Shown here: positions 1 to 64,000 of the stretch, one piece after another
How positions within the stretch are numbered: the first letter of the stretch is position 1
How the letters are laid out: the number at the start of each line of letters is the position of its first letter
Assembly: GCF_006517235.1 (NCBI RefSeq)
Contig: NZ_CP041188.1
Span: 1,798,001 to 1,862,000, forward strand
DNA: 64,000 nucleotides
Source: Pseudarthrobacter sp. NIBRBAC000502772
GTDB taxonomy: Bacteria; Actinomycetota; Actinomycetes; Actinomycetales; Micrococcaceae
Reading direction: 5' to 3'
Notes under the pieces: model-generated
What the model was told of the DNA's origin: nothing
Database searches by the model: none
The model's input: the letters and a program-made list of their open reading frames with translations, nothing else
Translations under genes and position numbers: made by a program

Positions 1-2
1 TT

Positions 3-362
3 GCAGCCTTGATGGACGGCAAAATCGAAAACCCTGGGACCACGGCCGTGATCCTGTCCGGCGGCAACATCGATCCGATGCTGATGCTTAAAGTCATCCA
101 GCGGGGCCTGTCCGCCGCCGGGCGCTACATGACAGTCCGGATGATGCTGGATGACCGGCCGGGCTCGCTGGCCACCATCGCCCGCATCATCGCCGAAAAC
201 GATGCGAACGTCACGGGCCTGGATCACACGCGTGTTGGCGGCTCCATCAGCATGGGCGACGTTTCCATCACCGTGAACCTCGAAACCAAGGGCCACGAAC
301 ATTGTGAGCAGGTCCTCGGCGCCCTCCGTGCCGAGGGTTTCCAGCCCATTGTGGTGCATTAG
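3..362 (+). CDS. ilvA: Threonine ammonia-lyase, C-terminal ACT part (5' end outside window)
   Basis: This is the last ~120 residues of a PLP-dependent threonine ammonia-lyase (threonine to 2-oxobutanoate, first step of isoleucine synthesis or threonine breakdown). The frame is open to the left edge, so the catalytic domain lies outside the window. Visible are the end of the PLP fold (LSGGNIDPMLMLKVIQRGL, where GGN sits near the cofactor in this family) and a C-terminal ACT-like domain (MTVRMMLDDRPGSLATIARI) ending VVH. The single short ACT domain fits the ~400-residue form rather than the two-ACT E. coli IlvA. The rhomboid gene follows after 8 bp, so co-transcription is likely. Family assignment is good; biosynthetic versus catabolic role cannot be decided from the tail. 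Confidence 0.85.
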   Translation, partial: AALMDGKIENPGTTAVILSGGNIDPMLMLKVIQRGLSAAGRYMTVRMMLDDRPGSLATIARIIAENDANVTGLDHTRVGGSISMGDVSITVNLETKGHEHCEQVLGALRAEGFQPIVVH

Positions 363-370
363 GAGTAGCC

Positions 371-988
371 ATGCTTGACGCGATGGGGGACGGAAAGCCG
401 CGGGACCGGGAAACCACAGCCTCGCGGGCGAAGGGCGGACTGTTGGTGGCCGGCGGCTTTGTGGCCGTGCTCTTTATGATCGAACTGTTCAACATGCTGA
501 CCCTGCATGCCCTGAACCGGACTTTCGGGCTCCGGCCCCGGTCCGCGGACGGGCTTCTGGACATCCTGACGTTCCCGCTGCTGCACGCCAATCTGAACCA
601 CCTGCTGTCCAATGCCCTGCCCCTGATCGTCTTCGGCTTCCTGGTGTTCCTCTCCGGCGTGAGGGTGTTCCTGACGGCCCTCGGGTTCAGCTGGCTGGGC
701 TCCGGACTGACAGTGTGGCTGATTGGCGACGGCGGCATCACCGTTGGCGCCTCCGGCCTGGTTTTTGGATTGTTCGCCTTCCTCCTGGTGCGGGGTTTCT
801 TCAACCACAGCTGGCGCCAGATCCTGCTCGCCGTGGTGCTGTTTATGGTCTACGGCGGCATCCTGCTGGGGGTGCTGCCCATCATGGGCAGCTACATCTC
901 CTGGCAGGCGCACCTCGGCGGCGCGGCAGGCGGAGTTGTCGCTGCCCTGTTGCTGCGCCCCAAGCACGCAAGAACGCCGGCCCCCTGA
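371..988 (+). CDS. Rhomboid family intramembrane serine protease
   Basis: Integral membrane protease of 205 residues that would cleave substrate transmembrane helices within the bilayer. The rhomboid core is complete: HANLNHLLSNALPL (the HxxxN element of TM2), GASGLVFGL with the catalytic serine in GxSG, and a final helix with WQAHLGGAAGG carrying the catalytic histidine. About six hydrophobic segments lie between residues 25 and 195, after a short basic cytoplasmic start. ATG at 371 is preceded by AGGAG (361-365) at good spacing. It follows the threonine ammonia-lyase gene and ends inside a strong hairpin terminator. Substrate unknown. Confidence 0.9.
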   Translation: MLDAMGDGKPRDRETTASRAKGGLLVAGGFVAVLFMIELFNMLTLHALNRTFGLRPRSADGLLDILTFPLLHANLNHLLSNALPLIVFGFLVFLSGVRVFLTALGFSWLGSGLTVWLIGDGGITVGASGLVFGLFAFLLVRGFFNHSWRQILLAVVLFMVYGGILLGVLPIMGSYISWQAHLGGAAGGVVAALLLRPKHARTPAP

Positions 989-1002
989 CGGGGGCCGGCG
1001 TT
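973..1002. terminator. Bidirectional hairpin between rhomboid gene and greA
   Basis: A perfect 13-bp inverted repeat (arms 973-985 and 990-1002, AACGCCGGCCCCC and its complement, 4-nt loop). It overlaps the rhomboid stop codon and lies between two convergent genes. No long T-run follows, as is common in actinobacteria. Confidence 0.75.
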
Positions 1003-1041
1003 GGCCAGGCTTGGTTGGCCTGAAACGATCAGTGTGAAGCG

Positions 1042-1536
1042 TCAGCCTGCGTAAGGCTTGGCGGAGAGGATCTCCACCGTGATGTCCTTGCCGTTCGGAG
1101 CCGTGTAGCTGAGCTTCGCGCCCTCTTTGTGGCCGACGATTGCGGCGCCGAGAGGTGACTTCTCACTGAACACGTCCAGGTCTGAATCGCCGGCGATTTC
1201 GCGGGACCCCAGCAGGAATGTCTCTTCGTCGCCTGCGATCCGGGCAACAACGAGCATGCCGGGCTCCACAATGCCGTCGTCAGCGGGGGACTCGCCCACG
1301 TGGGCATCGCGCAGAAGGGCCGTCAGCTGGCGGATCCGGGCTTCGATCTTGCCCTGCTCTTCTTTGGCTGCATGGTAGCCGCCGTTTTCCTTTAGGTCGC
1401 CCTCTTGCCGGGCAGCTTCAATCTTCTGGACGATCTCCGCACGGCCAGGGCCGGAAAGGTGGTCCAGCTCTGCCTTCAGGCGGTCAAAAGCTTCCTGGGT
1501 GAGCCAGGCTGCAGGCGCGCTGTTGGTGGTAGACAC
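1042..1536 (-). CDS. greA: Transcription elongation factor GreA
   Basis: GreA rescues backtracked RNA polymerase by stimulating transcript cleavage through the secondary channel. The 164-residue protein has the expected N-terminal antiparallel coiled coil (AFDRLKAELDHL...AARQEGDLKENGGYHAAKEEQG), with the acidic tip residues D and E in GDLKEN. The C-terminal FKBP-like domain ends with DITVEILSAKPYAG. The start is GTG at 1536, with AGGAG about 8 nt upstream on the minus strand. The DUF4307 gene lies upstream on the same strand, with a gap of ~150 bp. Assignment is secure. Confidence 0.96.
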   Translation of the reverse strand: MSTTNSAPAAWLTQEAFDRLKAELDHLSGPGRAEIVQKIEAARQEGDLKENGGYHAAKEEQGKIEARIRQLTALLRDAHVGESPADDGIVEPGMLVVARIAGDEETFLLGSREIAGDSDLDVFSEKSPLGAAIVGHKEGAKLSYTAPNGKDITVEILSAKPYAG

Positions 1537-1688
1537 GGACTTCTCCTAATGGTCGTACATGCAAAAGACCCCGCAACGGTGGCCACTTATGGAACTCAGC
1601 AACCAGCTCAGCGGGGTAAAGGTATTGACCCATTGTAGTCAAAACTCTGGACATACCCAACCCGGGATGGGGCATAGATCACACGGCG

Positions 1689-2147
1689 CTACGTCCCGGC
1701 ACCCGGAATCCAGCAGTCGTCCACCACGCCGGAAACTGACAGGGACTCCGTCCGGAGTGTCACGCGCTGCGAAACTGTCCTGCCGCCGTCGGCCGTTCCG
1801 TCAGCTTTCCCGGGCGGGATGTCCACTACTTTCCAGCCCACCACGGCGAACTTGGAGTCGAGGGCCTTGACGGCGCACTTGACGGCCGTCCCTGGTTCCC
1901 TGGTGACCTGGAAATCGACCTCGGTCGCCGTGGCATCGATGGTGCTGAAGCCGATGTCCTTGAACGTCACGTCAGAGCCGGCTGAGGACGTGGAGACCCA
2001 GGCCATAAACCCCACTCCGGCCGCCAGCGCCGCTACGGCAATGCCACGTTTGACCGCACGCGGGAGGGACTGCTTTTTACTGCCATAACGATTGGCTAGG
2101 CTAGTGTCTGCAGGCGGGGACGCGGCGGGCTGATCCTGGGTAGTCAC
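1689..2147 (-). CDS. DUF4307 single-pass membrane protein
   Basis: A 152-residue protein with a cytoplasmic N-terminus of ~32 residues, one transmembrane helix (about 35-55, GIAVAALAAGVGFMAWVS) and an extracytoplasmic beta-rich domain. It contains two cysteines (VKCAVKAL and VDDCWIPG) that could form a disulfide. This matches the actinobacterial DUF4307 family, found next to greA and mca in many genomes. Function is unknown. The gene is divergent from mca with ~140 bp between them. The family call is confident; no role is proposed. Confidence 0.85.
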   Translation of the reverse strand: MTTQDQPAASPPADTSLANRYGSKKQSLPRAVKRGIAVAALAAGVGFMAWVSTSSAGSDVTFKDIGFSTIDATATEVDFQVTREPGTAVKCAVKALDSKFAVVGWKVVDIPPGKADGTADGGRTVSQRVTLRTESLSVSGVVDDCWIPGAGT

Positions 2148-2289
2148 CAGTCCAGTTTAGTTCGGTTCCAGGCCGTGGCCGTCCGGGCCGGATCAGCACC
2201 CCCGGCACAGCTGCCCCGTCCGTCCAGTCATGCAGTCCTCAGTCCAATGGCCGTCACAGCAGCCGCAGAAGAATAAGGAGCCGTCCTCG

Positions 2290-3195
2290 ATGACAGCGTC
2301 CACCAATACCCCGGCAACGCTGAGGCTGCTAGCCGTGCACGCGCACCCGGACGACGAGTCAAGCAAGGGTGCCGCGACCATGGCCATGTACGCCGCCGCC
2401 GGAGTGGAAGTTATGGTGGCCACCTGCACCGACGGATCCCGCGGAGACATCCAGAACCCTGCCGTGGAAGGCGAGCCGCATCCCAAGCGGGACATGGCCG
2501 GGGCGCGCCGGCTGGAAATGGACCAGGCGGCCAAGGTACTGGGCATCCAGCAGCGCTGGTTGGGATTCACGGACTCCGGGCTGCCCGAGGGCGATCCGCT
2601 GCCGCCGCTGCCGGCCGGATCCTTCGCCGTCCAGCCGCTGGAACGCGCCGCGGCGCCGCTGGTGCGGCTGGTCCGGGACTTCAAGCCGCAGGTGATCGTC
2701 AGCTATGACGAAAACGGGGGATACCCGCACCCGGACCACATCATGGCGCACCGGGTGGCAGTGGAGGCATTTGCGGCTGCGGGTGACCCCAGCCGGTATC
2801 CCGACGCCGGAGCGGCCTGGGAACCCAGCAAGCTCTATTACGACAGGGCCTTCAGCCCGGACCGGTTCCGCGCACTGCATTTTGCCTTGGAGGAAGCAGG
2901 CCTGCAGTCCCCGTACGCCCAGCGGCTGGCCGCGTGGCTGGAAACGGACGCGGAAGGCCACACCCCGCCGCAGGGTGCCCATGCCACCACCACGCAGATC
3001 GACTGCGGGGACTTTTTTGAGGCCCGCGACGACGCCCTCCGTGCGCACCGCACCCAGGTTGATCCGCTGGGGTTCTTCTTTGCCGTGTCGGCCGAGATGC
3101 AGCGCCGCGTGTGGCCGTGGGAAGACTACTCCCTGATCGAGTCCAGGGTCCCCGCGGAATTGCCCGAAAAGGACCTTTTCGCCGGGCTAAGATAG
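2290..3195 (+). CDS. mca: Mycothiol S-conjugate amidase Mca
   Basis: Zinc amidase of the LmbE/PIG-L family that cleaves mycothiol S-conjugates to mercapturic acids and glucosaminyl-inositol, part of actinobacterial thiol detoxification. The metal-binding motif is AHPDDESSKGA (residues ~17-27). The partner histidine is in GGYPHPDHIMAHR, and the C-terminal FFAVSAEMQRRVWPWEDYSL block is typical. Length 301 is normal. An upstream in-frame ATG at 2230 exists, but ATG 2290 has AAGGAG (2275-2280) at 9 nt and begins at the usual point before the first beta strand. MshB is the related deacetylase; the tail and the neighbourhood favour Mca. Confidence 0.93.
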   Translation: MTASTNTPATLRLLAVHAHPDDESSKGAATMAMYAAAGVEVMVATCTDGSRGDIQNPAVEGEPHPKRDMAGARRLEMDQAAKVLGIQQRWLGFTDSGLPEGDPLPPLPAGSFAVQPLERAAAPLVRLVRDFKPQVIVSYDENGGYPHPDHIMAHRVAVEAFAAAGDPSRYPDAGAAWEPSKLYYDRAFSPDRFRALHFALEEAGLQSPYAQRLAAWLETDAEGHTPPQGAHATTTQIDCGDFFEARDDALRAHRTQVDPLGFFFAVSAEMQRRVWPWEDYSLIESRVPAELPEKDLFAGLR

Positions 3196-3309
3196 AGCGG
3201 CAGCGTATTCTATGCCGTGTAGAAAAGCTGTGGGCTGGTCCGAGTCCCGCGGACCCGCCTCCGGAATCCCCGGCCGGCTGCCCATCAGTTTCCACAGAAG
3301 GTTTGAACC

Positions 3310-3663
3310 GTGCACCACTTGCTCCTCGCCCTGACCACCACTCCCTCACCGCTGCCGACGCCCGGCCTGCGTGAGGGCATCTCCGAGGACCAGATCACCC
3401 CGGGTCTGTGGGGCTTCATCATGACGGCTTTCTTTGTGCTGGCCACCACGCTGCTGATTGTGGACATGGTCCGCCGCATCCGCCGCGTCCGCTACCGGGC
3501 GCAGGTGGAAGAGGAACGCCAGGCAGCGGCCGAGGCAGCGGACATTGAAGCTGCGGACGGCCACGACGGCCTCGGTGTTGCCGGCGACACGGATGCGACC
3601 GGCGACAAGGCAGGCCTCGAAGACAACGGTCACGGCCAGGCCGCCGACCGGCCCCGCGACTGA
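3310..3663 (+). CDS. Small single-pass membrane protein downstream of mca
   Basis: A 117-residue protein with a short extracytoplasmic N-terminus, one transmembrane helix (about residues 36-52, GFIMTAFFVLATTLLIVDMV), a basic stop-transfer segment (RRIRRVRYR) and an acidic, low-complexity cytoplasmic tail rich in A, D, E and G. The start is GTG at 3310. It lies 114 bp downstream of mca on the same strand, and a small membrane protein at this position recurs in actinobacteria. No catalytic motif is visible, and function is unknown. Confidence 0.75.
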   Translation: MHHLLLALTTTPSPLPTPGLREGISEDQITPGLWGFIMTAFFVLATTLLIVDMVRRIRRVRYRAQVEEERQAAAEAADIEAADGHDGLGVAGDTDATGDKAGLEDNGHGQAADRPRD

Positions 3664-3702
3664 AGCGGGCCGGACCTACGTGTTCCTGCCGGCCTCAACA
3701 GT

Positions 3703-4425
3703 TCAGCTGAGGACTGCGATGGCGATCGCCGTGAAATGTGCTGCGAAGGCCAGGACCGTCAGGGCATGGAAGAGTTCGTGGAAGCCAAAGTGTTCGTAGC
3801 TGAAGTTGGGTTTCTTCAGCGCGTAGAACACGGCGCCGGTGATGTACAGAACGCCGCCCACACAGATGAGGACGGCGGCGGGGACGCTGGCCGCGAAGAA
3901 CTCAGGCAGGTAGAACAGCGAGCCGCAGCCCAGTGCGATGTAGATGGGCACGTATAGCCAGCGCGGCGCGTCCGTCCACAACAGCCGGAACAGCACGCCG
4001 AGAATGGCCCCGGACCAGATGACCCAGAGCAGCAGGACCGCCTTGGGCTGTTCCAGCAGCGACCAGGCCAGGGGAGTATAGCTGCCGGCGATGACCAGCA
4101 TGATGTTGGTGTGGTCCAGGCGCTTGAGGACAATCTTCACGCCCGGAGACCAGTTGCCGCGGTGGTAGATGGCACTGATGCCAAAAAGCAGGACACCGGT
4201 GGCAGCGTAGATGGCCGAGGTGATCTTGCGGTCCGTAGTGGGGGCGAGGACCACGAGGACGAGTCCCGCCGCCAGGGCCAGCGGAGCCGTGACGGTATGG
4301 ATCCAGCCGCGCCACTTGGGCTTGATCATCAGGAGCTCGGCCAGCCGGACGGCGGCGTCGTTCAAAGGGCTGTGGCCGTGGTCCGCCGAGGGCGCGCGGG
4401 GGCCGTCAGGAGTCTGGCTGTTCAT
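3703..4425 (-). CDS. trhA: PAQR/hemolysin III family membrane protein TrhA
   Basis: Seven-helix membrane protein of 240 residues of the PAQR (hemolysin III, TrhA/YqfA) family. The hallmark residues are present: an N-terminal IYHRGNW segment, RLDHTNIMLVIAGSYTPLAW after TM2, and the C-terminal HELFHALTVLAFAAHF motif. The family's metal ligands are the histidine in the first block and the HxxxH pair in the last. In other bacteria the family is linked to membrane fluidity and homeostasis; hemolysis is a historical name. It is convergent with the small membrane gene (40 bp) and divergent from the prenyltransferase gene. Confidence 0.92.
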   Translation of the reverse strand: MNSQTPDGPRAPSADHGHSPLNDAAVRLAELLMIKPKWRGWIHTVTAPLALAAGLVLVVLAPTTDRKITSAIYAATGVLLFGISAIYHRGNWSPGVKIVLKRLDHTNIMLVIAGSYTPLAWSLLEQPKAVLLLWVIWSGAILGVLFRLLWTDAPRWLYVPIYIALGCGSLFYLPEFFAASVPAAVLICVGGVLYITGAVFYALKKPNFSYEHFGFHELFHALTVLAFAAHFTAIAIAVLS

Positions 4426-4540
4426 GGCTTCAGAATATCCTCTCTTTGAATAAGTTACTCATGGGTAACAATCATGGCAGGTCATCCGGGAACGTCCCGT
4501 CACGCCGGTCCCGGTCCCGGACGGTAGCCTAGGATGTGCA

Positions 4541-5341
4541 ATGCCGTCGAACAGCAACGGAAGTCAGGTGAGTCTCCTCGTGGAATTGCGCGGGTTCCTT
4601 TATGGCTTCTACGAGAGGCGGCTGCTCCGCGAGTTGGCCGGCGGCCGTATTCCCAATCACATCGGCGTGATGGTGGATGGCAACCGCCGCTGGGCCAAAC
4701 AGTTCAACGCACCCACCAGCCAGGGCCACCAGGCCGGCGCGGACAAGATCCATGAATTCCTCGGATGGTGCCAGGAGCTTGGGGTCAAGGTGGTTACGCT
4801 CTACATGCTGTCCACGGACAACATGAGCCGGTCCAGCGAGGAGCTGGACCTTCTGATGGGGATCATTGCCAACACCCTGGACCGCCTGGACGATGACGCC
4901 AACATCTCGGTCAACGCCATGGGCGCCCCCGAGCTCTTGCCCGACTACCTGGCGGAACGGCTCAACAAGCTCACTGCCCGCACTCCGGTACGCGAAAAGA
5001 TCCATGTCAACGTTGCGGTGGGCTACGGCGGGCGCCGCGAAATCGTTGACGCCGTGCGGGAGCTGCTTCACGACGCCGTCGCCAAGGGCTCTGACATTTC
5101 GGCGCTCGCTGACACCCTGTCCGTGGACGATATTTCCCGTTTCCTCTACACGCGCGGCCAGCCGGATCCGGACCTGGTGATCAGAACCTCCGGGGAGCAG
5201 CGGCTGTCCGGGTTCCTGATGTGGCAGAGCGCGTACAGCGAGTTCTACTTCTGCGAAGCCTTGTGGCCCGCCTTCCGAAAAGTGGACTTCCTCCGCGCCC
5301 TTCGGGACTACGCCGGCAGGCAGCGGCGCTTCGGGACCTGA
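4541..5341 (+). CDS. cis-Prenyltransferase (short-chain Z-isoprenyl diphosphate synthase type)
   Basis: A 266-residue enzyme that condenses isopentenyl diphosphate onto an allylic primer to make polyprenyl carriers. Diagnostic motifs are [14 protein letters not shown] (catalytic Asp, primer phosphate site), [30 protein letters not shown] and [27 protein letters not shown] (the Mg/IPP site with RxxGExRLSxF). The position between trhA and phoH matches the mycobacterial Z-farnesyl diphosphate synthase locus rather than the decaprenyl or undecaprenyl synthase near recO, so the product may be short chain (inference). GTG at 4568 is an alternative start with GGAAG just upstream. Confidence 0.9.
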
Positions 5342-5516
5342 GCCTCATCACGGGTCCGCCCCCGTTCATACGGAATTCACAAGCCGGCAACAGGAATCGC
5401 CGACGGATGGCACCGGAAATTACTGGGCAGGGAATTACGTTATATGCATCAGCAGGCAAAAACGCCGGCTGATCGGGGAGGCCAGTACATGGAGCGAATT
5501 TCGCACCGGTTGTATG

Positions 5517-5536
5517 GGAGGCCGGACCCGGCCTCC
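5517..5536 (+). promoter_or_regulatory. Hairpin in the leader of the PhoH gene
   Basis: Arms GGAGGCCG (5517-5524) and CGGCCTCC (5529-5536) form a perfect 8-bp stem with a 4-nt loop. It lies 56 bp upstream of the chosen GTG start, and within the coding frame if the upstream ATG at 5514 were used. This is one reason to prefer the GTG at 5592. The rest of the 5342-5591 gap shows a possible TATATG -10 box near 5441 and nothing else recognisable. Confidence 0.35.
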
Positions 5537-5591
5537 AGGCCGAGCCGCCTCACCAATAACAATTCCGGGCGTGCCCGGGGCTGGAGTCGAT

Positions 5592-7022
5592 GTGGCTAAT
5601 TCTGAACAACTGCCCGAAGCCGTTTTTGACCAGGGACAGAAAGCTACCTCTCGCGCCACGCGAGCCACCTCACAAGCCGGTGCAGCAGACGAAACATCTG
5701 CGGCCGGTTTTGCTGTCTCCGGAAGGGACGCCACCATTAGCACGTTCGTCATTGACACCTCCGTCCTGCTCTCGGATCCACGGGCGCTGCTGCGCTTCGC
5801 CGAGCACGAAGTCATTGTTCCGATCGTTGTCATCACGGAACTTGAGGGGAAACGGCACGACCCCGAACTGGGCTACTTTGCCCGCAAGGCGCTCCGGCTG
5901 CTCGATGATCTCCGGGTAAAACACGGTGGCTTGAGTAAACCCATCCCCATCGGAAACGAGGGCGGCACCCTCCTGGTGGAGCTGAACCACATTTCCGCTG
6001 ACGTGCTCCCCTTGGGTTTCCGCAGCGGCGACAACGACAGCCGCATCCTGGCCGTGGCCAAGAACCTGGCCAATGAAGGCCGGAACGTCACCGTGGTGTC
6101 GAAGGATCTCCCCATGCGGGTCAAGGCCTCCGCCATGGGACTTACTGCCGACGAATACCGCAACGAGCTCGTGAAGGATTCGGGCTGGACCGGTGTCGCG
6201 GAGGTGGAAGCCAGCGAGGAGGAAATTTCCACCCTGTACGGCCACGAGCCGGTCTTCATTCCCGCGGCCGCGGAAATGCCGGTCAACACCGGGCTGGTGA
6301 TCCTCTCCAACCGGGGCTCAGCCCTGGGCCGGGTGGGCGCTGACAAGCAGGTGCGGCTGGTCAAGGGGGACCGGGACGTATTCGGGCTCCACGGTCGATC
6401 GGCGGAACAGCGGCTCGCCATCGACATGCTGATGGACCCCGCCGTCGGAATCGTTTCGGTTGGCGGACGGGCCGGCACCGGCAAATCCGCGCTGGCCCTG
6501 TGTGCCGGCCTGGAAGCGGTGCTGGAACGCCGCGAGCACCGCAAGGTGATCGTGTTCCGCCCGCTCTACGCCGTGGGTGGCCAGGAACTGGGCTACCTGC
6601 CCGGCTCCGAGTCGGAAAAGATGAACCCCTGGGCCCAGGCGGTCTTTGACACACTCGGCGCCCTGGTCAGCCAGGAAGTCGTGGAGGAAGTCATGGACCG
6701 CGGCATGCTCGAGGTCATGCCGCTGACCCACATCCGCGGCCGTTCCCTGCACGACGCCTTCGTGATCGTCGACGAGGCCCAGTCACTTGAGAAGAACGTC
6801 CTCCTCACCGTGATGAGCCGCATCGGCCAGAACTCCAAGATCGTCCTCACCCACGACGTCGCCCAGCGTGACAACCTCCGCGTAGGCCGGCACGACGGAA
6901 TCGCCGCCGTCGTCGAAACCCTGAAAGGACACCCCCTCTTCGGCCACATCACCCTCACCCGCTCGGAGCGCTCCCCGATCGCAGCCCTGGTAACAGAGCT
7001 CCTCGAAGGCGCCGAGATCTAA
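5592..7022 (+). CDS. PIN domain-PhoH family ATPase
   Basis: A fusion of an N-terminal PIN nuclease-like domain (residues ~48-175) with a C-terminal PhoH ATPase domain (~240-476), as in mycobacterial PhoH2 and B. subtilis YlaK. PIN acidic residues are seen in [21 protein letters not shown] and [14 protein letters not shown]. The ATPase has Walker [13 protein letters not shown] and Walker [12 protein letters not shown]. PhoH2-type proteins act as RNA helicase/RNases. The start is GTG 5592 with GGAG (5583-5586); ATG 5514 would add 26 low-complexity residues that contain the leader hairpin. Length after the GTG is 476. Confidence 0.9.
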
Positions 7023-7043
7023 GGTCCTGTCCCGGTACCGTCC

Positions 7044-7161
7044 GAACGCCGGGTCACCCTTCCTCTGCGTGCTGCTCGTTCCTCGCTCTGACGCACGCTG
7101 CCGGAAGGCTGACCCGGCGTTCTCGTGCGTCCCGGACAGTCCCGCAGGAAGCGGCACGAGA
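7044..7161. terminator. Two tandem long hairpins downstream of the PhoH gene
   Basis: Hairpin 1 spans 7044-7122: outer 13-bp perfect arms (7044-7056 GAACGCCGGGTCA with 7110-7122), continued inward by CCTTCC/GGAAGG and GCGTGC/GCACGC. Hairpin 2 is TCTCGTGC (7121-7128) with GCACGAGA (7154-7161). They start 22 bp after the phoH stop and probably include its terminator. Their density is unusual, and they directly precede the 95-nt repeat. Confidence 0.6.
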
Positions 7162-7190
7162 GGTGACCGACGCACACGGCAGGCCCCGGG

Positions 7191-7285
7191 CCTTCTCGTA
7201 GGAGCGCATCGCGGCGCATCGGGCCGTGGAGGTCGCCCAGCGACCGAAACGGCCCCTATGCGCTGTGTCTAAGCGACGGAGAAGG
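7191..7285 (+). repeat. 95-nt structured dispersed element, copy A
   Basis: One of three collinear 95-nt copies in the window (others 54931-55025 inverted and 55241-55335). It folds as a rod: outer stem (columns 1-7 with 89-95), invariant internal loops (left GGAGCGCATCGCGGCGCA, right GTGTCTAAGCGACG), an inner stem 25-29/68-72, stem 31-37/59-65, and an apical GGTCGC-CCA-GCGACC hairpin. It lies in the 374-bp gap between the convergent phoH and GNAT genes. No protein-coding gene is visible in that gap. Confidence 0.8.
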
Positions 7286-7340
7286 TCCGGGGGCTGACGG
7301 ACCCAGCTACGGGCCACTCTGTGAAGCGGCGCGGCGGGAG

Positions 7341-7360
7341 GTGTCTAAGCGACGGCGAAG
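7341..7360 (+). repeat. Partial right-end copy of the 95-nt element
   Basis: The 20-mer GTGTCTAAGCGACGGCGAAG is identical to the right end of copy C and nearly identical to that of copy A 76 bp upstream. The flanks (7285-7312 versus 7361-7386) also resemble each other (GGGGC..GGAC..ACCCAGC), which suggests a decayed tandem duplication of the element's right end. Confidence 0.65.
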
Positions 7361-7396
7361 TGCTCGGGGCGGACGAACCCAGCCGCCGCCCGGCAG

Positions 7397-8044
7397 TCAG
7401 CCGACGATGAGGAACTTAGCTGCCGCTTCGTGGCCTTCTACTTTGAGGGTCCAGTCGGGGCGTTTGAAGGTTGCGGGGGTGAGGCGCACTTTTTGGACTT
7501 CGACGGCCTTGCCGCCCCAGGATTGCCTGTTGGTGCCGTTGAGTTCATAGCCGAGGGAGCGGGACACGCCCAGGGAGGCGGCGTTCCAGGCGGCGGCTTC
7601 GGATTCGGCCACTTCGGCGCCGAGCCAGTCGAATGCGTAAAGCGCGACGGCGGCCCGCATCTCCGTGCCGAGCCCTTGGCCGTGGAGGGACTGCTTGAGC
7701 CAGGAGCCGGTGCTGACGGTCTTGAGGGTGGCAAAGTCCTTGGCACCGATGTCCTGGCAGCCGATGAATTCGTCCTGGTACCAGATGCCCAGGAGCAGGG
7801 TCCAGTCCTCGGGTGTGGCCTGGCCGCGGCAGCGCCAGTACCACTGCGCCATGTTGTGCCCTAATGCTTCCGGCGGCAGTTCCGTCCACGGAGTGCTGAA
7901 GGGGCTCCGGCCGGGTTCGTGGACTCCGCTGGCGGCCGCTGCAACTGCGGCGGGAATATCGGCGTCGGCGATGGGACGCAGTACCAGTCGGGGTGTGGTC
8001 AGCTCGAGGCCGAAGAGGGGCCAGATGGAAGTCAGCGCGGTCAT
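7397..8044 (-). CDS. GNAT family N-acetyltransferase
   Basis: A 215-residue acyl-CoA-dependent acetyltransferase of the RimJ/L-like group. The N-terminal LTTPRLVLRPIADADIPA, the substrate-side TLLLGIWYQDEFIGCQDIGA, and the acetyl-CoA loop SLHGQGLGTEMRAAVALYAF (R/Q-x-x-G-x-G/A) followed by AAAWNAASLGVSRSLGYE are typical. Substrate cannot be inferred. The C-terminal ~50 residues carry a basic extension after the fold. It is convergent with phoH across the hairpin-rich gap and transcribed away from the 8115-8915 gene, which lies 70 bp upstream on the same strand. Confidence 0.88.
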   Translation of the reverse strand: MTALTSIWPLFGLELTTPRLVLRPIADADIPAAVAAAASGVHEPGRSPFSTPWTELPPEALGHNMAQWYWRCRGQATPEDWTLLLGIWYQDEFIGCQDIGAKDFATLKTVSTGSWLKQSLHGQGLGTEMRAAVALYAFDWLGAEVAESEAAAWNAASLGVSRSLGYELNGTNRQSWGGKAVEVQKVRLTPATFKRPDWTLKVEGHEAAAKFLIVG

Positions 8045-8114
8045 CAGGGAAGCCTAGCCCAGGGCGGCCAAGGGCGTCTGTCAAACGCCGGTGATGCCTG
8101 GACCAGGACTGTGA

Positions 8115-8915
8115 TCAGGCGCGGATGTCCCAGCTGATGTGGCGGCGGACGTCCGTAAGGTTCATGGACTCGGCCACGAACAGGTCGTCCAGCATGTATT
8201 CGTCCACCGCGAGGATCCGGATCCAGTGCCCGTAATCCGGGGTTGCCGCTTCCATTGACTGGCTGGCCACGCAGACGCCGGTTTCCAGGTCGATCCGCAC
8301 CCGGTTGCTGCCGGGCAGGCAGAGCGGAGCGGCGGGATCCGCTGGATGGTAGGACGCCGTAGGCGTCACGGTTGCCTCCAGCGCCGGCCGGCCATCGTGA
8401 TCCACTCGGCGCACGGTATCGATCTCCACGGCGTTGGTGCCCGGGAACTCAATGGGGACCGGTGCGTTCCCGGCGAGTTCCACGGGATCGAGGGCAGCCG
8501 AGAAACGGCCGTTCCCGAAGCCCGGTTCGCCGTATGCTGCCTCCGGCCGGCGCCTGACCAGGCCGCCGTCGTCGTAAACGGGCGCTACGAGGTGGGGCGG
8601 CAGCAGCCAGGACTTCCGGGTGGCGCTGACGTACAACCCGTCCTTGGAATCGTTGATGCCGGTGGTGCTGTGGAGGACAAGCCGGTCGGCGGTTTCCAGG
8701 CGCAGCGCCCCGGGCCGGCGCAGCCAGGCGCGGACCAGGGGAGCGGACGGGTCGGGGACGTCGGAAAACGGTTCATCCCAGTATTCAAAGCGCAGTGACT
8801 GCCATTTCCAGGGGGAAGACCGGCAAAGGTTCCGGAACATGGTGCTCAGGTCTGCAGCCGCGGCGTTGCCCTCCGGATCCGGCCGGCGCCTGGTGTCCCA
8901 TGTCGACATATCCAC
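8115..8915 (-). CDS. Conserved protein of unknown function, possible LolA-like fold
   Basis: I do not recognise a named family. The 266-residue protein has no signal peptide or transmembrane helix. It is rich in W, R and P and reads like alternating strands (LVRAWLRRPGALRLETADRLVLHS, RVRIDLETGVCVASQSMEA), a pattern weakly like the LolA/RseB type of half-barrel; this is inference only. The start is ATG 8915, with ATG 8909 as an alternative. It is divergent from the prepilin peptidase gene with 53 bp between starts, and codon use matches the neighbours, so it is a real gene. Confidence 0.7.
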   Translation of the reverse strand: MDMSTWDTRRRPDPEGNAAAADLSTMFRNLCRSSPWKWQSLRFEYWDEPFSDVPDPSAPLVRAWLRRPGALRLETADRLVLHSTTGINDSKDGLYVSATRKSWLLPPHLVAPVYDDGGLVRRRPEAAYGEPGFGNGRFSAALDPVELAGNAPVPIEFPGTNAVEIDTVRRVDHDGRPALEATVTPTASYHPADPAAPLCLPGSNRVRIDLETGVCVASQSMEAATPDYGHWIRILAVDEYMLDDLFVAESMNLTDVRRHISWDIRA

Positions 8916-8968
8916 AGTTTACGCGTGGGCTCTGCGGTGCGGCGCGCGAATCCAGTAGCATCCGAGGG

Positions 8969-9526
8969 GTGATCCGACGACTCGATGGCCTGTGGGACGC
9001 CACCCCGCTGGCGTTCTGGCTGGTGCTGGCCGCATGTGTCTACTTTTTGGTTATGGCGGCCCGGCTGACGGTGATTGACGTTCGCCACCATCTGCTGCCC
9101 AACCGGATTGTCTTCCCGTCCTACGGTGTGGCGGGGGTTCTGTTGCTCGCGGCGGCCTTGGTGCACGTGATCGCCGGTCCTGCCGCGCTCGCGGGGTCAC
9201 CCGACGCTGCTGCCGAGCTAATGGGGATCCCGGCGCTTCGCATCCTGGCCGGGGGCGCGGTGCTGTGGGCCTTCTATTTTGTCCTGCGGATGGTTTACCC
9301 GCCCGGCATGGGCTTTGGCGACGTGAAGCTGGCCGGCGTACTGGGGATGTACCTTGGCTATCTCGGCTGGGGGCACGTTTTTGCCGGGACCTTCGCGGCT
9401 TTCCTGCTGGGGGGCCTCTGGTCCATGGCCCTGCTGGCGGCCCGCCGCGGCACCTTGAAGTCTTCCATCCCGTTCGGCCCGTTTATGCTCGCCGGCGCCG
9501 CTGCCGCCATGCTCCTGCCCGCTTAG
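8969..9526 (+). CDS. Prepilin peptidase, A24 type without methylase domain
   Basis: A 185-residue polytopic aspartic peptidase of the TadV/CpaA or short PilD type. The two active-site aspartates are in LTVIDVRHHLLPNRIVFP and GMGFGDVKLAGVLGMYLG (the GxGD motif). Six or so hydrophobic segments fill the rest, and the zinc-finger/methyltransferase domain of PilD is absent. The frame is open far upstream, but GTG 8969 is the last candidate start before the first helix; its Shine-Dalgarno is poor, so it may be leaderless. No pilus or Tad genes are nearby, so its substrates are encoded elsewhere. Confidence 0.85.
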   Translation: MIRRLDGLWDATPLAFWLVLAACVYFLVMAARLTVIDVRHHLLPNRIVFPSYGVAGVLLLAAALVHVIAGPAALAGSPDAAAELMGIPALRILAGGAVLWAFYFVLRMVYPPGMGFGDVKLAGVLGMYLGYLGWGHVFAGTFAAFLLGGLWSMALLAARRGTLKSSIPFGPFMLAGAAAAMLLPA

Positions 9527-9548
9527 CGCGAGAGGACACTTGCGGCCC
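9526..9548 (+). repeat. GGACACTTG hairpin-repeat half site
   Basis: GCGCGA-GAGGACACTTGCGGCCC begins on the last base of the prepilin peptidase stop codon. It matches the left arm of the copy at 16908-16930 and, with a few changes, the one at 16218-16240. The matching right arm is missing; a short TGCGG/CCGCA hairpin (9541-9557) replaces it. Confidence 0.6.
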
Positions 9549-9573
9549 AGGTCCGCAGGCGCGACGAAAACAA

Positions 9574-9611
9574 CAGGGGCGCCGCAACCCCCCAAGATCG
9601 CGGCGCCCCTG
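9574..9611. terminator. Intrinsic terminator between prepilin peptidase and MFS genes
   Basis: A perfect 12-bp stem, CAGGGGCGCCGC (9574-9585) with 9600-9611 and a 14-nt loop, is followed by a T-run at 9617-9621 on the plus strand. T-rich sequence on the minus strand (complement of GACGAAAACAA) makes it likely to serve both convergent genes. Confidence 0.85.
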
Positions 9612-9664
9612 CAGGCTTTTTACTGCGGCTTCCGCCGCTATGGCTTATAGCCTTGCGACGCCGT

Positions 9665-12051
<2,387 letters not shown>

Positions 12052-12091
12052 TTTATGATAGTGCAAACTTGGGCTTCTGCCCGCTTAAAGA

Positions 12092-12140
12092 ACGACGGCG
12101 GCCGCCCGCCTTCGTGATGAAGGTGGGCGGCCGCCGTCGT
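12092..12140 (-). terminator. Terminator of fumC
   Basis: A 22-bp stem with one G:U-type mismatch: arm 12092-12113 (ACGACGGCGGCCGCCCGCC...) pairs with 12119-12140 around a 5-nt loop. On the minus strand it is followed by TTCTTTAAG. It sits 8 bp beyond the fumC stop and upstream of tetR. Confidence 0.85.
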
Positions 12141-12147
12141 ACTTTAT

Positions 12148-13569
12148 TTACGCCTTGTGCGGCGGGCGCGTCATGGACATTACGTCCAGCGCGGTGTCCA
12201 ACTGCTCTTCGGTGACTTCGCCGCGCTCCAGGAAGCCCATGGCGACGACGGTCTCACGGATGGTGAGGCCCTCGGCCACGGCCTTCTTGGCGATCTTCGC
12301 GGCGTTCTCGTAGCCGATGTACTTGTTCAGCGGCGTCACGATCGAGGGGGAGGCCTCGGCCAGGAAGCGGGCGCGCTCCACGTTGGCGGTGATGCCGTCG
12401 ATCATCTTGTCCGTCATGACGCGGCTGGTGTTGGCCAGCAGGCGGATGGACTCGAGCAGGTTGGCGGCCATCACGGGGATGCCGACGTTGAGCTCGAAGG
12501 CGCCGTTGGTGCCGGACCAGGCGATGGCGGTGTCGTTGCCGATGACCTGGGCGCAGACCATGATGGACGCCTCGCAGATGACCGGGTTAACCTTGCCCGG
12601 CATGATCGAGGAGCCCGGCTGCAGGTCCGGGATGGCGATTTCGCCGAGGCCGGTGTTGGGGCCGGAGCCCATCCAGCGGAGGTCATTGTTGATCTTCATG
12701 AAGGAGATCGCGATGTTGCGCAGCTGGCTTGAGCCTTCGATGAGGCCGTCGCGGTTGGCCTGGGCCTCGAAGTGGTCGCGGGCCTCGGTCAGCGGCAGGC
12801 CGGTGTCCGTGGCGAGCAGTTCGATGACGCGTTCCGGGAAGCCGGCAGGGGTGTTGATGCCGGTGCCCACCGCGGTGCCGCCGAGCGGAACTTCGGCAAC
12901 ACGGGGGAGGGCGGCGTTGATGCGCTCGATGCCGTAGCGGACCTGGGCTGCGTAGCCGCCGAACTCCTGGCCGAGCGTCACCGGGGTGGCGTCCATGAGG
13001 TGGGTGCGGCCGGACTTGACGACGTCCTTGAACTCCACGGCCTTGCGCTCCAGCGACTCGGCCAGGTAGCCGAGCGCCGGGATGAGGTCGTTGATCAGGG
13101 CCGAGGTGGCGGCGACGTGGACCGAGGTGGGGAAGACGTCGTTGGAGGACTGTGAGGCGTTGACGTGGTCGTTCGGGTGGACAACTTTGTCACTCCCGGC
13201 GGCTTTGAGGGCACGCGTGGCCAGCTCGGCGAGGACCTCGTTCATGTTCATGTTCGAGGACGTGCCGGAACCGGTCTGGAAGACGTCGATGGGGAAGTCG
13301 CCGTCGTACTTGCCGGCAGCTACCTCATCGGCAGCCGCAGCGATCGCCTTGGCCAGCTCGCCGTCGAGCACCCCAAGTTCTGCGTTGGCCTGCGCGGCAG
13401 CCTTCTTGACCCGGGCCAGCGCCTCGATATGCGCGCGTTCCAGGGTCTTGCCGGAGATGGGGAAGTTTTCAACTGCACGCTGCGTCTGTGCACGGTACAG
13501 GGCGTTCACGGGGACGCGGACTTCGCCCATCGTGTCGTGTTCAATGCGGAATTCTTCAGTGGAAGTCAT
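12148..13569 (-). CDS. fumC: Fumarate hydratase class II
   Basis: Heat-stable, iron-independent fumarase of the TCA cycle (fumarate to L-malate), 473 residues, cytoplasmic homotetramer. Signature blocks are [37 protein letters not shown], the superfamily signature [12 protein letters not shown] (flexible substrate loop with catalytic Ser) and the C-terminal TRPPHKA. The start is ATG 13569. It is the third gene of a minus-strand run DUF4245-carbonic anhydrase-fumC, 76 bp after the carbonic anhydrase gene, and ends in its own terminator. Confidence 0.97.
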
Positions 13570-13645
13570 GGGGCTAGCTTAGGGCGATCGGGGGCCCGGA
13601 CTAAAACCGTGAACCGCATGCTACGGGCAATGATTCGGGCTGGGC

Positions 13646-14260
13646 CTAGACCTCGCCGATCCCGGAAACCACGTTGGCGTGGCCCTCGGCGAGGCTGTAG
13701 GAGAGGCCGATCACCGCGGCGCGGCCGTCCTCGATTGCGGCCGAAATCACACGGGAGCTGTCCACCAGGCGCTTGGATGTCTGCTTGACATGCTCCACCA
13801 CCATGTCGTTGATCTCGTGCTCGCCGTTCCGCATGGACGTCAGGACAGAAGGCGTGATGCGCTCCACCAGGTCCCGCATAAAGCCCACCGGCATGTTGCC
13901 GGTGTCCACTGCGGACTTGGTGGCACTGACGGCGCCGCAGCTGTCATGCCCCAGCACCACGATCAGGGGCACCCCCAGCACACTGATGCTGTACTCGAGG
14001 GAGCCCAGGACGGCGTCGTCAATCACCTGGCCGGCGGTGCGCACCACGAAGGCGTCCCCGAGGCCGAGGTCGAAGATAATCTCCGCAGCCAGCCGGGAGT
14101 CTGAACAGCCGAAGATCACGGCAAACGGGTGCTGGTTTTCCACCAGCGACGACCGGCGGGACGCGTCCTGGTTCGGGTGGGACGATTCGCCGGCAACAAA
14201 GCGTTCGTTGCCTTCGCGCATGCGGCGCCAGGCAAGGGCGGGGGTCAGGTAGGTAGCCAC
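13646..14260 (-). CDS. Beta-class carbonic anhydrase
   Basis: Zinc enzyme interconverting CO2 and bicarbonate, 204 residues. The zinc ligands are in FGCSDSRLAAE (Cys, with the Asp/Arg dyad) and VVLGHDSCGAV (His and Cys), with VRTAGQVIDD between them. This is the normal beta-CA arrangement and length. It starts 10 bp after the DUF4245 stop, so the two are co-transcribed, with fumC downstream; bicarbonate supply to anaplerosis would fit (inference). Sulfate transport is not involved, since it has no membrane domain. Confidence 0.93.
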   Translation of the reverse strand: MATYLTPALAWRRMREGNERFVAGESSHPNQDASRRSSLVENQHPFAVIFGCSDSRLAAEIIFDLGLGDAFVVRTAGQVIDDAVLGSLEYSISVLGVPLIVVLGHDSCGAVSATKSAVDTGNMPVGFMRDLVERITPSVLTSMRNGEHEINDMVVEHVKQTSKRLVDSSRVISAAIEDGRAAVIGLSYSLAEGHANVVSGIGEV

Positions 14261-14269
14261 GGGCTTACT

Positions 14270-14950
14270 TTACGGGGCAGTGCTGGCTGACGGTGAAACT
14301 GTGACGGCCGGGTTGGCGTCCATGGACTGCACGACGGCGGTGGCGAGTTCGGCGAATTCGTCCAGCTGGGCGCTTCCCGTCAGGACAACGGTGGTTCCGC
14401 GGTAATTCAGCACCATGCTCTTCTCGCCTTTGCCGGTGTCACGCAGCTCCCAGTCCTGTCCGCCCGCCGCACGCGTTCCCGTCACGGGAGCGCTCTTGGT
14501 CTGCTGGACGAGCCAGGTGGGGTTGGACTGGCGGGTCTGGACCAGGCCGATGAAGGACTCGTTCGGTGTCAGATAGCCAACTTCCCACGTGGGAACGCCG
14601 CTGCCGCTGCCCGACTCCCATCGGGCGTAGTTGGACCTGAACGACATGCCGGTGTCCGGCGTTACGGGTGTGAATCCCGCCACATCCGTGGCGTTCCGGG
14701 CCACCGCGCCGACGTCGATGTTCGGGCGGAATCCGTCGCTCTTGGGGAGGGGGTTCATCAGGATGATGGGCAGGAAGGCGGCGATGCTGACCACCAGGGC
14801 AACGATCATGCCGATCACGGAGGCATTGGCGCGCTTCGCCGCGGCGGCCGGGATTACTGGGCGGACAGGGGCTGCGTCGGCCGTGCCGGTGCGGTCGCCT
14901 TTAGCTCCGGAGTCGGAGGGGTCGGGCCCGGGGCTGGTTTTTTCCTGCAT
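14270..14950 (-). CDS. DUF4245 membrane-anchored protein
   Basis: A 226-residue protein with a disordered cytoplasmic N-terminus (~45 residues, rich in P, S, G, D), a transmembrane helix (VIGMIVALVVSIAAFLPIILM) and an extracytoplasmic beta-rich domain. The latter contains conserved W and G positions (ARWESGSGSGVPTWEVGYLTP, GGQDWELRDTGKGEKSMVLNY). This is the DUF4245 family, regularly divergent from glpX in actinobacteria. ATG 14950 follows GAGGGG at 8 nt; GTG 14959 and an ATG at 14977 are weaker alternatives. Function unknown. Confidence 0.85.
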   Translation of the reverse strand: MQEKTSPGPDPSDSGAKGDRTGTADAAPVRPVIPAAAAKRANASVIGMIVALVVSIAAFLPIILMNPLPKSDGFRPNIDVGAVARNATDVAGFTPVTPDTGMSFRSNYARWESGSGSGVPTWEVGYLTPNESFIGLVQTRQSNPTWLVQQTKSAPVTGTRAAGGQDWELRDTGKGEKSMVLNYRGTTVVLTGSAQLDEFAELATAVVQSMDANPAVTVSPSASTAP

Positions 14951-15154
14951 TTCACTCACCCCTCTATAGTCGCCCATGTTTACGCGCAACTCACAGTCGG
15001 GGGAGTGGGGGAGGCTCAAGGTCCATGTTGCAGGACTGCGTCATGCCACACCCCGGAGGCGCTGCCACGACTATGATCAGTACCAGAGGAATCACCGCAC
15101 CGGCTGAATCCGGCCGAGCGGGTCCAATGATCGCCACTCGAAGAAGAGGTTCAC

Positions 15155-16192
15155 GTGTCACCAGCGCCTATGACCCAGCAGTACTCCACGATTTCCCCCT
15201 CCCTGGCTGTGGGCATCGACGAGCCAGACCGCAACCTCGCCCTTGAACTTGTCCGCGTCACCGAGGCCGCGGCCATCGCCGGCGGCCACTGGGTTGGCTT
15301 CGGCGACAAGAACAAAGCCGACGGCGCGGCCGTTGACGCCATGCGCTCCTTCCTTCACACGGTCCACTTCAACGGCGTTGTGGTCATCGGCGAAGGCGAA
15401 AAAGACGAAGCCCCCATGCTGTTCAACGGCGAACATGTTGGCGACGGCACCGGTCCTGAGTGCGACGTTGCCGTGGACCCGATCGACGGCACCCGCCTGA
15501 CGGCCCTGGGCATCAACAACGCCCTGGCAGTCCTCGCCGTGGCGGAGCGCGGCTCCATGTTCGATCCGTCCGCCGTGTTCTACATGGAGAAGCTCGTCAC
15601 CGGCCCGGAAGCCGCCGACATGGTGGACCTCCGCCTGCCGGTCAAGCAGAACCTGCACCTGATCGCCAAGGCGAAGGGCGTGAAGGTCAACCAGCTCAAC
15701 GTCATGATCCTTGACCGCGACCGCCACCGCCCCCTGGTCGAAGAGATCCGCGAAGCCGGTGCGCGCACCAAGTTCATCATGGACGGCGACGTTGCCGGCG
15801 CCATTGCCGCAGCCCGCTCCGGCACCGGCGTCGACGCCCTCATGGGCATCGGCGGCACGCCGGAAGGCATCGTTGCAGCCTGCGCCATCAAGTCGCTCGG
15901 CGGCGTTATCCAGGGCCGGCTGTGGCCCACCAGCGACGACGAGAAGCAGAAGGCGATCGACGCCGGCCACGACCTGGACCGCGTGCTGTCCACCAATGAC
16001 CTCGTGTCCAGCGACAACTGCTACTTCGCGGCCACGGGCATCACCGACGGCGACCTCCTCAAGGGCGTCCGCTACTCCAAGGACAAGGTCCTCACGCAGT
16101 CCATCGTGATGCGTTCCAAGTCCGGCACCATCCGCTTTGTCGACGGCGAGCACCAGGCCAGCAAGTGGGAAGGCTACGCCCGCAAGAACTAG
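15155..16192 (+). CDS. glpX: Class II fructose-1,6-bisphosphatase GlpX
   Basis: Gluconeogenic phosphatase (fructose-1,6-bisphosphate to fructose-6-phosphate), 345 residues, Li-sensitive phosphatase fold. Active-site blocks are GEGEKDEAPM, DVAVDPIDGTRLTA (DPIDGT metal site), FIMDGDVAGAI and GIGGTPEGIVAACAIK. The start is GTG 15155 with AAGAGG at ~7 nt; ATG 15170 is an alternative. It is divergent from the DUF4245-carbonic anhydrase-fumC unit with 204 bp between, as in mycobacteria. It ends before a hairpin shared with the downstream pseudogene. Confidence 0.96.
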   Translation: MSPAPMTQQYSTISPSLAVGIDEPDRNLALELVRVTEAAAIAGGHWVGFGDKNKADGAAVDAMRSFLHTVHFNGVVVIGEGEKDEAPMLFNGEHVGDGTGPECDVAVDPIDGTRLTALGINNALAVLAVAERGSMFDPSAVFYMEKLVTGPEAADMVDLRLPVKQNLHLIAKAKGVKVNQLNVMILDRDRHRPLVEEIREAGARTKFIMDGDVAGAIAAARSGTGVDALMGIGGTPEGIVAACAIKSLGGVIQGRLWPTSDDEKQKAIDAGHDLDRVLSTNDLVSSDNCYFAATGITDGDLLKGVRYSKDKVLTQSIVMRSKSGTIRFVDGEHQASKWEGYARKN

Positions 16193-16217
16193 CAGGTTCT
16201 TCACCCCGCGTACTTCT

Positions 16218-16272
16218 GCGTGAACGGATACTTGAGGCCCAGGAACTGTGGGCCTCAAGTGTCCGTTCGCGC
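16218..16272. terminator. GGACACTTG-type hairpin repeat, intact copy
   Basis: Arms 16218-16240 and 16250-16272 (core GAACGGACACTTGAGGCCC) form a 22-23 bp stem with two G:U-type pairs and a 9-nt loop. It can terminate glpX from one side. On the other side its right arm encodes the last codons (A-R-T-D-T) and stop of the DUF559-like frame. Confidence 0.75.
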
Positions 16273-16844
16273 ATGTGCCTTGCCGCGGTAGCCATTCTGG
16301 ACGTCCCCGGCCGGATGGCGGGATTGCACGGCGGCCCTCACTAGCGCGATGACGAAGGGTCTTTCTCCCTCCAGGTCCTCCTTGAAAACCCTGACTTCCG
16401 TCCAGCAGAGCCGTTCAGTGACGGCCCGGCGTTTGTTGTCGGGCCGCACCTGCCTGGCATCCGAGTGATGGGCGCCGTCGTGCATCACCACTTCGCCCGG
16501 TTTGAACGTCATCCGGTGGCCTACGACGTTCTGACGCCGGGGTCTGCTGCCTTCCCGCTCCCGAGCCACGTGGATCCGCCAGTCTTCCTGTAGCCAGGGC
16601 GGCAGCCCTAACTCCCATATTCTGCCGCCCGAGTGATGCGTGAGCACCGACGTTTCGTCCAGCGCAGTGTACGCCCGGAGGTTGGCCGCGGCACCGGCGC
16701 CGCTCTCCAGAGGGATGCGTACACCCCTGGAGGGAATAACGACGTCGGGCTGCCGCTGCCGCTTGCGCGACACCCGAAAGCCGCCGGGGCGGCCGACGTA
16801 AACGATCCGGTGAGTAGCTCCTCAGGGAGCGGTGCGAGGCCCAT
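16255..16844 (-). pseudogene. Degraded DUF559/AbiEi-like protein gene
   Basis: The best-preserved frame is 16773-16255 (PSRGVRIPL, ALDETSVLTHHSGGRIWELGLPPWL, RPRRQNVVGHR), which resembles the N-terminal part of actinobacterial DUF559-domain proteins related to AbiEi. Upstream, the frame from ATG 16844 (MGLAPLPEELLTGSFTSAA..AFG) stops matching at a G-run near 16773; one missing G would join the two frames. After HDGAHHSDA the nuclease-like centre is missing, and the frame jumps to the usual tail (RPDNKRR..WTEVRVFKEDLEGERPFVIALVRAAV). So it has one frameshift plus an internal deletion. The family comparison is from memory. Confidence 0.65.
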
Positions 16845-16907
16845 GCTTCAGTGTGCACACCTCTGGCGGTGGCAAAACCGTTATCCACAGGCTTTGTCCG
16901 GTCGAAT

Positions 16908-16972
16908 GCACGAAAGGACACTTGCGGCCCTGGACAGAGCGGGGGTGAGGGGGCTTAAGTGTCCGTTCGCGC
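16908..16972. repeat. GGACACTTG-type hairpin repeat, imperfect copy
   Basis: Left arm 16908-16930 (GCACGAAAGGACACTTGCGG...) and right arm ~16949-16972 (complement of GCGCGAACGGACACTTAAG). It encodes the last residues A-R-T-D-T and stop of the FemAB-like gene, exactly as the copy at 16250-16272 does for the pseudogene. The gap from here to the pseudogene contains nothing else recognisable. Confidence 0.65.
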
Positions 16973-17929
16973 CGGGCGCGCGGAGCGGGAGCGGAGGGCG
17001 CGAAGCTTGTCGCGCAGCTTGCGGGCCAGCTGGTACGCGTTGTACCGGAGCTTTTGAACGGGGAGGTCCCAGGTGCCCGGGTACTCCACCTCGCGGCCAC
17101 CGAAGGACTTTTTGAACGCGGTGAAGCCTGCCCACTTGTGGTCGGGCTGGTCCGCGGGCGCGACACCCCACAGGTCCACGTGTTTCAGGCCGCGGTCCTT
17201 GGCGTCCGCCATCAGGGTCACCAGGAGCGGGATGCCCGCGCTGAGCTTGCGGTGAGTGTCATCCAAGGCTGCGTGGGCGTAGGTCCGGGTATCCGCGGAA
17301 TCGTAGGCTAAGGCCGCTGCGATGGGACCGCCGTGCAGTTCGGCGATGAACAGCGTCGCAGCGCCTGCCGGCATGAGGGAGGCCGCCACCTGCGTCAGGT
17401 ACGCGTCGCTCTGCGGCTTGAATCCGTTCCGCCGGGATGTCATGTGCAGGAAGTTAAGCAGGATCCTGATGTCATCCGGGTCCTGTGACGCCCGGAAGGT
17501 GACGCCCTTCTTGTGGATGTTCCGGTAGAGGTTCCGGTTCACGGGCTTCATCGCGGCCAGGACGTCCTTGAAGTCGCCCTCGAGGTCCACGATCCAGCTG
17601 AGTTCAGGCTGCTGGTTCACGGGTGCCGGCTGCAGGCCGCGCCGGCTGAGTTCCGAGGCGGCCGGCATGTCAAGTCCGGCGGACACCGGCTCAATCCGGA
17701 CAAACACGGCGCCGCACGATCTGGCCGTTGCCACCAGGGCGGCCAGGGCGCCGTCGAACGCCTCCGCGGAGGATGCCACCGGCCCATAGGGGGCGTAGAG
17801 GACCTTTCCGGCCGGGTTTTTCTCCTCGACGGCCAGGAAGCTCCAGCCCGGGCCGGACTGCTGATGGACTGTGCGGCCCAGCGACGACTGGACATCCGCC
17901 CAGGCAGGCGTCTGCAGGAAGAATTCCAC
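16955..17929 (-). CDS. FemAB/FemX-like peptidoglycan aminoacyltransferase family protein
   Basis: A 324-residue double-GNAT-fold protein of the FemABX/lipid II interpeptide-bridge family, which adds amino acids from aminoacyl-tRNA to lipid II peptide stems. Visible blocks are FLQTPAWADVQSSLG at the N-terminus, ELSWIVDLEGDFKDVLAAMKPVNRNLYRNIHKKGV (typical of family members), and the C-terminal acceptor block HVDLWGVAPADQPDHKWAGFTAFKKSFGG. The GTG start at 17929 lies 3 nt after the manA stop, so it is co-transcribed with manA. The last residues (ARTDT) come from the repeat at 16955-16972. Amino acid specificity is unknown. Confidence 0.85.
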   Translation of the reverse strand: MEFFLQTPAWADVQSSLGRTVHQQSGPGWSFLAVEEKNPAGKVLYAPYGPVASSAEAFDGALAALVATARSCGAVFVRIEPVSAGLDMPAASELSRRGLQPAPVNQQPELSWIVDLEGDFKDVLAAMKPVNRNLYRNIHKKGVTFRASQDPDDIRILLNFLHMTSRRNGFKPQSDAYLTQVAASLMPAGAATLFIAELHGGPIAAALAYDSADTRTYAHAALDDTHRKLSAGIPLLVTLMADAKDRGLKHVDLWGVAPADQPDHKWAGFTAFKKSFGGREVEYPGTWDLPVQKLRYNAYQLARKLRDKLRALRSRSARPARTDT

Positions 17930-17932
17930 GGC

Positions 17933-19183
17933 TCAGGCCTTCAGGAATGTGGTCACGGCGAAGGCAACGGCAGGGGACTCGGCACCGGCCACCGGGTGGA
18001 CATTGACCGGTGCTTCCGCGGCGGGAAGGAAAGCGCTGCCCCCGCGGGCCAGCTGCAGGTCGCCCTTGGGCGAATCGAGATACACCGATCCGGCAACAAC
18101 AATAACGACGACGGCACCCGCCTGGGCCAGCGGCACCGGCTCCGCGCCGGGTGCCAGTTCGATCCGCTGAAGCTGGAACTCCCGGAAGGGCGGCTGGTAG
18201 AGCTCCTGGCCAAGGCCGGAGAATTCCGGCGTGAGCATGGGCACGGCCACCGGCTGGAATTCGATGGTCCGCAGCAGCTCGGGCACATCGATGTGCTTCG
18301 GCGTCAGCCCGCCGCGGAGCACGTTGTCCGAGGACGCCATGACTTCAACACCCAAGCCGTGCAGGTATGCGTGCACGTTGCCCGCGGGGAGGTAGACGGC
18401 CTCGCCGGGGGCAAGCGAAATCCTGTTCAGCAGCAGCGAAATCAGCACGCCGGGATCACCCGGGTACTTCTCGTTGAGGCTGATGACCGTGGACAGTTCC
18501 GCTTGGTACGGTGCCAGCGGAGCGCCGGATATCAGGGCCGCGGCCACCATGGCTGTGGTGTGGGAGACGTCTTCGCCGCCCGTGATCAGGCGCTCGAAGG
18601 CGCTCCTGAGGCCGGCGCCCTCGTCCGGGTTCTCCAGGACCTCAAGCAGCTCCACGAGCAGGGGCGGGACCCCGGATTCCACCAGGTCGAAGCAGGCGGC
18701 AAGGTGGAGCAGAATCTTCCGGGTTGCAGTCGGCGCCCGGAACCCGCACAACGCTTCGAACGGCGTCAGCGCAAAGATCATTTCGGGCTTGTGGTTGTCA
18801 TCGCGGTAGTTGCGGTGCGCGGCATCGGGCGCAATGCCTTCAGCATTCTCCCGGGCGAATCCCGCTTTGGCCTGTTCGATGCTGGGATGGACCTGGAGGG
18901 ACAACGGCAGCGCGGCGGCAAGGATCTTGGTCAGGAACGGGAGCCGCGGGCCAAACTCGGCCACAGATTCGCTGCCCAGGAAGTGTTCCGGATCTTCGGC
19001 AATCAAGGCATCCAGCGGTGCCACGGAGCCGTCCACCCGGCGGGCCATCGAGGGGGCGCCGGGGTGGGCGCCGATCCAGAGTTCGGCTTCCGGCCCGCCG
19101 GACTCGGGCCGTCCCAGCAGCCCGGCGATGGCGGTGGTGGATCCCCAAGCGTAGTCGCGGAGGACGTTCTCAATTTCGTACAC
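17933..19183 (-). CDS. manA: Mannose-6-phosphate isomerase, class I
   Basis: Zinc isomerase linking fructose-6-phosphate to mannose-6-phosphate and so to GDP-mannose and mannosylated envelope components, 416 residues. Motifs are RDYAWGSTTAIAGLLG, AELWIGAHPGAPS, LPFLTKILAAALPLSLQVHPS (zinc-site QVH), NHKPEMIFALTPFEALCGFR and the YLPAGNVHAYLHGLGVEVMASSDNVLRGGLTPKHID block. The start is GTG 19183. It lies between the LCP gene and the femAB-like gene, all on the minus strand. The O-mannosyltransferase at 39 kb is a plausible downstream consumer of mannose donors. Confidence 0.95.
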   Translation of the reverse strand: MYEIENVLRDYAWGSTTAIAGLLGRPESGGPEAELWIGAHPGAPSMARRVDGSVAPLDALIAEDPEHFLGSESVAEFGPRLPFLTKILAAALPLSLQVHPSIEQAKAGFARENAEGIAPDAAHRNYRDDNHKPEMIFALTPFEALCGFRAPTATRKILLHLAACFDLVESGVPPLLVELLEVLENPDEGAGLRSAFERLITGGEDVSHTTAMVAAALISGAPLAPYQAELSTVISLNEKYPGDPGVLISLLLNRISLAPGEAVYLPAGNVHAYLHGLGVEVMASSDNVLRGGLTPKHIDVPELLRTIEFQPVAVPMLTPEFSGLGQELYQPPFREFQLQRIELAPGAEPVPLAQAGAVVVIVVAGSVYLDSPKGDLQLARGGSAFLPAAEAPVNVHPVAGAESPAVAFAVTTFLKA

Positions 19184-19215
19184 AGCCAGTGTCCGTTCTT
19201 GGTTTTCGGTTCGGT

Positions 19216-19246
19216 GGTTCTACGCAGTCAGGGTTCTATGCAGTCA
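19216..19246. repeat. Short tandem repeat upstream of manA
   Basis: GGTTCTACGCAGTCA (19216-19230) is repeated as GGTTCTATGCAGTCA (19232-19246), with one mismatch and a 16-nt period. It fills much of the 79-bp gap between the LCP gene and manA. Confidence 0.6.
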
Positions 19247-19262
19247 TGACGGCAGCGGGAGC

Positions 19263-20909
19263 CTACTGCGGCGCGCACTGTCCATTGGTGGCCACGAGTT
19301 GGCGGATAGCTTCCTCGTTACCCTCGCGCTTGAGCTGGTTCAGCAGTTCCTCGGTGATCGGTTCGCCGTCGGGCGTTGTAGTCACAGGGGTGAAGTCCGA
19401 CGACGGCAGCGGGGTTTGCTGCGCGGACAACCCGGCTGGCAGGCCGGCAGCCGGCCGCAATGGCGAGGACGCCTGCAGGCCTCCGCCGACGCTTGATGCC
19501 TGCACCATGCTGTCAACGGGTGCGGCAGCCTGTGGGCCCGAAGCTGATGCCAGCAGCTGGTCCACCTTGGCGTGGATGATGTCAAAGTCAGGCACCGTGG
19601 AGAAGGACGCGTCGAAGTCGGGCGGGCCGATGGTGAGCCGCTTGACCTCCTGCCCCTTGGCCTTCATGGCGAGATCCACAAAGCTGCCCAGCTGGGACGA
19701 GGAAATGTTGGACTCCACAACCTTGGTGCCTGCGCTGGCGATGTCCTCGAATTTGGACAGCAGCGTGGCAGGGTCCAGCTGCTTCAGCATGGCCTGCTGG
19801 ACACACTGCTGACGCTGGATCCGGGAATAGTCGTCGACGTATTCGCGGGACCGGCCGTACCAAAGGGCGTGCTCGCCATCGAGTGTTTGTTCACCGGCAG
19901 GAATCCAGCCCAACGGCATGCCATGGGTGCGCGTAACCTCGTCGAAGTAACCGCTCATCGGGACCCAGCCGCCGGCTTTGATTTTGATGCCGCCCATCGC
20001 GTCAATGAGTTTGGCGAAGCCTGCCATATCCACCAGGACGTACGCCTGGACAGTAATGCCCAGCGTTCCTGAGACTGCCTCGAGAGTCGCCTGCGCGCCG
20101 GGGTCGTCTACACCCGGGTAGAGGTCGGCGTAGTCGTTCGTCACCTCGGTGTTGATGGCATTGATCAGGCACACATCGCCGCAGTCGTAACCGTCCGGGT
20201 AGATCTTCCGCATGGGGGAGTCCTCGCTGAACTGGGCGTTCTGGAGGTTGCGGGGTACCGAGATGATGGCGGTCTGGCCGCTCTTGGCGTCGACGCTGAG
20301 CACGGAGAGGCTGTCCGGGCGACGGCCAGTGCGGTCATCGCCGGCGTCACCACCCATCATCAGGAAGTTGTAGCGGCCGTCCACGGGATCGATCGTTGGT
20401 CCCCCCGCGAAGATATTGCCAATGGCGTTACGGCCCACGTTCAGCAGGTACGCGGCATACCCAAGCGTGCCGCTGCTCAGAACCAGGGCAAGGACCAGGG
20501 CAATGCCGACGGCGGGACGCGCCGCCGGTGCGAGGAGGACCGGGCGGATCAGCCGGAGGGTGTTGATGAACAGGAACGCCCATCCGAGCGCCAGGGCCAC
20601 CAGGACGAGGATGATCACCAACGAGGCAAACTGATTGGTGAGGATGTTGATCAGGAGCGACCGGTTCGCGGCCAGCAGCAGCAGGGTGACCGCCAGCAAA
20701 GCCCAGGCGGCCAGGGTGACGCGCAGGGCAATCCGGCCGAGCTTGCGGTCGCCGGCCACAATCTGGGCGCTGCCGGGCACCAGAAGGGTCATCAGGACCA
20801 GGGCAAAGCCCCGTTTGGTCCGGACGGGGGCTGAGGCGCTGGTCGGATACCGGACGGGATCAGTCATGACCTTGCCGGTGGCTGGCTGCTGCGGTTCGCT
20901 TCTGGACAT
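19263..20909 (-). CDS. LytR-CpsA-Psr (LCP) family cell-wall glycopolymer ligase
   Basis: A 548-residue membrane protein expected to transfer glycopolymers from prenyl-diphosphate carriers to peptidoglycan. The N-terminal half has four hydrophobic segments (ALVLMTLLVPGSAQIVAG...; ALVLALVLSSGTLGYAAYLL). The LCP domain follows (YNFLMMGGDAGDDRTGRRPDSLSVLSVDAKSGQTAIISVPRNL, with RRPDS and the Arg of VPRN; DMAGFAKLIDAMGGIKI). The C-terminus (~150 residues) is P/S/A-rich. ATG 20909 with AAGGA at 8 nt, 10 bp after the purE stop, was preferred over an upstream frame start at 20945 inside purE. It forms an operon with purK-purE. Confidence 0.92.
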   Translation of the reverse strand: MSRSEPQQPATGKVMTDPVRYPTSASAPVRTKRGFALVLMTLLVPGSAQIVAGDRKLGRIALRVTLAAWALLAVTLLLLAANRSLLINILTNQFASLVIILVLVALALGWAFLFINTLRLIRPVLLAPAARPAVGIALVLALVLSSGTLGYAAYLLNVGRNAIGNIFAGGPTIDPVDGRYNFLMMGGDAGDDRTGRRPDSLSVLSVDAKSGQTAIISVPRNLQNAQFSEDSPMRKIYPDGYDCGDVCLINAINTEVTNDYADLYPGVDDPGAQATLEAVSGTLGITVQAYVLVDMAGFAKLIDAMGGIKIKAGGWVPMSGYFDEVTRTHGMPLGWIPAGEQTLDGEHALWYGRSREYVDDYSRIQRQQCVQQAMLKQLDPATLLSKFEDIASAGTKVVESNISSSQLGSFVDLAMKAKGQEVKRLTIGPPDFDASFSTVPDFDIIHAKVDQLLASASGPQAAAPVDSMVQASSVGGGLQASSPLRPAAGLPAGLSAQQTPLPSSDFTPVTTTPDGEPITEELLNQLKREGNEEAIRQLVATNGQCAPQ

Positions 20910-20919
20910 GTCCGGATCC

Positions 20920-21510
20920 TTAACGGCTGCCCCGGAGAACACCATTGCCGTCGGCGAAGACTTCGCTGACTTTCTGCCTGAGGTTGGCTCCCTTGCGGGT
21001 GGCGACGTCGTTGAGTTCCTGGGCGAAGTCCAGGAGGTCGGCGCGGAGCGTGGCTGCCAGTTCGTCCGTTCCCGACGCGAGGATCCGGACTGCTAGCAGG
21101 CCTGCGTTCCGGGCACCGGCAATGGACACGGTGGCTACGGGAACGCCGGCCGGCATTTGCACGATGGAGAGGAGGGAATCCATGCCGTCCAGGGTCTTCA
21201 GCGGGACCGGGACGCCAATAACGGGCAAGGGAGTCACGCTTGCCAGCATGCCGGGAAGGTGGGCAGCCCCGCCGGCGCCCGCGATGATGACCCGCAGCCC
21301 GCGTTCGTGGGCGGTCTGGCCGTACCGGATCATTTCGGCGGGCATCCGGTGTGCGGAGACCACATCGGCTTCAAAGGGGATGCCGAACTCAGCCAATGCA
21401 TCGGCGGCGGCCTCCATGACCGGCCAATCCGAGTCTGAGCCCATGACCAGCCCAACGATGGGACGGGGGGCGGTGCCGGTGGTGGTTTCGGCGGTGGTTT
21501 CGGTGGTCAT
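20920..21510 (-). CDS. purE: N5-carboxyaminoimidazole ribonucleotide mutase PurE
   Basis: De novo purine enzyme converting N5-CAIR to CAIR, 196 residues, class I PurE. The phosphate-binding block [37 protein letters not shown], with SDSDW and SAHR, and [15 protein letters not shown] are intact. A T/E-rich N-terminal tail of ~17 residues precedes the fold. ATG 21510 overlaps the purK stop by 4 bp (ATGA), so the two are translationally coupled. Confidence 0.97.
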
Positions 21511-22703
21511 GCGTTCTCCTCGGAAATCCGTGCTGATTCTTCGGTGGGTACCCGGCCGTCGCGGATGATGGCCGCCACCCGGGTTGCGCGTTGCCGGACC
21601 GAGTCCACATCATCCGTGGAGGTCCCTACGAGGTTGACATGGCCAATCTTGCGTCCCGGCCGCACTGATTTTCCGTAGCAGTGGACCTTGGCGGCCGGCT
21701 CGCTGGCGAGGGCTGCCGGGTAGGCGGAAAACAGATCCTGGTTGTCGCCGCCCAGGAAGTTTTTCATGACCACTACCGGGCCCAGGATGTCGGTGGCACC
21801 CAGCGGCAGGTCCAGGACCGCCCGCAGGTGCTGCTCAAACTGGCTGGTAACCGAACCGTCCTGGGTCCAGTGGCCGGTGTTGTGGGGGCGCATGGCGAGT
21901 TCGTTGATCAGGAAGCCGACGCCGGAGCCCGGTGTTTCAAAGAGTTCCGCCGCCATGACTCCGGTGACGCCCAGTTCCGTGGCGACGCGCAGTGCCGCGT
22001 CTTCCGCAGCCGCGGCGACCTCGAGGGGGATGTCCAGGGCAGGGGCGATGACTTCGTCGCAGACGCCGTCCACCTGGATAGTGTGCACCACCGGCCAGGC
22101 TCTCGCTTCGCCGCCCGGGGTCCGCGCCACCAGCGCGGACAGTTCGCGGCTGAACTCAACTTTGGCTTCGGCGAGGAGCGGGCTCATGGCCTCGAACCAC
22201 GGAGCAGCCTCTTCGGCGGCCTCGGCGGAGTCGATGATCCGCACGCCCTTTCCGTCGTAGCCGCCGCGGGGCATCTTGAGGACAACCGGCCAACCCGTTT
22301 CTTCGCCGAAGTCCACGAGCGCGGCGACGTCAGCGACAGCAGCCCAGATGGGGTTTGGGAGCCCAAGGCTGTCGATGGCAGCCCTCATCACCAGTTTGTC
22401 CTGGGCATTAACCAGGGCGTCCGGACCGGGCTGGACATTCACGCCAGCGTCCAAAAGCGCGCGGAGGTGGTCCGTGGGGACGTGTTCGTGGTCGAACGTC
22501 ATAACATCCAGGCCGTCCGCGAAGTCGAGGAGAGTCTGGAGGTCCTTGTAGTCACCCACCGGCGAAGTGGACACAGCAGACACGGCTGAACCGTCCTCAG
22601 CCTCAGCCAGGACACGGAGTTCAAAGCCAAGGGCGGTAGCGGCCGGGGCCATCATGCGCGCGAGTTGGCCGCCGCCAACTACGCCGATTACTGGAAAAGT
22701 CAC
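21507..22703 (-). CDS. purK: N5-carboxyaminoimidazole ribonucleotide synthase PurK
   Basis: ATP-grasp enzyme that carboxylates AIR with ATP and bicarbonate to N5-CAIR, 398 residues. Motifs are [21 protein letters not shown] (nucleotide/AIR site), [27 protein letters not shown] (glycine-rich loop) and [29 protein letters not shown] (ATP-grasp and PurK signature). It is the first gene of the purK-purE-LCP unit and divergent from gtrA, with 172 bp containing a GGTCTA-AAA-TAGACC palindrome. Confidence 0.97.
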
Positions 22704-22819
22704 ATATGCCAGCCTACAGAAAGCTCACCGGATCCGGGCTTTGGGACGTTGAAGGGCCCGCTTTTCGGGTATTTCCGCGATCACCCTTCACTCCGCGTGG
22801 GGCGGGTTCACCGATTTCG

Positions 22820-22834
22820 GGTCTAAAATAGACC
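22820..22834. promoter_or_regulatory. Palindrome over a -10-like box between purK and gtrA
   Basis: GGTCTA (22820-22825) and TAGACC (22829-22834) form a perfect inverted repeat around AAA. The centre reads TAAAAT, a good -10 hexamer for gtrA, so the palindrome could be an operator. No binding protein is identified. Confidence 0.4.
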
Positions 22835-22875
22835 TCTGGCCGTGTGGCCCAATGAACTGACGGCCATGGAGGGTC

Positions 22876-23460
22876 ATGTTTAGCGCACTTGCAGATCGTA
22901 TCCGGGGGCTCGCCTCGCTATTTTGGCGTGAAGTGGCCAAGTTCGGAGCCGTGGGCGGTGTGGCCTTCGTCATTGACTCGGCCATCTTCATCTGGCTGTT
23001 CACCGGACCGATGCACGGCAGCGAGGTCTGGGCCAAAGCGGTGGCAACCATTGTGGCAAGCATCTTCTCGTGGGTTGCCAACCGTTACTGGACGTTCAGA
23101 CACCGCAAGCAGGCCAATGTGGCCCGTGAGGCCGCGCTGTTCGCGGTCATGAACCTGGTGGGACTGCTGATCGCCTCAGGCTGCGTCTGGTTCGCGAAAT
23201 ACATCCTGGACCTGAACGACAAGCCCTCGCTCTTTATTGCCGGCAGTGTCGTGGGCCTGGTCCTGGGCACCATCTTCCGCTTCTTCGCTTACCGGTTCTG
23301 GGTCTTCAACGAAGAACTGGATCAGGAGCCGGAGTTCTCCCACGACCACGAGCTCATCGAACGGCACCATCGTGAGAAGGCAGCTGCCGCTGCTGCCGTC
23401 GCCCAGCACGGGGAACAGCCGGAGGCAGACTCACCGGAAAGCCGCCGGCAGCAGTCCTAA
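22876..23460 (+). CDS. GtrA family membrane protein
   Basis: A 194-residue protein with four transmembrane helices and the GtrA signature at the start (FWREVAKFGAVGGVAFVIDSAIFIWLF) and in the second half (FSWVANRYWTFRHR; GTIFRFFAYRFWVFNEEL). GtrA proteins are implicated in moving prenyl-linked sugars across the membrane. The C-terminal ~45 residues are charged and cytoplasmic. ATG 22876 has a weak GGAGGG at 9 nt. It is convergent with the TIGR03089 gene, 19 bp away. Its nearness to the LCP protein and the large glycosyltransferase fits a role in glycopolymer export (inference). Confidence 0.88.
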   Translation: MFSALADRIRGLASLFWREVAKFGAVGGVAFVIDSAIFIWLFTGPMHGSEVWAKAVATIVASIFSWVANRYWTFRHRKQANVAREAALFAVMNLVGLLIASGCVWFAKYILDLNDKPSLFIAGSVVGLVLGTIFRFFAYRFWVFNEELDQEPEFSHDHELIERHHREKAAAAAAVAQHGEQPEADSPESRRQQS

Positions 23461-23479
23461 CCCGGCTGTGCAGGGAAAG

Positions 23480-24178
23480 CTACTTGCCGTGGATGCGTTC
23501 CGCGGCCAGCAGCTTGTCCGTCAGTTCCACATCGGCGTGAGCCAGCACCACTGAACCACCGTTGTGCCACGCGCCGAGTGAGTTTGCCAGCGCCGGCTCC
23601 AGCCCTTCAGAGGCCGGGACCAGAAGCCTGACGCCTTCCTCATGCGGCGCCGCAAAACCAGTGATCAGGCTTTCGTGGATGTGCCGCTGGCCTCCGCCAG
23701 CCCGAATGGCACAGCCGGCCGCCGAAGGGTCCGTGTGCGCCATAAAGACGTCGCCATGGGAGCGCACCTCGGCGGCGTAGTCGATGACTCCGGCAGGCAG
23801 CTCACCAGGCCACCGCATCGCCAGGGCTGGCAGCGCGACAGCGATCACGGCGTCGTGCTTCCGCTCAACGGTTCCGGGCCTGTCGGTGACCAGGAGCTCC
23901 GCCTCCCCGCCGTCCAGGACTGTTTCCATGCCCAGCTGCCAGGCGGCCAGTGCCCAGATCATTGACTTCCAGTGGGCTGGCAGGTCAAGAGTCAGTCGCA
24001 TGCCGGGCTCGGCGTCGAGTTCGTCCTGCAGCAGATTGCTGGTTTTTGCCACCCAGTTGTCCAGCACACGACCGGAGAGTTCCACGCGCTCGGAGTCGGG
24101 GCCGTACCAGGTCAGGCGGGGCGACGTGGCGTGGCCGGAACGCAGGGTGGTCATCAGATCTATCGCCGGGATGCTCAT
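23480..24178 (-). CDS. TIGR03089 family protein
   Basis: A 232-residue actinobacterial protein resembling a fragment of the AMP-binding acyl-CoA ligase N-domain without the catalytic P-loop. Visible are LTWYGPDSERVELSGRVLDNWVAKTSNLLQDEL (like the ligase opening) and GMRLTLDLPAHWKSMIWALAAWQLG. Length and pattern match TIGR03089, located near LCP and whiB2-type genes in mycobacteria. Catalytic residues are lacking, so a structural or regulatory role is more likely; function is unknown. A CRP-like palindrome lies 91 bp upstream of the start. Confidence 0.85.
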   Translation of the reverse strand: MSIPAIDLMTTLRSGHATSPRLTWYGPDSERVELSGRVLDNWVAKTSNLLQDELDAEPGMRLTLDLPAHWKSMIWALAAWQLGMETVLDGGEAELLVTDRPGTVERKHDAVIAVALPALAMRWPGELPAGVIDYAAEVRSHGDVFMAHTDPSAAGCAIRAGGGQRHIHESLITGFAAPHEEGVRLLVPASEGLEPALANSLGAWHNGGSVVLAHADVELTDKLLAAERIHGK

Positions 24179-24268
24179 GGCTTTATCTTGTCACGGACCC
24201 AGCGGGGCGTCCTTGGCGGGGATGCCGCGCACGGAGTCCCTATGGGTCCCGGTCAGGTCCGGCCGGGC

Positions 24269-24284
24269 TGTGATGTTACTCACA
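24269..24284. promoter_or_regulatory. Perfect CRP/GlxR-type site
   Basis: TGTGA-TGTTAC-TCACA (24269-24284) matches the actinobacterial CRP/GlxR consensus TGTGA-N6-TCACA exactly. It lies in the 412-bp divergent gap, 91 bp upstream of the TIGR03089 start and ~307 bp upstream of whiB. cAMP-dependent control of either gene is inference. Confidence 0.6.
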
Positions 24285-24486
24285 GGAGTTTGTCATCTTA
24301 TTTGTCTAATTCGGGCTGCGTCTGTATTTATTGGCAGCTTTTCAGCGAAGACGGGACCTTTTGGCCGCCGATGTGGACTGTCGGGCCTCCAGCGCGCCGG
24401 ACCTTTGGAAAACTCCCGGGCGTGGCGTGACCGGGATTGGCCCGGAAAGTTGATTATTATCTGTCCGCGGCTTGACTCCCCAGTAG

Positions 24487-24500
24487 TTACACGCGTGTAA
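24487..24500. promoter_or_regulatory. 14-bp perfect palindrome in the whiB promoter region
   Basis: TTACACGCGTGTAA lies 91 bp upstream of the whiB start and a few bases upstream of an A/T-rich -10-like segment (TGCATAAATA, 24519-24528). A short hairpin (GGACAC 24530-24535 with GTGTCC 24544-24549) follows in the leader. The palindrome is a candidate operator; the regulator is unknown. The rest of the 24179-24590 gap shows nothing else clear. Confidence 0.5.
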
Positions 24501-24590
24501 TTAGATATCGAAAGTCACTGCATAAATACGGACACGCAACCGAGTGTCCAGGTATTCAGGCAAGGGCTGCAACATTTGGGGAGGGTCGCC

Positions 24591-25136
24591 GTGGGGCAAG
24601 CAGAGCGTATCCATGAAGATGCCGTCGTCGCCGGAATGGCAACGGCAAAATACCGCGCACGGGGGGTGCCGAGCGACTGGTACGTCGATCCCGCGGATCC
24701 CGACGCCGCGGACCGTTACAACCGCAATACCAAAGACCCCCTCCAGGACCAGGCCACAGCCTTCCTGGCGGCGCACGAAGCACTCCTTGACGGCGCACAC
24801 GACCAGGACGATGACGACCTGGATCCGCCCATGGAACTGCGCACCCCGGCCCAGGGAACAAGTTCCCAGCCGGTGTGGATCGGACTGCCGTTCAGGCAGG
24901 ACTTCGACGACGAAGGTGAACTCGGCTGGCAGACTGATGCATTGTGCGCGCAAACGGATCCGGAAGCCTTCTTCCCGGAGAAGGGCGGATCCACGCGCGA
25001 CGCCAAGAAGGTCTGCGGTGCCTGCAATGTGCGGTCGCAGTGCCTGGAATACGCGCTGGCAAACGACGAACGGTTTGGCATTTGGGGTGGCCTTTCCGAG
25101 CGTGAGCGCCGGCGGCTAAGGAAGCGAGCAATCTAA
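24591..25136 (+). CDS. WhiB family iron-sulfur transcriptional regulator (WhiB2/WhmD type)
   Basis: A 181-residue redox-sensitive regulator with an Fe-S cluster, in mycobacteria tied to septation and division. The C-terminal 80 residues hold the four cysteines (ALCAQTDPE; VCGACNVRSQC), the GIWGGLSERERRRLRKRAI turn and the basic tail. The block AQTDPEAFFPEKGGSTRDAKKVC is the WhiB2 type. The first ~100 residues form an acidic, probably disordered extension, longer than usual. GTG 24591 has GGGGAGG at ~6 nt; ATG 24636 is a shorter alternative. A CRP-like site and a 14-bp palindrome lie upstream. Confidence 0.9.
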   Translation: MGQAERIHEDAVVAGMATAKYRARGVPSDWYVDPADPDAADRYNRNTKDPLQDQATAFLAAHEALLDGAHDQDDDDLDPPMELRTPAQGTSSQPVWIGLPFRQDFDDEGELGWQTDALCAQTDPEAFFPEKGGSTRDAKKVCGACNVRSQCLEYALANDERFGIWGGLSERERRRLRKRAI

Positions 25137-25165
25137 TTCTTCAGGAAGTACATGTCACTGCCGTT

Positions 25166-28100
25166 GTGGTGTCCCACAACGGCAGTGCCTATCTCCCCAG
25201 AATCCTGGCTGCCCTCGCGGACCAGACCCGGCCCGCGGACTCCCTCATCGGAGTGGACACCGGATCCCGAGACGACTCCGCCGTCCTCCTGGAACGGGCC
25301 TTCGGCGCAACCAATGTGAGCACCTTGCCGCCCGGCAGGAGCGGCATGGGCGGCGCCGTGCGCGCCGGGCTCAACAAGTACGCGCCCTGGGAAGGCCAGT
25401 CCCAGCGCGCCGCCACAGAGTGGGTCTGGCTGCTGCACGACGATGCGGCGCCGGCCCCGGAGGCGCTGGCCGAACTCCTCAGTGCCGTGGAGCGCGCACC
25501 ATCCGTGACCGTGGCCGGCTGCAAGCAACTGGACTGGCACTCGGAACGCCGGCTGATCGACGTCGGACTCTCCACCAGCCGCTGGGCCGAGCGGCTTACC
25601 CTGATCGATGCCGACGAACTGGACCAGGGCCAGTACAACGGCCGCACTGACGCGTTTGCGGTGAACTCGGCCGGCATGCTGGTCCGCCGTGATATCTGGG
25701 AACTCCTGAAGGGCTTCGACCCCGCACTGCCGGGCACCGGCGACGACGTCGACTTCTGTTGGCGCAACCGCCTCGCCGGGCACCGTGTGGTGGTGGTTCC
25801 CACTGCACGGATGTTCCACGTCGCCCACCGGCCGCATGCCCAGGGAAACGCTTCCGCGGCGCGAAAAGCCCAGGTCCATCTGCGCCTCAAGCACGCCCCG
25901 CTGTGGAAGGTGCCTGTCCATGCGGTCGGTGCGCTGCTTGGCAGCATCTTCAAACTCGTGCTCAGCATTGCGGTCAAGGATCCCGGGCACGGTTTCTCCC
26001 AGCTTGTGGCCACATTCGCTGCCCTGGCCCGGCCCGGTGCCGTGGCAAAGGCCCGCCGGACCGCGGCAAACAGCCGTCGGATCCGGCGGTCCGTCATCAA
26101 GAAGCTGCAGACGCCCCGGCGTGAAGTCTGGAACCACCGCCGCTCCCTGATGGAAGCCCTGGGCGCCGACAACTCCACGGCCGATGGCCTGGTCCATGAC
26201 CCCCTGGCGGACCAGCCCACGGGGGACTCATCAGATGACTTCGCTGCCCTGACCACCACCGAACGGGGTTGGGTGGGGACCGGCGCCATCGCCGCTATCA
26301 TCATCGCGTCCGCGGCTTCCCTCACGGCGCTCACCGGGATGTTCCGGGCCGACGCTGTTTCCGGTGGAGGCCTCATTCCGGTGTCCTCCACCCTTGGCGA
26401 AATCTGGCACCACGCCTCCAGCTGGTGGATCAGCCTGGGGGCAGGGCTTCCAGGCAAGGGCGACCCCTTCGGCTATGTGCTGTGGATCCTTGGCCTGCTC
26501 GGCGGGGGAGACGCCAACGCGGCCATGGCCTGGCTCCTGCTGCTCGCCGCCCCGCTTTCCGGCCTGACCGCATGGTTTGCGGCCGGGGGCCTGACCATCC
26601 GGCGCCGCTTCCGCCTCGTTGCCGCACTCTTCTGGGCGGCCGCTCCCGCCTTGCAGATAGCACTGAACCAGGGCCGGGCCGGTGCCTTGGTGGCCCACAT
26701 CATGATCCCGCTGCTCGTCCTGGCGCTCCTGCGCGCCACCGGGTCCGCCGTGGGCCACGGACGTTTCATTGTCCCGTCCCCGGATGACCGGCGTTTCACC
26801 GAAAAACCACCCGCACGGCCCGGGATCAACGGCATGCCGTCCTGGACTGCTGCCGCTGCCGCAGGGTTGACGCTGGGTGTTGTGACCGCGTCGGCGCCGT
26901 CCCTGCTAGTCCCGGCCGTTGTGGTTATTGTCCTCTGCGGGCTGATGCTTGGCCGTCGTGGCCGCACCGTGTGGTGGGCTCTTTTGCCCAGCGCCGCGCT
27001 CTTTCTTCCCTTCGGGCTGTCCGTTATCGACCGGCCGCGGGCACTGCTGGCAGACCCGGGTGTTCCGCTGGGATTCGAGCCGGCCCCGCTGTGGCAGCAG
27101 TTCCTGGGCCAGCCGCTGCTGTTCTCCGCCGAAGGTGGCCTGTCCGGCCTTCCGTTCTTCAGCGGCCAGGCGATCCCATGGGCACTCGTGCTGGCACTGC
27201 TGCTGGCCGTTCCGGTCCTGCTGCTTGCCGTTGCCGCCCTGTTCCTCCCGGGTACGCGTAGCAGGACAGCACGTGTTCTCTGGGTGGCGGCTCTGGTGAT
27301 CTTCGCCGGTGGCTGGCTCGCAGGGCACGTTGCCACCGGCGCGACTGCCGACACCCTCGTGACCCCGTTCACCGGTCCAGCCGTCTCCGCCGCAGGGTTC
27401 GCCCTGCTCGGAGCCGCCCTGATCGGTGCCGAGCGTTTGCTTGATGCCGCGGACCGGGCAGCCTCGCCGAGTATTCGGCGCAACGTGGCCCTTCGCTCCG
27501 CGACGGCCCTTGCCATGGTGGTGCTGCTGGCCGGTCCGCTGGCCGGCATGGCGGTGTGGTCGGCCCAGAACCTGCTGCGTTCCTCAGCCGTTGCCCTCCC
27601 GGCCGACGTGCCGGCAGGGCCCGCGCTGGGAACGCCACGGCTGGTGCAGCCAGGCAGTGCCCGGACGCTTCCCGCCACCGCCATAGACCGTGGCACCGGG
27701 CCGGAGCAGACACGCACGCTGCTGATCAGCACCCAGGAGAACGGTGCCTTTGAGGCGGCCCTGATGCGCGGTGCCGGGACCACCCTGGACAGCTTGTCAA
27801 CGATTGCCGCCGCCCGGAACATCCTGGGCGCGCCCGGCCAGGAGACGGTCAGGGAGGACGACGACGTCACGGCGTCCATCCGCAGCGTGGTGGCCACGCT
27901 GGTGGCCGGCCAAGGCGTGGACCCCCGTCCCGAGCTCGAGCGCCTTGGTGCCGGATTCGTGGTGCTGCGCTCGGCAGATACCGCCGCCCAGCTCACGGCC
28001 AGCAGGATGGACGCAGTTCCGGGGCTCGTTGCCGTCGGCCAGACGGATGTCGGCTGGCTCTGGCGGATAACGCCGCTGAACCAGCCGGTACTGCAGCCCG

Positions 28101-28498
28101 CCGACGTCGCCCATCGCGTCAGGATCGTGGACGGCACGGGCGCCACTGTGGCGCTGGTCCCCTCCAAGTACGACGACGTCGACACCCCCGTCGCCGAGGG
28201 ACCGGAAGGGCGGCTGGTGGTGCTCGCCGAACGGGCTGACAAGGGCTGGAGCGCCTGGTTCGACGGGCGGAAGCTCACTGCCACGACATCCGGCTCGGCC
28301 CAGGCCTTTACCTTGCCTGCCACCGCCGGCCAGCTGACCATCCGCTACGACACCCCGTGGGCCCTCTGGTCCGGAATCGCACAGATCACGGTGATAGGAC
28401 TCACTGTGATGCTCGCCATTCCCATGCCCGCGCGCCGGCCCAACACGGGGCTGTCGAGGGACGAGGGATCTTTGCGTAAGGAACACCAGAATGCATAA
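25166..28498 (+). CDS. Large glycosyltransferase 2 with polytopic membrane domain
   Basis: An 1110-residue protein. Residues ~1-250 are a GT-A fold family 2 glycosyltransferase (SHNGSAYLPRILAALADQTRP, WVWLLHDDAAP with a DD motif, FDPALPGTGDDVDFCWRN). Residues ~265-830 hold ten or more transmembrane helices, and the C-terminal ~230 residues are soluble and extracytoplasmic. It probably builds or exports an envelope glycopolymer, with the DUF5719 protein overlapping by 8 bp as partner (inference). The start is uncertain: GTG 25166 removes part of the first beta strand, whose codons (V-T-A-V-V) are present upstream without an ATG, GTG or TTG. An ATG at 25152 with AGGAAG is out of frame. Confidence 0.85.
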   Translation: MVSHNGSAYLPRILAALADQTRPADSLIGVDTGSRDDSAVLLERAFGATNVSTLPPGRSGMGGAVRAGLNKYAPWEGQSQRAATEWVWLLHDDAAPAPEALAELLSAVERAPSVTVAGCKQLDWHSERRLIDVGLSTSRWAERLTLIDADELDQGQYNGRTDAFAVNSAGMLVRRDIWELLKGFDPALPGTGDDVDFCWRNRLAGHRVVVVPTARMFHVAHRPHAQGNASAARKAQVHLRLKHAPLWKVPVHAVGALLGSIFKLVLSIAVKDPGHGFSQLVATFAALARPGAVAKARRTAANSRRIRRSVIKKLQTPRREVWNHRRSLMEALGADNSTADGLVHDPLADQPTGDSSDDFAALTTTERGWVGTGAIAAIIIASAASLTALTGMFRADAVSGGGLIPVSSTLGEIWHHASSWWISLGAGLPGKGDPFGYVLWILGLLGGGDANAAMAWLLLLAAPLSGLTAWFAAGGLTIRRRFRLVAALFWAAAPALQIALNQGRAGALVAHIMIPLLVLALLRATGSAVGHGRFIVPSPDDRRFTEKPPARPGINGMPSWTAAAAAGLTLGVVTASAPSLLVPAVVVIVLCGLMLGRRGRTVWWALLPSAALFLPFGLSVIDRPRALLADPGVPLGFEPAPLWQQFLGQPLLFSAEGGLSGLPFFSGQAIPWALVLALLLAVPVLLLAVAALFLPGTRSRTARVLWVAALVIFAGGWLAGHVATGATADTLVTPFTGPAVSAAGFALLGAALIGAERLLDAADRAASPSIRRNVALRSATALAMVVLLAGPLAGMAVWSAQNLLRSSAVALPADVPAGPALGTPRLVQPGSARTLPATAIDRGTGPEQTRTLLISTQENGAFEAALMRGAGTTLDSLSTIAAARNILGAPGQETVREDDDVTASIRSVVATLVAGQGVDPRPELERLGAGFVVLRSADTAAQLTASRMDAVPGLVAVGQTDVGWLWRITPLNQPVLQPADVAHRVRIVDGTGATVALVPSKYDDVDTPVAEGPEGRLVVLAERADKGWSAWFDGRKLTATTSGSAQAFTLPATAGQLTIRYDTPWALWSGIAQITVIGLTVMLAIPMPARRPNTGLSRDEGSLRKEHQNA

Positions 28499-30083
28499 GG
28501 ACGCAGCCCGCAGGACCCCTCGCAAGCAGATGCTGGCAGGCCTGGTCTCGGCCGTGGCGATTGTGGCCGCAGCCGGCGCGGGACTCGCAGCCTCCTCGGT
28601 CGCTCCGCAGCCGGCGGGGAGCCGCAGCATCCCGGCCGTGCTGGCTACAGTTCCCGCAGGCGCCAGCACGGGGGTATGTCCTGGCCCGGCCCGCCTGCTC
28701 GAAGGAACGGAGGCGGGCACCGACCCCCAGTTCAGCCCCGAATCCGCGACCGCCAAGAGCGCTGTCACCGGCGCCGTCCTGAGCGCCCCCGGCGGTGTCC
28801 TCCCCGGCAGCAGGCTCGCCGCCCTTGACGGAACGCCCGCCGTCGAGATCGCCAAGGACGGCAGCCAGCCCGGCCAGGGGACAGGTCCCCAGGACCTGAC
28901 CGCCGGCGTCGTCGCCGGGCACAGCGTGGATGATGCCAGCTTCCTGAGCGCCGACGCCCAGGCAGGCCAGAAGCCCTCAGCCGCCGGGCTTATGAGATTC
29001 ACCGCCACTGACGGTGACCTGCAGGGCTCGGCGGCTGCCAATTGCCAGCCGCCCGCCAACGACCTCTGGCTGTCCGGTGCCAGCACCACCGTGGGCCGCA
29101 CCTCCCTTCTTGTCCTCAGCAACGCCTCAAGCACACCTGCCACCGTCAGCCTGGAGCTCTTCGGCAGCAAGGGCCAGATCCAGGCCCCGGGCAGCAGGGG
29201 GCTGCTGGTCGCGCCGGGAGGTACCCGCTCAATCGTCCTGGCAGGCCTGGCACCTGGTGAAGCCCGGCTCACGGTCCATGTCCGGAGCGCCGGCGGTCCG
29301 GTGGCCGCGTCCATCCAGCAGAGTGTCCTGAGGGGACTGACGCCCGGCGGCGTCGACTTCATTGCTCCGGGCGCCGCACCTGCCGCACGGCAGGTCATGA
29401 CCGGAGTGGACATACAAGACGCCGGCTCGATCTCCGCATTCACGGGAAACAGCGGCTACAACGACGCCGGCCCCGCGCTGGCCATCACGGTTCCGGGACC
29501 GTCGGACGCGGTAGTGGAGGTCAAGCTCTTCGGCCGGGACGGCCAGAAAGCCCTCCCCAGCGGCGGCGTTGTCACGGCAAAAGCCGGGGCCGTCACCGAG
29601 ATTTCCCTGGCTGGTGTCCCCGCCGGCCACTACACGGTGTCCACCAGTTCGGACGTGTCATTTGTGGCCGCAACCCGCATCACCCGGGGCGTCACGAACG
29701 GGAAGGCCTCGGACGTCGCCTGGGCTGCCTCCGGTGTCCGGCTGGGAAGCCAGCATGTGGTGCCCGTTCCCCAGGGCGGTGACCGAACCCTCGTGTTCGG
29801 CGTCCTCGAGAACCGGGCCACGGTCTCCTACGCCGCCATCACCGCGGACGGCAAGATCCACGCGGCCGCCACTGCCGACGTCGCCGGCGGCACCACAACG
29901 TCCATCAAGGTCCCCGAGAAGGTGGACGAGTCGGTAGTGGTGGCGTACGTTGTCTCCGCGTCAGGTGACGCTGCCTACGGCGCGCTGCTCCTGCAGCAGG
30001 ACGGCCGGGACGACATCTCCACGGTGGCCTTCACGCCCGCGGCTTCAGGTCAGGAAAAGGTGCCGGTCTCCCTGGGATACTGA
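28491..30083 (+). CDS. DUF5719 family exported protein
   Basis: A 530-residue protein with an N-terminal signal anchor (QMLAGLVSAVAIVAAAGAGLAAS) followed by extracytoplasmic beta-sandwich-like repeats rich in G, A, V and T (TSLLVLSNASSTPATVSLELFGSKGQI; LAITVPGPSDAVVEVKLFGRDGQKALPSG). This fits the DUF5719 family found directly downstream of the large GT2/whiB locus in actinobacteria. ATG 28491 overlaps the glycosyltransferase end by 8 bp, so the two are translationally coupled. No catalytic motif is seen; it is probably an accessory of the membrane glycosyltransferase. Confidence 0.85.
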   Translation: MHKDAARRTPRKQMLAGLVSAVAIVAAAGAGLAASSVAPQPAGSRSIPAVLATVPAGASTGVCPGPARLLEGTEAGTDPQFSPESATAKSAVTGAVLSAPGGVLPGSRLAALDGTPAVEIAKDGSQPGQGTGPQDLTAGVVAGHSVDDASFLSADAQAGQKPSAAGLMRFTATDGDLQGSAAANCQPPANDLWLSGASTTVGRTSLLVLSNASSTPATVSLELFGSKGQIQAPGSRGLLVAPGGTRSIVLAGLAPGEARLTVHVRSAGGPVAASIQQSVLRGLTPGGVDFIAPGAAPAARQVMTGVDIQDAGSISAFTGNSGYNDAGPALAITVPGPSDAVVEVKLFGRDGQKALPSGGVVTAKAGAVTEISLAGVPAGHYTVSTSSDVSFVAATRITRGVTNGKASDVAWAASGVRLGSQHVVPVPQGGDRTLVFGVLENRATVSYAAITADGKIHAAATADVAGGTTTSIKVPEKVDESVVVAYVVSASGDAAYGALLLQQDGRDDISTVAFTPAASGQEKVPVSLGY

Positions 30084-30102
30084 CAGGTCAGTACCGGCGG
30101 CG

Positions 30103-30618
30103 TCAGTACCGGCGGCGGTAGACCGGATCCAGGGTTTCCGGTGCTACGCCGAGCATTTCGGCGGTGTGTTCCACGACGACGTCGTGCACCAGGTCCTGGA
30201 GTTCCTCCCGGCTGGCGCAACCCTGCTCAACCACCCGGCGGTACAGGGTGATCACCGGGCCTTCCTCTGCCGTGGCGGGGGTGTAGGCGCCCATGGGAGG
30301 CGGGGCGGCGTCGGCCACCAGTTGCTCCAGCTGCGGGGGTATTTCGTCGACGGCAAACCGGACGCCGTCGAGCGTTTTGCCCCAGATGTCGTGGAGCCGC
30401 TGCGCGGAATCCAGCACCATGTCGTCAAAGCGGTCCGACCGTGTCCTGTAACCGGGGTGCGTTGGCAACACCACCTCCCCGCGCAGGCCGCGACCGTGGC
30501 GGTTCCGGCGGCGCATCGCAAAGCTTCGGCCGGGCGAACCCGAACCCGTTTCTGCGGCGCGGTCATCCGGGTCAGCCAAACGGACCGTAAAAGCTGAATT
30601 ATGGTTCGATGACTGCAT
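30103..30618 (-). CDS. Metallopeptidase-family protein with degenerate active site
   Basis: A 171-residue member of the short zincin-like 'metallopeptidase family' found beside whiB2 and DUF3499 genes. The frame matches the family: basic N-terminus RRRNRHGRGLRGEV, FDDMVLDSAQRLHD, VDEIPPQLEQLV, ITLYRRVVEQGC. But the place of the expected HExxH helix reads LVHDVVVEHTAEMLGV: only the Glu of the motif remains and both zinc histidines are replaced. A proteolytic role is therefore unlikely; it may be a structural pseudoenzyme. It is divergent from DUF3499 and convergent with DUF5719. Confidence 0.78.
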   Translation of the reverse strand: MQSSNHNSAFTVRLADPDDRAAETGSGSPGRSFAMRRRNRHGRGLRGEVVLPTHPGYRTRSDRFDDMVLDSAQRLHDIWGKTLDGVRFAVDEIPPQLEQLVADAAPPPMGAYTPATAEEGPVITLYRRVVEQGCASREELQDLVHDVVVEHTAEMLGVAPETLDPVYRRRY

Positions 30619-30701
30619 ACCTTGACTGTAAACCCGGGCGCAGAATTACGCGACATAACCCCGGTTTTCGTGCCAGGGCGCGGCGCCGATTCGGCAAATA
30701 C

Positions 30702-30717
30702 TCCGAACAAGTTCGGA
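30702..30717. promoter_or_regulatory. Palindrome at the DUF3499 promoter
   Basis: TCCGAAC-AA-GTTCGGA (30702-30717) is a perfect 7-bp inverted repeat just upstream of TAGTCT (30725-30730), a fair -10 box 8 bp before the GTG start. It resembles half-sites of an SOS box, but the spacer is 2 nt instead of 4, so LexA is unlikely. Confidence 0.45.
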
Positions 30718-30738
30718 TACGGAGTAGTCTGTGATGTC

Positions 30739-31128
30739 GTGGGAGCTATCCGTCAATGTTCAAGGTCAGCCTGCCGTCAGTCGGCGGTGGCAACTTTGAC
30801 GTACGTCTATGCCGACTCCACCGCCGTCCTGGGTCCGCTTGCCACCTACGCCGAGCCGCATTGTTACGATTTGTGCGAGCAGCACGCCGGGTCACTGACC
30901 GTGCCCCGCGGCTGGGAAGTGCTTCGCCTGGCGATGCCCACAAGCCCGCAGCAGCCCGGGCCGGACGACCTCCTGGCCCTCGCCAACGCCGTCCGCGAAG
31001 CAGCGGCCCAGCCGCCCAGGTCGCAGACCACGCCGGGTCAGCGTGGCTTGCATTCAGCGCTGGAGGCCCCGGCCGGCACCGAAGGCGTCCGCCGGGGGCA
31101 TCTGCGCGTCCTGCGCGAACCTTCCTGA
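30739..31128 (+). CDS. DUF3499 family zinc-ribbon-like protein
   Basis: A 129-residue protein beginning VGAIRQCSRSACRQSAVATLTYVYADSTAVLGPLATYAEPHCYDLCEQHA (written here in part), the DUF3499 core with cysteines spaced CX4C and CX3CX2H, likely a zinc ribbon. The C-terminus is P/A-rich. The frame is open to a TTG at 30622, but family members start at this GTG; a -10-like TAGTCT ends 8 bp upstream, so the message may be leaderless. Function unknown; the gene is strictly linked to whiB2-type loci in actinobacteria. Confidence 0.85.
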   Translation: MGAIRQCSRSACRQSAVATLTYVYADSTAVLGPLATYAEPHCYDLCEQHAGSLTVPRGWEVLRLAMPTSPQQPGPDDLLALANAVREAAAQPPRSQTTPGQRGLHSALEAPAGTEGVRRGHLRVLREPS

Positions 31129-31206
31129 GGCGGTTCTGGCGGTAGGCTGGAACCTGCTAATCAGTCAGCCAACGGCGCGAACGCGCCCCTGTCGGGAGCA
31201 CCAATC

Positions 31207-31476
31207 ATGCCAAAGATCAGTCCTGAACTGTTGTCCGTCCTCCGCTGTCCCGTGACCGGATCGCCCCTGGTCCAGGAAGGCGAAGAGCTTGTGTCGACGG
31301 CGGCGGGAGATTCGGGCGTGAAGCTGCGCTACCCGATCGAGGACGGTATCCCGCTGCTGCTGCCGCCGGAACTTCTCCAGGCCGCCACGGCTGCCGGCTC
31401 GGACCAGCACGATCACGCCGTCCGGCCGGCCACGGACCCAGGCCCCGCCACGGACAAAACCGCAGCTACTGCCTAG
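31207..31476 (+). CDS. Trm112 family protein
   Basis: An 89-residue small protein, [27 protein letters not shown]...[17 protein letters not shown], which is the Trm112/UPF0434 fold, in many organisms an activator of methyltransferases. Only one of the usual zinc cysteines (LRCPVTG) is present, as in many bacterial members. The last 30 residues are a low-complexity D/H/A/T tail. It is located 78 bp after DUF3499 and 95 bp before ahcY; a link to methyl metabolism is an attractive but unproven reading. Confidence 0.85.
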
Positions 31477-31571
31477 GCAACGCCTGGACAACACGTACCA
31501 CCACCAGCGGTCGACTTTCGCGCAGAGGCTTCAACGCCGTCGCCGCCATCGGACAAAAGCAAAGGAACCCC

Positions 31572-33050
<1,479 letters not shown>

Positions 33051-33059
33051 CGTGTGATG

Positions 33060-33084
33060 CCCCGGGCGCAGACCGCGCCCGGGG
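33060..33084 (+). terminator. Terminator of ahcY
   Basis: A 10-bp perfect GC stem, CCCCGGGCGC (33060-33069) with 33075-33084 and a 5-nt loop, starts 10 bp after the ahcY stop. A weak CTGTTATGT tail follows. Confidence 0.75.
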
Positions 33085-33113
33085 CTGTTATGTCCAAGCA
33101 TTAAGATCGGACT

Positions 33114-34352
33114 ATGGAACCTGATGTTCAGCCACGCCGGCGGGGGACCGCCAAGAAAATTCTCTTGGTGGCAGCCGTGTGTGTCCTTGCCGCAACGGGC
33201 GGCGTCTTCGCCGCCGTCGCGCCGGATTTTGCGCGCGGTGGCCTGGAGTCCGAAGCCAGCTCGGCAGTCCGGTCCGTGCCGGGCGTCGCATCGCCCGTGG
33301 TGGCCCCGGTCAAGGTGGACGTCACGCCGGCCAACGCCGCAAAGCAGGTGAACCCGGCAATGCCGGTGTCGCTCAAGGTGGGCAACGGCAGGATCGAGAG
33401 CGTCACGCTGACCAGCACCGCCGGCGAAGTAGTCCACGGCACCTTTGCAGGGGACGGCAGCAGTTGGACAGCGACCGACCCGCTGAAATTCAACACCGAG
33501 TACAGCTACATGTATGTGGTCACTGACGGGGCGGGACGGGATACCAACACCACAAACTCGTTCAGCACCGTTTCGAGCACGCACGAGGCTGATGCCGCCA
33601 TCTACCCGCTGGACGGGATGAAAGTTGGCGTGGGCCAGCCGCTGCAGGTCATCTTCAGCGAACCGGTGGTCAACCGGGATGCCGTGGAGAAGGCCATCAA
33701 AATCACCTCCAGCGCAGGGCAGGCGGGGGCCTTCCACTGGTTCAGCGACACCATGGTCCGGTACCGCCCGGAAGCCTTTTGGGCGGCGAACTCCACAGTC
33801 ACCATGGACATGCAGCTGTTCGGCGTGGACCTCGGCAACGGCCAGATTGCCAACTTCAACAAGAAGGTCACCGTGAATTTCGGTGACAAGCGGGTGGCTA
33901 TCGCCGATGCCGCCGCACACACTTTCACGCTCAGCGTTAATGACCAGGTAGTGAAAACCCTCCCGGTCAGCATGGGCGATCAGCGTTTCCCGTCAGCGCG
34001 CGGCTACGCGGTCCTGATGGAAAAGAACCGCTATGACCACTTCCGGGCGGCCAGCATCGGACTCAAGCCCGGCGATCCGGCCTACTACGGCGAAGTGGAC
34101 GTGGAGTATGCCATCCGCCTCACCCTGAGCGGCGCCTACATCCACCAGGCGCTGGAGTCCGCCTACCCCTTCATCGGCAAGGCGAACGTCTCGCACGGCT
34201 GCATCGGGTTCGCTCCCGACGGCGCCGCCTGGGTTTTTGACAACATGACCACCGGCGATGTGGTTCAGATCATCAATACCGAAGGCGACTACGCCGCCGT
34301 CGACGACGGCTATGGCGACTGGAACATCCCCTGGGCGGAGTACAACAACTAG
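33114..34352 (+). CDS. L,D-transpeptidase with Ig-like domains
   Basis: A 412-residue exported enzyme expected to make 3-3 peptidoglycan cross-links. A signal anchor (ILLVAAVCVLAATGGVFAAVAP, residues ~16-37) is followed by two Ig-like domains (~65-150 and ~160-255) and a YkuD catalytic domain (~260-395). The catalytic block is ANVSHGCIGF, with the nucleophilic Cys, preceded by SGAYIHQALES for the conserved His. The Ala-rich IHQA replaces the more common IHG. The layout parallels mycobacterial Ldt proteins. It stands alone between ahcY and the convergent RDD gene. Confidence 0.9.
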   Translation: MEPDVQPRRRGTAKKILLVAAVCVLAATGGVFAAVAPDFARGGLESEASSAVRSVPGVASPVVAPVKVDVTPANAAKQVNPAMPVSLKVGNGRIESVTLTSTAGEVVHGTFAGDGSSWTATDPLKFNTEYSYMYVVTDGAGRDTNTTNSFSTVSSTHEADAAIYPLDGMKVGVGQPLQVIFSEPVVNRDAVEKAIKITSSAGQAGAFHWFSDTMVRYRPEAFWAANSTVTMDMQLFGVDLGNGQIANFNKKVTVNFGDKRVAIADAAAHTFTLSVNDQVVKTLPVSMGDQRFPSARGYAVLMEKNRYDHFRAASIGLKPGDPAYYGEVDVEYAIRLTLSGAYIHQALESAYPFIGKANVSHGCIGFAPDGAAWVFDNMTTGDVVQIINTEGDYAAVDDGYGDWNIPWAEYNN

Positions 34353-34403
34353 GAACCGCTTGGCCCAGGGCCCAGGGCCCACGGAACAGGACGAGGTTCA
34401 GGT

Positions 34404-35204
34404 CTATGGCCCGAACGGCAGGCGGTCCAACCGCTCCGCCGTGGCCGAGTTCCGGCGCCGGGCCTGCTGCAGCCGCGCGAGTTCACGGTGACGGCGTTCG
34501 GCGGTGACGGCCGCCAGGTACTGGTCCGGGCTGGTTCCCGGGGGCGGCGGAGGGGCCACATGCCGGGCCAGTTCCGTGGCTATCGACGCTGCCATTCCGG
34601 CGGCGGACAGAGGTGACATGCGTCCGGCCTGCCGGATGAACTGGGCGGCCTGCCGTGCGGTCGCATCCGGGATCCGGCCGATGTCCGCAGCTGTGGCCCA
34701 GCCCTGAAGCTGTTGGGGAACAAAGACGCGGACCGGTACCTCTGCCGGCACGCGGCGGCGCAGCGCATACGTGCCGGCAAGGATGTCACCCAGCCGCTTG
34801 GAGCGGCTGTTGAAGAGGGCGACGGCGATGGCGAGGCCACCCAGGGTGAGGTAGATTTCCAGGAATCCAGTCAGCCCCCGGATCACGGCGTGGCGGAACC
34901 GGATGGCGCCGCCATCGTCCCTGACCACACGCAGGCCGGCCGCCAGTTTTCCGAGCGAGAGCCCCCGGGTGAGGGTCTCCACGGCTACCGGGACAATCAC
35001 GAAGCAGAAGACCACGCTCACCAGCGTCAGCGCCCGCATTGCTGCCTCGTCAAGGTCCTGGCCGGCGGCTGCGACGCCCAGCAGGATCAGGACCAGCAGG
35101 ATGATGTTGAACAGGACATCCAGCAGCAGGCCAAGGGCACGGGCGGCGAAGGATGCGGGGCGCAGTTCCAGGACAACGGCCTCGCCGGTGATTATCGAAC
35201 TCAA
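34404..35204 (-). CDS. RDD family membrane protein
   Basis: A 266-residue protein with the RDD domain in the first 160 residues: RPASFAARALGLLLDVLFNIILLVLILLG (Arg and Asp of the name), TRGLSLGKLAAGLRVVRDDGG and FNSRSKRLGDILAGTYALRRR. Three to four helices are predicted. The C-terminal ~100 residues are basic and probably cytoplasmic. The family is linked to transport or stress response without a firm function. It is divergent from the SpoIIM-like gene (68 bp); this pair is commonly linked with MoxR-DUF58 genes in actinobacteria, here found 8-13 kb away. Confidence 0.9.
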   Translation of the reverse strand: MSSIITGEAVVLELRPASFAARALGLLLDVLFNIILLVLILLGVAAAGQDLDEAAMRALTLVSVVFCFVIVPVAVETLTRGLSLGKLAAGLRVVRDDGGAIRFRHAVIRGLTGFLEIYLTLGGLAIAVALFNSRSKRLGDILAGTYALRRRVPAEVPVRVFVPQQLQGWATAADIGRIPDATARQAAQFIRQAGRMSPLSAAGMAASIATELARHVAPPPPPGTSPDQYLAAVTAERRHRELARLQQARRRNSATAERLDRLPFGP

Positions 35205-35272
35205 GCGGATACCCCAATCCCTTGTCAGCCATCCTGCGGACCTTCATAGTCTATGGCGGCTAGGCTGTTGCC

Positions 35273-36265
35273 GTGGATATGGATGCCTTCTCCGCCGCCA
35301 ACGGGGACAAGTGGTCAAGGCTGCACCAGCTTGCCCATAAGCGGCGCCTCAGCGGCGAAGAGGCCGATGAACTGCTGCGCCTTTACCAGTCGACGTCGGC
35401 CCACCTTTCCTTCATCAGGTCAATTGCCCCGGAGAGCGGCCTGTCGGCGTCCTTGTCCGCCACCCTGGCCCAGGCCCGGACCCGTTTCACAGGCGCACGG
35501 TCCAACGTGATGGCGGACCTGGCCCGGTTCTTCGTGGCTGCCCTGCCGGCGGCTTTGTACCGTCTGCGGTGGCTGACGGTGGCCTGCGGCGCCGCATTTA
35601 TCCTGGTTGCCGGCGCTTACGCGCTCTGGATCGGGACGTCCCCCGAGGCCCTGCGGTCCGTTGCCTCCGAGGCCGCGGTCCGGCAGTACGTCGAGAAAGA
35701 CTTCATTGGCTACTATTCGGAAAATCCTGCGGCCTCGTTTGCGGGGGCCGTCTGGACCAACAATGCCTGGATCAGCGCGCAGGCGGTGGCACTGGGCATC
35801 ACCGGCTTCTGGGTACCCATGATCCTGTTCACGAACGCCCAGGGCGTCGGGATCGCCGCCGGAGTTTTCGCCGCCGTGGGCCGGCAGGATGTCTTTTACA
35901 GCTACATCCTGCCGCATGGCCTGATGGAACTGACGGCTGTTTTTATTGCCTGCGCGGCGGGCTTGAGGATCTTCTGGGCCATGGTGTCCGCGGGACCACG
36001 GACGCGGGGACGTGCCGTGGCGGACGAAGGCAGGTCGCTGATCACCGTGGCCCTGGGGTTGGTGCTGGTGCTGTTCGTTTCCGGATTAGTGGAAGGTTTT
36101 GTCACGCCCAGCCCGCTTCCGGTATGGGCCAAGATCGGCATCGGCCTGGCGGTGCTGGCTGCCTACTGGGGCTACGTCCTGGTATGGGGACGGCGGGCCT
36201 ATGACGCCGGTGAACGCGGCGACTTGGTGGCCGGCGACGCTGGATACAGCGAAATCGCCGCATGA
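35273..36265 (+). CDS. Stage II sporulation protein M-like (DUF95) membrane protein
   Basis: A 330-residue polytopic protein of the SpoIIM/DUF95 family. The N-terminal soluble helical segment (WSRLHQLAHKRRLSGEEADELLRLYQSTSAHLSFIR) precedes the membrane part, with the family signature FTNNAWISAQAVALGITGFWVP-like stretch and ILPHGLMELTAVFIACAAGLRI. About five or six helices are predicted. No sporulation is implied; in actinobacteria the gene accompanies RDD proteins. GTG 35273 is used, with ATG 35279 as an alternative. Confidence 0.9.
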   Translation: MDMDAFSAANGDKWSRLHQLAHKRRLSGEEADELLRLYQSTSAHLSFIRSIAPESGLSASLSATLAQARTRFTGARSNVMADLARFFVAALPAALYRLRWLTVACGAAFILVAGAYALWIGTSPEALRSVASEAAVRQYVEKDFIGYYSENPAASFAGAVWTNNAWISAQAVALGITGFWVPMILFTNAQGVGIAAGVFAAVGRQDVFYSYILPHGLMELTAVFIACAAGLRIFWAMVSAGPRTRGRAVADEGRSLITVALGLVLVLFVSGLVEGFVTPSPLPVWAKIGIGLAVLAAYWGYVLVWGRRAYDAGERGDLVAGDAGYSEIAA

Positions 36266-36284
36266 ATCCGCGAGCGACGGGGTG

Positions 36285-36307
36285 GCTCCTCGCCCACGTG
36301 GAGGAGC
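36285..36307 (+). terminator. Hairpin after the SpoIIM-like gene
   Basis: GCTCCTC (36285-36291) pairs with GAGGAGC (36301-36307) around a 9-nt loop, 20 bp after the stop codon. It has no T-run and is a weak terminator candidate. Confidence 0.4.
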
Positions 36308-36388
36308 GGGCGGTAGGCTCGATATCAGATACACGGCGCTGCCCGGATCAGAGCCGGCGGCGTGGAACCCAACGGAAGTGACGCTGCT

Positions 36389-37486
36389 GTGAACGACAAT
36401 TCGCCGACCCCTGCCAAACGCACGGAGCCGCAGCCGGATCCGGACCTGGATACTTCGTCGGACTCGGACGAGCCGGCTTTTGCCTGGCTGAACGATTCCG
36501 GCTCCAGCACTCCCGATGTGTCTCCAGCACGTAGCGCCGGTATCGGGCAGGGCGGTGTCACCCAGCCCGAAAGCCGTGCCGGGCGAAAAGCCGCGGAGGC
36601 CGCCGTCGAACCTCCCGCCGCGGTACCTTCCGTAGAAGAGTCGCTCCGCAAAGAACCGTCCGCCCAGGGCGCCACCCGAAACGGTGCCCACTTCAGTGAG
36701 CCGCTGCCCACGTCAGCGCTGCAGGTCCGTCCGCCGCAGGAGGAAGTGGAGCGCCGCAACGCGGAGCGCGAAAGCGCAGCCAACGCCAAGCCAGTGGCCC
36801 CGCGCATCTGGCAAGTCCTGCTGGCCCTTTTCTACCCGGTGATCCTGCTGGTGCTGGCCGTCCGCGCTGTCACCAGCCCGCTGTTCCTGTGGGCCGAGTA
36901 CAACAGGCCCGGGTTCCCGGGCGACGGGTACGGGTTCAGCACCGACGACCGGATGACCTACGGTTCCTACGCGGTTGACTACCTCAGCAACTGGGCGGGG
37001 CCGCGGTATCTGGGTGATCTGGTCAATCGCACTGGCGGGGACCTTTTCAAGAACGGCGAAGTCGGCCACATGGCCGACGTAAAAGTTGTCATCCTTTCCG
37101 CGTTTGGCGGGGGAGCACTCCTGATCGTCCTCAGCCTGGTGGCCATCGCCTACCTGCGCCGCCGCAGCACCGGCGGTGTGCGCCGCGGACTCTTCGCGGG
37201 ATCCATTGTTGCGCTGGCGATCATCCTGGGCCTTGGCGCATTGGCCGTGCTCGGCTGGCAGCAGTTCTTCACCGAATTCCACCGGATCTTCTTCGCCAGC
37301 GGTTCCTGGACGTTTGCCCTTGAAGACACCCTGATCAGGCTGTTCCCGGGCCAGTTCTGGATCGATGCCGGTATTGTCATCGCCGCGCTGGTCCTCTTGG
37401 TGTCCCTGGTGACGCTCATCCTCACGTGGCCCACGCGCCGTCGTCGCGGCCTGGCCAAGGATGAGCCGATCGCCGCTGAGGCGTAG
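36389..37486 (+). CDS. TIGR01906 (DUF1461) family integral membrane protein
   Basis: A 365-residue protein. The first ~135 residues are a disordered, acidic/proline-rich cytoplasmic region, followed by four transmembrane helices. Family blocks are YNRPGFPGDGYGFSTDDRMTYGSYAVDYL between TM1 and TM2, GHMADVKVVI before TM2, and the C-terminal QQFFTEFHRIFFASGSWTFALEDTLIRLFPGQFWIDAG. This is the TIGR01906/DUF1461 pattern with an unusual N-terminal extension. GTG 36389 (GGAAG at 10 nt) is chosen; GTG 36362 would add 9 residues. Function unknown. It is convergent with the truncated acyl-CoA ligase only 20 bp away. Confidence 0.85.
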   Translation: MNDNSPTPAKRTEPQPDPDLDTSSDSDEPAFAWLNDSGSSTPDVSPARSAGIGQGGVTQPESRAGRKAAEAAVEPPAAVPSVEESLRKEPSAQGATRNGAHFSEPLPTSALQVRPPQEEVERRNAERESAANAKPVAPRIWQVLLALFYPVILLVLAVRAVTSPLFLWAEYNRPGFPGDGYGFSTDDRMTYGSYAVDYLSNWAGPRYLGDLVNRTGGDLFKNGEVGHMADVKVVILSAFGGGALLIVLSLVAIAYLRRRSTGGVRRGLFAGSIVALAIILGLGALAVLGWQQFFTEFHRIFFASGSWTFALEDTLIRLFPGQFWIDAGIVIAALVLLVSLVTLILTWPTRRRRGLAKDEPIAAEA

Positions 37487-37506
37487 CCCCAAGCAACTGC
37501 ACGTGC

Positions 37507-38952
37507 TCAGCCGTTTATTTTGGCGGGCTGCTTCTTGCGGCCGGTGATGGTCAGGTAGCCCTGAGGGTCCAGCTCGCCGAGGTCCCCGGTACGGAAGAAC
37601 CCGTCCACAAAGGCCTCGGCGGTGGCCGCTTCGTTGGCGTGGTAACCCTTGAACACGCCGATCCCCTTGACCAGCACTTCGCCGTCCTCCGCCACGCGGA
37701 TGGTGGTGCCCGGCAGGGGGACGCCCACACTGCCCACCCTGGTCCGGGCGGGCGTGTTGGCCGTACAGGGGGCGGTTGTCTCGCTCAGCCCGTAGCCCTC
37801 AAGGACCGGGATCCCGGCGCCGCGGAAGAAGTGCGCGTCCTCAGGTGCCAGCGGGCCGGCCGCCGATACCGCGTAACGGACCCGGCCGCCAAGGAGCTGG
37901 CGGAGCTTCGGGTACACCAGGCGGTCAAAGACGGCGTGCCGTGCCCGCAACGCCAGCCCGGGTCCGCTGCCCCCGCCGCGGGCCACGGTGTCCTGTGCCG
38001 CCGAGAAACGGATGGCGGCGGCCGACGCAGCCCTGAAGATCCCCGCTGTCCCGGACCTGGCAGCCTGGTGCACGGCGTCCGCCCGGACCTTCTCGAAGAT
38101 CCGGGGCACCGCCAGGAGGAACGTGGGTTTGAACGTGCCCAGATCCGCCCGCAGATCAGCAGGACGGCTGACGTGTCCCAGGGTGGCGCCCGCATGGAGG
38201 CACGCCACCTGGGCAGCGCGGGCGAGCACATTGGCCAGCGGCAGGAACATCAGGGTGCGCGCATTTCGCCCCTTGAGGATCTCCGGGAGAAAGGCGACGA
38301 CGTTGACGGCCACGAGCGCAAAGTTGCCGTGGGTGATCACGCAGCCTTTGGGCCGTCCGGTGGTGCCGGACGTGTAGGCCAGGGAAGCGACGTCGTCCAG
38401 GCCCGCGGCGGAGCGGTGGCGTTCCAGCTCGGCGTCCGTGACGCCCATTCCGGCAGCCGAGAGGCTGGCGAGGTTCGGGGCGTCGCCGTCGTCATCCATC
38501 CTCACCACGGGGACCAGCCGGTCCTTGAGCAGGGTGGAAGACTCCAGGATGCCTGTAATAAGTGACACCTTGCCGCGGTCCTGCGCGAACACGCGGCGCG
38601 CGCCGGCGTCGTGCAGGATCCACTCCACCTGGCCGGGGGTCGAGGCCTCGTCGATGGGGACACTCACGCCGCCGGCAAACCAGATGGCGAAGTCCACCAG
38701 GGCCCACTCGTAGCGGGTGGCGGACATGACGGCCACGGTGTCGCCGGGCTCCAGGCCGCCGGCGATCAGTCCTTTGGCGAGGGCACAGACATCGTGCAGG
38801 AATTTTTGCGCCGGAACGTCGGTCCAGCCGTTGGGGCCTTTGCGCGCGTAGAGGGCGTGGGCCGGGTTGGCGGCCTCCCGCTGGCGCAGGAGATCCGTGA
38901 CATTGCTGCCGGGCTCCAGCTCCACCAGGAGTTTTGTGCTTGCTTCTCGCAC
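37507..38952 (-). CDS. Long-chain acyl-CoA ligase-like protein lacking the C-terminal domain
   Basis: A 481-residue AMP-forming ligase of the FadD15/long-chain type (usually ~600 residues). The N-terminal domain is complete: LAYTSGTTGRPKGCVITHGN (P-loop), FLPLANVLARAAQ, EGYGLSETTAPCTANTP and FFRTGDLGELDPQGYLTITGRKK. Directly after GRKK, the hinge where family members continue with EIIVTAGGKN, it reads QPAKING and stops. So the ~120-residue C-domain with the catalytic Lys is absent, and only 20 bp separate the stop from the convergent gene, leaving no room for it. It may be a pseudogene or an adenylation-only form. GTG start at 38952; pmt lies upstream. Confidence 0.85.
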   Translation of the reverse strand: MREASTKLLVELEPGSNVTDLLRQREAANPAHALYARKGPNGWTDVPAQKFLHDVCALAKGLIAGGLEPGDTVAVMSATRYEWALVDFAIWFAGGVSVPIDEASTPGQVEWILHDAGARRVFAQDRGKVSLITGILESSTLLKDRLVPVVRMDDDGDAPNLASLSAAGMGVTDAELERHRSAAGLDDVASLAYTSGTTGRPKGCVITHGNFALVAVNVVAFLPEILKGRNARTLMFLPLANVLARAAQVACLHAGATLGHVSRPADLRADLGTFKPTFLLAVPRIFEKVRADAVHQAARSGTAGIFRAASAAAIRFSAAQDTVARGGGSGPGLALRARHAVFDRLVYPKLRQLLGGRVRYAVSAAGPLAPEDAHFFRGAGIPVLEGYGLSETTAPCTANTPARTRVGSVGVPLPGTTIRVAEDGEVLVKGIGVFKGYHANEAATAEAFVDGFFRTGDLGELDPQGYLTITGRKKQPAKING

Positions 38953-39017
38953 GGGGGGTCTCCGTTCCGCTGCCTCAACGCAGTTCGCGGCTGGTCAGGG
39001 TTTCATGCAATCCTGCC

Positions 39018-40700
39018 TTAGATCCAGGACGGCATCCACATCCGGTAGCGCCATTCCTGGTAGGGGATGGTCTCCGCCGTCCACACCGGGTAGAAAAATG
39101 CGGACAACAGGACGGCCCCGGCGACGAACAGTGCCACCAGGTAAACACCGGACCGCCGGCGCCAGAGCGGGTCGGTGTCCCGGCCCAGGACGAGGCCCAG
39201 GCAATACACCAGCGCGAGCACCAGGAAGGGCTCAAAGGAGACGGCGTAAAAGTAAAACATGGTCCGCTCCGGGTACATGAACCACGGCAGGTAGCCGGCG
39301 CCCACGCCTGCAAGGATCGCCCCTGCGCGCCAGTCCCGGCGCCCGGCCCACCAGAACAGCAGGACCACCAGCGAGATGGCCGCTCCCCACCAGATCATCG
39401 GGTTCCCCACCGAGAGAATGGCGGAGGCGCAGTTGGGCACGTCGCATCCCGGGACGCCCTGCTCCGGCTTCTGGTAGAAGAACGACGTCGGCCGGCCCAT
39501 CACCAGCCAGCTCCAGGCGCTTGCCTCGTAGGGGTGTTCGGAGCCCAGTCCCTGGTGGAACTTGTAGGCCTCCAGATGGTAGTGCGCCAGCGAACGCAGG
39601 GAGTCCGGCAGCCAGCCCCACTCCGCTGAGGGGTTGCTCTGGGCCCACCGCCGGAAGTAGGCGCCCTCGGAACGGAACCAGCCCGTCCAGGTGGCGGTGT
39701 AGACCACCGCCGCAACCGGAACCATGCTGGCAAAGGCAGGCAGTCCATCCTTGATGATTCCGCCGCTGACCCAGCCGCGGATTCCCGCGACGCGCCGTGC
39801 ATTGAGGTCCCATAGGACCGTCAGCATGCCGAAGCCGGCGAGGAAAAACAGGCCCGACCATTTGGTGCCTATGGCGAGTCCCATGCACACGCCCGCGGCG
39901 AGACGCCACCAGCGGATCCCCAGCCACGGTCCCGCCAGCAGTTGGCTGGCTGCGGGCCGAGCGTTCCGGGACGCGGCCGCGAGCCGTCCGAGCCGTGCGG
40001 CCAGCCGCCGTCGTCCGTCATCGCGGTCCAGCAGCAAAGCTCCGAAGGCCGCCAGGAGCCAGAACATCAGGAAGATATCCAAGAGTGATGTCCGCGACAT
40101 CACCAGGTGGTGGCCGTCGACGGCGAGCAGCAGGCCCGCGGCGGCAGACAGCGGCACTGAGCGGAACAGCTTCAGTGCAATCAGCGTGAGCAGCAGGATG
40201 GACAGGGTTCCGGTCAGTGCGGCCGCGAACCGCCAGCCGAACGGATTATCGGACCCGAAGAGCCACATGCCGCCGGCGATCATCCACTTGCCCACGGGCG
40301 GATGGACCACGTACTCGGGAGTGTCCAGGAGGATGGCCGGGTTGCCTGCGTTGAAGGAGTCGTTGGCCTTGTCCGGCCAGCCCCGTTCGTAGCCGCTGAC
40401 CACGTAGGAGTAGGCGTCCTTGACGTAATACGTTTCATCGAAGACCAGGCTGTGCGGCGTGTCCAGCCGGACAAAGCGGAGGACGCCGCCGATCACGGAG
40501 GTCAGGGCGGGCACCAACCAGAACCAGAGACGCAGCGACGGCGGGTACTCCCGCCAGCTGCGCGTGCTGCCGATCAGGCGCTCGCGGAGGGCTGTGGCTG
40601 AGAAGGCCTCGGCCGGACGGGCGATCCACGGGCCTCGTGCCGGCGGGATGGTCTGGCCGGCCTCGGCAGGCCGCATGGAGGTCTGCGTCACGAGCCCCAT
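39018..40700 (-). CDS. Dolichyl/polyprenyl-phosphate-mannose--protein O-mannosyltransferase
   Basis: A 560-residue GT39 membrane enzyme that transfers mannose from polyprenyl-phosphomannose to exported proteins. Motifs are LVFDETYYVKDAYSY (acidic FDE in loop 1), VVHPPVGKWMIAGG, SRTSLLDIFLMFWLLAAFGALLLDRD and a long loop with YHLEAYKFHQGLGSEHPYEASAWSWLVMGRP. Around eleven helices are predicted. The frame is open to 40766, but ATG 40700 has AAGGT just upstream and avoids overlap with rsmI. It is divergent from rsmI as in M. tuberculosis. manA at 18 kb supports mannose supply. Confidence 0.93.
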   Translation of the reverse strand: MGLVTQTSMRPAEAGQTIPPARGPWIARPAEAFSATALRERLIGSTRSWREYPPSLRLWFWLVPALTSVIGGVLRFVRLDTPHSLVFDETYYVKDAYSYVVSGYERGWPDKANDSFNAGNPAILLDTPEYVVHPPVGKWMIAGGMWLFGSDNPFGWRFAAALTGTLSILLLTLIALKLFRSVPLSAAAGLLLAVDGHHLVMSRTSLLDIFLMFWLLAAFGALLLDRDDGRRRLAARLGRLAAASRNARPAASQLLAGPWLGIRWWRLAAGVCMGLAIGTKWSGLFFLAGFGMLTVLWDLNARRVAGIRGWVSGGIIKDGLPAFASMVPVAAVVYTATWTGWFRSEGAYFRRWAQSNPSAEWGWLPDSLRSLAHYHLEAYKFHQGLGSEHPYEASAWSWLVMGRPTSFFYQKPEQGVPGCDVPNCASAILSVGNPMIWWGAAISLVVLLFWWAGRRDWRAGAILAGVGAGYLPWFMYPERTMFYFYAVSFEPFLVLALVYCLGLVLGRDTDPLWRRRSGVYLVALFVAGAVLLSAFFYPVWTAETIPYQEWRYRMWMPSWI

Positions 40701-40746
40701 GCTACCTTTTGCAGCTTGGGCCGCCGGCCAGCAGTACGCTGGGGGA

Positions 40747-41706
40747 GTGGACCCTAACCCCAGCACCTTCGCCGATTCCCGCCCCGCAGAACCTTTCGAT
40801 GCCGCCGGGGAGGAGCCAGAGACAGAGGTTCACGTGGCAGCGGACCCGGCTGCAGCGGCACCGGTCGCCACGGGGCCGGGCCGGATTGTACTGGCGGCAA
40901 CGCCCATCGGGAATACGGGAGACGCGTCGGCCCGCCTGATCGAGCTCCTGGGGACGGCGGACATCGTGGCCGCCGAAGACACCAGGCGCCTGCACCGCCT
41001 TGTCCAGAACCTCGGAGTCACCGTCGCCGGGCGGGTCATCAGCTACCACGAGCACAACGAGGCCACCAAGACCGCGGAACTGCTGGAGCACGTCCGGTCC
41101 GGCAAAACCCTGGTCATGGTCACAGACGCCGGCATGCCTTCGGTCTCGGACCCGGGGTTCAGGCTGGTGGAAGGCGCTGTGGCAGCCGGACTTACCGTGA
41201 CCGCCGTCCCTGGCCCGTCCGCGGTACTGACCGCCCTGGCGCTGTCCGGTCTACCCACCGACCGCTTCTGTTTTGAGGGATTCCTGCCCCGGAAGGCCGG
41301 CGAACGGGCGTCGCGGTTGGCGGACCTTTCGGCCGAACGCCGGACCATGGTGTTTTTTGAGGCCCCGCACCGGCTGGAATCGATGCTGCGGGCCCTGCGC
41401 GAGCGTTTCGGTGCCGAGCGGCGGATCGCCGTCTGCCGGGAACTGACCAAGACCTACGAGGAAGTCATCCGCGGGACGGTCGGGGAACTGTTGCTGTGGG
41501 CCGAAGGCAACGAGGTGCGCGGCGAGATTGCCGTGGTGCTGGGCGGCGCCCCTGAGCAGGCGCCGGGCACCCCCGAGGACCACGTGGCGGCCGTCAACGA
41601 GCTGGTGGCCCAGGGAATCCGGCTCAAGGAAGCCGTGGCCGCCGTAGCCGAGGACGTCCGCGTCAGCAAGCGGGAGCTGTACTCGGCGGTCCTCGCGGCA
41701 CGCTGA
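40747..41706 (+). CDS. rsmI: 16S rRNA (cytidine1402-2'-O)-methyltransferase
   Basis: SAM-dependent tetrapyrrole-methylase-fold enzyme modifying C1402 in the ribosomal decoding centre, 319 residues. Signature blocks are RIVLAATPIGNTGDASARLIELL, AEDTRRLHRLVQNLG, SYHEHNEATK, VTDAGMPSVSDPGFRLV and FFEAPHRLESMLRALRERFG. GTG 40747 has only a close GGGGGA and may be leaderless behind TACGCT (40735-40740). GTG 40834 (AGAGG at 5 nt) would remove 29 low-complexity residues and is a serious alternative. Confidence 0.94.
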   Translation: MDPNPSTFADSRPAEPFDAAGEEPETEVHVAADPAAAAPVATGPGRIVLAATPIGNTGDASARLIELLGTADIVAAEDTRRLHRLVQNLGVTVAGRVISYHEHNEATKTAELLEHVRSGKTLVMVTDAGMPSVSDPGFRLVEGAVAAGLTVTAVPGPSAVLTALALSGLPTDRFCFEGFLPRKAGERASRLADLSAERRTMVFFEAPHRLESMLRALRERFGAERRIAVCRELTKTYEEVIRGTVGELLLWAEGNEVRGEIAVVLGGAPEQAPGTPEDHVAAVNELVAQGIRLKEAVAAVAEDVRVSKRELYSAVLAAR

Positions 41707-41880
41707 GCATACGAAAGGCCAGCTGTGCAGCTGCACAACGAAATCTCGCTTCAGCAGTGCGTCCAGGCGTAGACCCTCTGGCGGCCGCGGCAGTAGTGTG
41801 ACAGTAAATCAGCCAATACGGCAGGCCGCCCAGGCCCTGCGTCAAGGCTGAACCAAACCTTTATTGACGAGGGAGTCACC

Positions 41881-43380
41881 GTGACTGTCACCGCACAGCC
41901 AGCTGTTACCGTGGAGCGCGAAATCGCACTGCTGGCCTCTGTTCCCACCGGATTGCTGATCAACGGCGAATGGCGCCCGGCGGCGTCAGGCAAGACGTTC
42001 GACGTCGAGGACCCCGCCACGGGCAAGGTGCTCCTTAGCATCGCTGACGCCGGCGCCGAAGACGGCAAAGCTGCTTTGGACGCGGCGGCCGCAGCGCAGG
42101 AATCGTGGGCGAAGGTCCCGGCCCGTGAACGCGGCGAAATCCTCCGCCGTGCCTTTGAGATGGTTACGGCGCGTGCCGAGGACTTCGCGCTGCTGATGAC
42201 CATGGAAATGGGCAAACCGCTGGCCGAGGCCCGCGGCGAGGTCACCTACGGCGCCGAGTTCCTGCGCTGGTTCTCCGAGGAAGCCGTCCGCGCGTTCGGC
42301 CGCTACTCGGTCTCGCCCGATGGCAAGTCCCGCCTGCTGGTGACCAAGAAGCCGGTGGGCCCGTGCCTGCTGATCACGCCGTGGAACTTCCCGCTGGCCA
42401 TGGCCACGCGCAAGATCGCCCCTGCTGTCGCGGCCGGCTGCACCATGGTGCTGAAGTCCGCCAACCTCACGCCGCTGACCTCGCAGCTGTTCGCCGCCGT
42501 CATGCAGGAGGCGGGCCTGCCGGCCGGAGTCCTGAACGTCATCCCTACGTCCACGGCAGGCGCCACCACCGGACCGCTGATCAAGGACCAGCGCCTGCGC
42601 AAACTCTCGTTTACGGGCTCGACGGAGGTGGGCCGGCGCCTGCTCGCCGACGCGTCCGAGACGGTGCTGCGGACCTCCATGGAACTCGGTGGCAACGCCC
42701 CGTTCGTGGTGTTCGAGGACGCGGACCTGGACGCCGCCGTCGCCGGTGCCATGCTGGCGAAGCTACGGAACATGGGCGAGGCCTGCACCGCGGCCAACCG
42801 GTTCATCGTTCACGAGTCTGTTGCTGACGAGTTCGCGGAAAAGTTCGCGGCGAAGATGGCGGACATGACCACGGCCCGGGGTACGGAACCGGAGTCCAAG
42901 GTCGGCCCGCTGATTGATGCCAAGAGCCGGGACAAGGTCCACGAGCTGGTGTCCGACGCCGTGGCCTCCGGCGCCAGGGCAGTCCTGGGCGGCGCCCCGG
43001 CCGAAGGCCCGGGCTACTTCTACCCGCCCACCATCCTCACCGGCGTCACCGAAGGCACCCGGATCCTGTCCGAGGAAATCTTCGGCCCCGTTGCGCCGAT
43101 CATCACCTTCAAAACGGAGGACGAAGCGATCCGCCTGGCCAACAACACCGAGTACGGGCTGGTGGCGTACGTCTTCACCCGCGACCTGAACCGCGGCATC
43201 CGGATGGGCGAACGGCTCGAGACCGGCATGCTCGGCCTGAACGCCGGCGTCATCTCCAATGCCGCCGCACCGTTCGGCGGCGTCAAGCAGTCCGGGCTGG
43301 GACGTGAAGGCGGCCTCGAAGGCATCGAGGAATACCTTTACACGCAGTACATCGGCATCGCCGACCCCTACGCCGGCTGA
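41881..43380 (+). CDS. gabD: NAD(P)-dependent succinate-semialdehyde dehydrogenase
   Basis: Aldehyde dehydrogenase of 499 residues converting succinate semialdehyde to succinate in GABA or related catabolism. Conserved blocks are LITPWNFPLAMATRKIAPAVAAGC, FTGSTEVGRRLL, the catalytic Glu in MELGGNAPFVVF and catalytic Cys in MGEACTAANRF. The C-terminal PFGGVKQSGLGREGGLEGIEEYL matches the GabD subfamily. GTG 41881 has GAGGGAG at 6 nt. No GABA aminotransferase is nearby, so the substrate is inferred by family. It ends before a hairpin. Confidence 0.9.
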   Translation: MTVTAQPAVTVEREIALLASVPTGLLINGEWRPAASGKTFDVEDPATGKVLLSIADAGAEDGKAALDAAAAAQESWAKVPARERGEILRRAFEMVTARAEDFALLMTMEMGKPLAEARGEVTYGAEFLRWFSEEAVRAFGRYSVSPDGKSRLLVTKKPVGPCLLITPWNFPLAMATRKIAPAVAAGCTMVLKSANLTPLTSQLFAAVMQEAGLPAGVLNVIPTSTAGATTGPLIKDQRLRKLSFTGSTEVGRRLLADASETVLRTSMELGGNAPFVVFEDADLDAAVAGAMLAKLRNMGEACTAANRFIVHESVADEFAEKFAAKMADMTTARGTEPESKVGPLIDAKSRDKVHELVSDAVASGARAVLGGAPAEGPGYFYPPTILTGVTEGTRILSEEIFGPVAPIITFKTEDEAIRLANNTEYGLVAYVFTRDLNRGIRMGERLETGMLGLNAGVISNAAAPFGGVKQSGLGREGGLEGIEEYLYTQYIGIADPYAG

Positions 43381-43393
43381 ACGGATGGTCCTC

Positions 43394-43423
43394 CGGCTGA
43401 CAGGATTATCCTCCGGTCAGCCG
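43394..43423 (+). terminator. Hairpin terminator of gabD
   Basis: CGGCTGAC (43394-43401) pairs with GTCAGCCG (43416-43423), with a nested AGGAT/ATCCT. It starts 14 bp after the stop, and CTTCCTT follows. Confidence 0.65.
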
Positions 43424-43462
43424 CTTCCTTCACCGCCAGTAGGTAGCCGCTGCGGCGAGCCG

Positions 43463-45949
43463 CTATTGGCTACCACGCGGCCGGAACAAGCCGTCGCGCG
43501 CCCTCGACCAGGAGCGTGCGGCGGCTTTTGCCGTCCGTCGCGCCAGCCTGCCGAGCCCTCTGAACGGGGCAGCCAGGAGCCAGGCCCACCGGCCCAGAAC
43601 CGACGGCGGGAGCCAGTCGGCACGGAGGCGTCGAGGGAGAGAGGCGTTGGCACGCAAGGACTGCTGTACCGCCGCGATGCGTGGGGCAATGGCCCCTGTC
43701 CTTCCGCGGCCGGCTGTGTCCTGGACAGGCGGGCCGTAGTGCCGGCGTTCGAAGTCGGAGGTGAGGCTGCGGATGGCTTGGTGCGCGGCGTCGTCCATGC
43801 CGCCATGTTCGCCGAGCAGCGATGAATGGCGGAGCCGTGCGGAATACGTCCGGGCTGTTTCGCTGGAGTCCGGTGGCAGTCCGTAGTCGGTTCCGAGATC
43901 ACGGATTTCGGCCCACGCCAGCGGAATCACGTCCTCCCGCGCCCGGCCCTCGGTGCGGAGCCGCCGGGCACGCCGGCCCATCCTCACCAGCCGCGGCGAG
44001 GCTGCCAGGAGGACCAGGCCCAGTGCGGCGGCCGTCCCCAGCAGCCATGGCAGGAGCAGCTGCCCGAGGTCCCCCGCGCCGCCACCGGCACCCGGGAGGG
44101 GCGCGGCCGTGGCGCTTGGTGTGGGGGTCGGGGCGGTTGCGCCGGGAAGGAGGTCCTCGTTATTACCCAGCGAACCGGGGCTGCCGGGTGTGCTGGTTTC
44201 CGTGGCGTACGCGGGTATAACACCACGTGACGGCGTGGGTTCGAAGGGCACCCACCCCAATCCCTGGAAGTAGAGCTCGGGCCAGGCGTGGGCGTCCCGG
44301 GCGTCCACCTCATACTCCGGCAGCGCACCTTGCCCGGCCACTGAAACCGTGGAACCAGTGCTTCGGCCCGGCGCGTAACCAACCGCGATCCGGCTCGGGA
44401 TACCTTCCAGCCGGGCCATCACGGCCATCGCGGACGAGTAGTGGATGCAGTATCCGCTCTTCTGGGTCAGGAAATCGGCCAGCACCGAGAGCCCGTTACC
44501 GTCGTAGCCGCCCTGGACAGGTGACTGGAGCGAGTAGGTGAACTCCCCTGAGCGAAGGTATTTCTGGATGGCCATGGCCTTGGCGAAGGGTGTGTCACTC
44601 GAAGCTGTCACCGTGTCCGCCGTGCTGCGGACGATGTCCGGGACGTTGCCGGGAACCCTGGTGAAGTCGGCAGGAATTCCCTGCACGGCCTGCGACGACT
44701 GTTGAAGGAGGGTGGCCGTGAGCTTAGGCGCCGTGGACACCACAATGTATTCCTGTGTCCGCGTGTTGGTGTTGGAACCCTTGACGGCCAGGGTGGCCGG
44801 GTCCCATGTCCAGGCGCCATTGAGCCCGCGGATTGTTTCCGGCGCGTACGGCAACGGCAGGTACGGGCTCGTGAACGTGCCCGTATTCACGATAGTCACC
44901 TGGCGGAGCTGCTCCTCGGCGACGATCTCGTGGCCCGTCTCAAGCTGTCCGGCCACGGGGCGGCGCTCCGCGTCGCGGTCATCGGGTCCCCACGACTCGC
45001 CGTCGAAATTGTCAACAGTGACGGACCGCAGATACAGCGGCCCGGCCGCGTTGGTGGCATAGGTGATCCGCCCGCTTCCGGCCGGTGCCCGCAGGCTGTT
45101 TCCCAAGGTAATCATGGGGTTCAAGCCGGTCCCGGCGCCCCACGGGTTCAGCCGGGAGCCCTGCGGAAACGTGCCGTGGTCGAATCCGGGGATGGCCGCC
45201 GGCACTGCCAGTGTTGCCACCAGGGCCACGGTCCCGGTCAGCATGGCCTGCCGGAACTGGCCGGGATTCCGGCCGCTGTCGGCCGCAGTGCGGGAATCCG
45301 GTGCAAACCACTGGCTGCACGCGAGGATGAGGAGGTACCCGGCCGCCGTGGCTGTGAAGCCCCAAACCCCCACGCTCTGGGGCTTCACGGTGGCGGGGAC
45401 TACCAGGATGGCCAGCAGGCCCAGGCCGGTTGCTGCCGGCATGCCAAGCGGCACGGCCAGCGCATCGATGAGGATGACTGTCAGGCCCAGGGCTGCGCAG
45501 CTGACCATAACGATTCCGGCGTTCGGAGCCACCGGGGCACTTTCCGCAAGGACCGTCTCGCTCGCCCGGCGGACGAACCTGTCCACTTCAGCCATGGTTG
45601 CCCCGGACGGGATGAAACCGGCAATGCCCGTGCTTCGGAAAAACGTCAGGGTGAGGATCGCGATCAGGGAGGCAAAGCCGCCGGCAGCCACCATGAGAGG
45701 ATGGGCCCGCAGCGCGCGGAGCGTGGCGATGGTCAGGCAGACCACCACCACCGTGGTCAGGATGGGCAAGTACCAGGCCCAACCCCGCAGGACACCGTTG
45801 AGGGAAATCGCGGCGCCAGCCACGGACAGGGCGACTGCGCCGGCCATGGCCCAGGGGTACGCCCCGACCCGCGTCCGTGCCGGAACCTGGCTCGGGGCAT
45901 CTGTGGCTGCCCGCCCGCGCGACGCGTTGCGTTCCGGTGCCAGTGTCAC
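43463..45949 (-). CDS. DUF3488/transglutaminase-like/DUF4129 membrane protein
   Basis: An 828-residue protein: N-terminal six or more helices (~35-240, DUF3488), a large extracytoplasmic region with a transglutaminase-like core, a further helix (~610-630) and a cytoplasmic DUF4129-like tail. The Cys-His-Asp triad is visible in GYCIHYSSAMAVMARLEGIPSRIAVGYAPG (Cys), ARDAHAWPELYFQGLGWVPFEPTPS (His) and the following Asp region. The frame extends artificially to 46516; the true start is GTG 45949, overlapping the DUF58 stop (GTGA). It forms an operon moxR-DUF58-transglutaminase, and the role is likely envelope-related, but the substrate is unknown. Confidence 0.9.
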   Translation of the reverse strand: MTLAPERNASRGRAATDAPSQVPARTRVGAYPWAMAGAVALSVAGAAISLNGVLRGWAWYLPILTTVVVVCLTIATLRALRAHPLMVAAGGFASLIAILTLTFFRSTGIAGFIPSGATMAEVDRFVRRASETVLAESAPVAPNAGIVMVSCAALGLTVILIDALAVPLGMPAATGLGLLAILVVPATVKPQSVGVWGFTATAAGYLLILACSQWFAPDSRTAADSGRNPGQFRQAMLTGTVALVATLAVPAAIPGFDHGTFPQGSRLNPWGAGTGLNPMITLGNSLRAPAGSGRITYATNAAGPLYLRSVTVDNFDGESWGPDDRDAERRPVAGQLETGHEIVAEEQLRQVTIVNTGTFTSPYLPLPYAPETIRGLNGAWTWDPATLAVKGSNTNTRTQEYIVVSTAPKLTATLLQQSSQAVQGIPADFTRVPGNVPDIVRSTADTVTASSDTPFAKAMAIQKYLRSGEFTYSLQSPVQGGYDGNGLSVLADFLTQKSGYCIHYSSAMAVMARLEGIPSRIAVGYAPGRSTGSTVSVAGQGALPEYEVDARDAHAWPELYFQGLGWVPFEPTPSRGVIPAYATETSTPGSPGSLGNNEDLLPGATAPTPTPSATAAPLPGAGGGAGDLGQLLLPWLLGTAAALGLVLLAASPRLVRMGRRARRLRTEGRAREDVIPLAWAEIRDLGTDYGLPPDSSETARTYSARLRHSSLLGEHGGMDDAAHQAIRSLTSDFERRHYGPPVQDTAGRGRTGAIAPRIAAVQQSLRANASLPRRLRADWLPPSVLGRWAWLLAAPFRGLGRLARRTAKAAARSWSRARDGLFRPRGSQ

Positions 45950-47349
45950 CGTCCCACCTCCGCTCCGCGGCGTACGTCTGCCGCTGCCGTGGCCGGCGCA
46001 GCGCCACCCTGGTCGAAGTGCGTCCAGGCGTCCGGGACCGGAACCGAGGTTGGCACCGCCACTGCCCGCCAGCCGCCCCGGCGGAGGGCCTCCAAGGAGT
46101 CCTCGGAATCGGCGGGCCTCTCGGAAACGATGATGGCGAACGCATTCGCGCCATAACCCGCCGCCGGAGCGAGGGCTCTGGCCTCGCTCGGAGAGATCCT
46201 GCCGAGCACGGCAATAAGGGGCCCCCGCATCCGGTGGGCGGAGAGCTTGTCCATCAGGTGATCGTCGAAAACGGCCGGTCCGGCATCCTGGCCACCGTGG
46301 TCCCGGGCAGCGTGGTGCGGACCGGACAGCTGGATGGCGGCGAGGCTTTCGGCGATCGACTGGAGCCCGGACACTCCGCTGAACTCTTCCGCTTCCGGTT
46401 CCGGTGCGGACGGGGAGCGGAGGAACGCGGGTTCGCCGCGGGGGTCCAGGAGGCGGAGGGCGTAGTTCCGCTCCGACAGGTGCGTGCAGATGGAGATCGC
46501 GGCCACCACGGCCCACTCGAAAGTGCCGCTGGTGATCATCTCGTGGCCGTCGACGGCCGCAGTGCCCCCGAAACCGGAGCCGTGCCCGCCGGAAAATGCC
46601 GCGAACCGTTGGTCCAGGATGATGGTGGCCTCCGGCGTTGTGACGGACTCCTCCTGGCGCACCATCAGGGCGCCGTGGTGCGCGGTGGCCGCCCAGTGCA
46701 CCCGGCGCATGGGATCGCCCGGGCGGTATTCGCGGGTCATGACGTCATCGTCGCTGGGGTTGGCGCGGGTACGGGTTGCTGTGATGCCGTCGTTGCCGCG
46801 GGCTCCCGCGAGGCCCGTCACGGGAAGCTCGACGGCGGCGGGCGTCACGGTGAGTGTGTCGCCGTCGTCAATTGACCGCCGGTGCAGGGACAACCCGAAC
46901 GGATCCGTGAACTCGGCTGTTACCGGGCCGATCAGGTACTGTCCGCGTTTGGTGGAGCGCAAGTGGTATTCGTACCTGCTGGTCCCGCCCCTGGCTGAGC
47001 GGGCGGGGAAATGGAAGGCCGGGGACTCGCCGAACCGTGGCGGCAGCCGTTCCTCCATGATCGCCCGGCCGCCCCCGTAACCGGTCCGCGCCACGGCGAG
47101 CCGCACTGTGGTGGCGGCGGAGGTCTCCACCGGGGACGGGTTGAACTCGCGGTAAACCTGGAACCGGGGCTTGAGGAGCCTGATCCCGGCCAGCGAAACC
47201 AGGGGAAGGACGATGAGCAGGACACTCAGGCTCAGCAGATCCCGCCGCCCCATGATCTGCGCAGACAACAGGCAGACGGCGCCGGCGGCCAGGAGCCCCC
47301 AGCCACGCTGGCTGAACAGGTGCCGGGGTAGTCGGTCACGCAGCGCCAT
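45946..47349 (-). CDS. DUF58 domain-containing protein
   Basis: A 467-residue protein with two N-terminal helices (~15-60), a beta-rich region and the DUF58 core with VMTREYRPGDPMRRVHWAATAHHGALMVRQEE, the family's signature. The rest is a vWA-like domain probably used as a partner of the MoxR ATPase. The stop overlaps the downstream GTG by 4 bp, and the upstream moxR stop is 13 bp away, so the three genes form a tight operon. Confidence 0.9.
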   Translation of the reverse strand: MALRDRLPRHLFSQRGWGLLAAGAVCLLSAQIMGRRDLLSLSVLLIVLPLVSLAGIRLLKPRFQVYREFNPSPVETSAATTVRLAVARTGYGGGRAIMEERLPPRFGESPAFHFPARSARGGTSRYEYHLRSTKRGQYLIGPVTAEFTDPFGLSLHRRSIDDGDTLTVTPAAVELPVTGLAGARGNDGITATRTRANPSDDDVMTREYRPGDPMRRVHWAATAHHGALMVRQEESVTTPEATIILDQRFAAFSGGHGSGFGGTAAVDGHEMITSGTFEWAVVAAISICTHLSERNYALRLLDPRGEPAFLRSPSAPEPEAEEFSGVSGLQSIAESLAAIQLSGPHHAARDHGGQDAGPAVFDDHLMDKLSAHRMRGPLIAVLGRISPSEARALAPAAGYGANAFAIIVSERPADSEDSLEALRRGGWRAVAVPTSVPVPDAWTHFDQGGAAPATAAADVRRGAEVGR

Positions 47350-47362
47350 GTGCCGGCCCTGC

Positions 47363-48472
47363 CTAGTGGTTCCGGCGTAGTCCGGCCGGCGGGGCCGATG
47401 ACCGGGCCGGGTTGTTCACCGGGTCCTGGTTCACGGGGAGCCGGGAGAGGATGCCCCGGATGACGCTGTGCGGGGTCTCACCGGCGCCGGCCGCCTTCCG
47501 GTCCAGGATGATCCGGTGGGCCAGTACGGATTCCGCAACGCCGACGACGTCGTCTGGCAGCACAAAATCACGGCCGTCCAGCGCCGCCGTGGCCTTCGCG
47601 GCCCGGAGCAGTTGGAGCATGGAGCGTGGGCTGGCGCCCAGCCGGAGCAGGGGGCTTTCGCGCGTTGCGCGGCCTACTGAGACGGTGTATTCCTTGACTG
47701 CCTGGGAGACGTAAACCTGTTGCACCGTGGCGATCATGGCTGCGACGTCCGCCGCGGTGACCACAGCGGCGACGTTGGCCAACGGGGAGGTTGCCTGATG
47801 GGTCTCCAGCATTTCGATTTCGGAGTCCTTGTCCGGATAGCCCATGGAAATCCGCGCCATAAAGCGGTCGCGCTGGGCCTCGGGGAGTGGATAGGTGCCT
47901 TCCATCTCGATCGGGTTCTGGGTTGCCACCACCATGAACGGTTCGTCGAGTTTGTACGAGTCCCCGTCCACGGTCACCTGGTGTTCCTCCATACACTCCA
48001 GGAGGGCGGATTGGGTCTTGGCGGACGCGCGGTTGATTTCATCGCCAATAACAATGTTGGCGAAGACGGCACCCGGGCGGAACTCGAACAGCCGCGACGC
48101 CTGGTTATAGATGGACACGCCGGTCACGTCCGAAGGCAGCAGATCAGGAGTGAACTGAATGCGGCTGACCGTGCAGTCAATGCTCCGGGCGAGGGTCTTG
48201 GCCAGGAGGGTCTTGCCCACACCTGGCACGTCTTCCAGGAGCAGATGGCCCTGGGCCAGCAACACCGTCAGGGCGAGCCTGGCCGCATCCGACTTTCCGT
48301 CAATGACGGTGTTGATCGAGGCCAGGATCCGCTGGCTGGCCGCGTGGAATGAGTCCGCGTCCATGGCTGCTGTCTTGTAACCGTTGAGATGGCCCACCTG
48401 CTCCGTCACGGGGGTGAAGTTCCGGCTGGCAGGGGTTACCTCGTTGACGGCGGTGCGGCGGTGGGAGTCCAT
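47363..48472 (-). CDS. MoxR family AAA+ ATPase
   Basis: A 369-residue AAA+ chaperone-like ATPase. Motifs are LLEDVPGVGKTLLAKTLARS (Walker A), VIGDEINRASAKTQSALLECMEEHQVTV (Walker B with sensor helix), VATQNPIEMEGTYPLPEAQRDRFM (sensor 1 and the arginine finger region). MoxR proteins work with vWA or DUF58 partners in maturation or envelope functions. The frame is open to 48571, but ATG 48472 has AAAGG at 8 nt and matches family N-termini better. First gene of the operon. Confidence 0.93.
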   Translation of the reverse strand: MDSHRRTAVNEVTPASRNFTPVTEQVGHLNGYKTAAMDADSFHAASQRILASINTVIDGKSDAARLALTVLLAQGHLLLEDVPGVGKTLLAKTLARSIDCTVSRIQFTPDLLPSDVTGVSIYNQASRLFEFRPGAVFANIVIGDEINRASAKTQSALLECMEEHQVTVDGDSYKLDEPFMVVATQNPIEMEGTYPLPEAQRDRFMARISMGYPDKDSEIEMLETHQATSPLANVAAVVTAADVAAMIATVQQVYVSQAVKEYTVSVGRATRESPLLRLGASPRSMLQLLRAAKATAALDGRDFVLPDDVVGVAESVLAHRIILDRKAAGAGETPHSVIRGILSRLPVNQDPVNNPARSSAPPAGLRRNH

Positions 48473-48636
48473 CTGCAACCTTTCAGTCCGGGGATCACCC
48501 GGAACGGGACAGCAGGCCTGCCTTCGCCCGGCGGTGGGCGTTCGCATCTGTTCGTACCAGCCTACTAACACAACTGCCCTGGCTGACAGAGTGTTCCGGG
48601 AATTCTGCCGCGATCCGCCGCCGCTAGGCTTGAGGG

Positions 48637-49539
48637 ATGTGCAATTCGCTGATCCCCGCCGCTTACCGTGTCGCCGGGGCGGACCCTGCAGACGCCGGCC
48701 GGAAGGCGCGGCAGGACTATCCGCCGGCGCCGGAGCCGCTGCCGGTCCCCGTGATGGACAACCATACGCACCTGGATTTCCCCGATGGCGAGAGCCCGGT
48801 GGGCATCGCCGCGGCGTTGGATGCAGCCCAGGCCGTCGGAGTGCAGGGGGCCGTCCAGGTGGGCTGCGACCTGGAGTCCTCCCGGTTCACGGTCCGCGCC
48901 GTTGACCTGGACAGCAGGTTGCTGGGGGCAGTGGCATTGCACCCCAACGACGCCCCGGACTATGCCAGGCGCGGCGAGTTGGAGGATGCGCTGGCGGAGA
49001 TTGAGCAACTGGCCGCCCACCCCCGGATCCGGGCTATCGGCGAGACCGGCCTTGATTTCTTCCGCACCGAAGGGGAGGGCCTGGCCCACCAGCGCTATTC
49101 GTTCCGGCGGCATATCGATATTGCCAAGCGCCTGGACCTGACGCTGCAGATCCATGACCGCGACGCGCACGACGACGTCGTGCAGGTCCTGCGCGAGGAG
49201 GGGGCTCCCGAGCGGGTGGTGTTTCATTGCTTCTCGGGTGATGAGGCGCTCGCCAGGATCTGCAATGACGCGGGCTGGAACATGTCCTTTGCCGGCACGC
49301 TGACCTTTAAGAATGCGGCTAACCTCCGCGCCGCGCTGGCAGTGGCAGACCCGGACCTGGTGCTGGTGGAAACGGATGCCCCGTTCCTGACTCCGCATCC
49401 GCACCGCGGCCGTCCCAACGCCAGTTATGTGGTGCCGTACACCGTCCGCGCCATGGCCGAATTGACAGGAACTGACCTCGCCGAGCTCTGCACCCGGATT
49501 AGCGAAAATACCGTGCGGGCGTACGGATCGTGGGACTGA
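48637..49539 (+). CDS. tatD: TatD family metal-dependent hydrolase (DNase)
   Basis: A 300-residue TIM-barrel metallohydrolase. Motifs are MDNHTHLDFPD (HxHxD), AIGETGLDFF (Glu), LQIHDRDAHDDV, VVFHCFSGDEAL (His) and VLVETDAPFLTPHPHRG (Asp). TatD enzymes act as 3'-5' exonucleases on single-stranded DNA/RNA. A 37-residue N-terminal tail precedes the barrel. It is followed by rpfB and rsmA, the order seen in M. tuberculosis. A gap of 220 bp to rpfB holds only a short palindrome and promoter-like A/T-rich segments. Confidence 0.92.
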   Translation: MCNSLIPAAYRVAGADPADAGRKARQDYPPAPEPLPVPVMDNHTHLDFPDGESPVGIAAALDAAQAVGVQGAVQVGCDLESSRFTVRAVDLDSRLLGAVALHPNDAPDYARRGELEDALAEIEQLAAHPRIRAIGETGLDFFRTEGEGLAHQRYSFRRHIDIAKRLDLTLQIHDRDAHDDVVQVLREEGAPERVVFHCFSGDEALARICNDAGWNMSFAGTLTFKNAANLRAALAVADPDLVLVETDAPFLTPHPHRGRPNASYVVPYTVRAMAELTGTDLAELCTRISENTVRAYGSWD

Positions 49540-49566
49540 TCTGGGCCTCGTCACATTGCTTGGTTC

Positions 49567-49581
49567 ACATACCTCGTATGT
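49567..49581. promoter_or_regulatory. Palindrome upstream of rpfB
   Basis: ACATAC-CTC-GTATGT (49567-49581) is a perfect 6-bp inverted repeat, followed by TATAAC (49599-49604), a possible -10 box. It may be an operator of the resuscitation factor gene; the regulator is unknown. Confidence 0.4.
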
Positions 49582-49759
49582 AAATTTCTTGGCCGCTTTA
49601 TAACGCTACGGTTACAGTGGAGAACTATTAGCCGGGGTCGGGGAAGGCCTTCGGATAATTTCACTTCATTCGCAGCAGGATCAGGCTGGGCTTTGATGCC
49701 CTCTGCCTGCCGCGCGGAGTGTGGCGGCGCAACGGTGCCCGGAGCTTGTCCCCAGGGTC

Positions 49760-50971
49760 ATGCGCCGGCTATTTCACTGCGTTTTTCCCCGTGCCCGGAT
49801 GGATCTAAAGTTACGGGCAATCGTGGTCAAGCTCTTCACAACGGACGGCAAGTTCAGTTTTATCAAGGTGGGCACCCAACTGGTGGTGCTGTGTGCGCTG
49901 GTGTTGGGCCTCGTGGCCTTCGTCGGAAATAACAAAACCGTTACCCTCAACGTCGACGGAAAAGTGACTTCGGTCCAGTCCTTCGGCGGCACCGTGGGCC
50001 AGGTCGTAAAAAGCGCCAACGTAGAACTGAAGCCGGCTGACCGCGTCTCGCCCTCGGCGGACGCCAAAGTGGAGAACGGCACCGTGATCAACGTCAACAT
50101 GGCCAAGGCCGTGAAGGTCAGCCTGGACGGTTCCGAAAAGACCATCAACACCACGGCGCCGGATGTTGCGGGCCTCGTCACCGAACTGGGAGTGGCCAGC
50201 TCCTCCTCCGTTTCCGTCCCGAAGGACGCCCAGCTCGCCGTGGCCGGATCGTTTGTCTCCATCTCCACACCCAAGACCGTCAGCATCGTTGCCGACGGCA
50301 AGGCCTCCACGGCCACCACCACCGCGGGGACCGTCGCCCAGGTGCTGGAGGACGCCGGCATCACCCTCGGCGTCGACGACCGTACTTCCCAGCCGGGCAA
50401 CGCGCACGTGGTTAACAACATGGTGGTTAAGGTCTCCCGGGTGGATACCAGCCAGACCGCGGCCACCACTGAAGATGTTGCTTTCGACAGCATGACCACT
50501 GAGAGCGCTGAGCTTCTCAAGGGCGAGAAAGAGGTCACCCAGGCCGGCGTGGCCGGCAAAGTGGAGAAGAGCTTCAAGCTGGTGATGGTTGACGGCCGTG
50601 AAGCCTCGCGGACGCTGGTCTCCGAAACTGTTTCCGTCCAGCCCGTGACGGAAAAAGTCACAGTAGGCACCAAGGCAAAGCCCGCAGCCGCCGGAACGAA
50701 CACCGGCGCCTCCGCCCCGGCCATGATGAACGAGGCCATGTGGGACAAGATCGCCCAGTGTGAGTCCACCGGAAACTGGTCCATCAACTCGGGCAACGGC
50801 TACTACGGCGGCCTCCAGTTCGACATCCAGACCTGGATCGGCTCCGGCGGCGGCGCCTACGCCCCCAACGCCAGCCTCGCCACCAAGGCACAGCAGATCG
50901 ACATCGCCAACCGCGTGTACGCACAGCGTGGCCTGCAGCCGTGGGGCTGTGGCTGGGCCGCTACAAGCTAG
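49760..50971 (+). CDS. rpfB: Resuscitation-promoting factor, RpfB type
   Basis: A 403-residue cell-wall lytic transglycosylase that stimulates growth of dormant cells. Order: basic start, membrane anchor (FIKVGTQLVVLCALVLGLVAFVG, ~35-57), three DUF348 repeats (KTVTLNVDGKVTSVQSFGGTVGQVV and two later), a G5 domain (~225-305), a short linker, then the Rpf domain MWDKIAQCESTGNWSINSGNGYYGGLQFD. The last holds the catalytic Glu in QCES and ends at PWGCGWAATS with the disulfide partner. The start is uncertain: ATG 49760, ATG 49799 and a GTG at 49721 are all possible, and none has a strong ribosome site. Confidence 0.93.
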   Translation: MRRLFHCVFPRARMDLKLRAIVVKLFTTDGKFSFIKVGTQLVVLCALVLGLVAFVGNNKTVTLNVDGKVTSVQSFGGTVGQVVKSANVELKPADRVSPSADAKVENGTVINVNMAKAVKVSLDGSEKTINTTAPDVAGLVTELGVASSSSVSVPKDAQLAVAGSFVSISTPKTVSIVADGKASTATTTAGTVAQVLEDAGITLGVDDRTSQPGNAHVVNNMVVKVSRVDTSQTAATTEDVAFDSMTTESAELLKGEKEVTQAGVAGKVEKSFKLVMVDGREASRTLVSETVSVQPVTEKVTVGTKAKPAAAGTNTGASAPAMMNEAMWDKIAQCESTGNWSINSGNGYYGGLQFDIQTWIGSGGGAYAPNASLATKAQQIDIANRVYAQRGLQPWGCGWAATS

Positions 50972-51030
50972 GCACCAATGAGCACCTGCACTGGCGGCAG
51001 CTGACCACAGCCACCAACCAAGCAGAAGAC

Positions 51031-51066
51031 AGCGGCCGGCCCCGGATTGTCCCGGGGCCGGCCGCT
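51031..51066 (+). terminator. Terminator of rpfB
   Basis: A perfect 15-bp GC stem, AGCGGCCGGCCCCGG (51031-51045) with 51052-51066 and a 6-nt loop, lies 60 bp after the stop. It has no T-run. Confidence 0.8.
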
Positions 51067-51155
51067 GCCGTTAAGCGGAAACACGCACCGCGTAACACGC
51101 ATGATCCGCGCGGAAAGCGGATGGCCCGTCACTGCGGCCGGGATAGGATGCCTAG

Positions 51156-52028
51156 GTGACTGAACCGACTGCCGCCGCGCCCGCACCCCTCTTCGGTGCT
51201 TCCGACATACGCCGGCTGGCGGAAGAAATCGGTATCCGGCCCACCAAGACACTGGGACAGAACTTCGTCATCGATGGCAACACCATCCGCCGGATCGTCT
51301 CCGTTGCCAACATTGGGCCAACCGAGACGGTGCTGGAAGTCGGGCCCGGCCTTGGTTCCCTCACGCTGGGCCTGCTGGATGCCGCGCAGACGGTGGTCGC
51401 CGTCGAAATTGATCCGGTCCTGGCGGCAAAGCTGCCGGAAACCGTGAAAGCATGGCGGCCGGAGGCGGCGGGCGCTTTCCACCTGGTCCAGGCGGACGCC
51501 ATGAAGGTCACATCGCTTCCCGTTGAGCCCACCGCCATTGTGGCGAACCTGCCCTACAACGTGGCGGTGCCGGTGGTCCTGCACCTGCTCCAGCATTTCC
51601 CCAGCCTGCAGCACGGTCTGGTGATGGTCCAGGACGAGGTGGCTGACCGGCTGGCCGCAGGGCCAGGATCAAAGACCTACGGGGTGCCCTCGGTCAAGGC
51701 GGCCTGGTACAGCAGCATGCGCAAGGCCGGGGTGATCGGCATGAACGTCTTCTGGCCTGCGCCGAAGATCCAATCCGGGCTCGTGGCCTTCACCCGGCGG
51801 GAACCGCCTGAAACAACCGCCACCCGTGAGCAGGTGTTCGCCGTGATCGACGCTGCCTTCGCCCAGCGCCGGAAGACGCTGAGGGCCGCCCTGGCTGGCT
51901 GGGCCGGCGGCGCAGCCGAGGCCGAGCGCTGCCTCATCGCCGCAGGAGTGGCCCCATCGGCCCGGGGCGAAGTCATCGACATCCACGCCTTTGCACGGAT
52001 TGCCGAAGCCCGCGAGGCCGGGTCGTGA
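51156..52028 (+). CDS. rsmA: 16S rRNA dimethyladenosine transferase RsmA/KsgA
   Basis: SAM-dependent dimethylation of the two adjacent adenines in helix 45 of 16S rRNA, 290 residues. Motifs are [37 protein letters not shown] (SAM loop), [15 protein letters not shown] (NLPY catalytic) and the C-terminal [13 protein letters not shown]. The GTG 51156 start lies close behind TAGGAT-like sequence (51143-51148) and may be leaderless. The stop overlaps the ispE GTG by 4 bp. Confidence 0.95.
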
Positions 52029-52987
52029 AGGCAGCCGCCGGGAAGTTTCCCGCACGGACGGTCCGTGTGAAGGCGCCCGGCAAGGTTAATGTTTCCCTGG
52101 ACGTGGGACCCTTGCGCGCTGACGGCTACCATTCAGTTGCCAGCGTGTACCTGGCCGTTTCCCTCTATGAGGAAGTGGCTGCCACCAGCACGGAGACGCC
52201 GGGGATCACCGTCAGCATCAGCCCTGACAGCACCCTGGACCTGGACGGCGTGCATATTCCGCTGGACGAGAAGAACCTGGCCTACAAGGCCGCAGCCATC
52301 ATGGCCGATGTCTCCGAGCATTCCACCGGCGTACACCTTGAAATCACCAAGCGGGTCCCCGTGGCCGGGGGCATGGGCGGCGGCTCGGCCGATGCCGCAG
52401 CCACCCTGCTGGCCTGCGACGCGCTCTGGAACAGCGGGCTGTCGCGGGATGAGTTGGCCCATCTGGCCGCCGAATTGGGTGCCGACGTCCCGTTCTCCCT
52501 CCTCGGCGGAACCGCCGTCGGGCTTGGCGTTGGCGACGACCTTTCGCCGGCACTGGCCAAAGCCCAAACGGACTGGGTCCTCGTGGCGGCGGACTACGGG
52601 CTGCCCACCCCCGAAGTCTTCCGCACCCTGGACCGGCTCCGGGAGGCAGAAGGACTGGACGTTGCCGAGCCCACGGCCGTGGATCCCAAGATCCTGCAGG
52701 CGCTGCGGAGCGGGGACGCCGATGCCCTGAGCCGGGTCCTGGTGAACGATCTGCAGCGGGCCTCCATTGAACTTTCCCCCGCGCTCCGCGATACGCTGGG
52801 ACGAGGTGAAGCGCTCGGCGCCCTGGCCGGAATCGTATCCGGTTCCGGACCCACCGTGGCGCTGTTGACCCACAATCCTGCCGCCGCCGAAAACCTGGCG
52901 GAGGACCTGCGGCACTACGGGCTGACGGCATTCCCTGTCCACGGGCCCGTGCATGGCGCGCGCATCATCTCCGATACTCTCCTTTAA
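52025..52987 (+). CDS. ispE: 4-(cytidine 5'-diphospho)-2-C-methyl-D-erythritol kinase
   Basis: GHMP kinase of the MEP isoprenoid pathway, 320 residues. Blocks are [24 protein letters not shown] (N-terminal GHMP element), [22 protein letters not shown] (ATP loop) and [14 protein letters not shown] (C-terminal). The GTG start overlaps the rsmA stop, so the genes are coupled. With the cis-prenyltransferase at 4.5 kb it shows the organism uses the MEP route. Confidence 0.95.
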
Positions 52988-53025
52988 GAGCCCCCTTCCG
53001 TACTGAGCAGCAGAAAGCAGTCCCC

Positions 53026-54852
53026 TTGGCACACCTTCTTGGCGGCGAAAACCTTACGGTTTCGTACGCAACGCGCACCGTCCTGGACGGCATCACCCTC
53101 GGACTCGAGGAAGGTGACAGGATCGGCATGGTGGGCCGGAACGGCGACGGCAAGTCCACGCTGATGCGCCTCCTGGCCTTGCGCTCCACCCCGGACTCGG
53201 GCCGCGTGACCAAGCGCAGTGAAGTCAACATCGGCTACCTGGACCAGAGCGACGTGCTCGACGGCGACCTCACAGTGGGCGCTGCGATCGTCGGCGACCA
53301 GGCCGACTATGAATGGGCCCGCAATCCCCAGATCCGCGAAGTCATGGGCGGCCTGGTGTCCGACGTCGACTGGCATGCGAACGTCCACGCCCTCTCCGGC
53401 GGTCAGAAGCGGCGGGTGGCGCTGGCCAAGCTGCTGATCGAGGACCATGACGTCATCATGCTCGACGAACCGACCAACCACCTCGACGTCGAAGGAGTCG
53501 CCTGGCTGTCGCGGCACCTGAAGACCCGGTGGCGGGCAAACCAGGGCGCCTTCCTGGTGGTCACCCACGACCGCTGGTTCCTGGACGAAGTCTGCACCAA
53601 GACCTGGGAAATCCACGACGGCATCATGGACCCGTTCGACGGCGGCTACGCGGCCTACGTGCTGGCCCGTGCCGAGCGTGACCGGGCGGCGAATGTTATG
53701 GAAGGCAAGCGCCAGATGCTCGTGAAAAAGGAGCTCGCCTGGCTTCGCCGCGGCGCTCCGGCCCGCACGGCCAAGCCGAAATTCCGCATCGAGGCCGCCA
53801 ACGCCCTCATCGCCGACGTGCCCGAGCCGCGTGACTCCACAGCCCTGAGCAAGATGGCCACCGCCCGGCTCGGCAAGGACGTCCTGGACCTCGAGAACGT
53901 CTCACTGGACTTCCTCGGCGGCGACCCCGGACAGAAACTCTTCGACAACATCACACTGCGGCTTGCCCCCGGCGAGCGGCTTGGCCTGGTGGGCGTCAAC
54001 GGCGCCGGCAAGACCACCCTGCTGAAACTCCTCAACGGCGAGATTGAGCCGTCATCCGGCAAGGTCAAGCGCGGCAAGACCGTGGTCACCGCCGTGCTGA
54101 CCCAGGAGGTCAAAGAGCTCGACGACGTCTCGGACCTGCGCGTGATCGAAGTCATCGAGCGCGAAAAGCGGTCCTTTAACGTGGGCGGCAAGGAATTCAC
54201 GGCGGGCCAGCTTGTGGAGCAGCTCGGCTTCACCAACGAAAAGCAGTGGACCCCGGTCAGGGATCTGTCCGGTGGTGAGCGCCGGCGCCTCCAGCTCCTG
54301 CGCCTGCTGGTGGGGGAGCCGAACGTGCTGATGCTCGATGAGCCCACCAACGACCTCGACACCGACACCCTCGCCGCCGTCGAAGACGTCCTTGACGGCT
54401 GGCCTGGCACGCTCGTTGTGGTCAGCCACGACCGTTACCTGCTGGAACGCGTGACAGACCACCAGATGGCGCTGCTTGGTGACGGCAAGATCCGCGCCCT
54501 GCCGCGCGGCGTGGACCAGTATCTGGAGCTCCGCGAATCCGCCCTGGCCGGCTCCACGATCACCGGCGGCGGCAACCCCGTCACCGGTCCGAGCGGCAGC
54601 TCCGCCCCCGCAGCCTCCGGTTCCTCCGAAGCCGAAAAGCGCGACGCCCGGAAGGCCAAGAACCGGATCGAGCGCCAGCTGGGCAAACTGGAGCAGCAGG
54701 AAAAGAAGATTCACGACCAAATGGTCAAGAGCACCGCAGCATCCGACTTCGACGCCCTCGCCGACCAGAACAAAAAACTCAAGGACCTCGCCACCGACCG
54801 CGAAGCCCTGGAGCTCGAATGGATGGAAGCCCTGGAAGTCCTTGGCGAATAA
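53026..54852 (+). CDS. ABC-F family ATPase
   Basis: A 608-residue duplicated ABC protein without membrane domains, acting on ribosomes (translation factor or antibiotic protection type). Cassette 1 has GMVGRNGDGKSTLMRLL, LSGGQKRRVALAKLL, VIMLDEPTNHLD. Cassette 2 has GVNGAGKTTLLKLLN, LSGGERRRLQLLRLL, VLMLDEPTNDLD. An interdomain linker and a C-terminal coiled coil (~540-605, RIERQLGKLEQQEKKIHDQ) place it near Uup/EttA-like proteins. The start is TTG 53026, 38 bp after ispE. It is followed by the 527-bp repeat region. Confidence 0.92.
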   Translation: MAHLLGGENLTVSYATRTVLDGITLGLEEGDRIGMVGRNGDGKSTLMRLLALRSTPDSGRVTKRSEVNIGYLDQSDVLDGDLTVGAAIVGDQADYEWARNPQIREVMGGLVSDVDWHANVHALSGGQKRRVALAKLLIEDHDVIMLDEPTNHLDVEGVAWLSRHLKTRWRANQGAFLVVTHDRWFLDEVCTKTWEIHDGIMDPFDGGYAAYVLARAERDRAANVMEGKRQMLVKKELAWLRRGAPARTAKPKFRIEAANALIADVPEPRDSTALSKMATARLGKDVLDLENVSLDFLGGDPGQKLFDNITLRLAPGERLGLVGVNGAGKTTLLKLLNGEIEPSSGKVKRGKTVVTAVLTQEVKELDDVSDLRVIEVIEREKRSFNVGGKEFTAGQLVEQLGFTNEKQWTPVRDLSGGERRRLQLLRLLVGEPNVLMLDEPTNDLDTDTLAAVEDVLDGWPGTLVVVSHDRYLLERVTDHQMALLGDGKIRALPRGVDQYLELRESALAGSTITGGGNPVTGPSGSSAPAASGSSEAEKRDARKAKNRIERQLGKLEQQEKKIHDQMVKSTAASDFDALADQNKKLKDLATDREALELEWMEALEVLGE

Positions 54853-54930
54853 CCCTCCGTTGGTGCGGCGGCGGCTTGGGTGCCGGAGCCGGCCCTTCGG
54901 CGTCCGCCCGACTTGGATGCCACAGCTGGC

Positions 54931-55025
54931 CCTTCCGCGTCGCTTAGACACGTCGCAAAGGGGGCATTCCGGTCGCTGAGCGACCTCCATGCCCCGTTGC
55001 GCCGCGATGCGCTCCTTTCGGAAGG
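54931..55025 (-). repeat. 95-nt structured dispersed element, copy B (inverted)
   Basis: The reverse complement aligns without gaps to copies A and C. It starts CCTTCCGAAAGGAGCGCATC and ends ..ACGCGGAAGG. Compensatory changes relative to A include outer columns 6:90 (C-G), 7:89 (G-C), inner 29:68 (A-T), 34:62 (G-C) and 36:60 (A-T). It begins 78 bp after the ABC-F stop, in the 54853-55379 gap, which contains no recognisable gene. Confidence 0.8.
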
Positions 55026-55240
55026 ACCAGCTCCGGCGCGCCGATGTCACCTTCCCGAAGGATCACCTCCCGACAACGAACGCCACCTCACACAAAGGAG
55101 CAGCAGGCGACTCGCGTGGAACCTTCGGCAGGTGGGTGAGGGGGCGGGTGCGGCGGCGGCAGATCCCGTCCTGCATCTTAGGCACTGCATATGCGGCGGC
55201 ACCTCGCGAAGGGAACGCTAGTCAATAGCGGTGCGGGGGG

Positions 55241-55335
55241 CCTTCGCGTAGGAGCGCATCGCGGCGCATCGTGGCGTGAAGGTCGCCCAGCGACCGCAGC
55301 GACACCTATGCGCTGTGTCTAAGCGACGGCGAAGG
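55241..55335 (+). repeat. 95-nt structured dispersed element, copy C
   Basis: Same element as copy A in direct orientation, and inverted with respect to copy B 215 bp upstream. Outer column 6:90 is G-C here and 32:64 is T-A; pair 34:62 is mismatched. It lies 44 bp before the convergent tetR stop. The 215 bp between B and C is GC-rich and shows no open frame of note. Confidence 0.8.
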
Positions 55336-55379
55336 GTTCCCGCGCTGCGTAGGTGACCACGCGGGCATGAAGGTAACAC

Positions 55380-56006
55380 TCATGCTTCGGACTTCAGCTC
55401 GGGGTCTTTTTGGAGGCCTGTGAGGCCGTTCCAGGCGAGGTTGACCAGGTGCGCGGCGACGGTGTGTTTGTCGGGCTGGCGGCTGTCCTGCCACCATTGG
55501 CCGGTCATGGCCACCATGCCCACGAGCATCTGGGCGTACATCGCGCCGTCCTGGGCGCTGAACCCGCGGCGGTGGAATTCGTCGGACAGGATGTGTTCCA
55601 CGCGGGCGGTGACCTGGGACAGCAGGGTGGAGAAAGCGCCTTCGGGCTGCGATGGCGGTGCGTCGCGCATGAGTATCCGGAAGCCCTCCGCCCGGTCCTC
55701 AATGTAGGTGAGGAGGGCCAGGGCGGCGCGTTCCACCAGGACGCGCGGTTTGCCTTCTTCGGTCAGGGCAGCGGTGATCGAGTCCAGCAGGATGTGAAAC
55801 TCGAAGTCCACCACCTGCGTGTACAGGCCCTCCTTGGAGCCGAAATGTTCGTAGATCACGGGCTTGGAAACGCCGGCGCAGGCCGCGATTTCCTCAATGG
55901 TGGTCCCGTCGAGCCCGCGAGCGGCAAAAAGGCCACGGCCGACGTCGACCAGCTGGCCGCGCCGCTGTACGCCTGTCATCCGTGTCCGGGGTGGGTTATT
56001 GCTCAC
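55380..56006 (-). CDS. TetR/AcrR family transcriptional regulator
   Basis: A 208-residue repressor-type regulator. The N-terminal HTH is RRGQLVDVGRGLFAARGLDGTTIEEIAACAGVSKPVIYEHFGSKEGLY with the TetR YEHFGSKE signature. The C-terminal domain has HRRGFSAQDGAMYAQMLVGMVAMTGQWW, typical of a TetR_C pattern in this group. The frame is open to 56180, but GTG 56006 is the usual start with GGA ~5 nt upstream. It is divergent from tRNA-Gln/glmU and has no obvious target gene beside it. Confidence 0.9.
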   Translation of the reverse strand: MSNNPPRTRMTGVQRRGQLVDVGRGLFAARGLDGTTIEEIAACAGVSKPVIYEHFGSKEGLYTQVVDFEFHILLDSITAALTEEGKPRVLVERAALALLTYIEDRAEGFRILMRDAPPSQPEGAFSTLLSQVTARVEHILSDEFHRRGFSAQDGAMYAQMLVGMVAMTGQWWQDSRQPDKHTVAAHLVNLAWNGLTGLQKDPELKSEA

Positions 56007-56156
56007 ATTTCCATCATGCCCTAGCGCTGCTGAAACCAGTTGGAACCGGTGGCGGTGCACTGGCCTGGCTGCCGTGATTCCGGCCAATGTCGCGGGCTGC
56101 CCTGAAGCCATGGCAAAATAAATACTTGTGCCTTGGCCTTTGCGCCTGTGGCATGG

Positions 56157-56228
56157 TCCGCCCTGGTGTAATGGCAGCACCCCGGCCTTTGGAGCCGTGG
56201 AGTATAGGTTCGAATCCTATGGGCGGAA
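56157..56228 (+). tRNA. tRNA-Gln (anticodon TTG)
   Basis: A 72-nt cloverleaf: acceptor TCCGCCC/GGGCGGA, D stem GTGT/GCAC, anticodon loop CTTTGGA (anticodon TTG, reading CAA), variable loop GGAGT and T arm ATAGG-TTCGAAT-CCTAT. The anticodon stem has a C-U mismatch at its outer pair. CCA is not encoded. It lies 111 bp upstream of glmU, on the same strand. Confidence 0.93.
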
Positions 56229-56339
56229 CTGCTGTGCGAAGACCGTCCAGTAGGATGAACTCGGTGCCCCGCCGTGAATTTTTGGCCGGACAGGCACCGC
56301 GCCCAGCGCAACGCGCAACCAAGCAAGGAGAACCCGTAC

Positions 56340-57821
56340 GTGATCCCCGAGAATACCGGCCCAGCCGCCGTCATTGTTCTGGCAGCAGGCGCCGGTACCC
56401 GGATGAAATCCCGTACCCCGAAGATCCTGCACGAAATCGGCGGCAGGTCCATGGTGGGCCACGCCCTGCTGGCAGCCCGCAGCATTAACCCCGCACGGCT
56501 GGCCTTGGTGGTCCGCCACGAGCGGGATCTCGTTGCCCGCCACCTGAACCAGCTGGACCCCGAAGCCCTGATCGTGGACCAGGACGACGTCCCCGGCACC
56601 GGCCGCGCCGTTGAAGTGGCCGTGCAGGCACTGGACGCCCAGGAGAAACTCGCAGGCACCGTCGTGGTCACTTACGGCGACGTTCCGCTCCTGACCGGCA
56701 GCCTGTTGGCCGACCTGGTGGCCACACATGAGCGGGAGGCCAATGCCGTCACCGTGCTCACCGCACTGCTGGATGATGCCACAGGCTATGGACGCATTCT
56801 CCGCGGTGATGACAGCTCCGTGACCGGCATCCGCGAGCACAAGGATGCAACGGAAACCGAACGCCTGATCCGCGAGGTCAATTCCGGGATCTACGCCTTC
56901 GACGCCGATGTCCTGCGTGACGCGCTGGTCCACATCACCACCGACAATTCGCAGAGCGAAAAGTACCTCACCGACGTGCTGGGCCTCGCGCGGCAGTCGG
57001 GCGGTCGGGTTGCCGCCGTGGTCACCGAAGACCGCTGGCAGGTGGAGGGCGCCAACGACCGTGTGCAGCTCTCCGCCCTCGGCGCGGAACTGAACCGCCG
57101 CACCGTTGAAGCCTGGATGCGCGCCGGCGTCACAGTGGTTGACCCCGCCACCACCTGGATCGATTCCACCGTCGTCCTGGATGAGGACGTCCGCATCCTG
57201 CCGAACACGCAGCTGCACGGCGCCACCACCGTGGCGAGGGACGCCGTCGTCGGCCCCGACTCCACCCTGACCGATGTTCGCATCGGCGAGGGCGCCAAGG
57301 TGACCCGCACCCACGGTTCCGGTGCCGTGATCGGCGCGGACGCCGCCGTCGGCCCTTTCACCTACCTGCGTCCCGGCACAGTGCTCGGCGACACCGGCAA
57401 GATCGGTGCGTTCTACGAAACCAAGAACGTCACCATTGGCCGCGGCTCCAAACTTTCCCACCTCGGCTACGCCGGCGACGCCGAAATCGGGGAGGACACC
57501 AACATTGGCTGCGGCAACATCACGGCCAATTACGACGGCGAGAAGAAGCACCGCACGGTGATCGGCTCGGGCGTCCGCACAGGTTCCAACACAGTCTTTG
57601 TTGCACCGGTCACCGTGGGGGACGGTGCCTACAGCGGCGCCGGCGCGGTGATCCGCAAGGACGTCCCGGCAGGGGCGCTCGTCGTGTCCGTTGCAGCGCA
57701 GCGCAACAACGAGGGCTGGGTTGTGGCCAACCGCCCCGGCTCACGCTCGGCGGAACTGGCTCAGGCCGCCGCCTCAGATTCCTCACATACCCCAGCATCG
57801 ACAGAAGAGGACCAGCGATAA
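56340..57821 (+). CDS. glmU: Bifunctional GlmU (GlcN-1-P acetyltransferase / GlcNAc-1-P uridyltransferase)
   Basis: Makes UDP-GlcNAc for peptidoglycan, 493 residues. The N-terminal uridyltransferase has VIVLAAGAGTRMKSRTPKILHEIGG and TYGDVPLL. The C-terminal left-handed beta helix has GAFYETKNVTIG and GCGNITANYDGEKKHRT for acetyl transfer, ending in a disordered tail. GTG 56340 has AAGGAG (56325-56330) at 9 nt, so the ATG at 56274 is discarded. The stop overlaps prs by one base. Confidence 0.97.
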   Translation: MIPENTGPAAVIVLAAGAGTRMKSRTPKILHEIGGRSMVGHALLAARSINPARLALVVRHERDLVARHLNQLDPEALIVDQDDVPGTGRAVEVAVQALDAQEKLAGTVVVTYGDVPLLTGSLLADLVATHEREANAVTVLTALLDDATGYGRILRGDDSSVTGIREHKDATETERLIREVNSGIYAFDADVLRDALVHITTDNSQSEKYLTDVLGLARQSGGRVAAVVTEDRWQVEGANDRVQLSALGAELNRRTVEAWMRAGVTVVDPATTWIDSTVVLDEDVRILPNTQLHGATTVARDAVVGPDSTLTDVRIGEGAKVTRTHGSGAVIGADAAVGPFTYLRPGTVLGDTGKIGAFYETKNVTIGRGSKLSHLGYAGDAEIGEDTNIGCGNITANYDGEKKHRTVIGSGVRTGSNTVFVAPVTVGDGAYSGAGAVIRKDVPAGALVVSVAAQRNNEGWVVANRPGSRSAELAQAAASDSSHTPASTEEDQR

Positions 57822-58801
57822 TGAGCGAAATTACGGCACGCGGCGAGAAGAAGCTGGTACTTGCCGCTGGGCGGGCGCACCCCGAACTGGCGCGGGAAAT
57901 CGCCAAGGAACTGGGTACCGAGCTGCTGCCCGTGGATGCCTACGACTTCGCCAACGGGGAGATTTACGTCCGCGCCGGCGAAAGCGTCCGGGGAACCGAC
58001 GCGTTCGTCATCCAGGCCCACCCGGCTCCGCTGAACAACCACCTCATGGAACAGCTGATCATGATCGATTCGCTGAAGCGGGCCTCCGCCAAGCGCATCA
58101 CCGTGGTGTCCCCGTTCTACCCGTATGCGCGGCAGGACAAGAAGGGTCGCGGACGCGAGCCGATTTCCGCCCGCCTGGTCGCGGACCTGTACAAGACCGC
58201 CGGCGCCGACCGCATCATGAGCGTTGACCTGCACACCTCGCAGATCCAGGGTTTCTTCGACGGGCCTGTGGACCACCTCATGGCCATCCCGCTCCTGGCC
58301 GATTACATCCGTACCCGCGTCGCCGCCGACAACGTCACCGTGGTGTCCCCGGACACGGGCCGCGTGCGCGTCGCGGAGCAGTGGGCCGAACGCCTGGGCG
58401 GAGCGCCGCTGGCGTTTGTGCACAAGAGCCGTGACCTCACCGTTCCCAACCAGGCCGTCTCCAAGACCGTTGTGGGCCAGATCGAGGGCCGGACCTGCGT
58501 CCTGATCGACGACATGATCGACACCGGTGGCACCATTTCCGGAGCGGTCCAGGTCCTGAAGAACGCCGGGGCGAAGGACGTCATCATCGCCGCGACGCAC
58601 GCTGTCTTCTCCGAGCCAGCGGCTCAGCGGCTCTCCGAGTCCGGCGCCCGCGAAGTGGTGGTCACCAACACGTTGCCCCTCACTGCGAATCAGCAGTTCC
58701 CGCAGCTGACGGTGCTGTCCATCGCACCGCTGATCGCCCGCGCCATCCGCGAAGTGTTCGACGACGGTTCGGTCACCAGCCTGTTCGACGGCAACGCCTG
58801 A
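57821..58801 (+). CDS. prs: Ribose-phosphate pyrophosphokinase
   Basis: Makes PRPP from ribose-5-phosphate and ATP, 326 residues. Motifs are VDLHTSQIQGFFDGPVDHL, VVSPDTGRVRVAEQWAERLGG, and the PRPP loop VLIDDMIDTGGTI. ATG 57821 follows GAGG and overlaps the glmU stop (TAATG). Translational coupling with glmU is likely. PRPP feeds the purine genes purE/purK also found in this window. Confidence 0.97.
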   Translation: MSEITARGEKKLVLAAGRAHPELAREIAKELGTELLPVDAYDFANGEIYVRAGESVRGTDAFVIQAHPAPLNNHLMEQLIMIDSLKRASAKRITVVSPFYPYARQDKKGRGREPISARLVADLYKTAGADRIMSVDLHTSQIQGFFDGPVDHLMAIPLLADYIRTRVAADNVTVVSPDTGRVRVAEQWAERLGGAPLAFVHKSRDLTVPNQAVSKTVVGQIEGRTCVLIDDMIDTGGTISGAVQVLKNAGAKDVIIAATHAVFSEPAAQRLSESGAREVVVTNTLPLTANQQFPQLTVLSIAPLIARAIREVFDDGSVTSLFDGNA

Positions 58802-59035
58802 TTTCAGCAGGGGGCTGGTGGGGACCGCCGTTTTCAGTAATCTGGCGCGGCGCTGGTAAGCTTTTCACGATACCTTGGCGAGGGAGAGCATCCGGGAAAC
58901 CGGACTGCAGGTTTCCGTTATCGACTGGGTCTGAATCTCCCTTCTGGAAGGGCCGCGTCACGGCCGCCCGGCGTTGAAGGTCGTAACAGACCTCCGCCCT
59001 TGCTGAACACCTTTTAGTCTTCCGAGGAGATACAC
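58802..59035 (+). promoter_or_regulatory. Structured 234-nt leader of rplY
   Basis: Contains several helices: GGAAACC/GGTTTCC (58895-58901 with 58910-58916) enclosed by AGGGAGA/TCTCCCT (58881-58887 with 58936-58942), a competing CCCTTC/GAAGGG (58939-58944 with 58947-58952), GGCCG/CGGCC (58951-58955 with 58961-58965) and AGGTC/GACCT (58978-58982 with 58989-58993). CGAGGAG (59023-59029) is the ribosome site. The alternative pairings suggest regulation, which is inference. Confidence 0.45.
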
Positions 59036-59626
59036 ATGTCTGAGCAGAAGCTCGCAGCAGAAGTACGCACCGAATTCGGCAAGGGCTTCGCCCGCCGCGC
59101 GCGCATGGCCAACCTGATCCCTGCCGTCATCTACGGCCACGGCGCCGAGCCGATGCACATCACGCTTCCGGCCAAGGCCACCACGCTTGCAGTCCGCAAA
59201 GCCAACGCCCTGCTGTCCCTGGACGTCAACGGCGAAGAGCACTTGGCCCTGGTCAAGGACGTCCAGCGCGACCCGATCAAGCAGATCATCGAGCACATCG
59301 ACCTGCTGACCGTCATCAAGGGCGAAAAAGTCACCGTGGACATCCCGGTTCACATCGTTGGCGAACTGGCTCCGGGCAGCGTCTTCAACCAGGAACTCAC
59401 CGTCATCTCCCTTGAGGCTGAGGCAACCCACCTGCCCACGGCCATCGAAGTCGACATCGAAGGCCGCTCCGCCGGACAGCACATCCACGCTTCCGACCTG
59501 GTCCTGCCGAAGGGTTCGGTCCTGCTGGCCGACGCCGACGCCCTGGTTGTCCACATCTCCGAGGCCACTGAGGTCTCTGAGGAAGAGGCACAGGCTGACT
59601 CCGCAGCCGCAGTCGCAGGCGAGTAA
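59036..59626 (+). CDS. rplY: 50S ribosomal protein L25 (CTC/TL5 form)
   Basis: 5S rRNA-binding protein of 196 residues, the long CTC form. The N-terminal L25 domain (AAEVRTEFGKGFARRARMANLIPAVIYGHGAEPMHI) is followed by a TL5-like beta domain (VTVDIPVHIVGELAPGS...). The C-terminus is an acidic low-complexity tail (EVSEEEAQADSAAAVAGE). ATG 59036 has a strong GAGGAGA at ~7 nt. Long structured leader upstream and a terminator downstream, so it is its own unit. Confidence 0.96.
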   Translation: MSEQKLAAEVRTEFGKGFARRARMANLIPAVIYGHGAEPMHITLPAKATTLAVRKANALLSLDVNGEEHLALVKDVQRDPIKQIIEHIDLLTVIKGEKVTVDIPVHIVGELAPGSVFNQELTVISLEAEATHLPTAIEVDIEGRSAGQHIHASDLVLPKGSVLLADADALVVHISEATEVSEEEAQADSAAAVAGE

Positions 59627-59645
59627 TAACGGCACAGTTTGATAT

Positions 59646-59674
59646 GTGGCCGGACCCTGTCGGGGTCCGGCCAC
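59646..59674 (+). terminator. Terminator of rplY
   Basis: GTGGCCGGACCC (59646-59657) pairs with GGGTCCGGCCAC (59663-59674) around a 5-nt loop, starting 20 bp after the rplY stop. A perfect 12-bp GC stem without T-run. Confidence 0.8.
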
Positions 59675-59705
59675 AGCCATGTCCGGACCACCCTAGGATT
59701 GAATA

Positions 59706-60302
59706 ATGACTGACACCTGGCTGATCGTTGGCCTCGGAAACCCCGGGGCCGAATACAAGGGCAACCGGCACAATGTCGGCCAGATGGTCCTGGACGAACT
59801 CGCGGGCCGGATGGGTGGCAAGTTCAAAACCCACAAGGCACGCGCCCAGGTGCTCGAAGGACGGCTGGGGATCGGCGGCCCCCGGGTGGTGCTGTCCAAG
59901 CCGATGAGCTACATGAATGTTTCCGGCGGCCCGGTATCGGGCCTGGCAAATTTTTACGGCATTGACCCTGACCACGTTGTCGCGGTGCACGATGAGATTG
60001 ATATTCCGTTCAACACCATAAAGCTGAAATGCGGCGGCGGTGAGGGCGGCCACAACGGTCTCAGGGACATGTCCAAGGCGCTGGCCACCAAGGATTACCT
60101 CCGGGTGCGGGTGGGCGTGGGCCGCCCTCCAGGTCGGATGGACACTGCAGACTATGTCCTGCGCGATTTTGGCACTGCAGAGCGCAAGGACCTTCCGTTC
60201 CTGCTCGATGAGGCGGCTGATGCCGTGGAGATGCTGGTCAGGGAAGGGCTGACTGCGGCCCAGCAGAAGTTCCATCCGGCCAGGTCAGACGTTCAGGAAT
60301 AA
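59706..60302 (+). CDS. pth: Peptidyl-tRNA hydrolase
   Basis: Releases tRNA from peptidyl-tRNA dropped off ribosomes, 198 residues. Motifs are VGLGNPGAEYKGNRHNVGQMV (catalytic His in RHNVG), KPMSYMNVSGGPVSGL, VVAVHDEIDIPFNTIKLKCGGGEGGHNGLRDM and RVRVGVGRPPGRMDTADYVL. ATG 59706, 32 bp after the rplY terminator. The order rplY-pth matches other actinobacteria. Confidence 0.96.
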   Translation: MTDTWLIVGLGNPGAEYKGNRHNVGQMVLDELAGRMGGKFKTHKARAQVLEGRLGIGGPRVVLSKPMSYMNVSGGPVSGLANFYGIDPDHVVAVHDEIDIPFNTIKLKCGGGEGGHNGLRDMSKALATKDYLRVRVGVGRPPGRMDTADYVLRDFGTAERKDLPFLLDEAADAVEMLVREGLTAAQQKFHPARSDVQE

Positions 60303-60379
60303 AACTTAAAACCGTCTGTCCCTGTTTACCTGTGTGTGCCAAGGGGTAGTCTTCTTCCTAAGCGGGGGAGCGATGGGGC

Positions 60380-60398
60380 TTATCCCGCTTTAGTGGGA
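60380..60398 (+). promoter_or_regulatory. Hairpin before the first LuxR regulator
   Basis: ATCCCGC-TTTA-GTGGGAT, a 7-bp stem with one G:U pair, lies about 17-34 bp upstream of the ATG at 60415 and may affect the ribosome site (GGGGACAAG). Otherwise the 112-bp gap after pth shows only a TAGTCT box near 60346. Confidence 0.35.
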
Positions 60399-60414
60399 TG
60401 TAGGGGACAAGTTC

Positions 60415-63153
60415 ATGTCAATCGAGCCACTCAGCTGGGGACGTGGGTCACCGCTCAACGACCTTGAGCTGCGCACCGACACTGCAGGCGTGTCAGAGCC
60501 GCAGCGATGGTCCGTGCCCGCACGGAGCGCCAACCTCGAAGCCGTCCGCGCCGCCCTGACCAGCCTCGACTCCCTCGGAGTCGTCATCACCGGCGGACGA
60601 GGTGTAGGTAAGTCATCCTTGGCCAGGACAGCCGTTGCCGACCTTGGCCCGGATATCTGGACGTTGCAGCTGCGCAGCGGACCGTCGTCCGGCAAAACAC
60701 CCTACGGTTGCCTGGCTTTCCTGCTGGCGCGTCTTCCCCAGGCGTACATGGGGTCGCCCACAGCCATCCTCCGCGGCATTACGTCCCTCATCAAAAGCGA
60801 TGCCGCGGGGCGCCAGTGCGTCATCACCCTGGACACCGCCGGCAGCATTGATGACATGAGCGCCGGCGTCCTGCTCAACATCCTCCTGACCGGGACCGCC
60901 CGCATGGTGGCCGTGGCACCCATGGTCAGTGATCTACCGGCCGACTTCCACTGGCTCCTCAACGACCGCCGGCTCACCGAGGTCAGGCTGGACAACCTCA
61001 ACGAGCTGCAAACCCGCCAGGTGCTGCTTTCCCTGCTGGGCCACCGCGTTTCGGCCTCCCTGGTCAGCACTTTCCACACCATGGTTGGCGGCAACCCCCT
61101 GCTCCTGAAAGCGCTTGTAACCGAGCAGCAGCATTCGGGGAACCTGGTTCTGTCGGACTCCGTCTGGACTCTTCGGGACAAGGTGGTGCTCGACGGCGCG
61201 GCCAGCCTCGACGACATCGTCCGGTCCCAGTGGACCCGGAAGTCTCCGGAGGAACGGGATGTCATTGAGATGCTCTCGTGCGCCCGCAGCGTGGAACTGT
61301 CCAGGCTGACCAAAGTGTACGGTGCCGGCGTGGTGGCGGACATGGAAGATTCGGGCCTGCTGGAGATCGATTCCTCGGACAACCGATGGGTTTCACTGCG
61401 TGAAAAGTACCTCGGCGACGTTGTCCGCTCCTGGCTCAGCATCACTCGGCGAAGGGAACTGCGGAGCCTGCTCCTGGGCGGCAAGGAACCTGACCCTGCC
61501 ACGATGACGATGGAAGAACTGATGGCGTTCGGCGCCTGGACCCAGGAATGCGAGGCCGAGCTGAGTCCGGCCATGGCGCTTGCCGCCGCCGAAGCCGCAG
61601 TACAGCTCTTTGACCCCCATTTTGCGCTCAAATATGCCGACACGCTGAAGCGGAATGACCCTCAATGGGTGCCTGCCCAGCGGCAGAAAGCCGCAGCGTA
61701 CCTGCTCATGGACCTCCCGGTGCAGGCCATGGCAGCACTGGACGATATTTCCCAGCCGCAGCTGGACAACCTGGACGTTGAGGAGTTCGCCCGGGTGGTC
61801 GAGGCAAAATCCCGGGTCATGGTCTGGCTCCCCGAACACACCGCCCGGGTGCCGGCGCTGCTGCAGACGGCACGGAAGCGGCTGGGCGTGGAGCCAGGAA
61901 TCGCGAAGGGCTGGCCGGATCCGCTGGCTGCTGCGGCCAACCGGATCAGCCTCAGCGAATTCGAGTACCAGGCTTTTGTGGGAGACTACGCCTCCGCCTT
62001 GCCGGCACTGGAAGCCGCTGCGGACCCCGGGCAGAATCCGGACACCTGGTTCAGGATGAACTCAGCGGTGATCCTCATGAGCGCCCTGTCCATGGCCGGG
62101 CGGGAAATGGACGCCCTGAGCCTGATGAGGCAGCTGGGCGGGCAGATCTCGGACGCCGCCGAGATCGTGGGGCTGCGCGAGAGGTTCGCCGGCCGGGCGT
62201 ACAACGTGCTCCTGATGGCAGGGCAATGGCGCCGGTGCATCGACCTCCTGGATCCGCCTTCCGCGCGCGAGTTCCACCGGCTCCCTTACCGGAGCGCCGC
62301 CGCGGAGCTAGCGGCCGGCATCGCCTACGTGTATTCGGGCCGCGGCGCCGTTGCCCTTGATTCGCTGCTCTCGGCCGCTGCACAGCTGGAACTGCGGCCC
62401 GTCCAGAGCCTGCTCCGCGCCGCCTACGCCGCCATCGCCTTCGCGTATGCGCAGATCGGCAATGCCGGGCAGTCCCGGCAGTATCTTGACCGGCTGCAGC
62501 GGACGGCAGGTGTCGCTGACCATGCCACCCGGAGCCGCACGGAATTCTGCGCTGATATGGCCGCCCGATGGCTGGGAGACAATGACGCAGCCACCCGCCT
62601 CAAGCAGTCAGCCCGCCGTGACATCGCAGCAGGCAGGTTCACCCTGGCCGGGATCAGCCTGCTCGGCGCCACGGTCAACGGCACGGAAGCGGACTTCCGG
62701 CTGATGGAACAAGTGGCCGGGCAACGCCAGGGCCCCTTGGCGGAAATTTCGCGACTTGTCGCCGTGGGCAGCCGCACCCACGACGCCAAAACGTTGCTTG
62801 CCGGCGGGGAACTGGCGGCCACCCTGGAACTGGATGCCGTTGAGGCCCGGTGCATGGCGCTGGCCGTTGACTACGCCCGGCAGGCCGGTGATTCGGTTTC
62901 CGCCAGGACTGCACAGGCCCGACTGGACATCCTCGCAGCCACCGTGGCAAGCCTGCCGATCGTGCCGAGCAGCGGCAGCCCGCTGCTGACCGCCAGGGAG
63001 AGGCAGATCGCGCGGCTGGCCGGCCGGGGCGCGTCCAACCGCGATATCGCCGTGGAGATGGGCGTGTCCGTGCGCACAGTGGAAGGCCACCTTTACCAGG
63101 TCTTTACCAAGCTCGGAGTTACATCCAGGGGTGATCTGACTGGACTCGTCTAA
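60415..63153 (+). CDS. Large ATP-binding LuxR family transcriptional regulator
   Basis: A 912-residue STAND-type (LAL-like) regulator. The N-terminal NTPase has Walker A VVITGGRGVGKSSLARTAV (~57-74) and Walker B-like QCVITLDTAGSIDD. A long helical-repeat, TPR-like middle (~330-830) follows. The C-terminal LuxR HTH is LLTARERQIARLAGRGASNRDIAVEMGVSVRTVEGHLYQVFTKLGVTSRGDLTGL (shown to mark residues ~858-912). An inducer is expected to bind the middle region; none can be named. It overlaps a second regulator of the same kind by 14 bp. Confidence 0.93.
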   Translation: MSIEPLSWGRGSPLNDLELRTDTAGVSEPQRWSVPARSANLEAVRAALTSLDSLGVVITGGRGVGKSSLARTAVADLGPDIWTLQLRSGPSSGKTPYGCLAFLLARLPQAYMGSPTAILRGITSLIKSDAAGRQCVITLDTAGSIDDMSAGVLLNILLTGTARMVAVAPMVSDLPADFHWLLNDRRLTEVRLDNLNELQTRQVLLSLLGHRVSASLVSTFHTMVGGNPLLLKALVTEQQHSGNLVLSDSVWTLRDKVVLDGAASLDDIVRSQWTRKSPEERDVIEMLSCARSVELSRLTKVYGAGVVADMEDSGLLEIDSSDNRWVSLREKYLGDVVRSWLSITRRRELRSLLLGGKEPDPATMTMEELMAFGAWTQECEAELSPAMALAAAEAAVQLFDPHFALKYADTLKRNDPQWVPAQRQKAAAYLLMDLPVQAMAALDDISQPQLDNLDVEEFARVVEAKSRVMVWLPEHTARVPALLQTARKRLGVEPGIAKGWPDPLAAAANRISLSEFEYQAFVGDYASALPALEAAADPGQNPDTWFRMNSAVILMSALSMAGREMDALSLMRQLGGQISDAAEIVGLRERFAGRAYNVLLMAGQWRRCIDLLDPPSAREFHRLPYRSAAAELAAGIAYVYSGRGAVALDSLLSAAAQLELRPVQSLLRAAYAAIAFAYAQIGNAGQSRQYLDRLQRTAGVADHATRSRTEFCADMAARWLGDNDAATRLKQSARRDIAAGRFTLAGISLLGATVNGTEADFRLMEQVAGQRQGPLAEISRLVAVGSRTHDAKTLLAGGELAATLELDAVEARCMALAVDYARQAGDSVSARTAQARLDILAATVASLPIVPSSGSPLLTARERQIARLAGRGASNRDIAVEMGVSVRTVEGHLYQVFTKLGVTSRGDLTGLV

Positions 63154-64000
63154 CGGCCACGCTGCCAAACAGGGAACGCAATATCGACTGCTCACGGGCC
63201 GGCGTGAGCCGCTGGACCGGATCTGCAACATCATTCGCAGCCGGACGAGCCAGGCCGTGTTCCTCATGGCGGGCCCGGGCATCGGGAAGTCAACGCTGAC
63301 CGAGGCCATCACCGAGCGGCTTTCGCAGGAGATGATCATTGTCCAGATCCATGGAAGTTCGTCGCTGTCCGGCGTTCCCTTTGGAGTTTTGGCACCCTAC
63401 ACGGCGGAGCTGACGGCCGAAGACTCCGTGTCTTCGGTGGCTGTGCTGCGGTCCGTGTGGAGGTACTTTGAGAAGCTGAAAGCCGGCAAGGATACCCCGT
63501 TGCTTCTGATGATGGATGACGCCCATCACCTGGACGAGGCAACGGCCAGCATCGTCGCCGACATGATCTCCGCTGGCTGGGCCACAGTGCTTGCTGCCGG
63601 CAGGCCGCGGCCCGGGCTGCCCCAGCCGCTCGCTCAGCTTTGGTATGACGGCCTGGCGGACCGTGTGGATCTCCGACCCATGAACCGGGAGCAGGTCGAG
63701 GAAGTCCTCTCCCACGCACTTGATGGAACAATCCCCTCCGGAACCATTGACACAATCTGGAGCGCGTCCGGCGGAAATCCGCGGATTCTTGATGCCTTGC
63801 TGCATGATGCCGCAGAGCGGGGCGAACTCGCAAAGCGGAACGGGATCTGGATGCTGCTGGGCCCGTTGCCTGCCGACGGACCCAGACTCGCCGAGGTGGT
63901 GGTAAAGGACATGCTCCGCCGCAGCCCGGAAGAGCAGGAAGTCCTGAAACTTGTCGCCCTCGCCGGGCCCGTGAGCCGGAAGGTGATCGAGGATATTTTT
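63140..64000 (+). CDS. Second ATP-binding LuxR-type regulator, 5' part (3' end outside window)
   Basis: Open frame of 287 codons running off the right edge. The N-terminal NTPase has FLMAGPGIGKSTLTEAI (Walker A, ~residues 40-56) and TPLLLMMDDAHHLDEATA (Walker B with DDAHHLD), then winged-helix-like sequence (SASGGNPRILDALLHDAAERGEL). The paralogous upstream gene suggests a LuxR HTH at the unseen C-terminus (inference). No ATG, GTG or TTG occurs before GTG 63257, inside the P-loop strand. The frame is closed by TGA at 63137, so the start is most likely CTG 63140, with AGGGG (63127-63131) upstream and a 14-bp overlap with the first gene. Confidence 0.82.
   Translation, partial: MDSSNGHAAKQGTQYRLLTGRREPLDRICNIIRSRTSQAVFLMAGPGIGKSTLTEAITERLSQEMIIVQIHGSSSLSGVPFGVLAPYTAELTAEDSVSSVAVLRSVWRYFEKLKAGKDTPLLLMMDDAHHLDEATASIVADMISAGWATVLAAGRPRPGLPQPLAQLWYDGLADRVDLRPMNREQVEEVLSHALDGTIPSGTIDTIWSASGGNPRILDALLHDAAERGELAKRNGIWMLLGPLPADGPRLAEVVVKDMLRRSPEEQEVLKLVALAGPVSRKVIEDIF

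Follow-up and report, generated by a model that had tools for sequence, protein, structure and literature searches.

A family of structured elements about 120 nt long is restricted to one bacterial lineage, where its copies have covarying stems and a fold that fits one strand, often stand as outward-facing inverted twins, and lie mostly at convergent genes. Three full copies occur in the window, by which we mean the whole 64,000-nucleotide stretch of DNA analyzed here. We propose with moderate confidence that they belong to a new family of REP/BIME-like elements whose strand-specific RNA fold would act where transcripts end, a function that we infer from sequence; to the more specific prediction that the RNA hairpin caps or halts transcripts and sets 3′ ends between convergent genes, we assign a probability of roughly 0.4. 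The copies and their flanking genes are as follows.

5514-7022, plus strand: PhoH-like protein with a PIN domain (Pfam PF02562, PF13638), left of copy A
7180-7296, plus strand: copy A, a full element (initially placed at 7191-7285)
7333-7375, plus strand: lone right end of another, truncated element adjoining copy A
7397-8044, minus strand: GNAT acetyltransferase (Pfam PF13302), right of copy A, convergent
53026-54852, plus strand: ATPase with ABC domains (Pfam PF00005, PF12848), left of copy B
54919-55037, minus strand: copy B, a full element (initially placed at 54931-55025), left partner of an inverted pair
55038-55227: 190-bp spacer between copies B and C
55228-55348, plus strand: copy C, a full element (initially placed at 55241-55335), right partner of the inverted pair
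55380-56180, minus strand: TetR-family regulator (Pfam PF00440), right of copy C, convergent

Re-alignment bore out the three gap-free copies of the initial annotation at their stated positions, and two of the compensating column pairs it had reported read the same again (6:90 as T-A, C-G and G-C, and 7:89 as C-G, G-C and C-G, in copies A, B and C). The extent of 95 nt that it gave falls short of the full element, the pairing of which reaches 7180-7296, 54919-55037 and 55228-55348. Among the sequences taken for invariant internal loops, GCAT, TCTAA and a 3x1 loop are indeed unpaired, whereas the rest is helical: GGAGC/GCGAC pairs as a 5-bp helix, whose tandem G-A mismatch gives way to Watson-Crick pairs in other copies, and CGC/GTG pairs as a helix containing a G-T pair. 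Copy A consists of an 18-bp outer stem, the 3x1 loop, the 5-bp stem, the GCAT/TCTAA loop, an inner arm and the apical hairpin GGTCGC-CCA-GCGACC. The same fold is found in all three copies, with z-scores of −7.5, −6.1 and −3.2 for A, B and C (200 shuffles each), and a fourth copy elsewhere in the source genome, which has six element places (four strong and two weaker), scored −5.0. Copy B starts 66 nt past the ATPase gene, typed as ABC-F from its extension domain, and copy C lies 31 nt from where the TetR-type gene ends. In sequence, the lone end at 7333-7375 resembles the right half of the second copy that L125 has at the PhoH site.

Across the family we assembled 116 parses, or 115 after removal of a false parse (L124 at 2122), with full-width sequence for 113. 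The outer stem measures 19–21 bp in 86 of the 116 parses, a 3-nt loop of GTA or AAA faces a single G in 83, and the 5-bp stem is GGAGC/GCGAC with the tandem G-A mismatch in 80; most other 5-bp stems are Watson-Crick at the G-A position (GTCGC, GGCGC, GTCCC and others). GCAT faces TCTAA in 112 of 116 parses, partly by construction of the search pattern, as the parser required GCNT and TC[TGA]A[ACG]. The inner arm opens with CGC/GTG and its G-T pair in 111 of 113 elements. The apical hairpin is mostly GGTCGC-NCA-GCGACC, a constancy that is partly by choice since a portion of the copies was retrieved through the apical motif itself. The inner arm is short in some copies, and an apparent extra arm was seen in L063, L064, L070, L075 and L078.

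The initial annotation had made its proposal depend on further copies in related genomes, and a covariance model built from 48 diverse copies found them in 50 of the 61 genomes of the genus, with 1–9 matches per positive genome. The 11 genus genomes without a match, one of which is 68% complete, indicate that the element is dispensable. At the level of the order, the same model matched 17 of 396 genomes (seven of the same genus, four of other genera of the family, and six with weak matches in other families), and a phylum-level search was positive in two of 396, both of the same genus; these large searches used stricter filters, by which weak matches are lost. A first covariance model, built from four copies, matched 19 of the 197 genomes searched in the bacterial family, four of which (one genus) carry a different hairpin with only the apical part in common. 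Scanning named genomes with a pattern gave at least 118 stretches; among the matches listed, 76 of 80 belong to Arthrobacter, Pseudarthrobacter or Paenarthrobacter, and the other four are probable chance matches in unrelated taxa. The initial annotation knew of no named family with this sequence, and none was matched: an Rfam search of the window returned tRNA alone, and for L001–L005, at E-values up to 5, nothing other than tRNA came near the gathering score. A literature search limited to open-access sources found no paper on this element.

Covariation, the absence of which would have counted against the initial annotation's proposal, was confirmed both family-wide and at single orthologous sites, and selection on the fold of the element is strongly supported. 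In a MAFFT alignment built without structure, 32 of 39 pairs show two-sided changes, and cells with such changes number 352, compared with 125 after shuffling; none of 500 shuffles reached 352. The covariation score was 0.489, versus 0.07–0.11 when the partners were slid. Among 20 orthologous copies on the ABC-F side of a single site, two-sided changes were seen in 26 of 48 pairs (91 cells versus 28; loop type assigned 22 copies, of which 20 were used and two additional ones at that site set aside), and at the TetR side, represented by 14 copies (13 of them distinct), the figures were 12 of 48 pairs and 29 cells versus 11. Because the shuffles ignore relatedness, we regard the slid controls and the within-site result as the stronger evidence, and the compensating changes within one site argue for use of the element in place. 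Change of this kind can be fast: L080 and L082, two copies at the same site within 9.2 kb of surrounding sequence that is 94% identical, have 15 of 20 bases in common on either outer arm and agree at 31 of 56 inner positions, yet outer-arm pairing is intact save for one C-A mismatch, and 22 of 23 bases of the loops and short stem are equal.

The fold also has a strand. Over the 14 innermost pairs of the outer stem, tallied in a fixed register over 115 elements that come from the same parser, we counted 1247 Watson-Crick, 209 G-T, 19 A-C and 135 other cells, and G-T outnumbered A-C in 96 elements, with the reverse in three and equality in 16. G-T makes up 13% of the inner-stem cells, a share usual for RNA, which suggests that the element acts as RNA. 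When folded as RNA, the same strand was the better one in all 113 elements, by a mean of 15 kcal/mol, part of which is due to the fixed core; 118 control windows taken 400 nt from 60 elements had no strand bias (mean 0.5, 52 negative). DNA folding parameters favored the same strand in 111 of 113, so single-stranded DNA remains an alternative to RNA. Among six divergent variants from another family of the order, the same strand folded better in four, a bias that is not clear. Two observations are hard to reconcile with a fixed strand role, as they involve opposite orientations at one site: copy A is oriented opposite to seven of the ten other PhoH-site copies with the same stem end (CTC), and L079 is opposite to both of its relatives.

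The initial annotation placed all copies between convergent genes, which is true of the three in the window; family-wide, a simple gene caller found convergent flanks for 89 of 113 elements, compared with 47 convergent cases among 251 other gene pairs from 25 stretches, counts in which orthologous copies are not independent and some gene calls are wrong (e.g., L129). The neighboring genes vary (PhoH/GNAT, ABC-F/TetR, SpoU methylase/CN-hydrolase, SIP, Crp-type, DHDPS, urocanase and others), and some sites are common to several species, with 42 parsed copies at PhoH/GNAT and 38 at ABC-F/TetR. Several sites are tandem, a ROK kinase gene following a DHDPS-family gene in the same direction. Inverted pairs such as copies B and C, which lie 190 bp apart, recur in the genus. 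Among the matches listed (164 from the genus and 14 from the family and order searches), 43 of the 44 pairs within 800 bp were in (-)(+) order, one was (+)(+) and none was (+)(-); they came from 31 genomes, and many are orthologous and not independent. Spacers of the 43 inverted pairs range from a small overlap to ~620 bp, and the (-)(+) order was also seen at the tandem DHDPS/ROK site. We considered a constant promoter or box in the flanks and set it aside, as only weak shared words were found and near-zero spacings leave little room for a promoter.

The twin arrangement forms the basis of our proposal for a role as RNA at transcript ends: a transcript entering a twin from either side would contain the reverse complement of one copy first, followed by the other copy in the sense that folds well. 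The latter would form a hairpin of ~48 bp, the two fixed internal loops of which a protein or nuclease might recognize, and this hairpin would cap or halt the transcript and define its 3′ end, such that convergent genes would not run far into each other. Between co-directional genes, as at the DHDPS-family/ROK kinase site, it may instead separate or stabilize the two cistrons, effects also attributed to REP elements. The recognized module would comprise the core and ~8 bp of stem, on an outer stem that is specific to the locus and that, at the PhoH site, has an arm in common with a terminator-like hairpin. We count this sharing, which is also seen at L083/L084, in favor of the RNA role. Taken as a whole, the elements may constitute a new transcript-boundary device, in which a two-loop RNA core sits on a stem particular to its locus, which a resident terminator-like hairpin sometimes shares, outward-facing inverted twins cause transcripts from either side to end in a well-folded copy, and the core spreads between loci without the outer stem; we advance this fuller picture tentatively.

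Several known systems resemble the element in part. REP and BIME sequences are palindromic and extragenic, form inverted doublets and often lie between convergent genes (PMC1525189). Our element and the REP/BIME/REPIN group are alike in being palindromic, extragenic, arranged in inverted doublets and often located at convergent genes, and the loop GTA is followed by G in 55 of 116 parses, recalling the tetranucleotide of REP sequences, which are ~20–40 nt long. Unlike that group, the element is ~120 nt long with several fixed loops and 1–9 matches per genome, its outer stems are locus-specific, and the Y1 transposase is nearly absent. The interspersed intergenic repeats bcr1, of the Bacillus cereus group, and ERIC have lengths of 120–160 nt and an RNA-like fold, and by description the element is similar to them in its intergenic location, length and RNA-like fold; they differ in host lineage, and we know of no such twin arrangement for either. 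Integron attC sites fold on one strand just after genes and have variable stems with small fixed boxes, and the element is similar in all these respects; inspection by eye of its fixed letters did not find the attC R-box pair (RYYYAAC/GTTRRRY), and no cassette array was seen at the sites examined. Like intrinsic terminators, the element is a strong GC hairpin that closely follows stop codons and in some cases has an arm in common with a terminator-like hairpin, but it lacks a T-run, its interior is conserved and its fold fits one strand. We therefore rejected a standard intrinsic terminator, since at least five T in the 8 nt after the hairpin were found in 0 of 113 elements on the element strand and 4 of 113 on the other.

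The main rival of the RNA role, with which it can hold together, is a REPIN- or MITE-like mobile doublet, in which single-stranded DNA hairpins would be moved by a putative transposase, the twin would be the mobile unit and single copies would be decayed remnants; we consider this doubtful but a real possibility. It would account for the inverted twins (43 of 44 among the matches listed), the patchy presence of the element, the opposite orientations at one site, the partial end duplications, and the strand bias, which DNA folding also has. It is also consistent with a comparison of 20 pairs of copies, half of which involve L140: at different loci, inner arms were at least 90% alike, whereas the mean identity of outer stems was 0.35 (range 0.21–0.58), the same as after shuffling (0.35). 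Copies within one genome were slightly more alike than others (0.784 vs 0.764, p 0.026), the pairs not being independent. The initial annotation's proposal of a structured RNA or mobile element is supported in part: selection on the fold has strong backing, whereas a RAYT/Y1 transposase, the co-occurrence of which it suggested checking, is nearly absent. PF01797 is present in one of 61 genus genomes (G226, which carries the element as L121) and was not found in the source genome, so a RAYT/Y1 mover is unsupported in the genus. Intergenic inverted doublets are as expected of a REPIN-RAYT system, and the high copy number expected of one is missing, with 1–9 matches per positive genome. Further points against mobility are that copy A had no blastn match in plasmid and phage records, that an exact pattern, by which deviating copies are missed, had no match in viral contigs, and that orthologous-site copies with compensating changes suggest use in place. 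At the PhoH site, where L201 retains only a relic of the element, empty sites have the terminator-like hairpin and no clear target duplication was seen. As for an autonomous parent, one of three wide (-)(+) pairs, L272, holds an IS3-like insertion by its ORF reading, and we rejected this candidate.

It is improbable that the element works as a DNA-level site of the kind proposed for BIMEs, that is, a cruciform or a candidate gyrase or nucleoid-protein site that would relieve supercoils between convergent genes. The convergent location, long inverted repeats and twin arrangement agree with such a site, but a role in double-stranded DNA gives no reason for the 11:1 excess of G-T over A-C.

More improbable still is a self-cleaving ribozyme or ligand-sensing RNA, the outer stem of which would compete with a downstream terminator-like hairpin, as its fixed internal loops and free stems might suggest. 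At the PhoH site, the arm of the stem that adjoins PhoH doubles as the 3′ arm of a terminator-like hairpin, which some sister species have by itself, and a stem arm is likewise common to such a hairpin in L083/L084, making stem and hairpin mutually exclusive in both settings. At the L083 site, four relatives (L359–L362) have neither the element nor similar arms within 400 nt, and an older, pre-existing hairpin was thus not shown there. We rejected a general terminator-competing hairpin because competition is clear only in these two settings (up to six examples per site), which also counts against a sensor, as do the location mostly after genes and the lack of Rfam resemblance. Neutral upkeep, in which template-switch (quasi-palindrome) copying keeps the arms complementary and the fold has no function, would fit the fast compensated change between L080 and L082 amid 94%-identical sequence but is scarcely credible, as arm copying alone predicts neither the G-T bias nor unchanged loops such as the 22 of 23 equal loop and short-stem bases of that pair.

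The role of short palindromic elements between bacterial genes is an old question. This family has few copies and a strong strand polarity, shows compensating changes at sites common to several species and is missing from some sister species, which makes the RNA, DNA and mobility models testable locus by locus.

A second palindromic family accompanies the element in the gap between the PhoH gene and the GNAT gene where copy A resides, lying at positions 7044-7122 of the window, 21 nt downstream of the PhoH stop codon. Its arms, GAACGCCGGGTCA and TGACCCGGCGTTC, are perfect and locus-specific and enclose a core of the form CCTTCCTCTGCGTGCT-GCTCGTTCCTCGC-...-GACGCACGCTGCCGGAAGG, and close relatives of this palindrome also follow PhoH at L128, L195, L200, L202, and L204. 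The short elements L085 and L088 likewise contain the tip of the palindrome, GCGAGGAACGAGC, within their inner arm. In one genome (L123), the element at the PhoH site has repeated CCCGACGCCCGGTCACCTATGTCGGGTTTTT units on either side.

In another genus of the bacterial family, hairpins at L086, L087, L089, and L090 carry a nearly identical apical part, GGTCGCNCAGCGACC, on a stem and with a loop that differ from those of the element, and in another family of the order the apical sequence GGTCGCGCAGCGACC is common to long near-perfect stems (L218-L221, L223, and L232). Tandem repeats at L059 (~5565-5685) and L272 (~5730-5810) have a unit consisting of the right end of the element plus some flanking sequence. 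At L358, copies of a different palindromic repeat, CCCGTTGGTCGAGCTTGTCGAGACC, form an array 3' of the FGGY kinase gene, and an element core is embedded in this array; judged by eye, the repeat can also pair with tandem G-A mismatches.

The window contains one tRNA gene:

56157-56228, plus strand, tRNA gene

The tRNA gene overlaps the first bases of the neighbouring TetR-type gene (55380..56180, minus strand) as called, and the real start of the TetR-type gene therefore probably lies further in.
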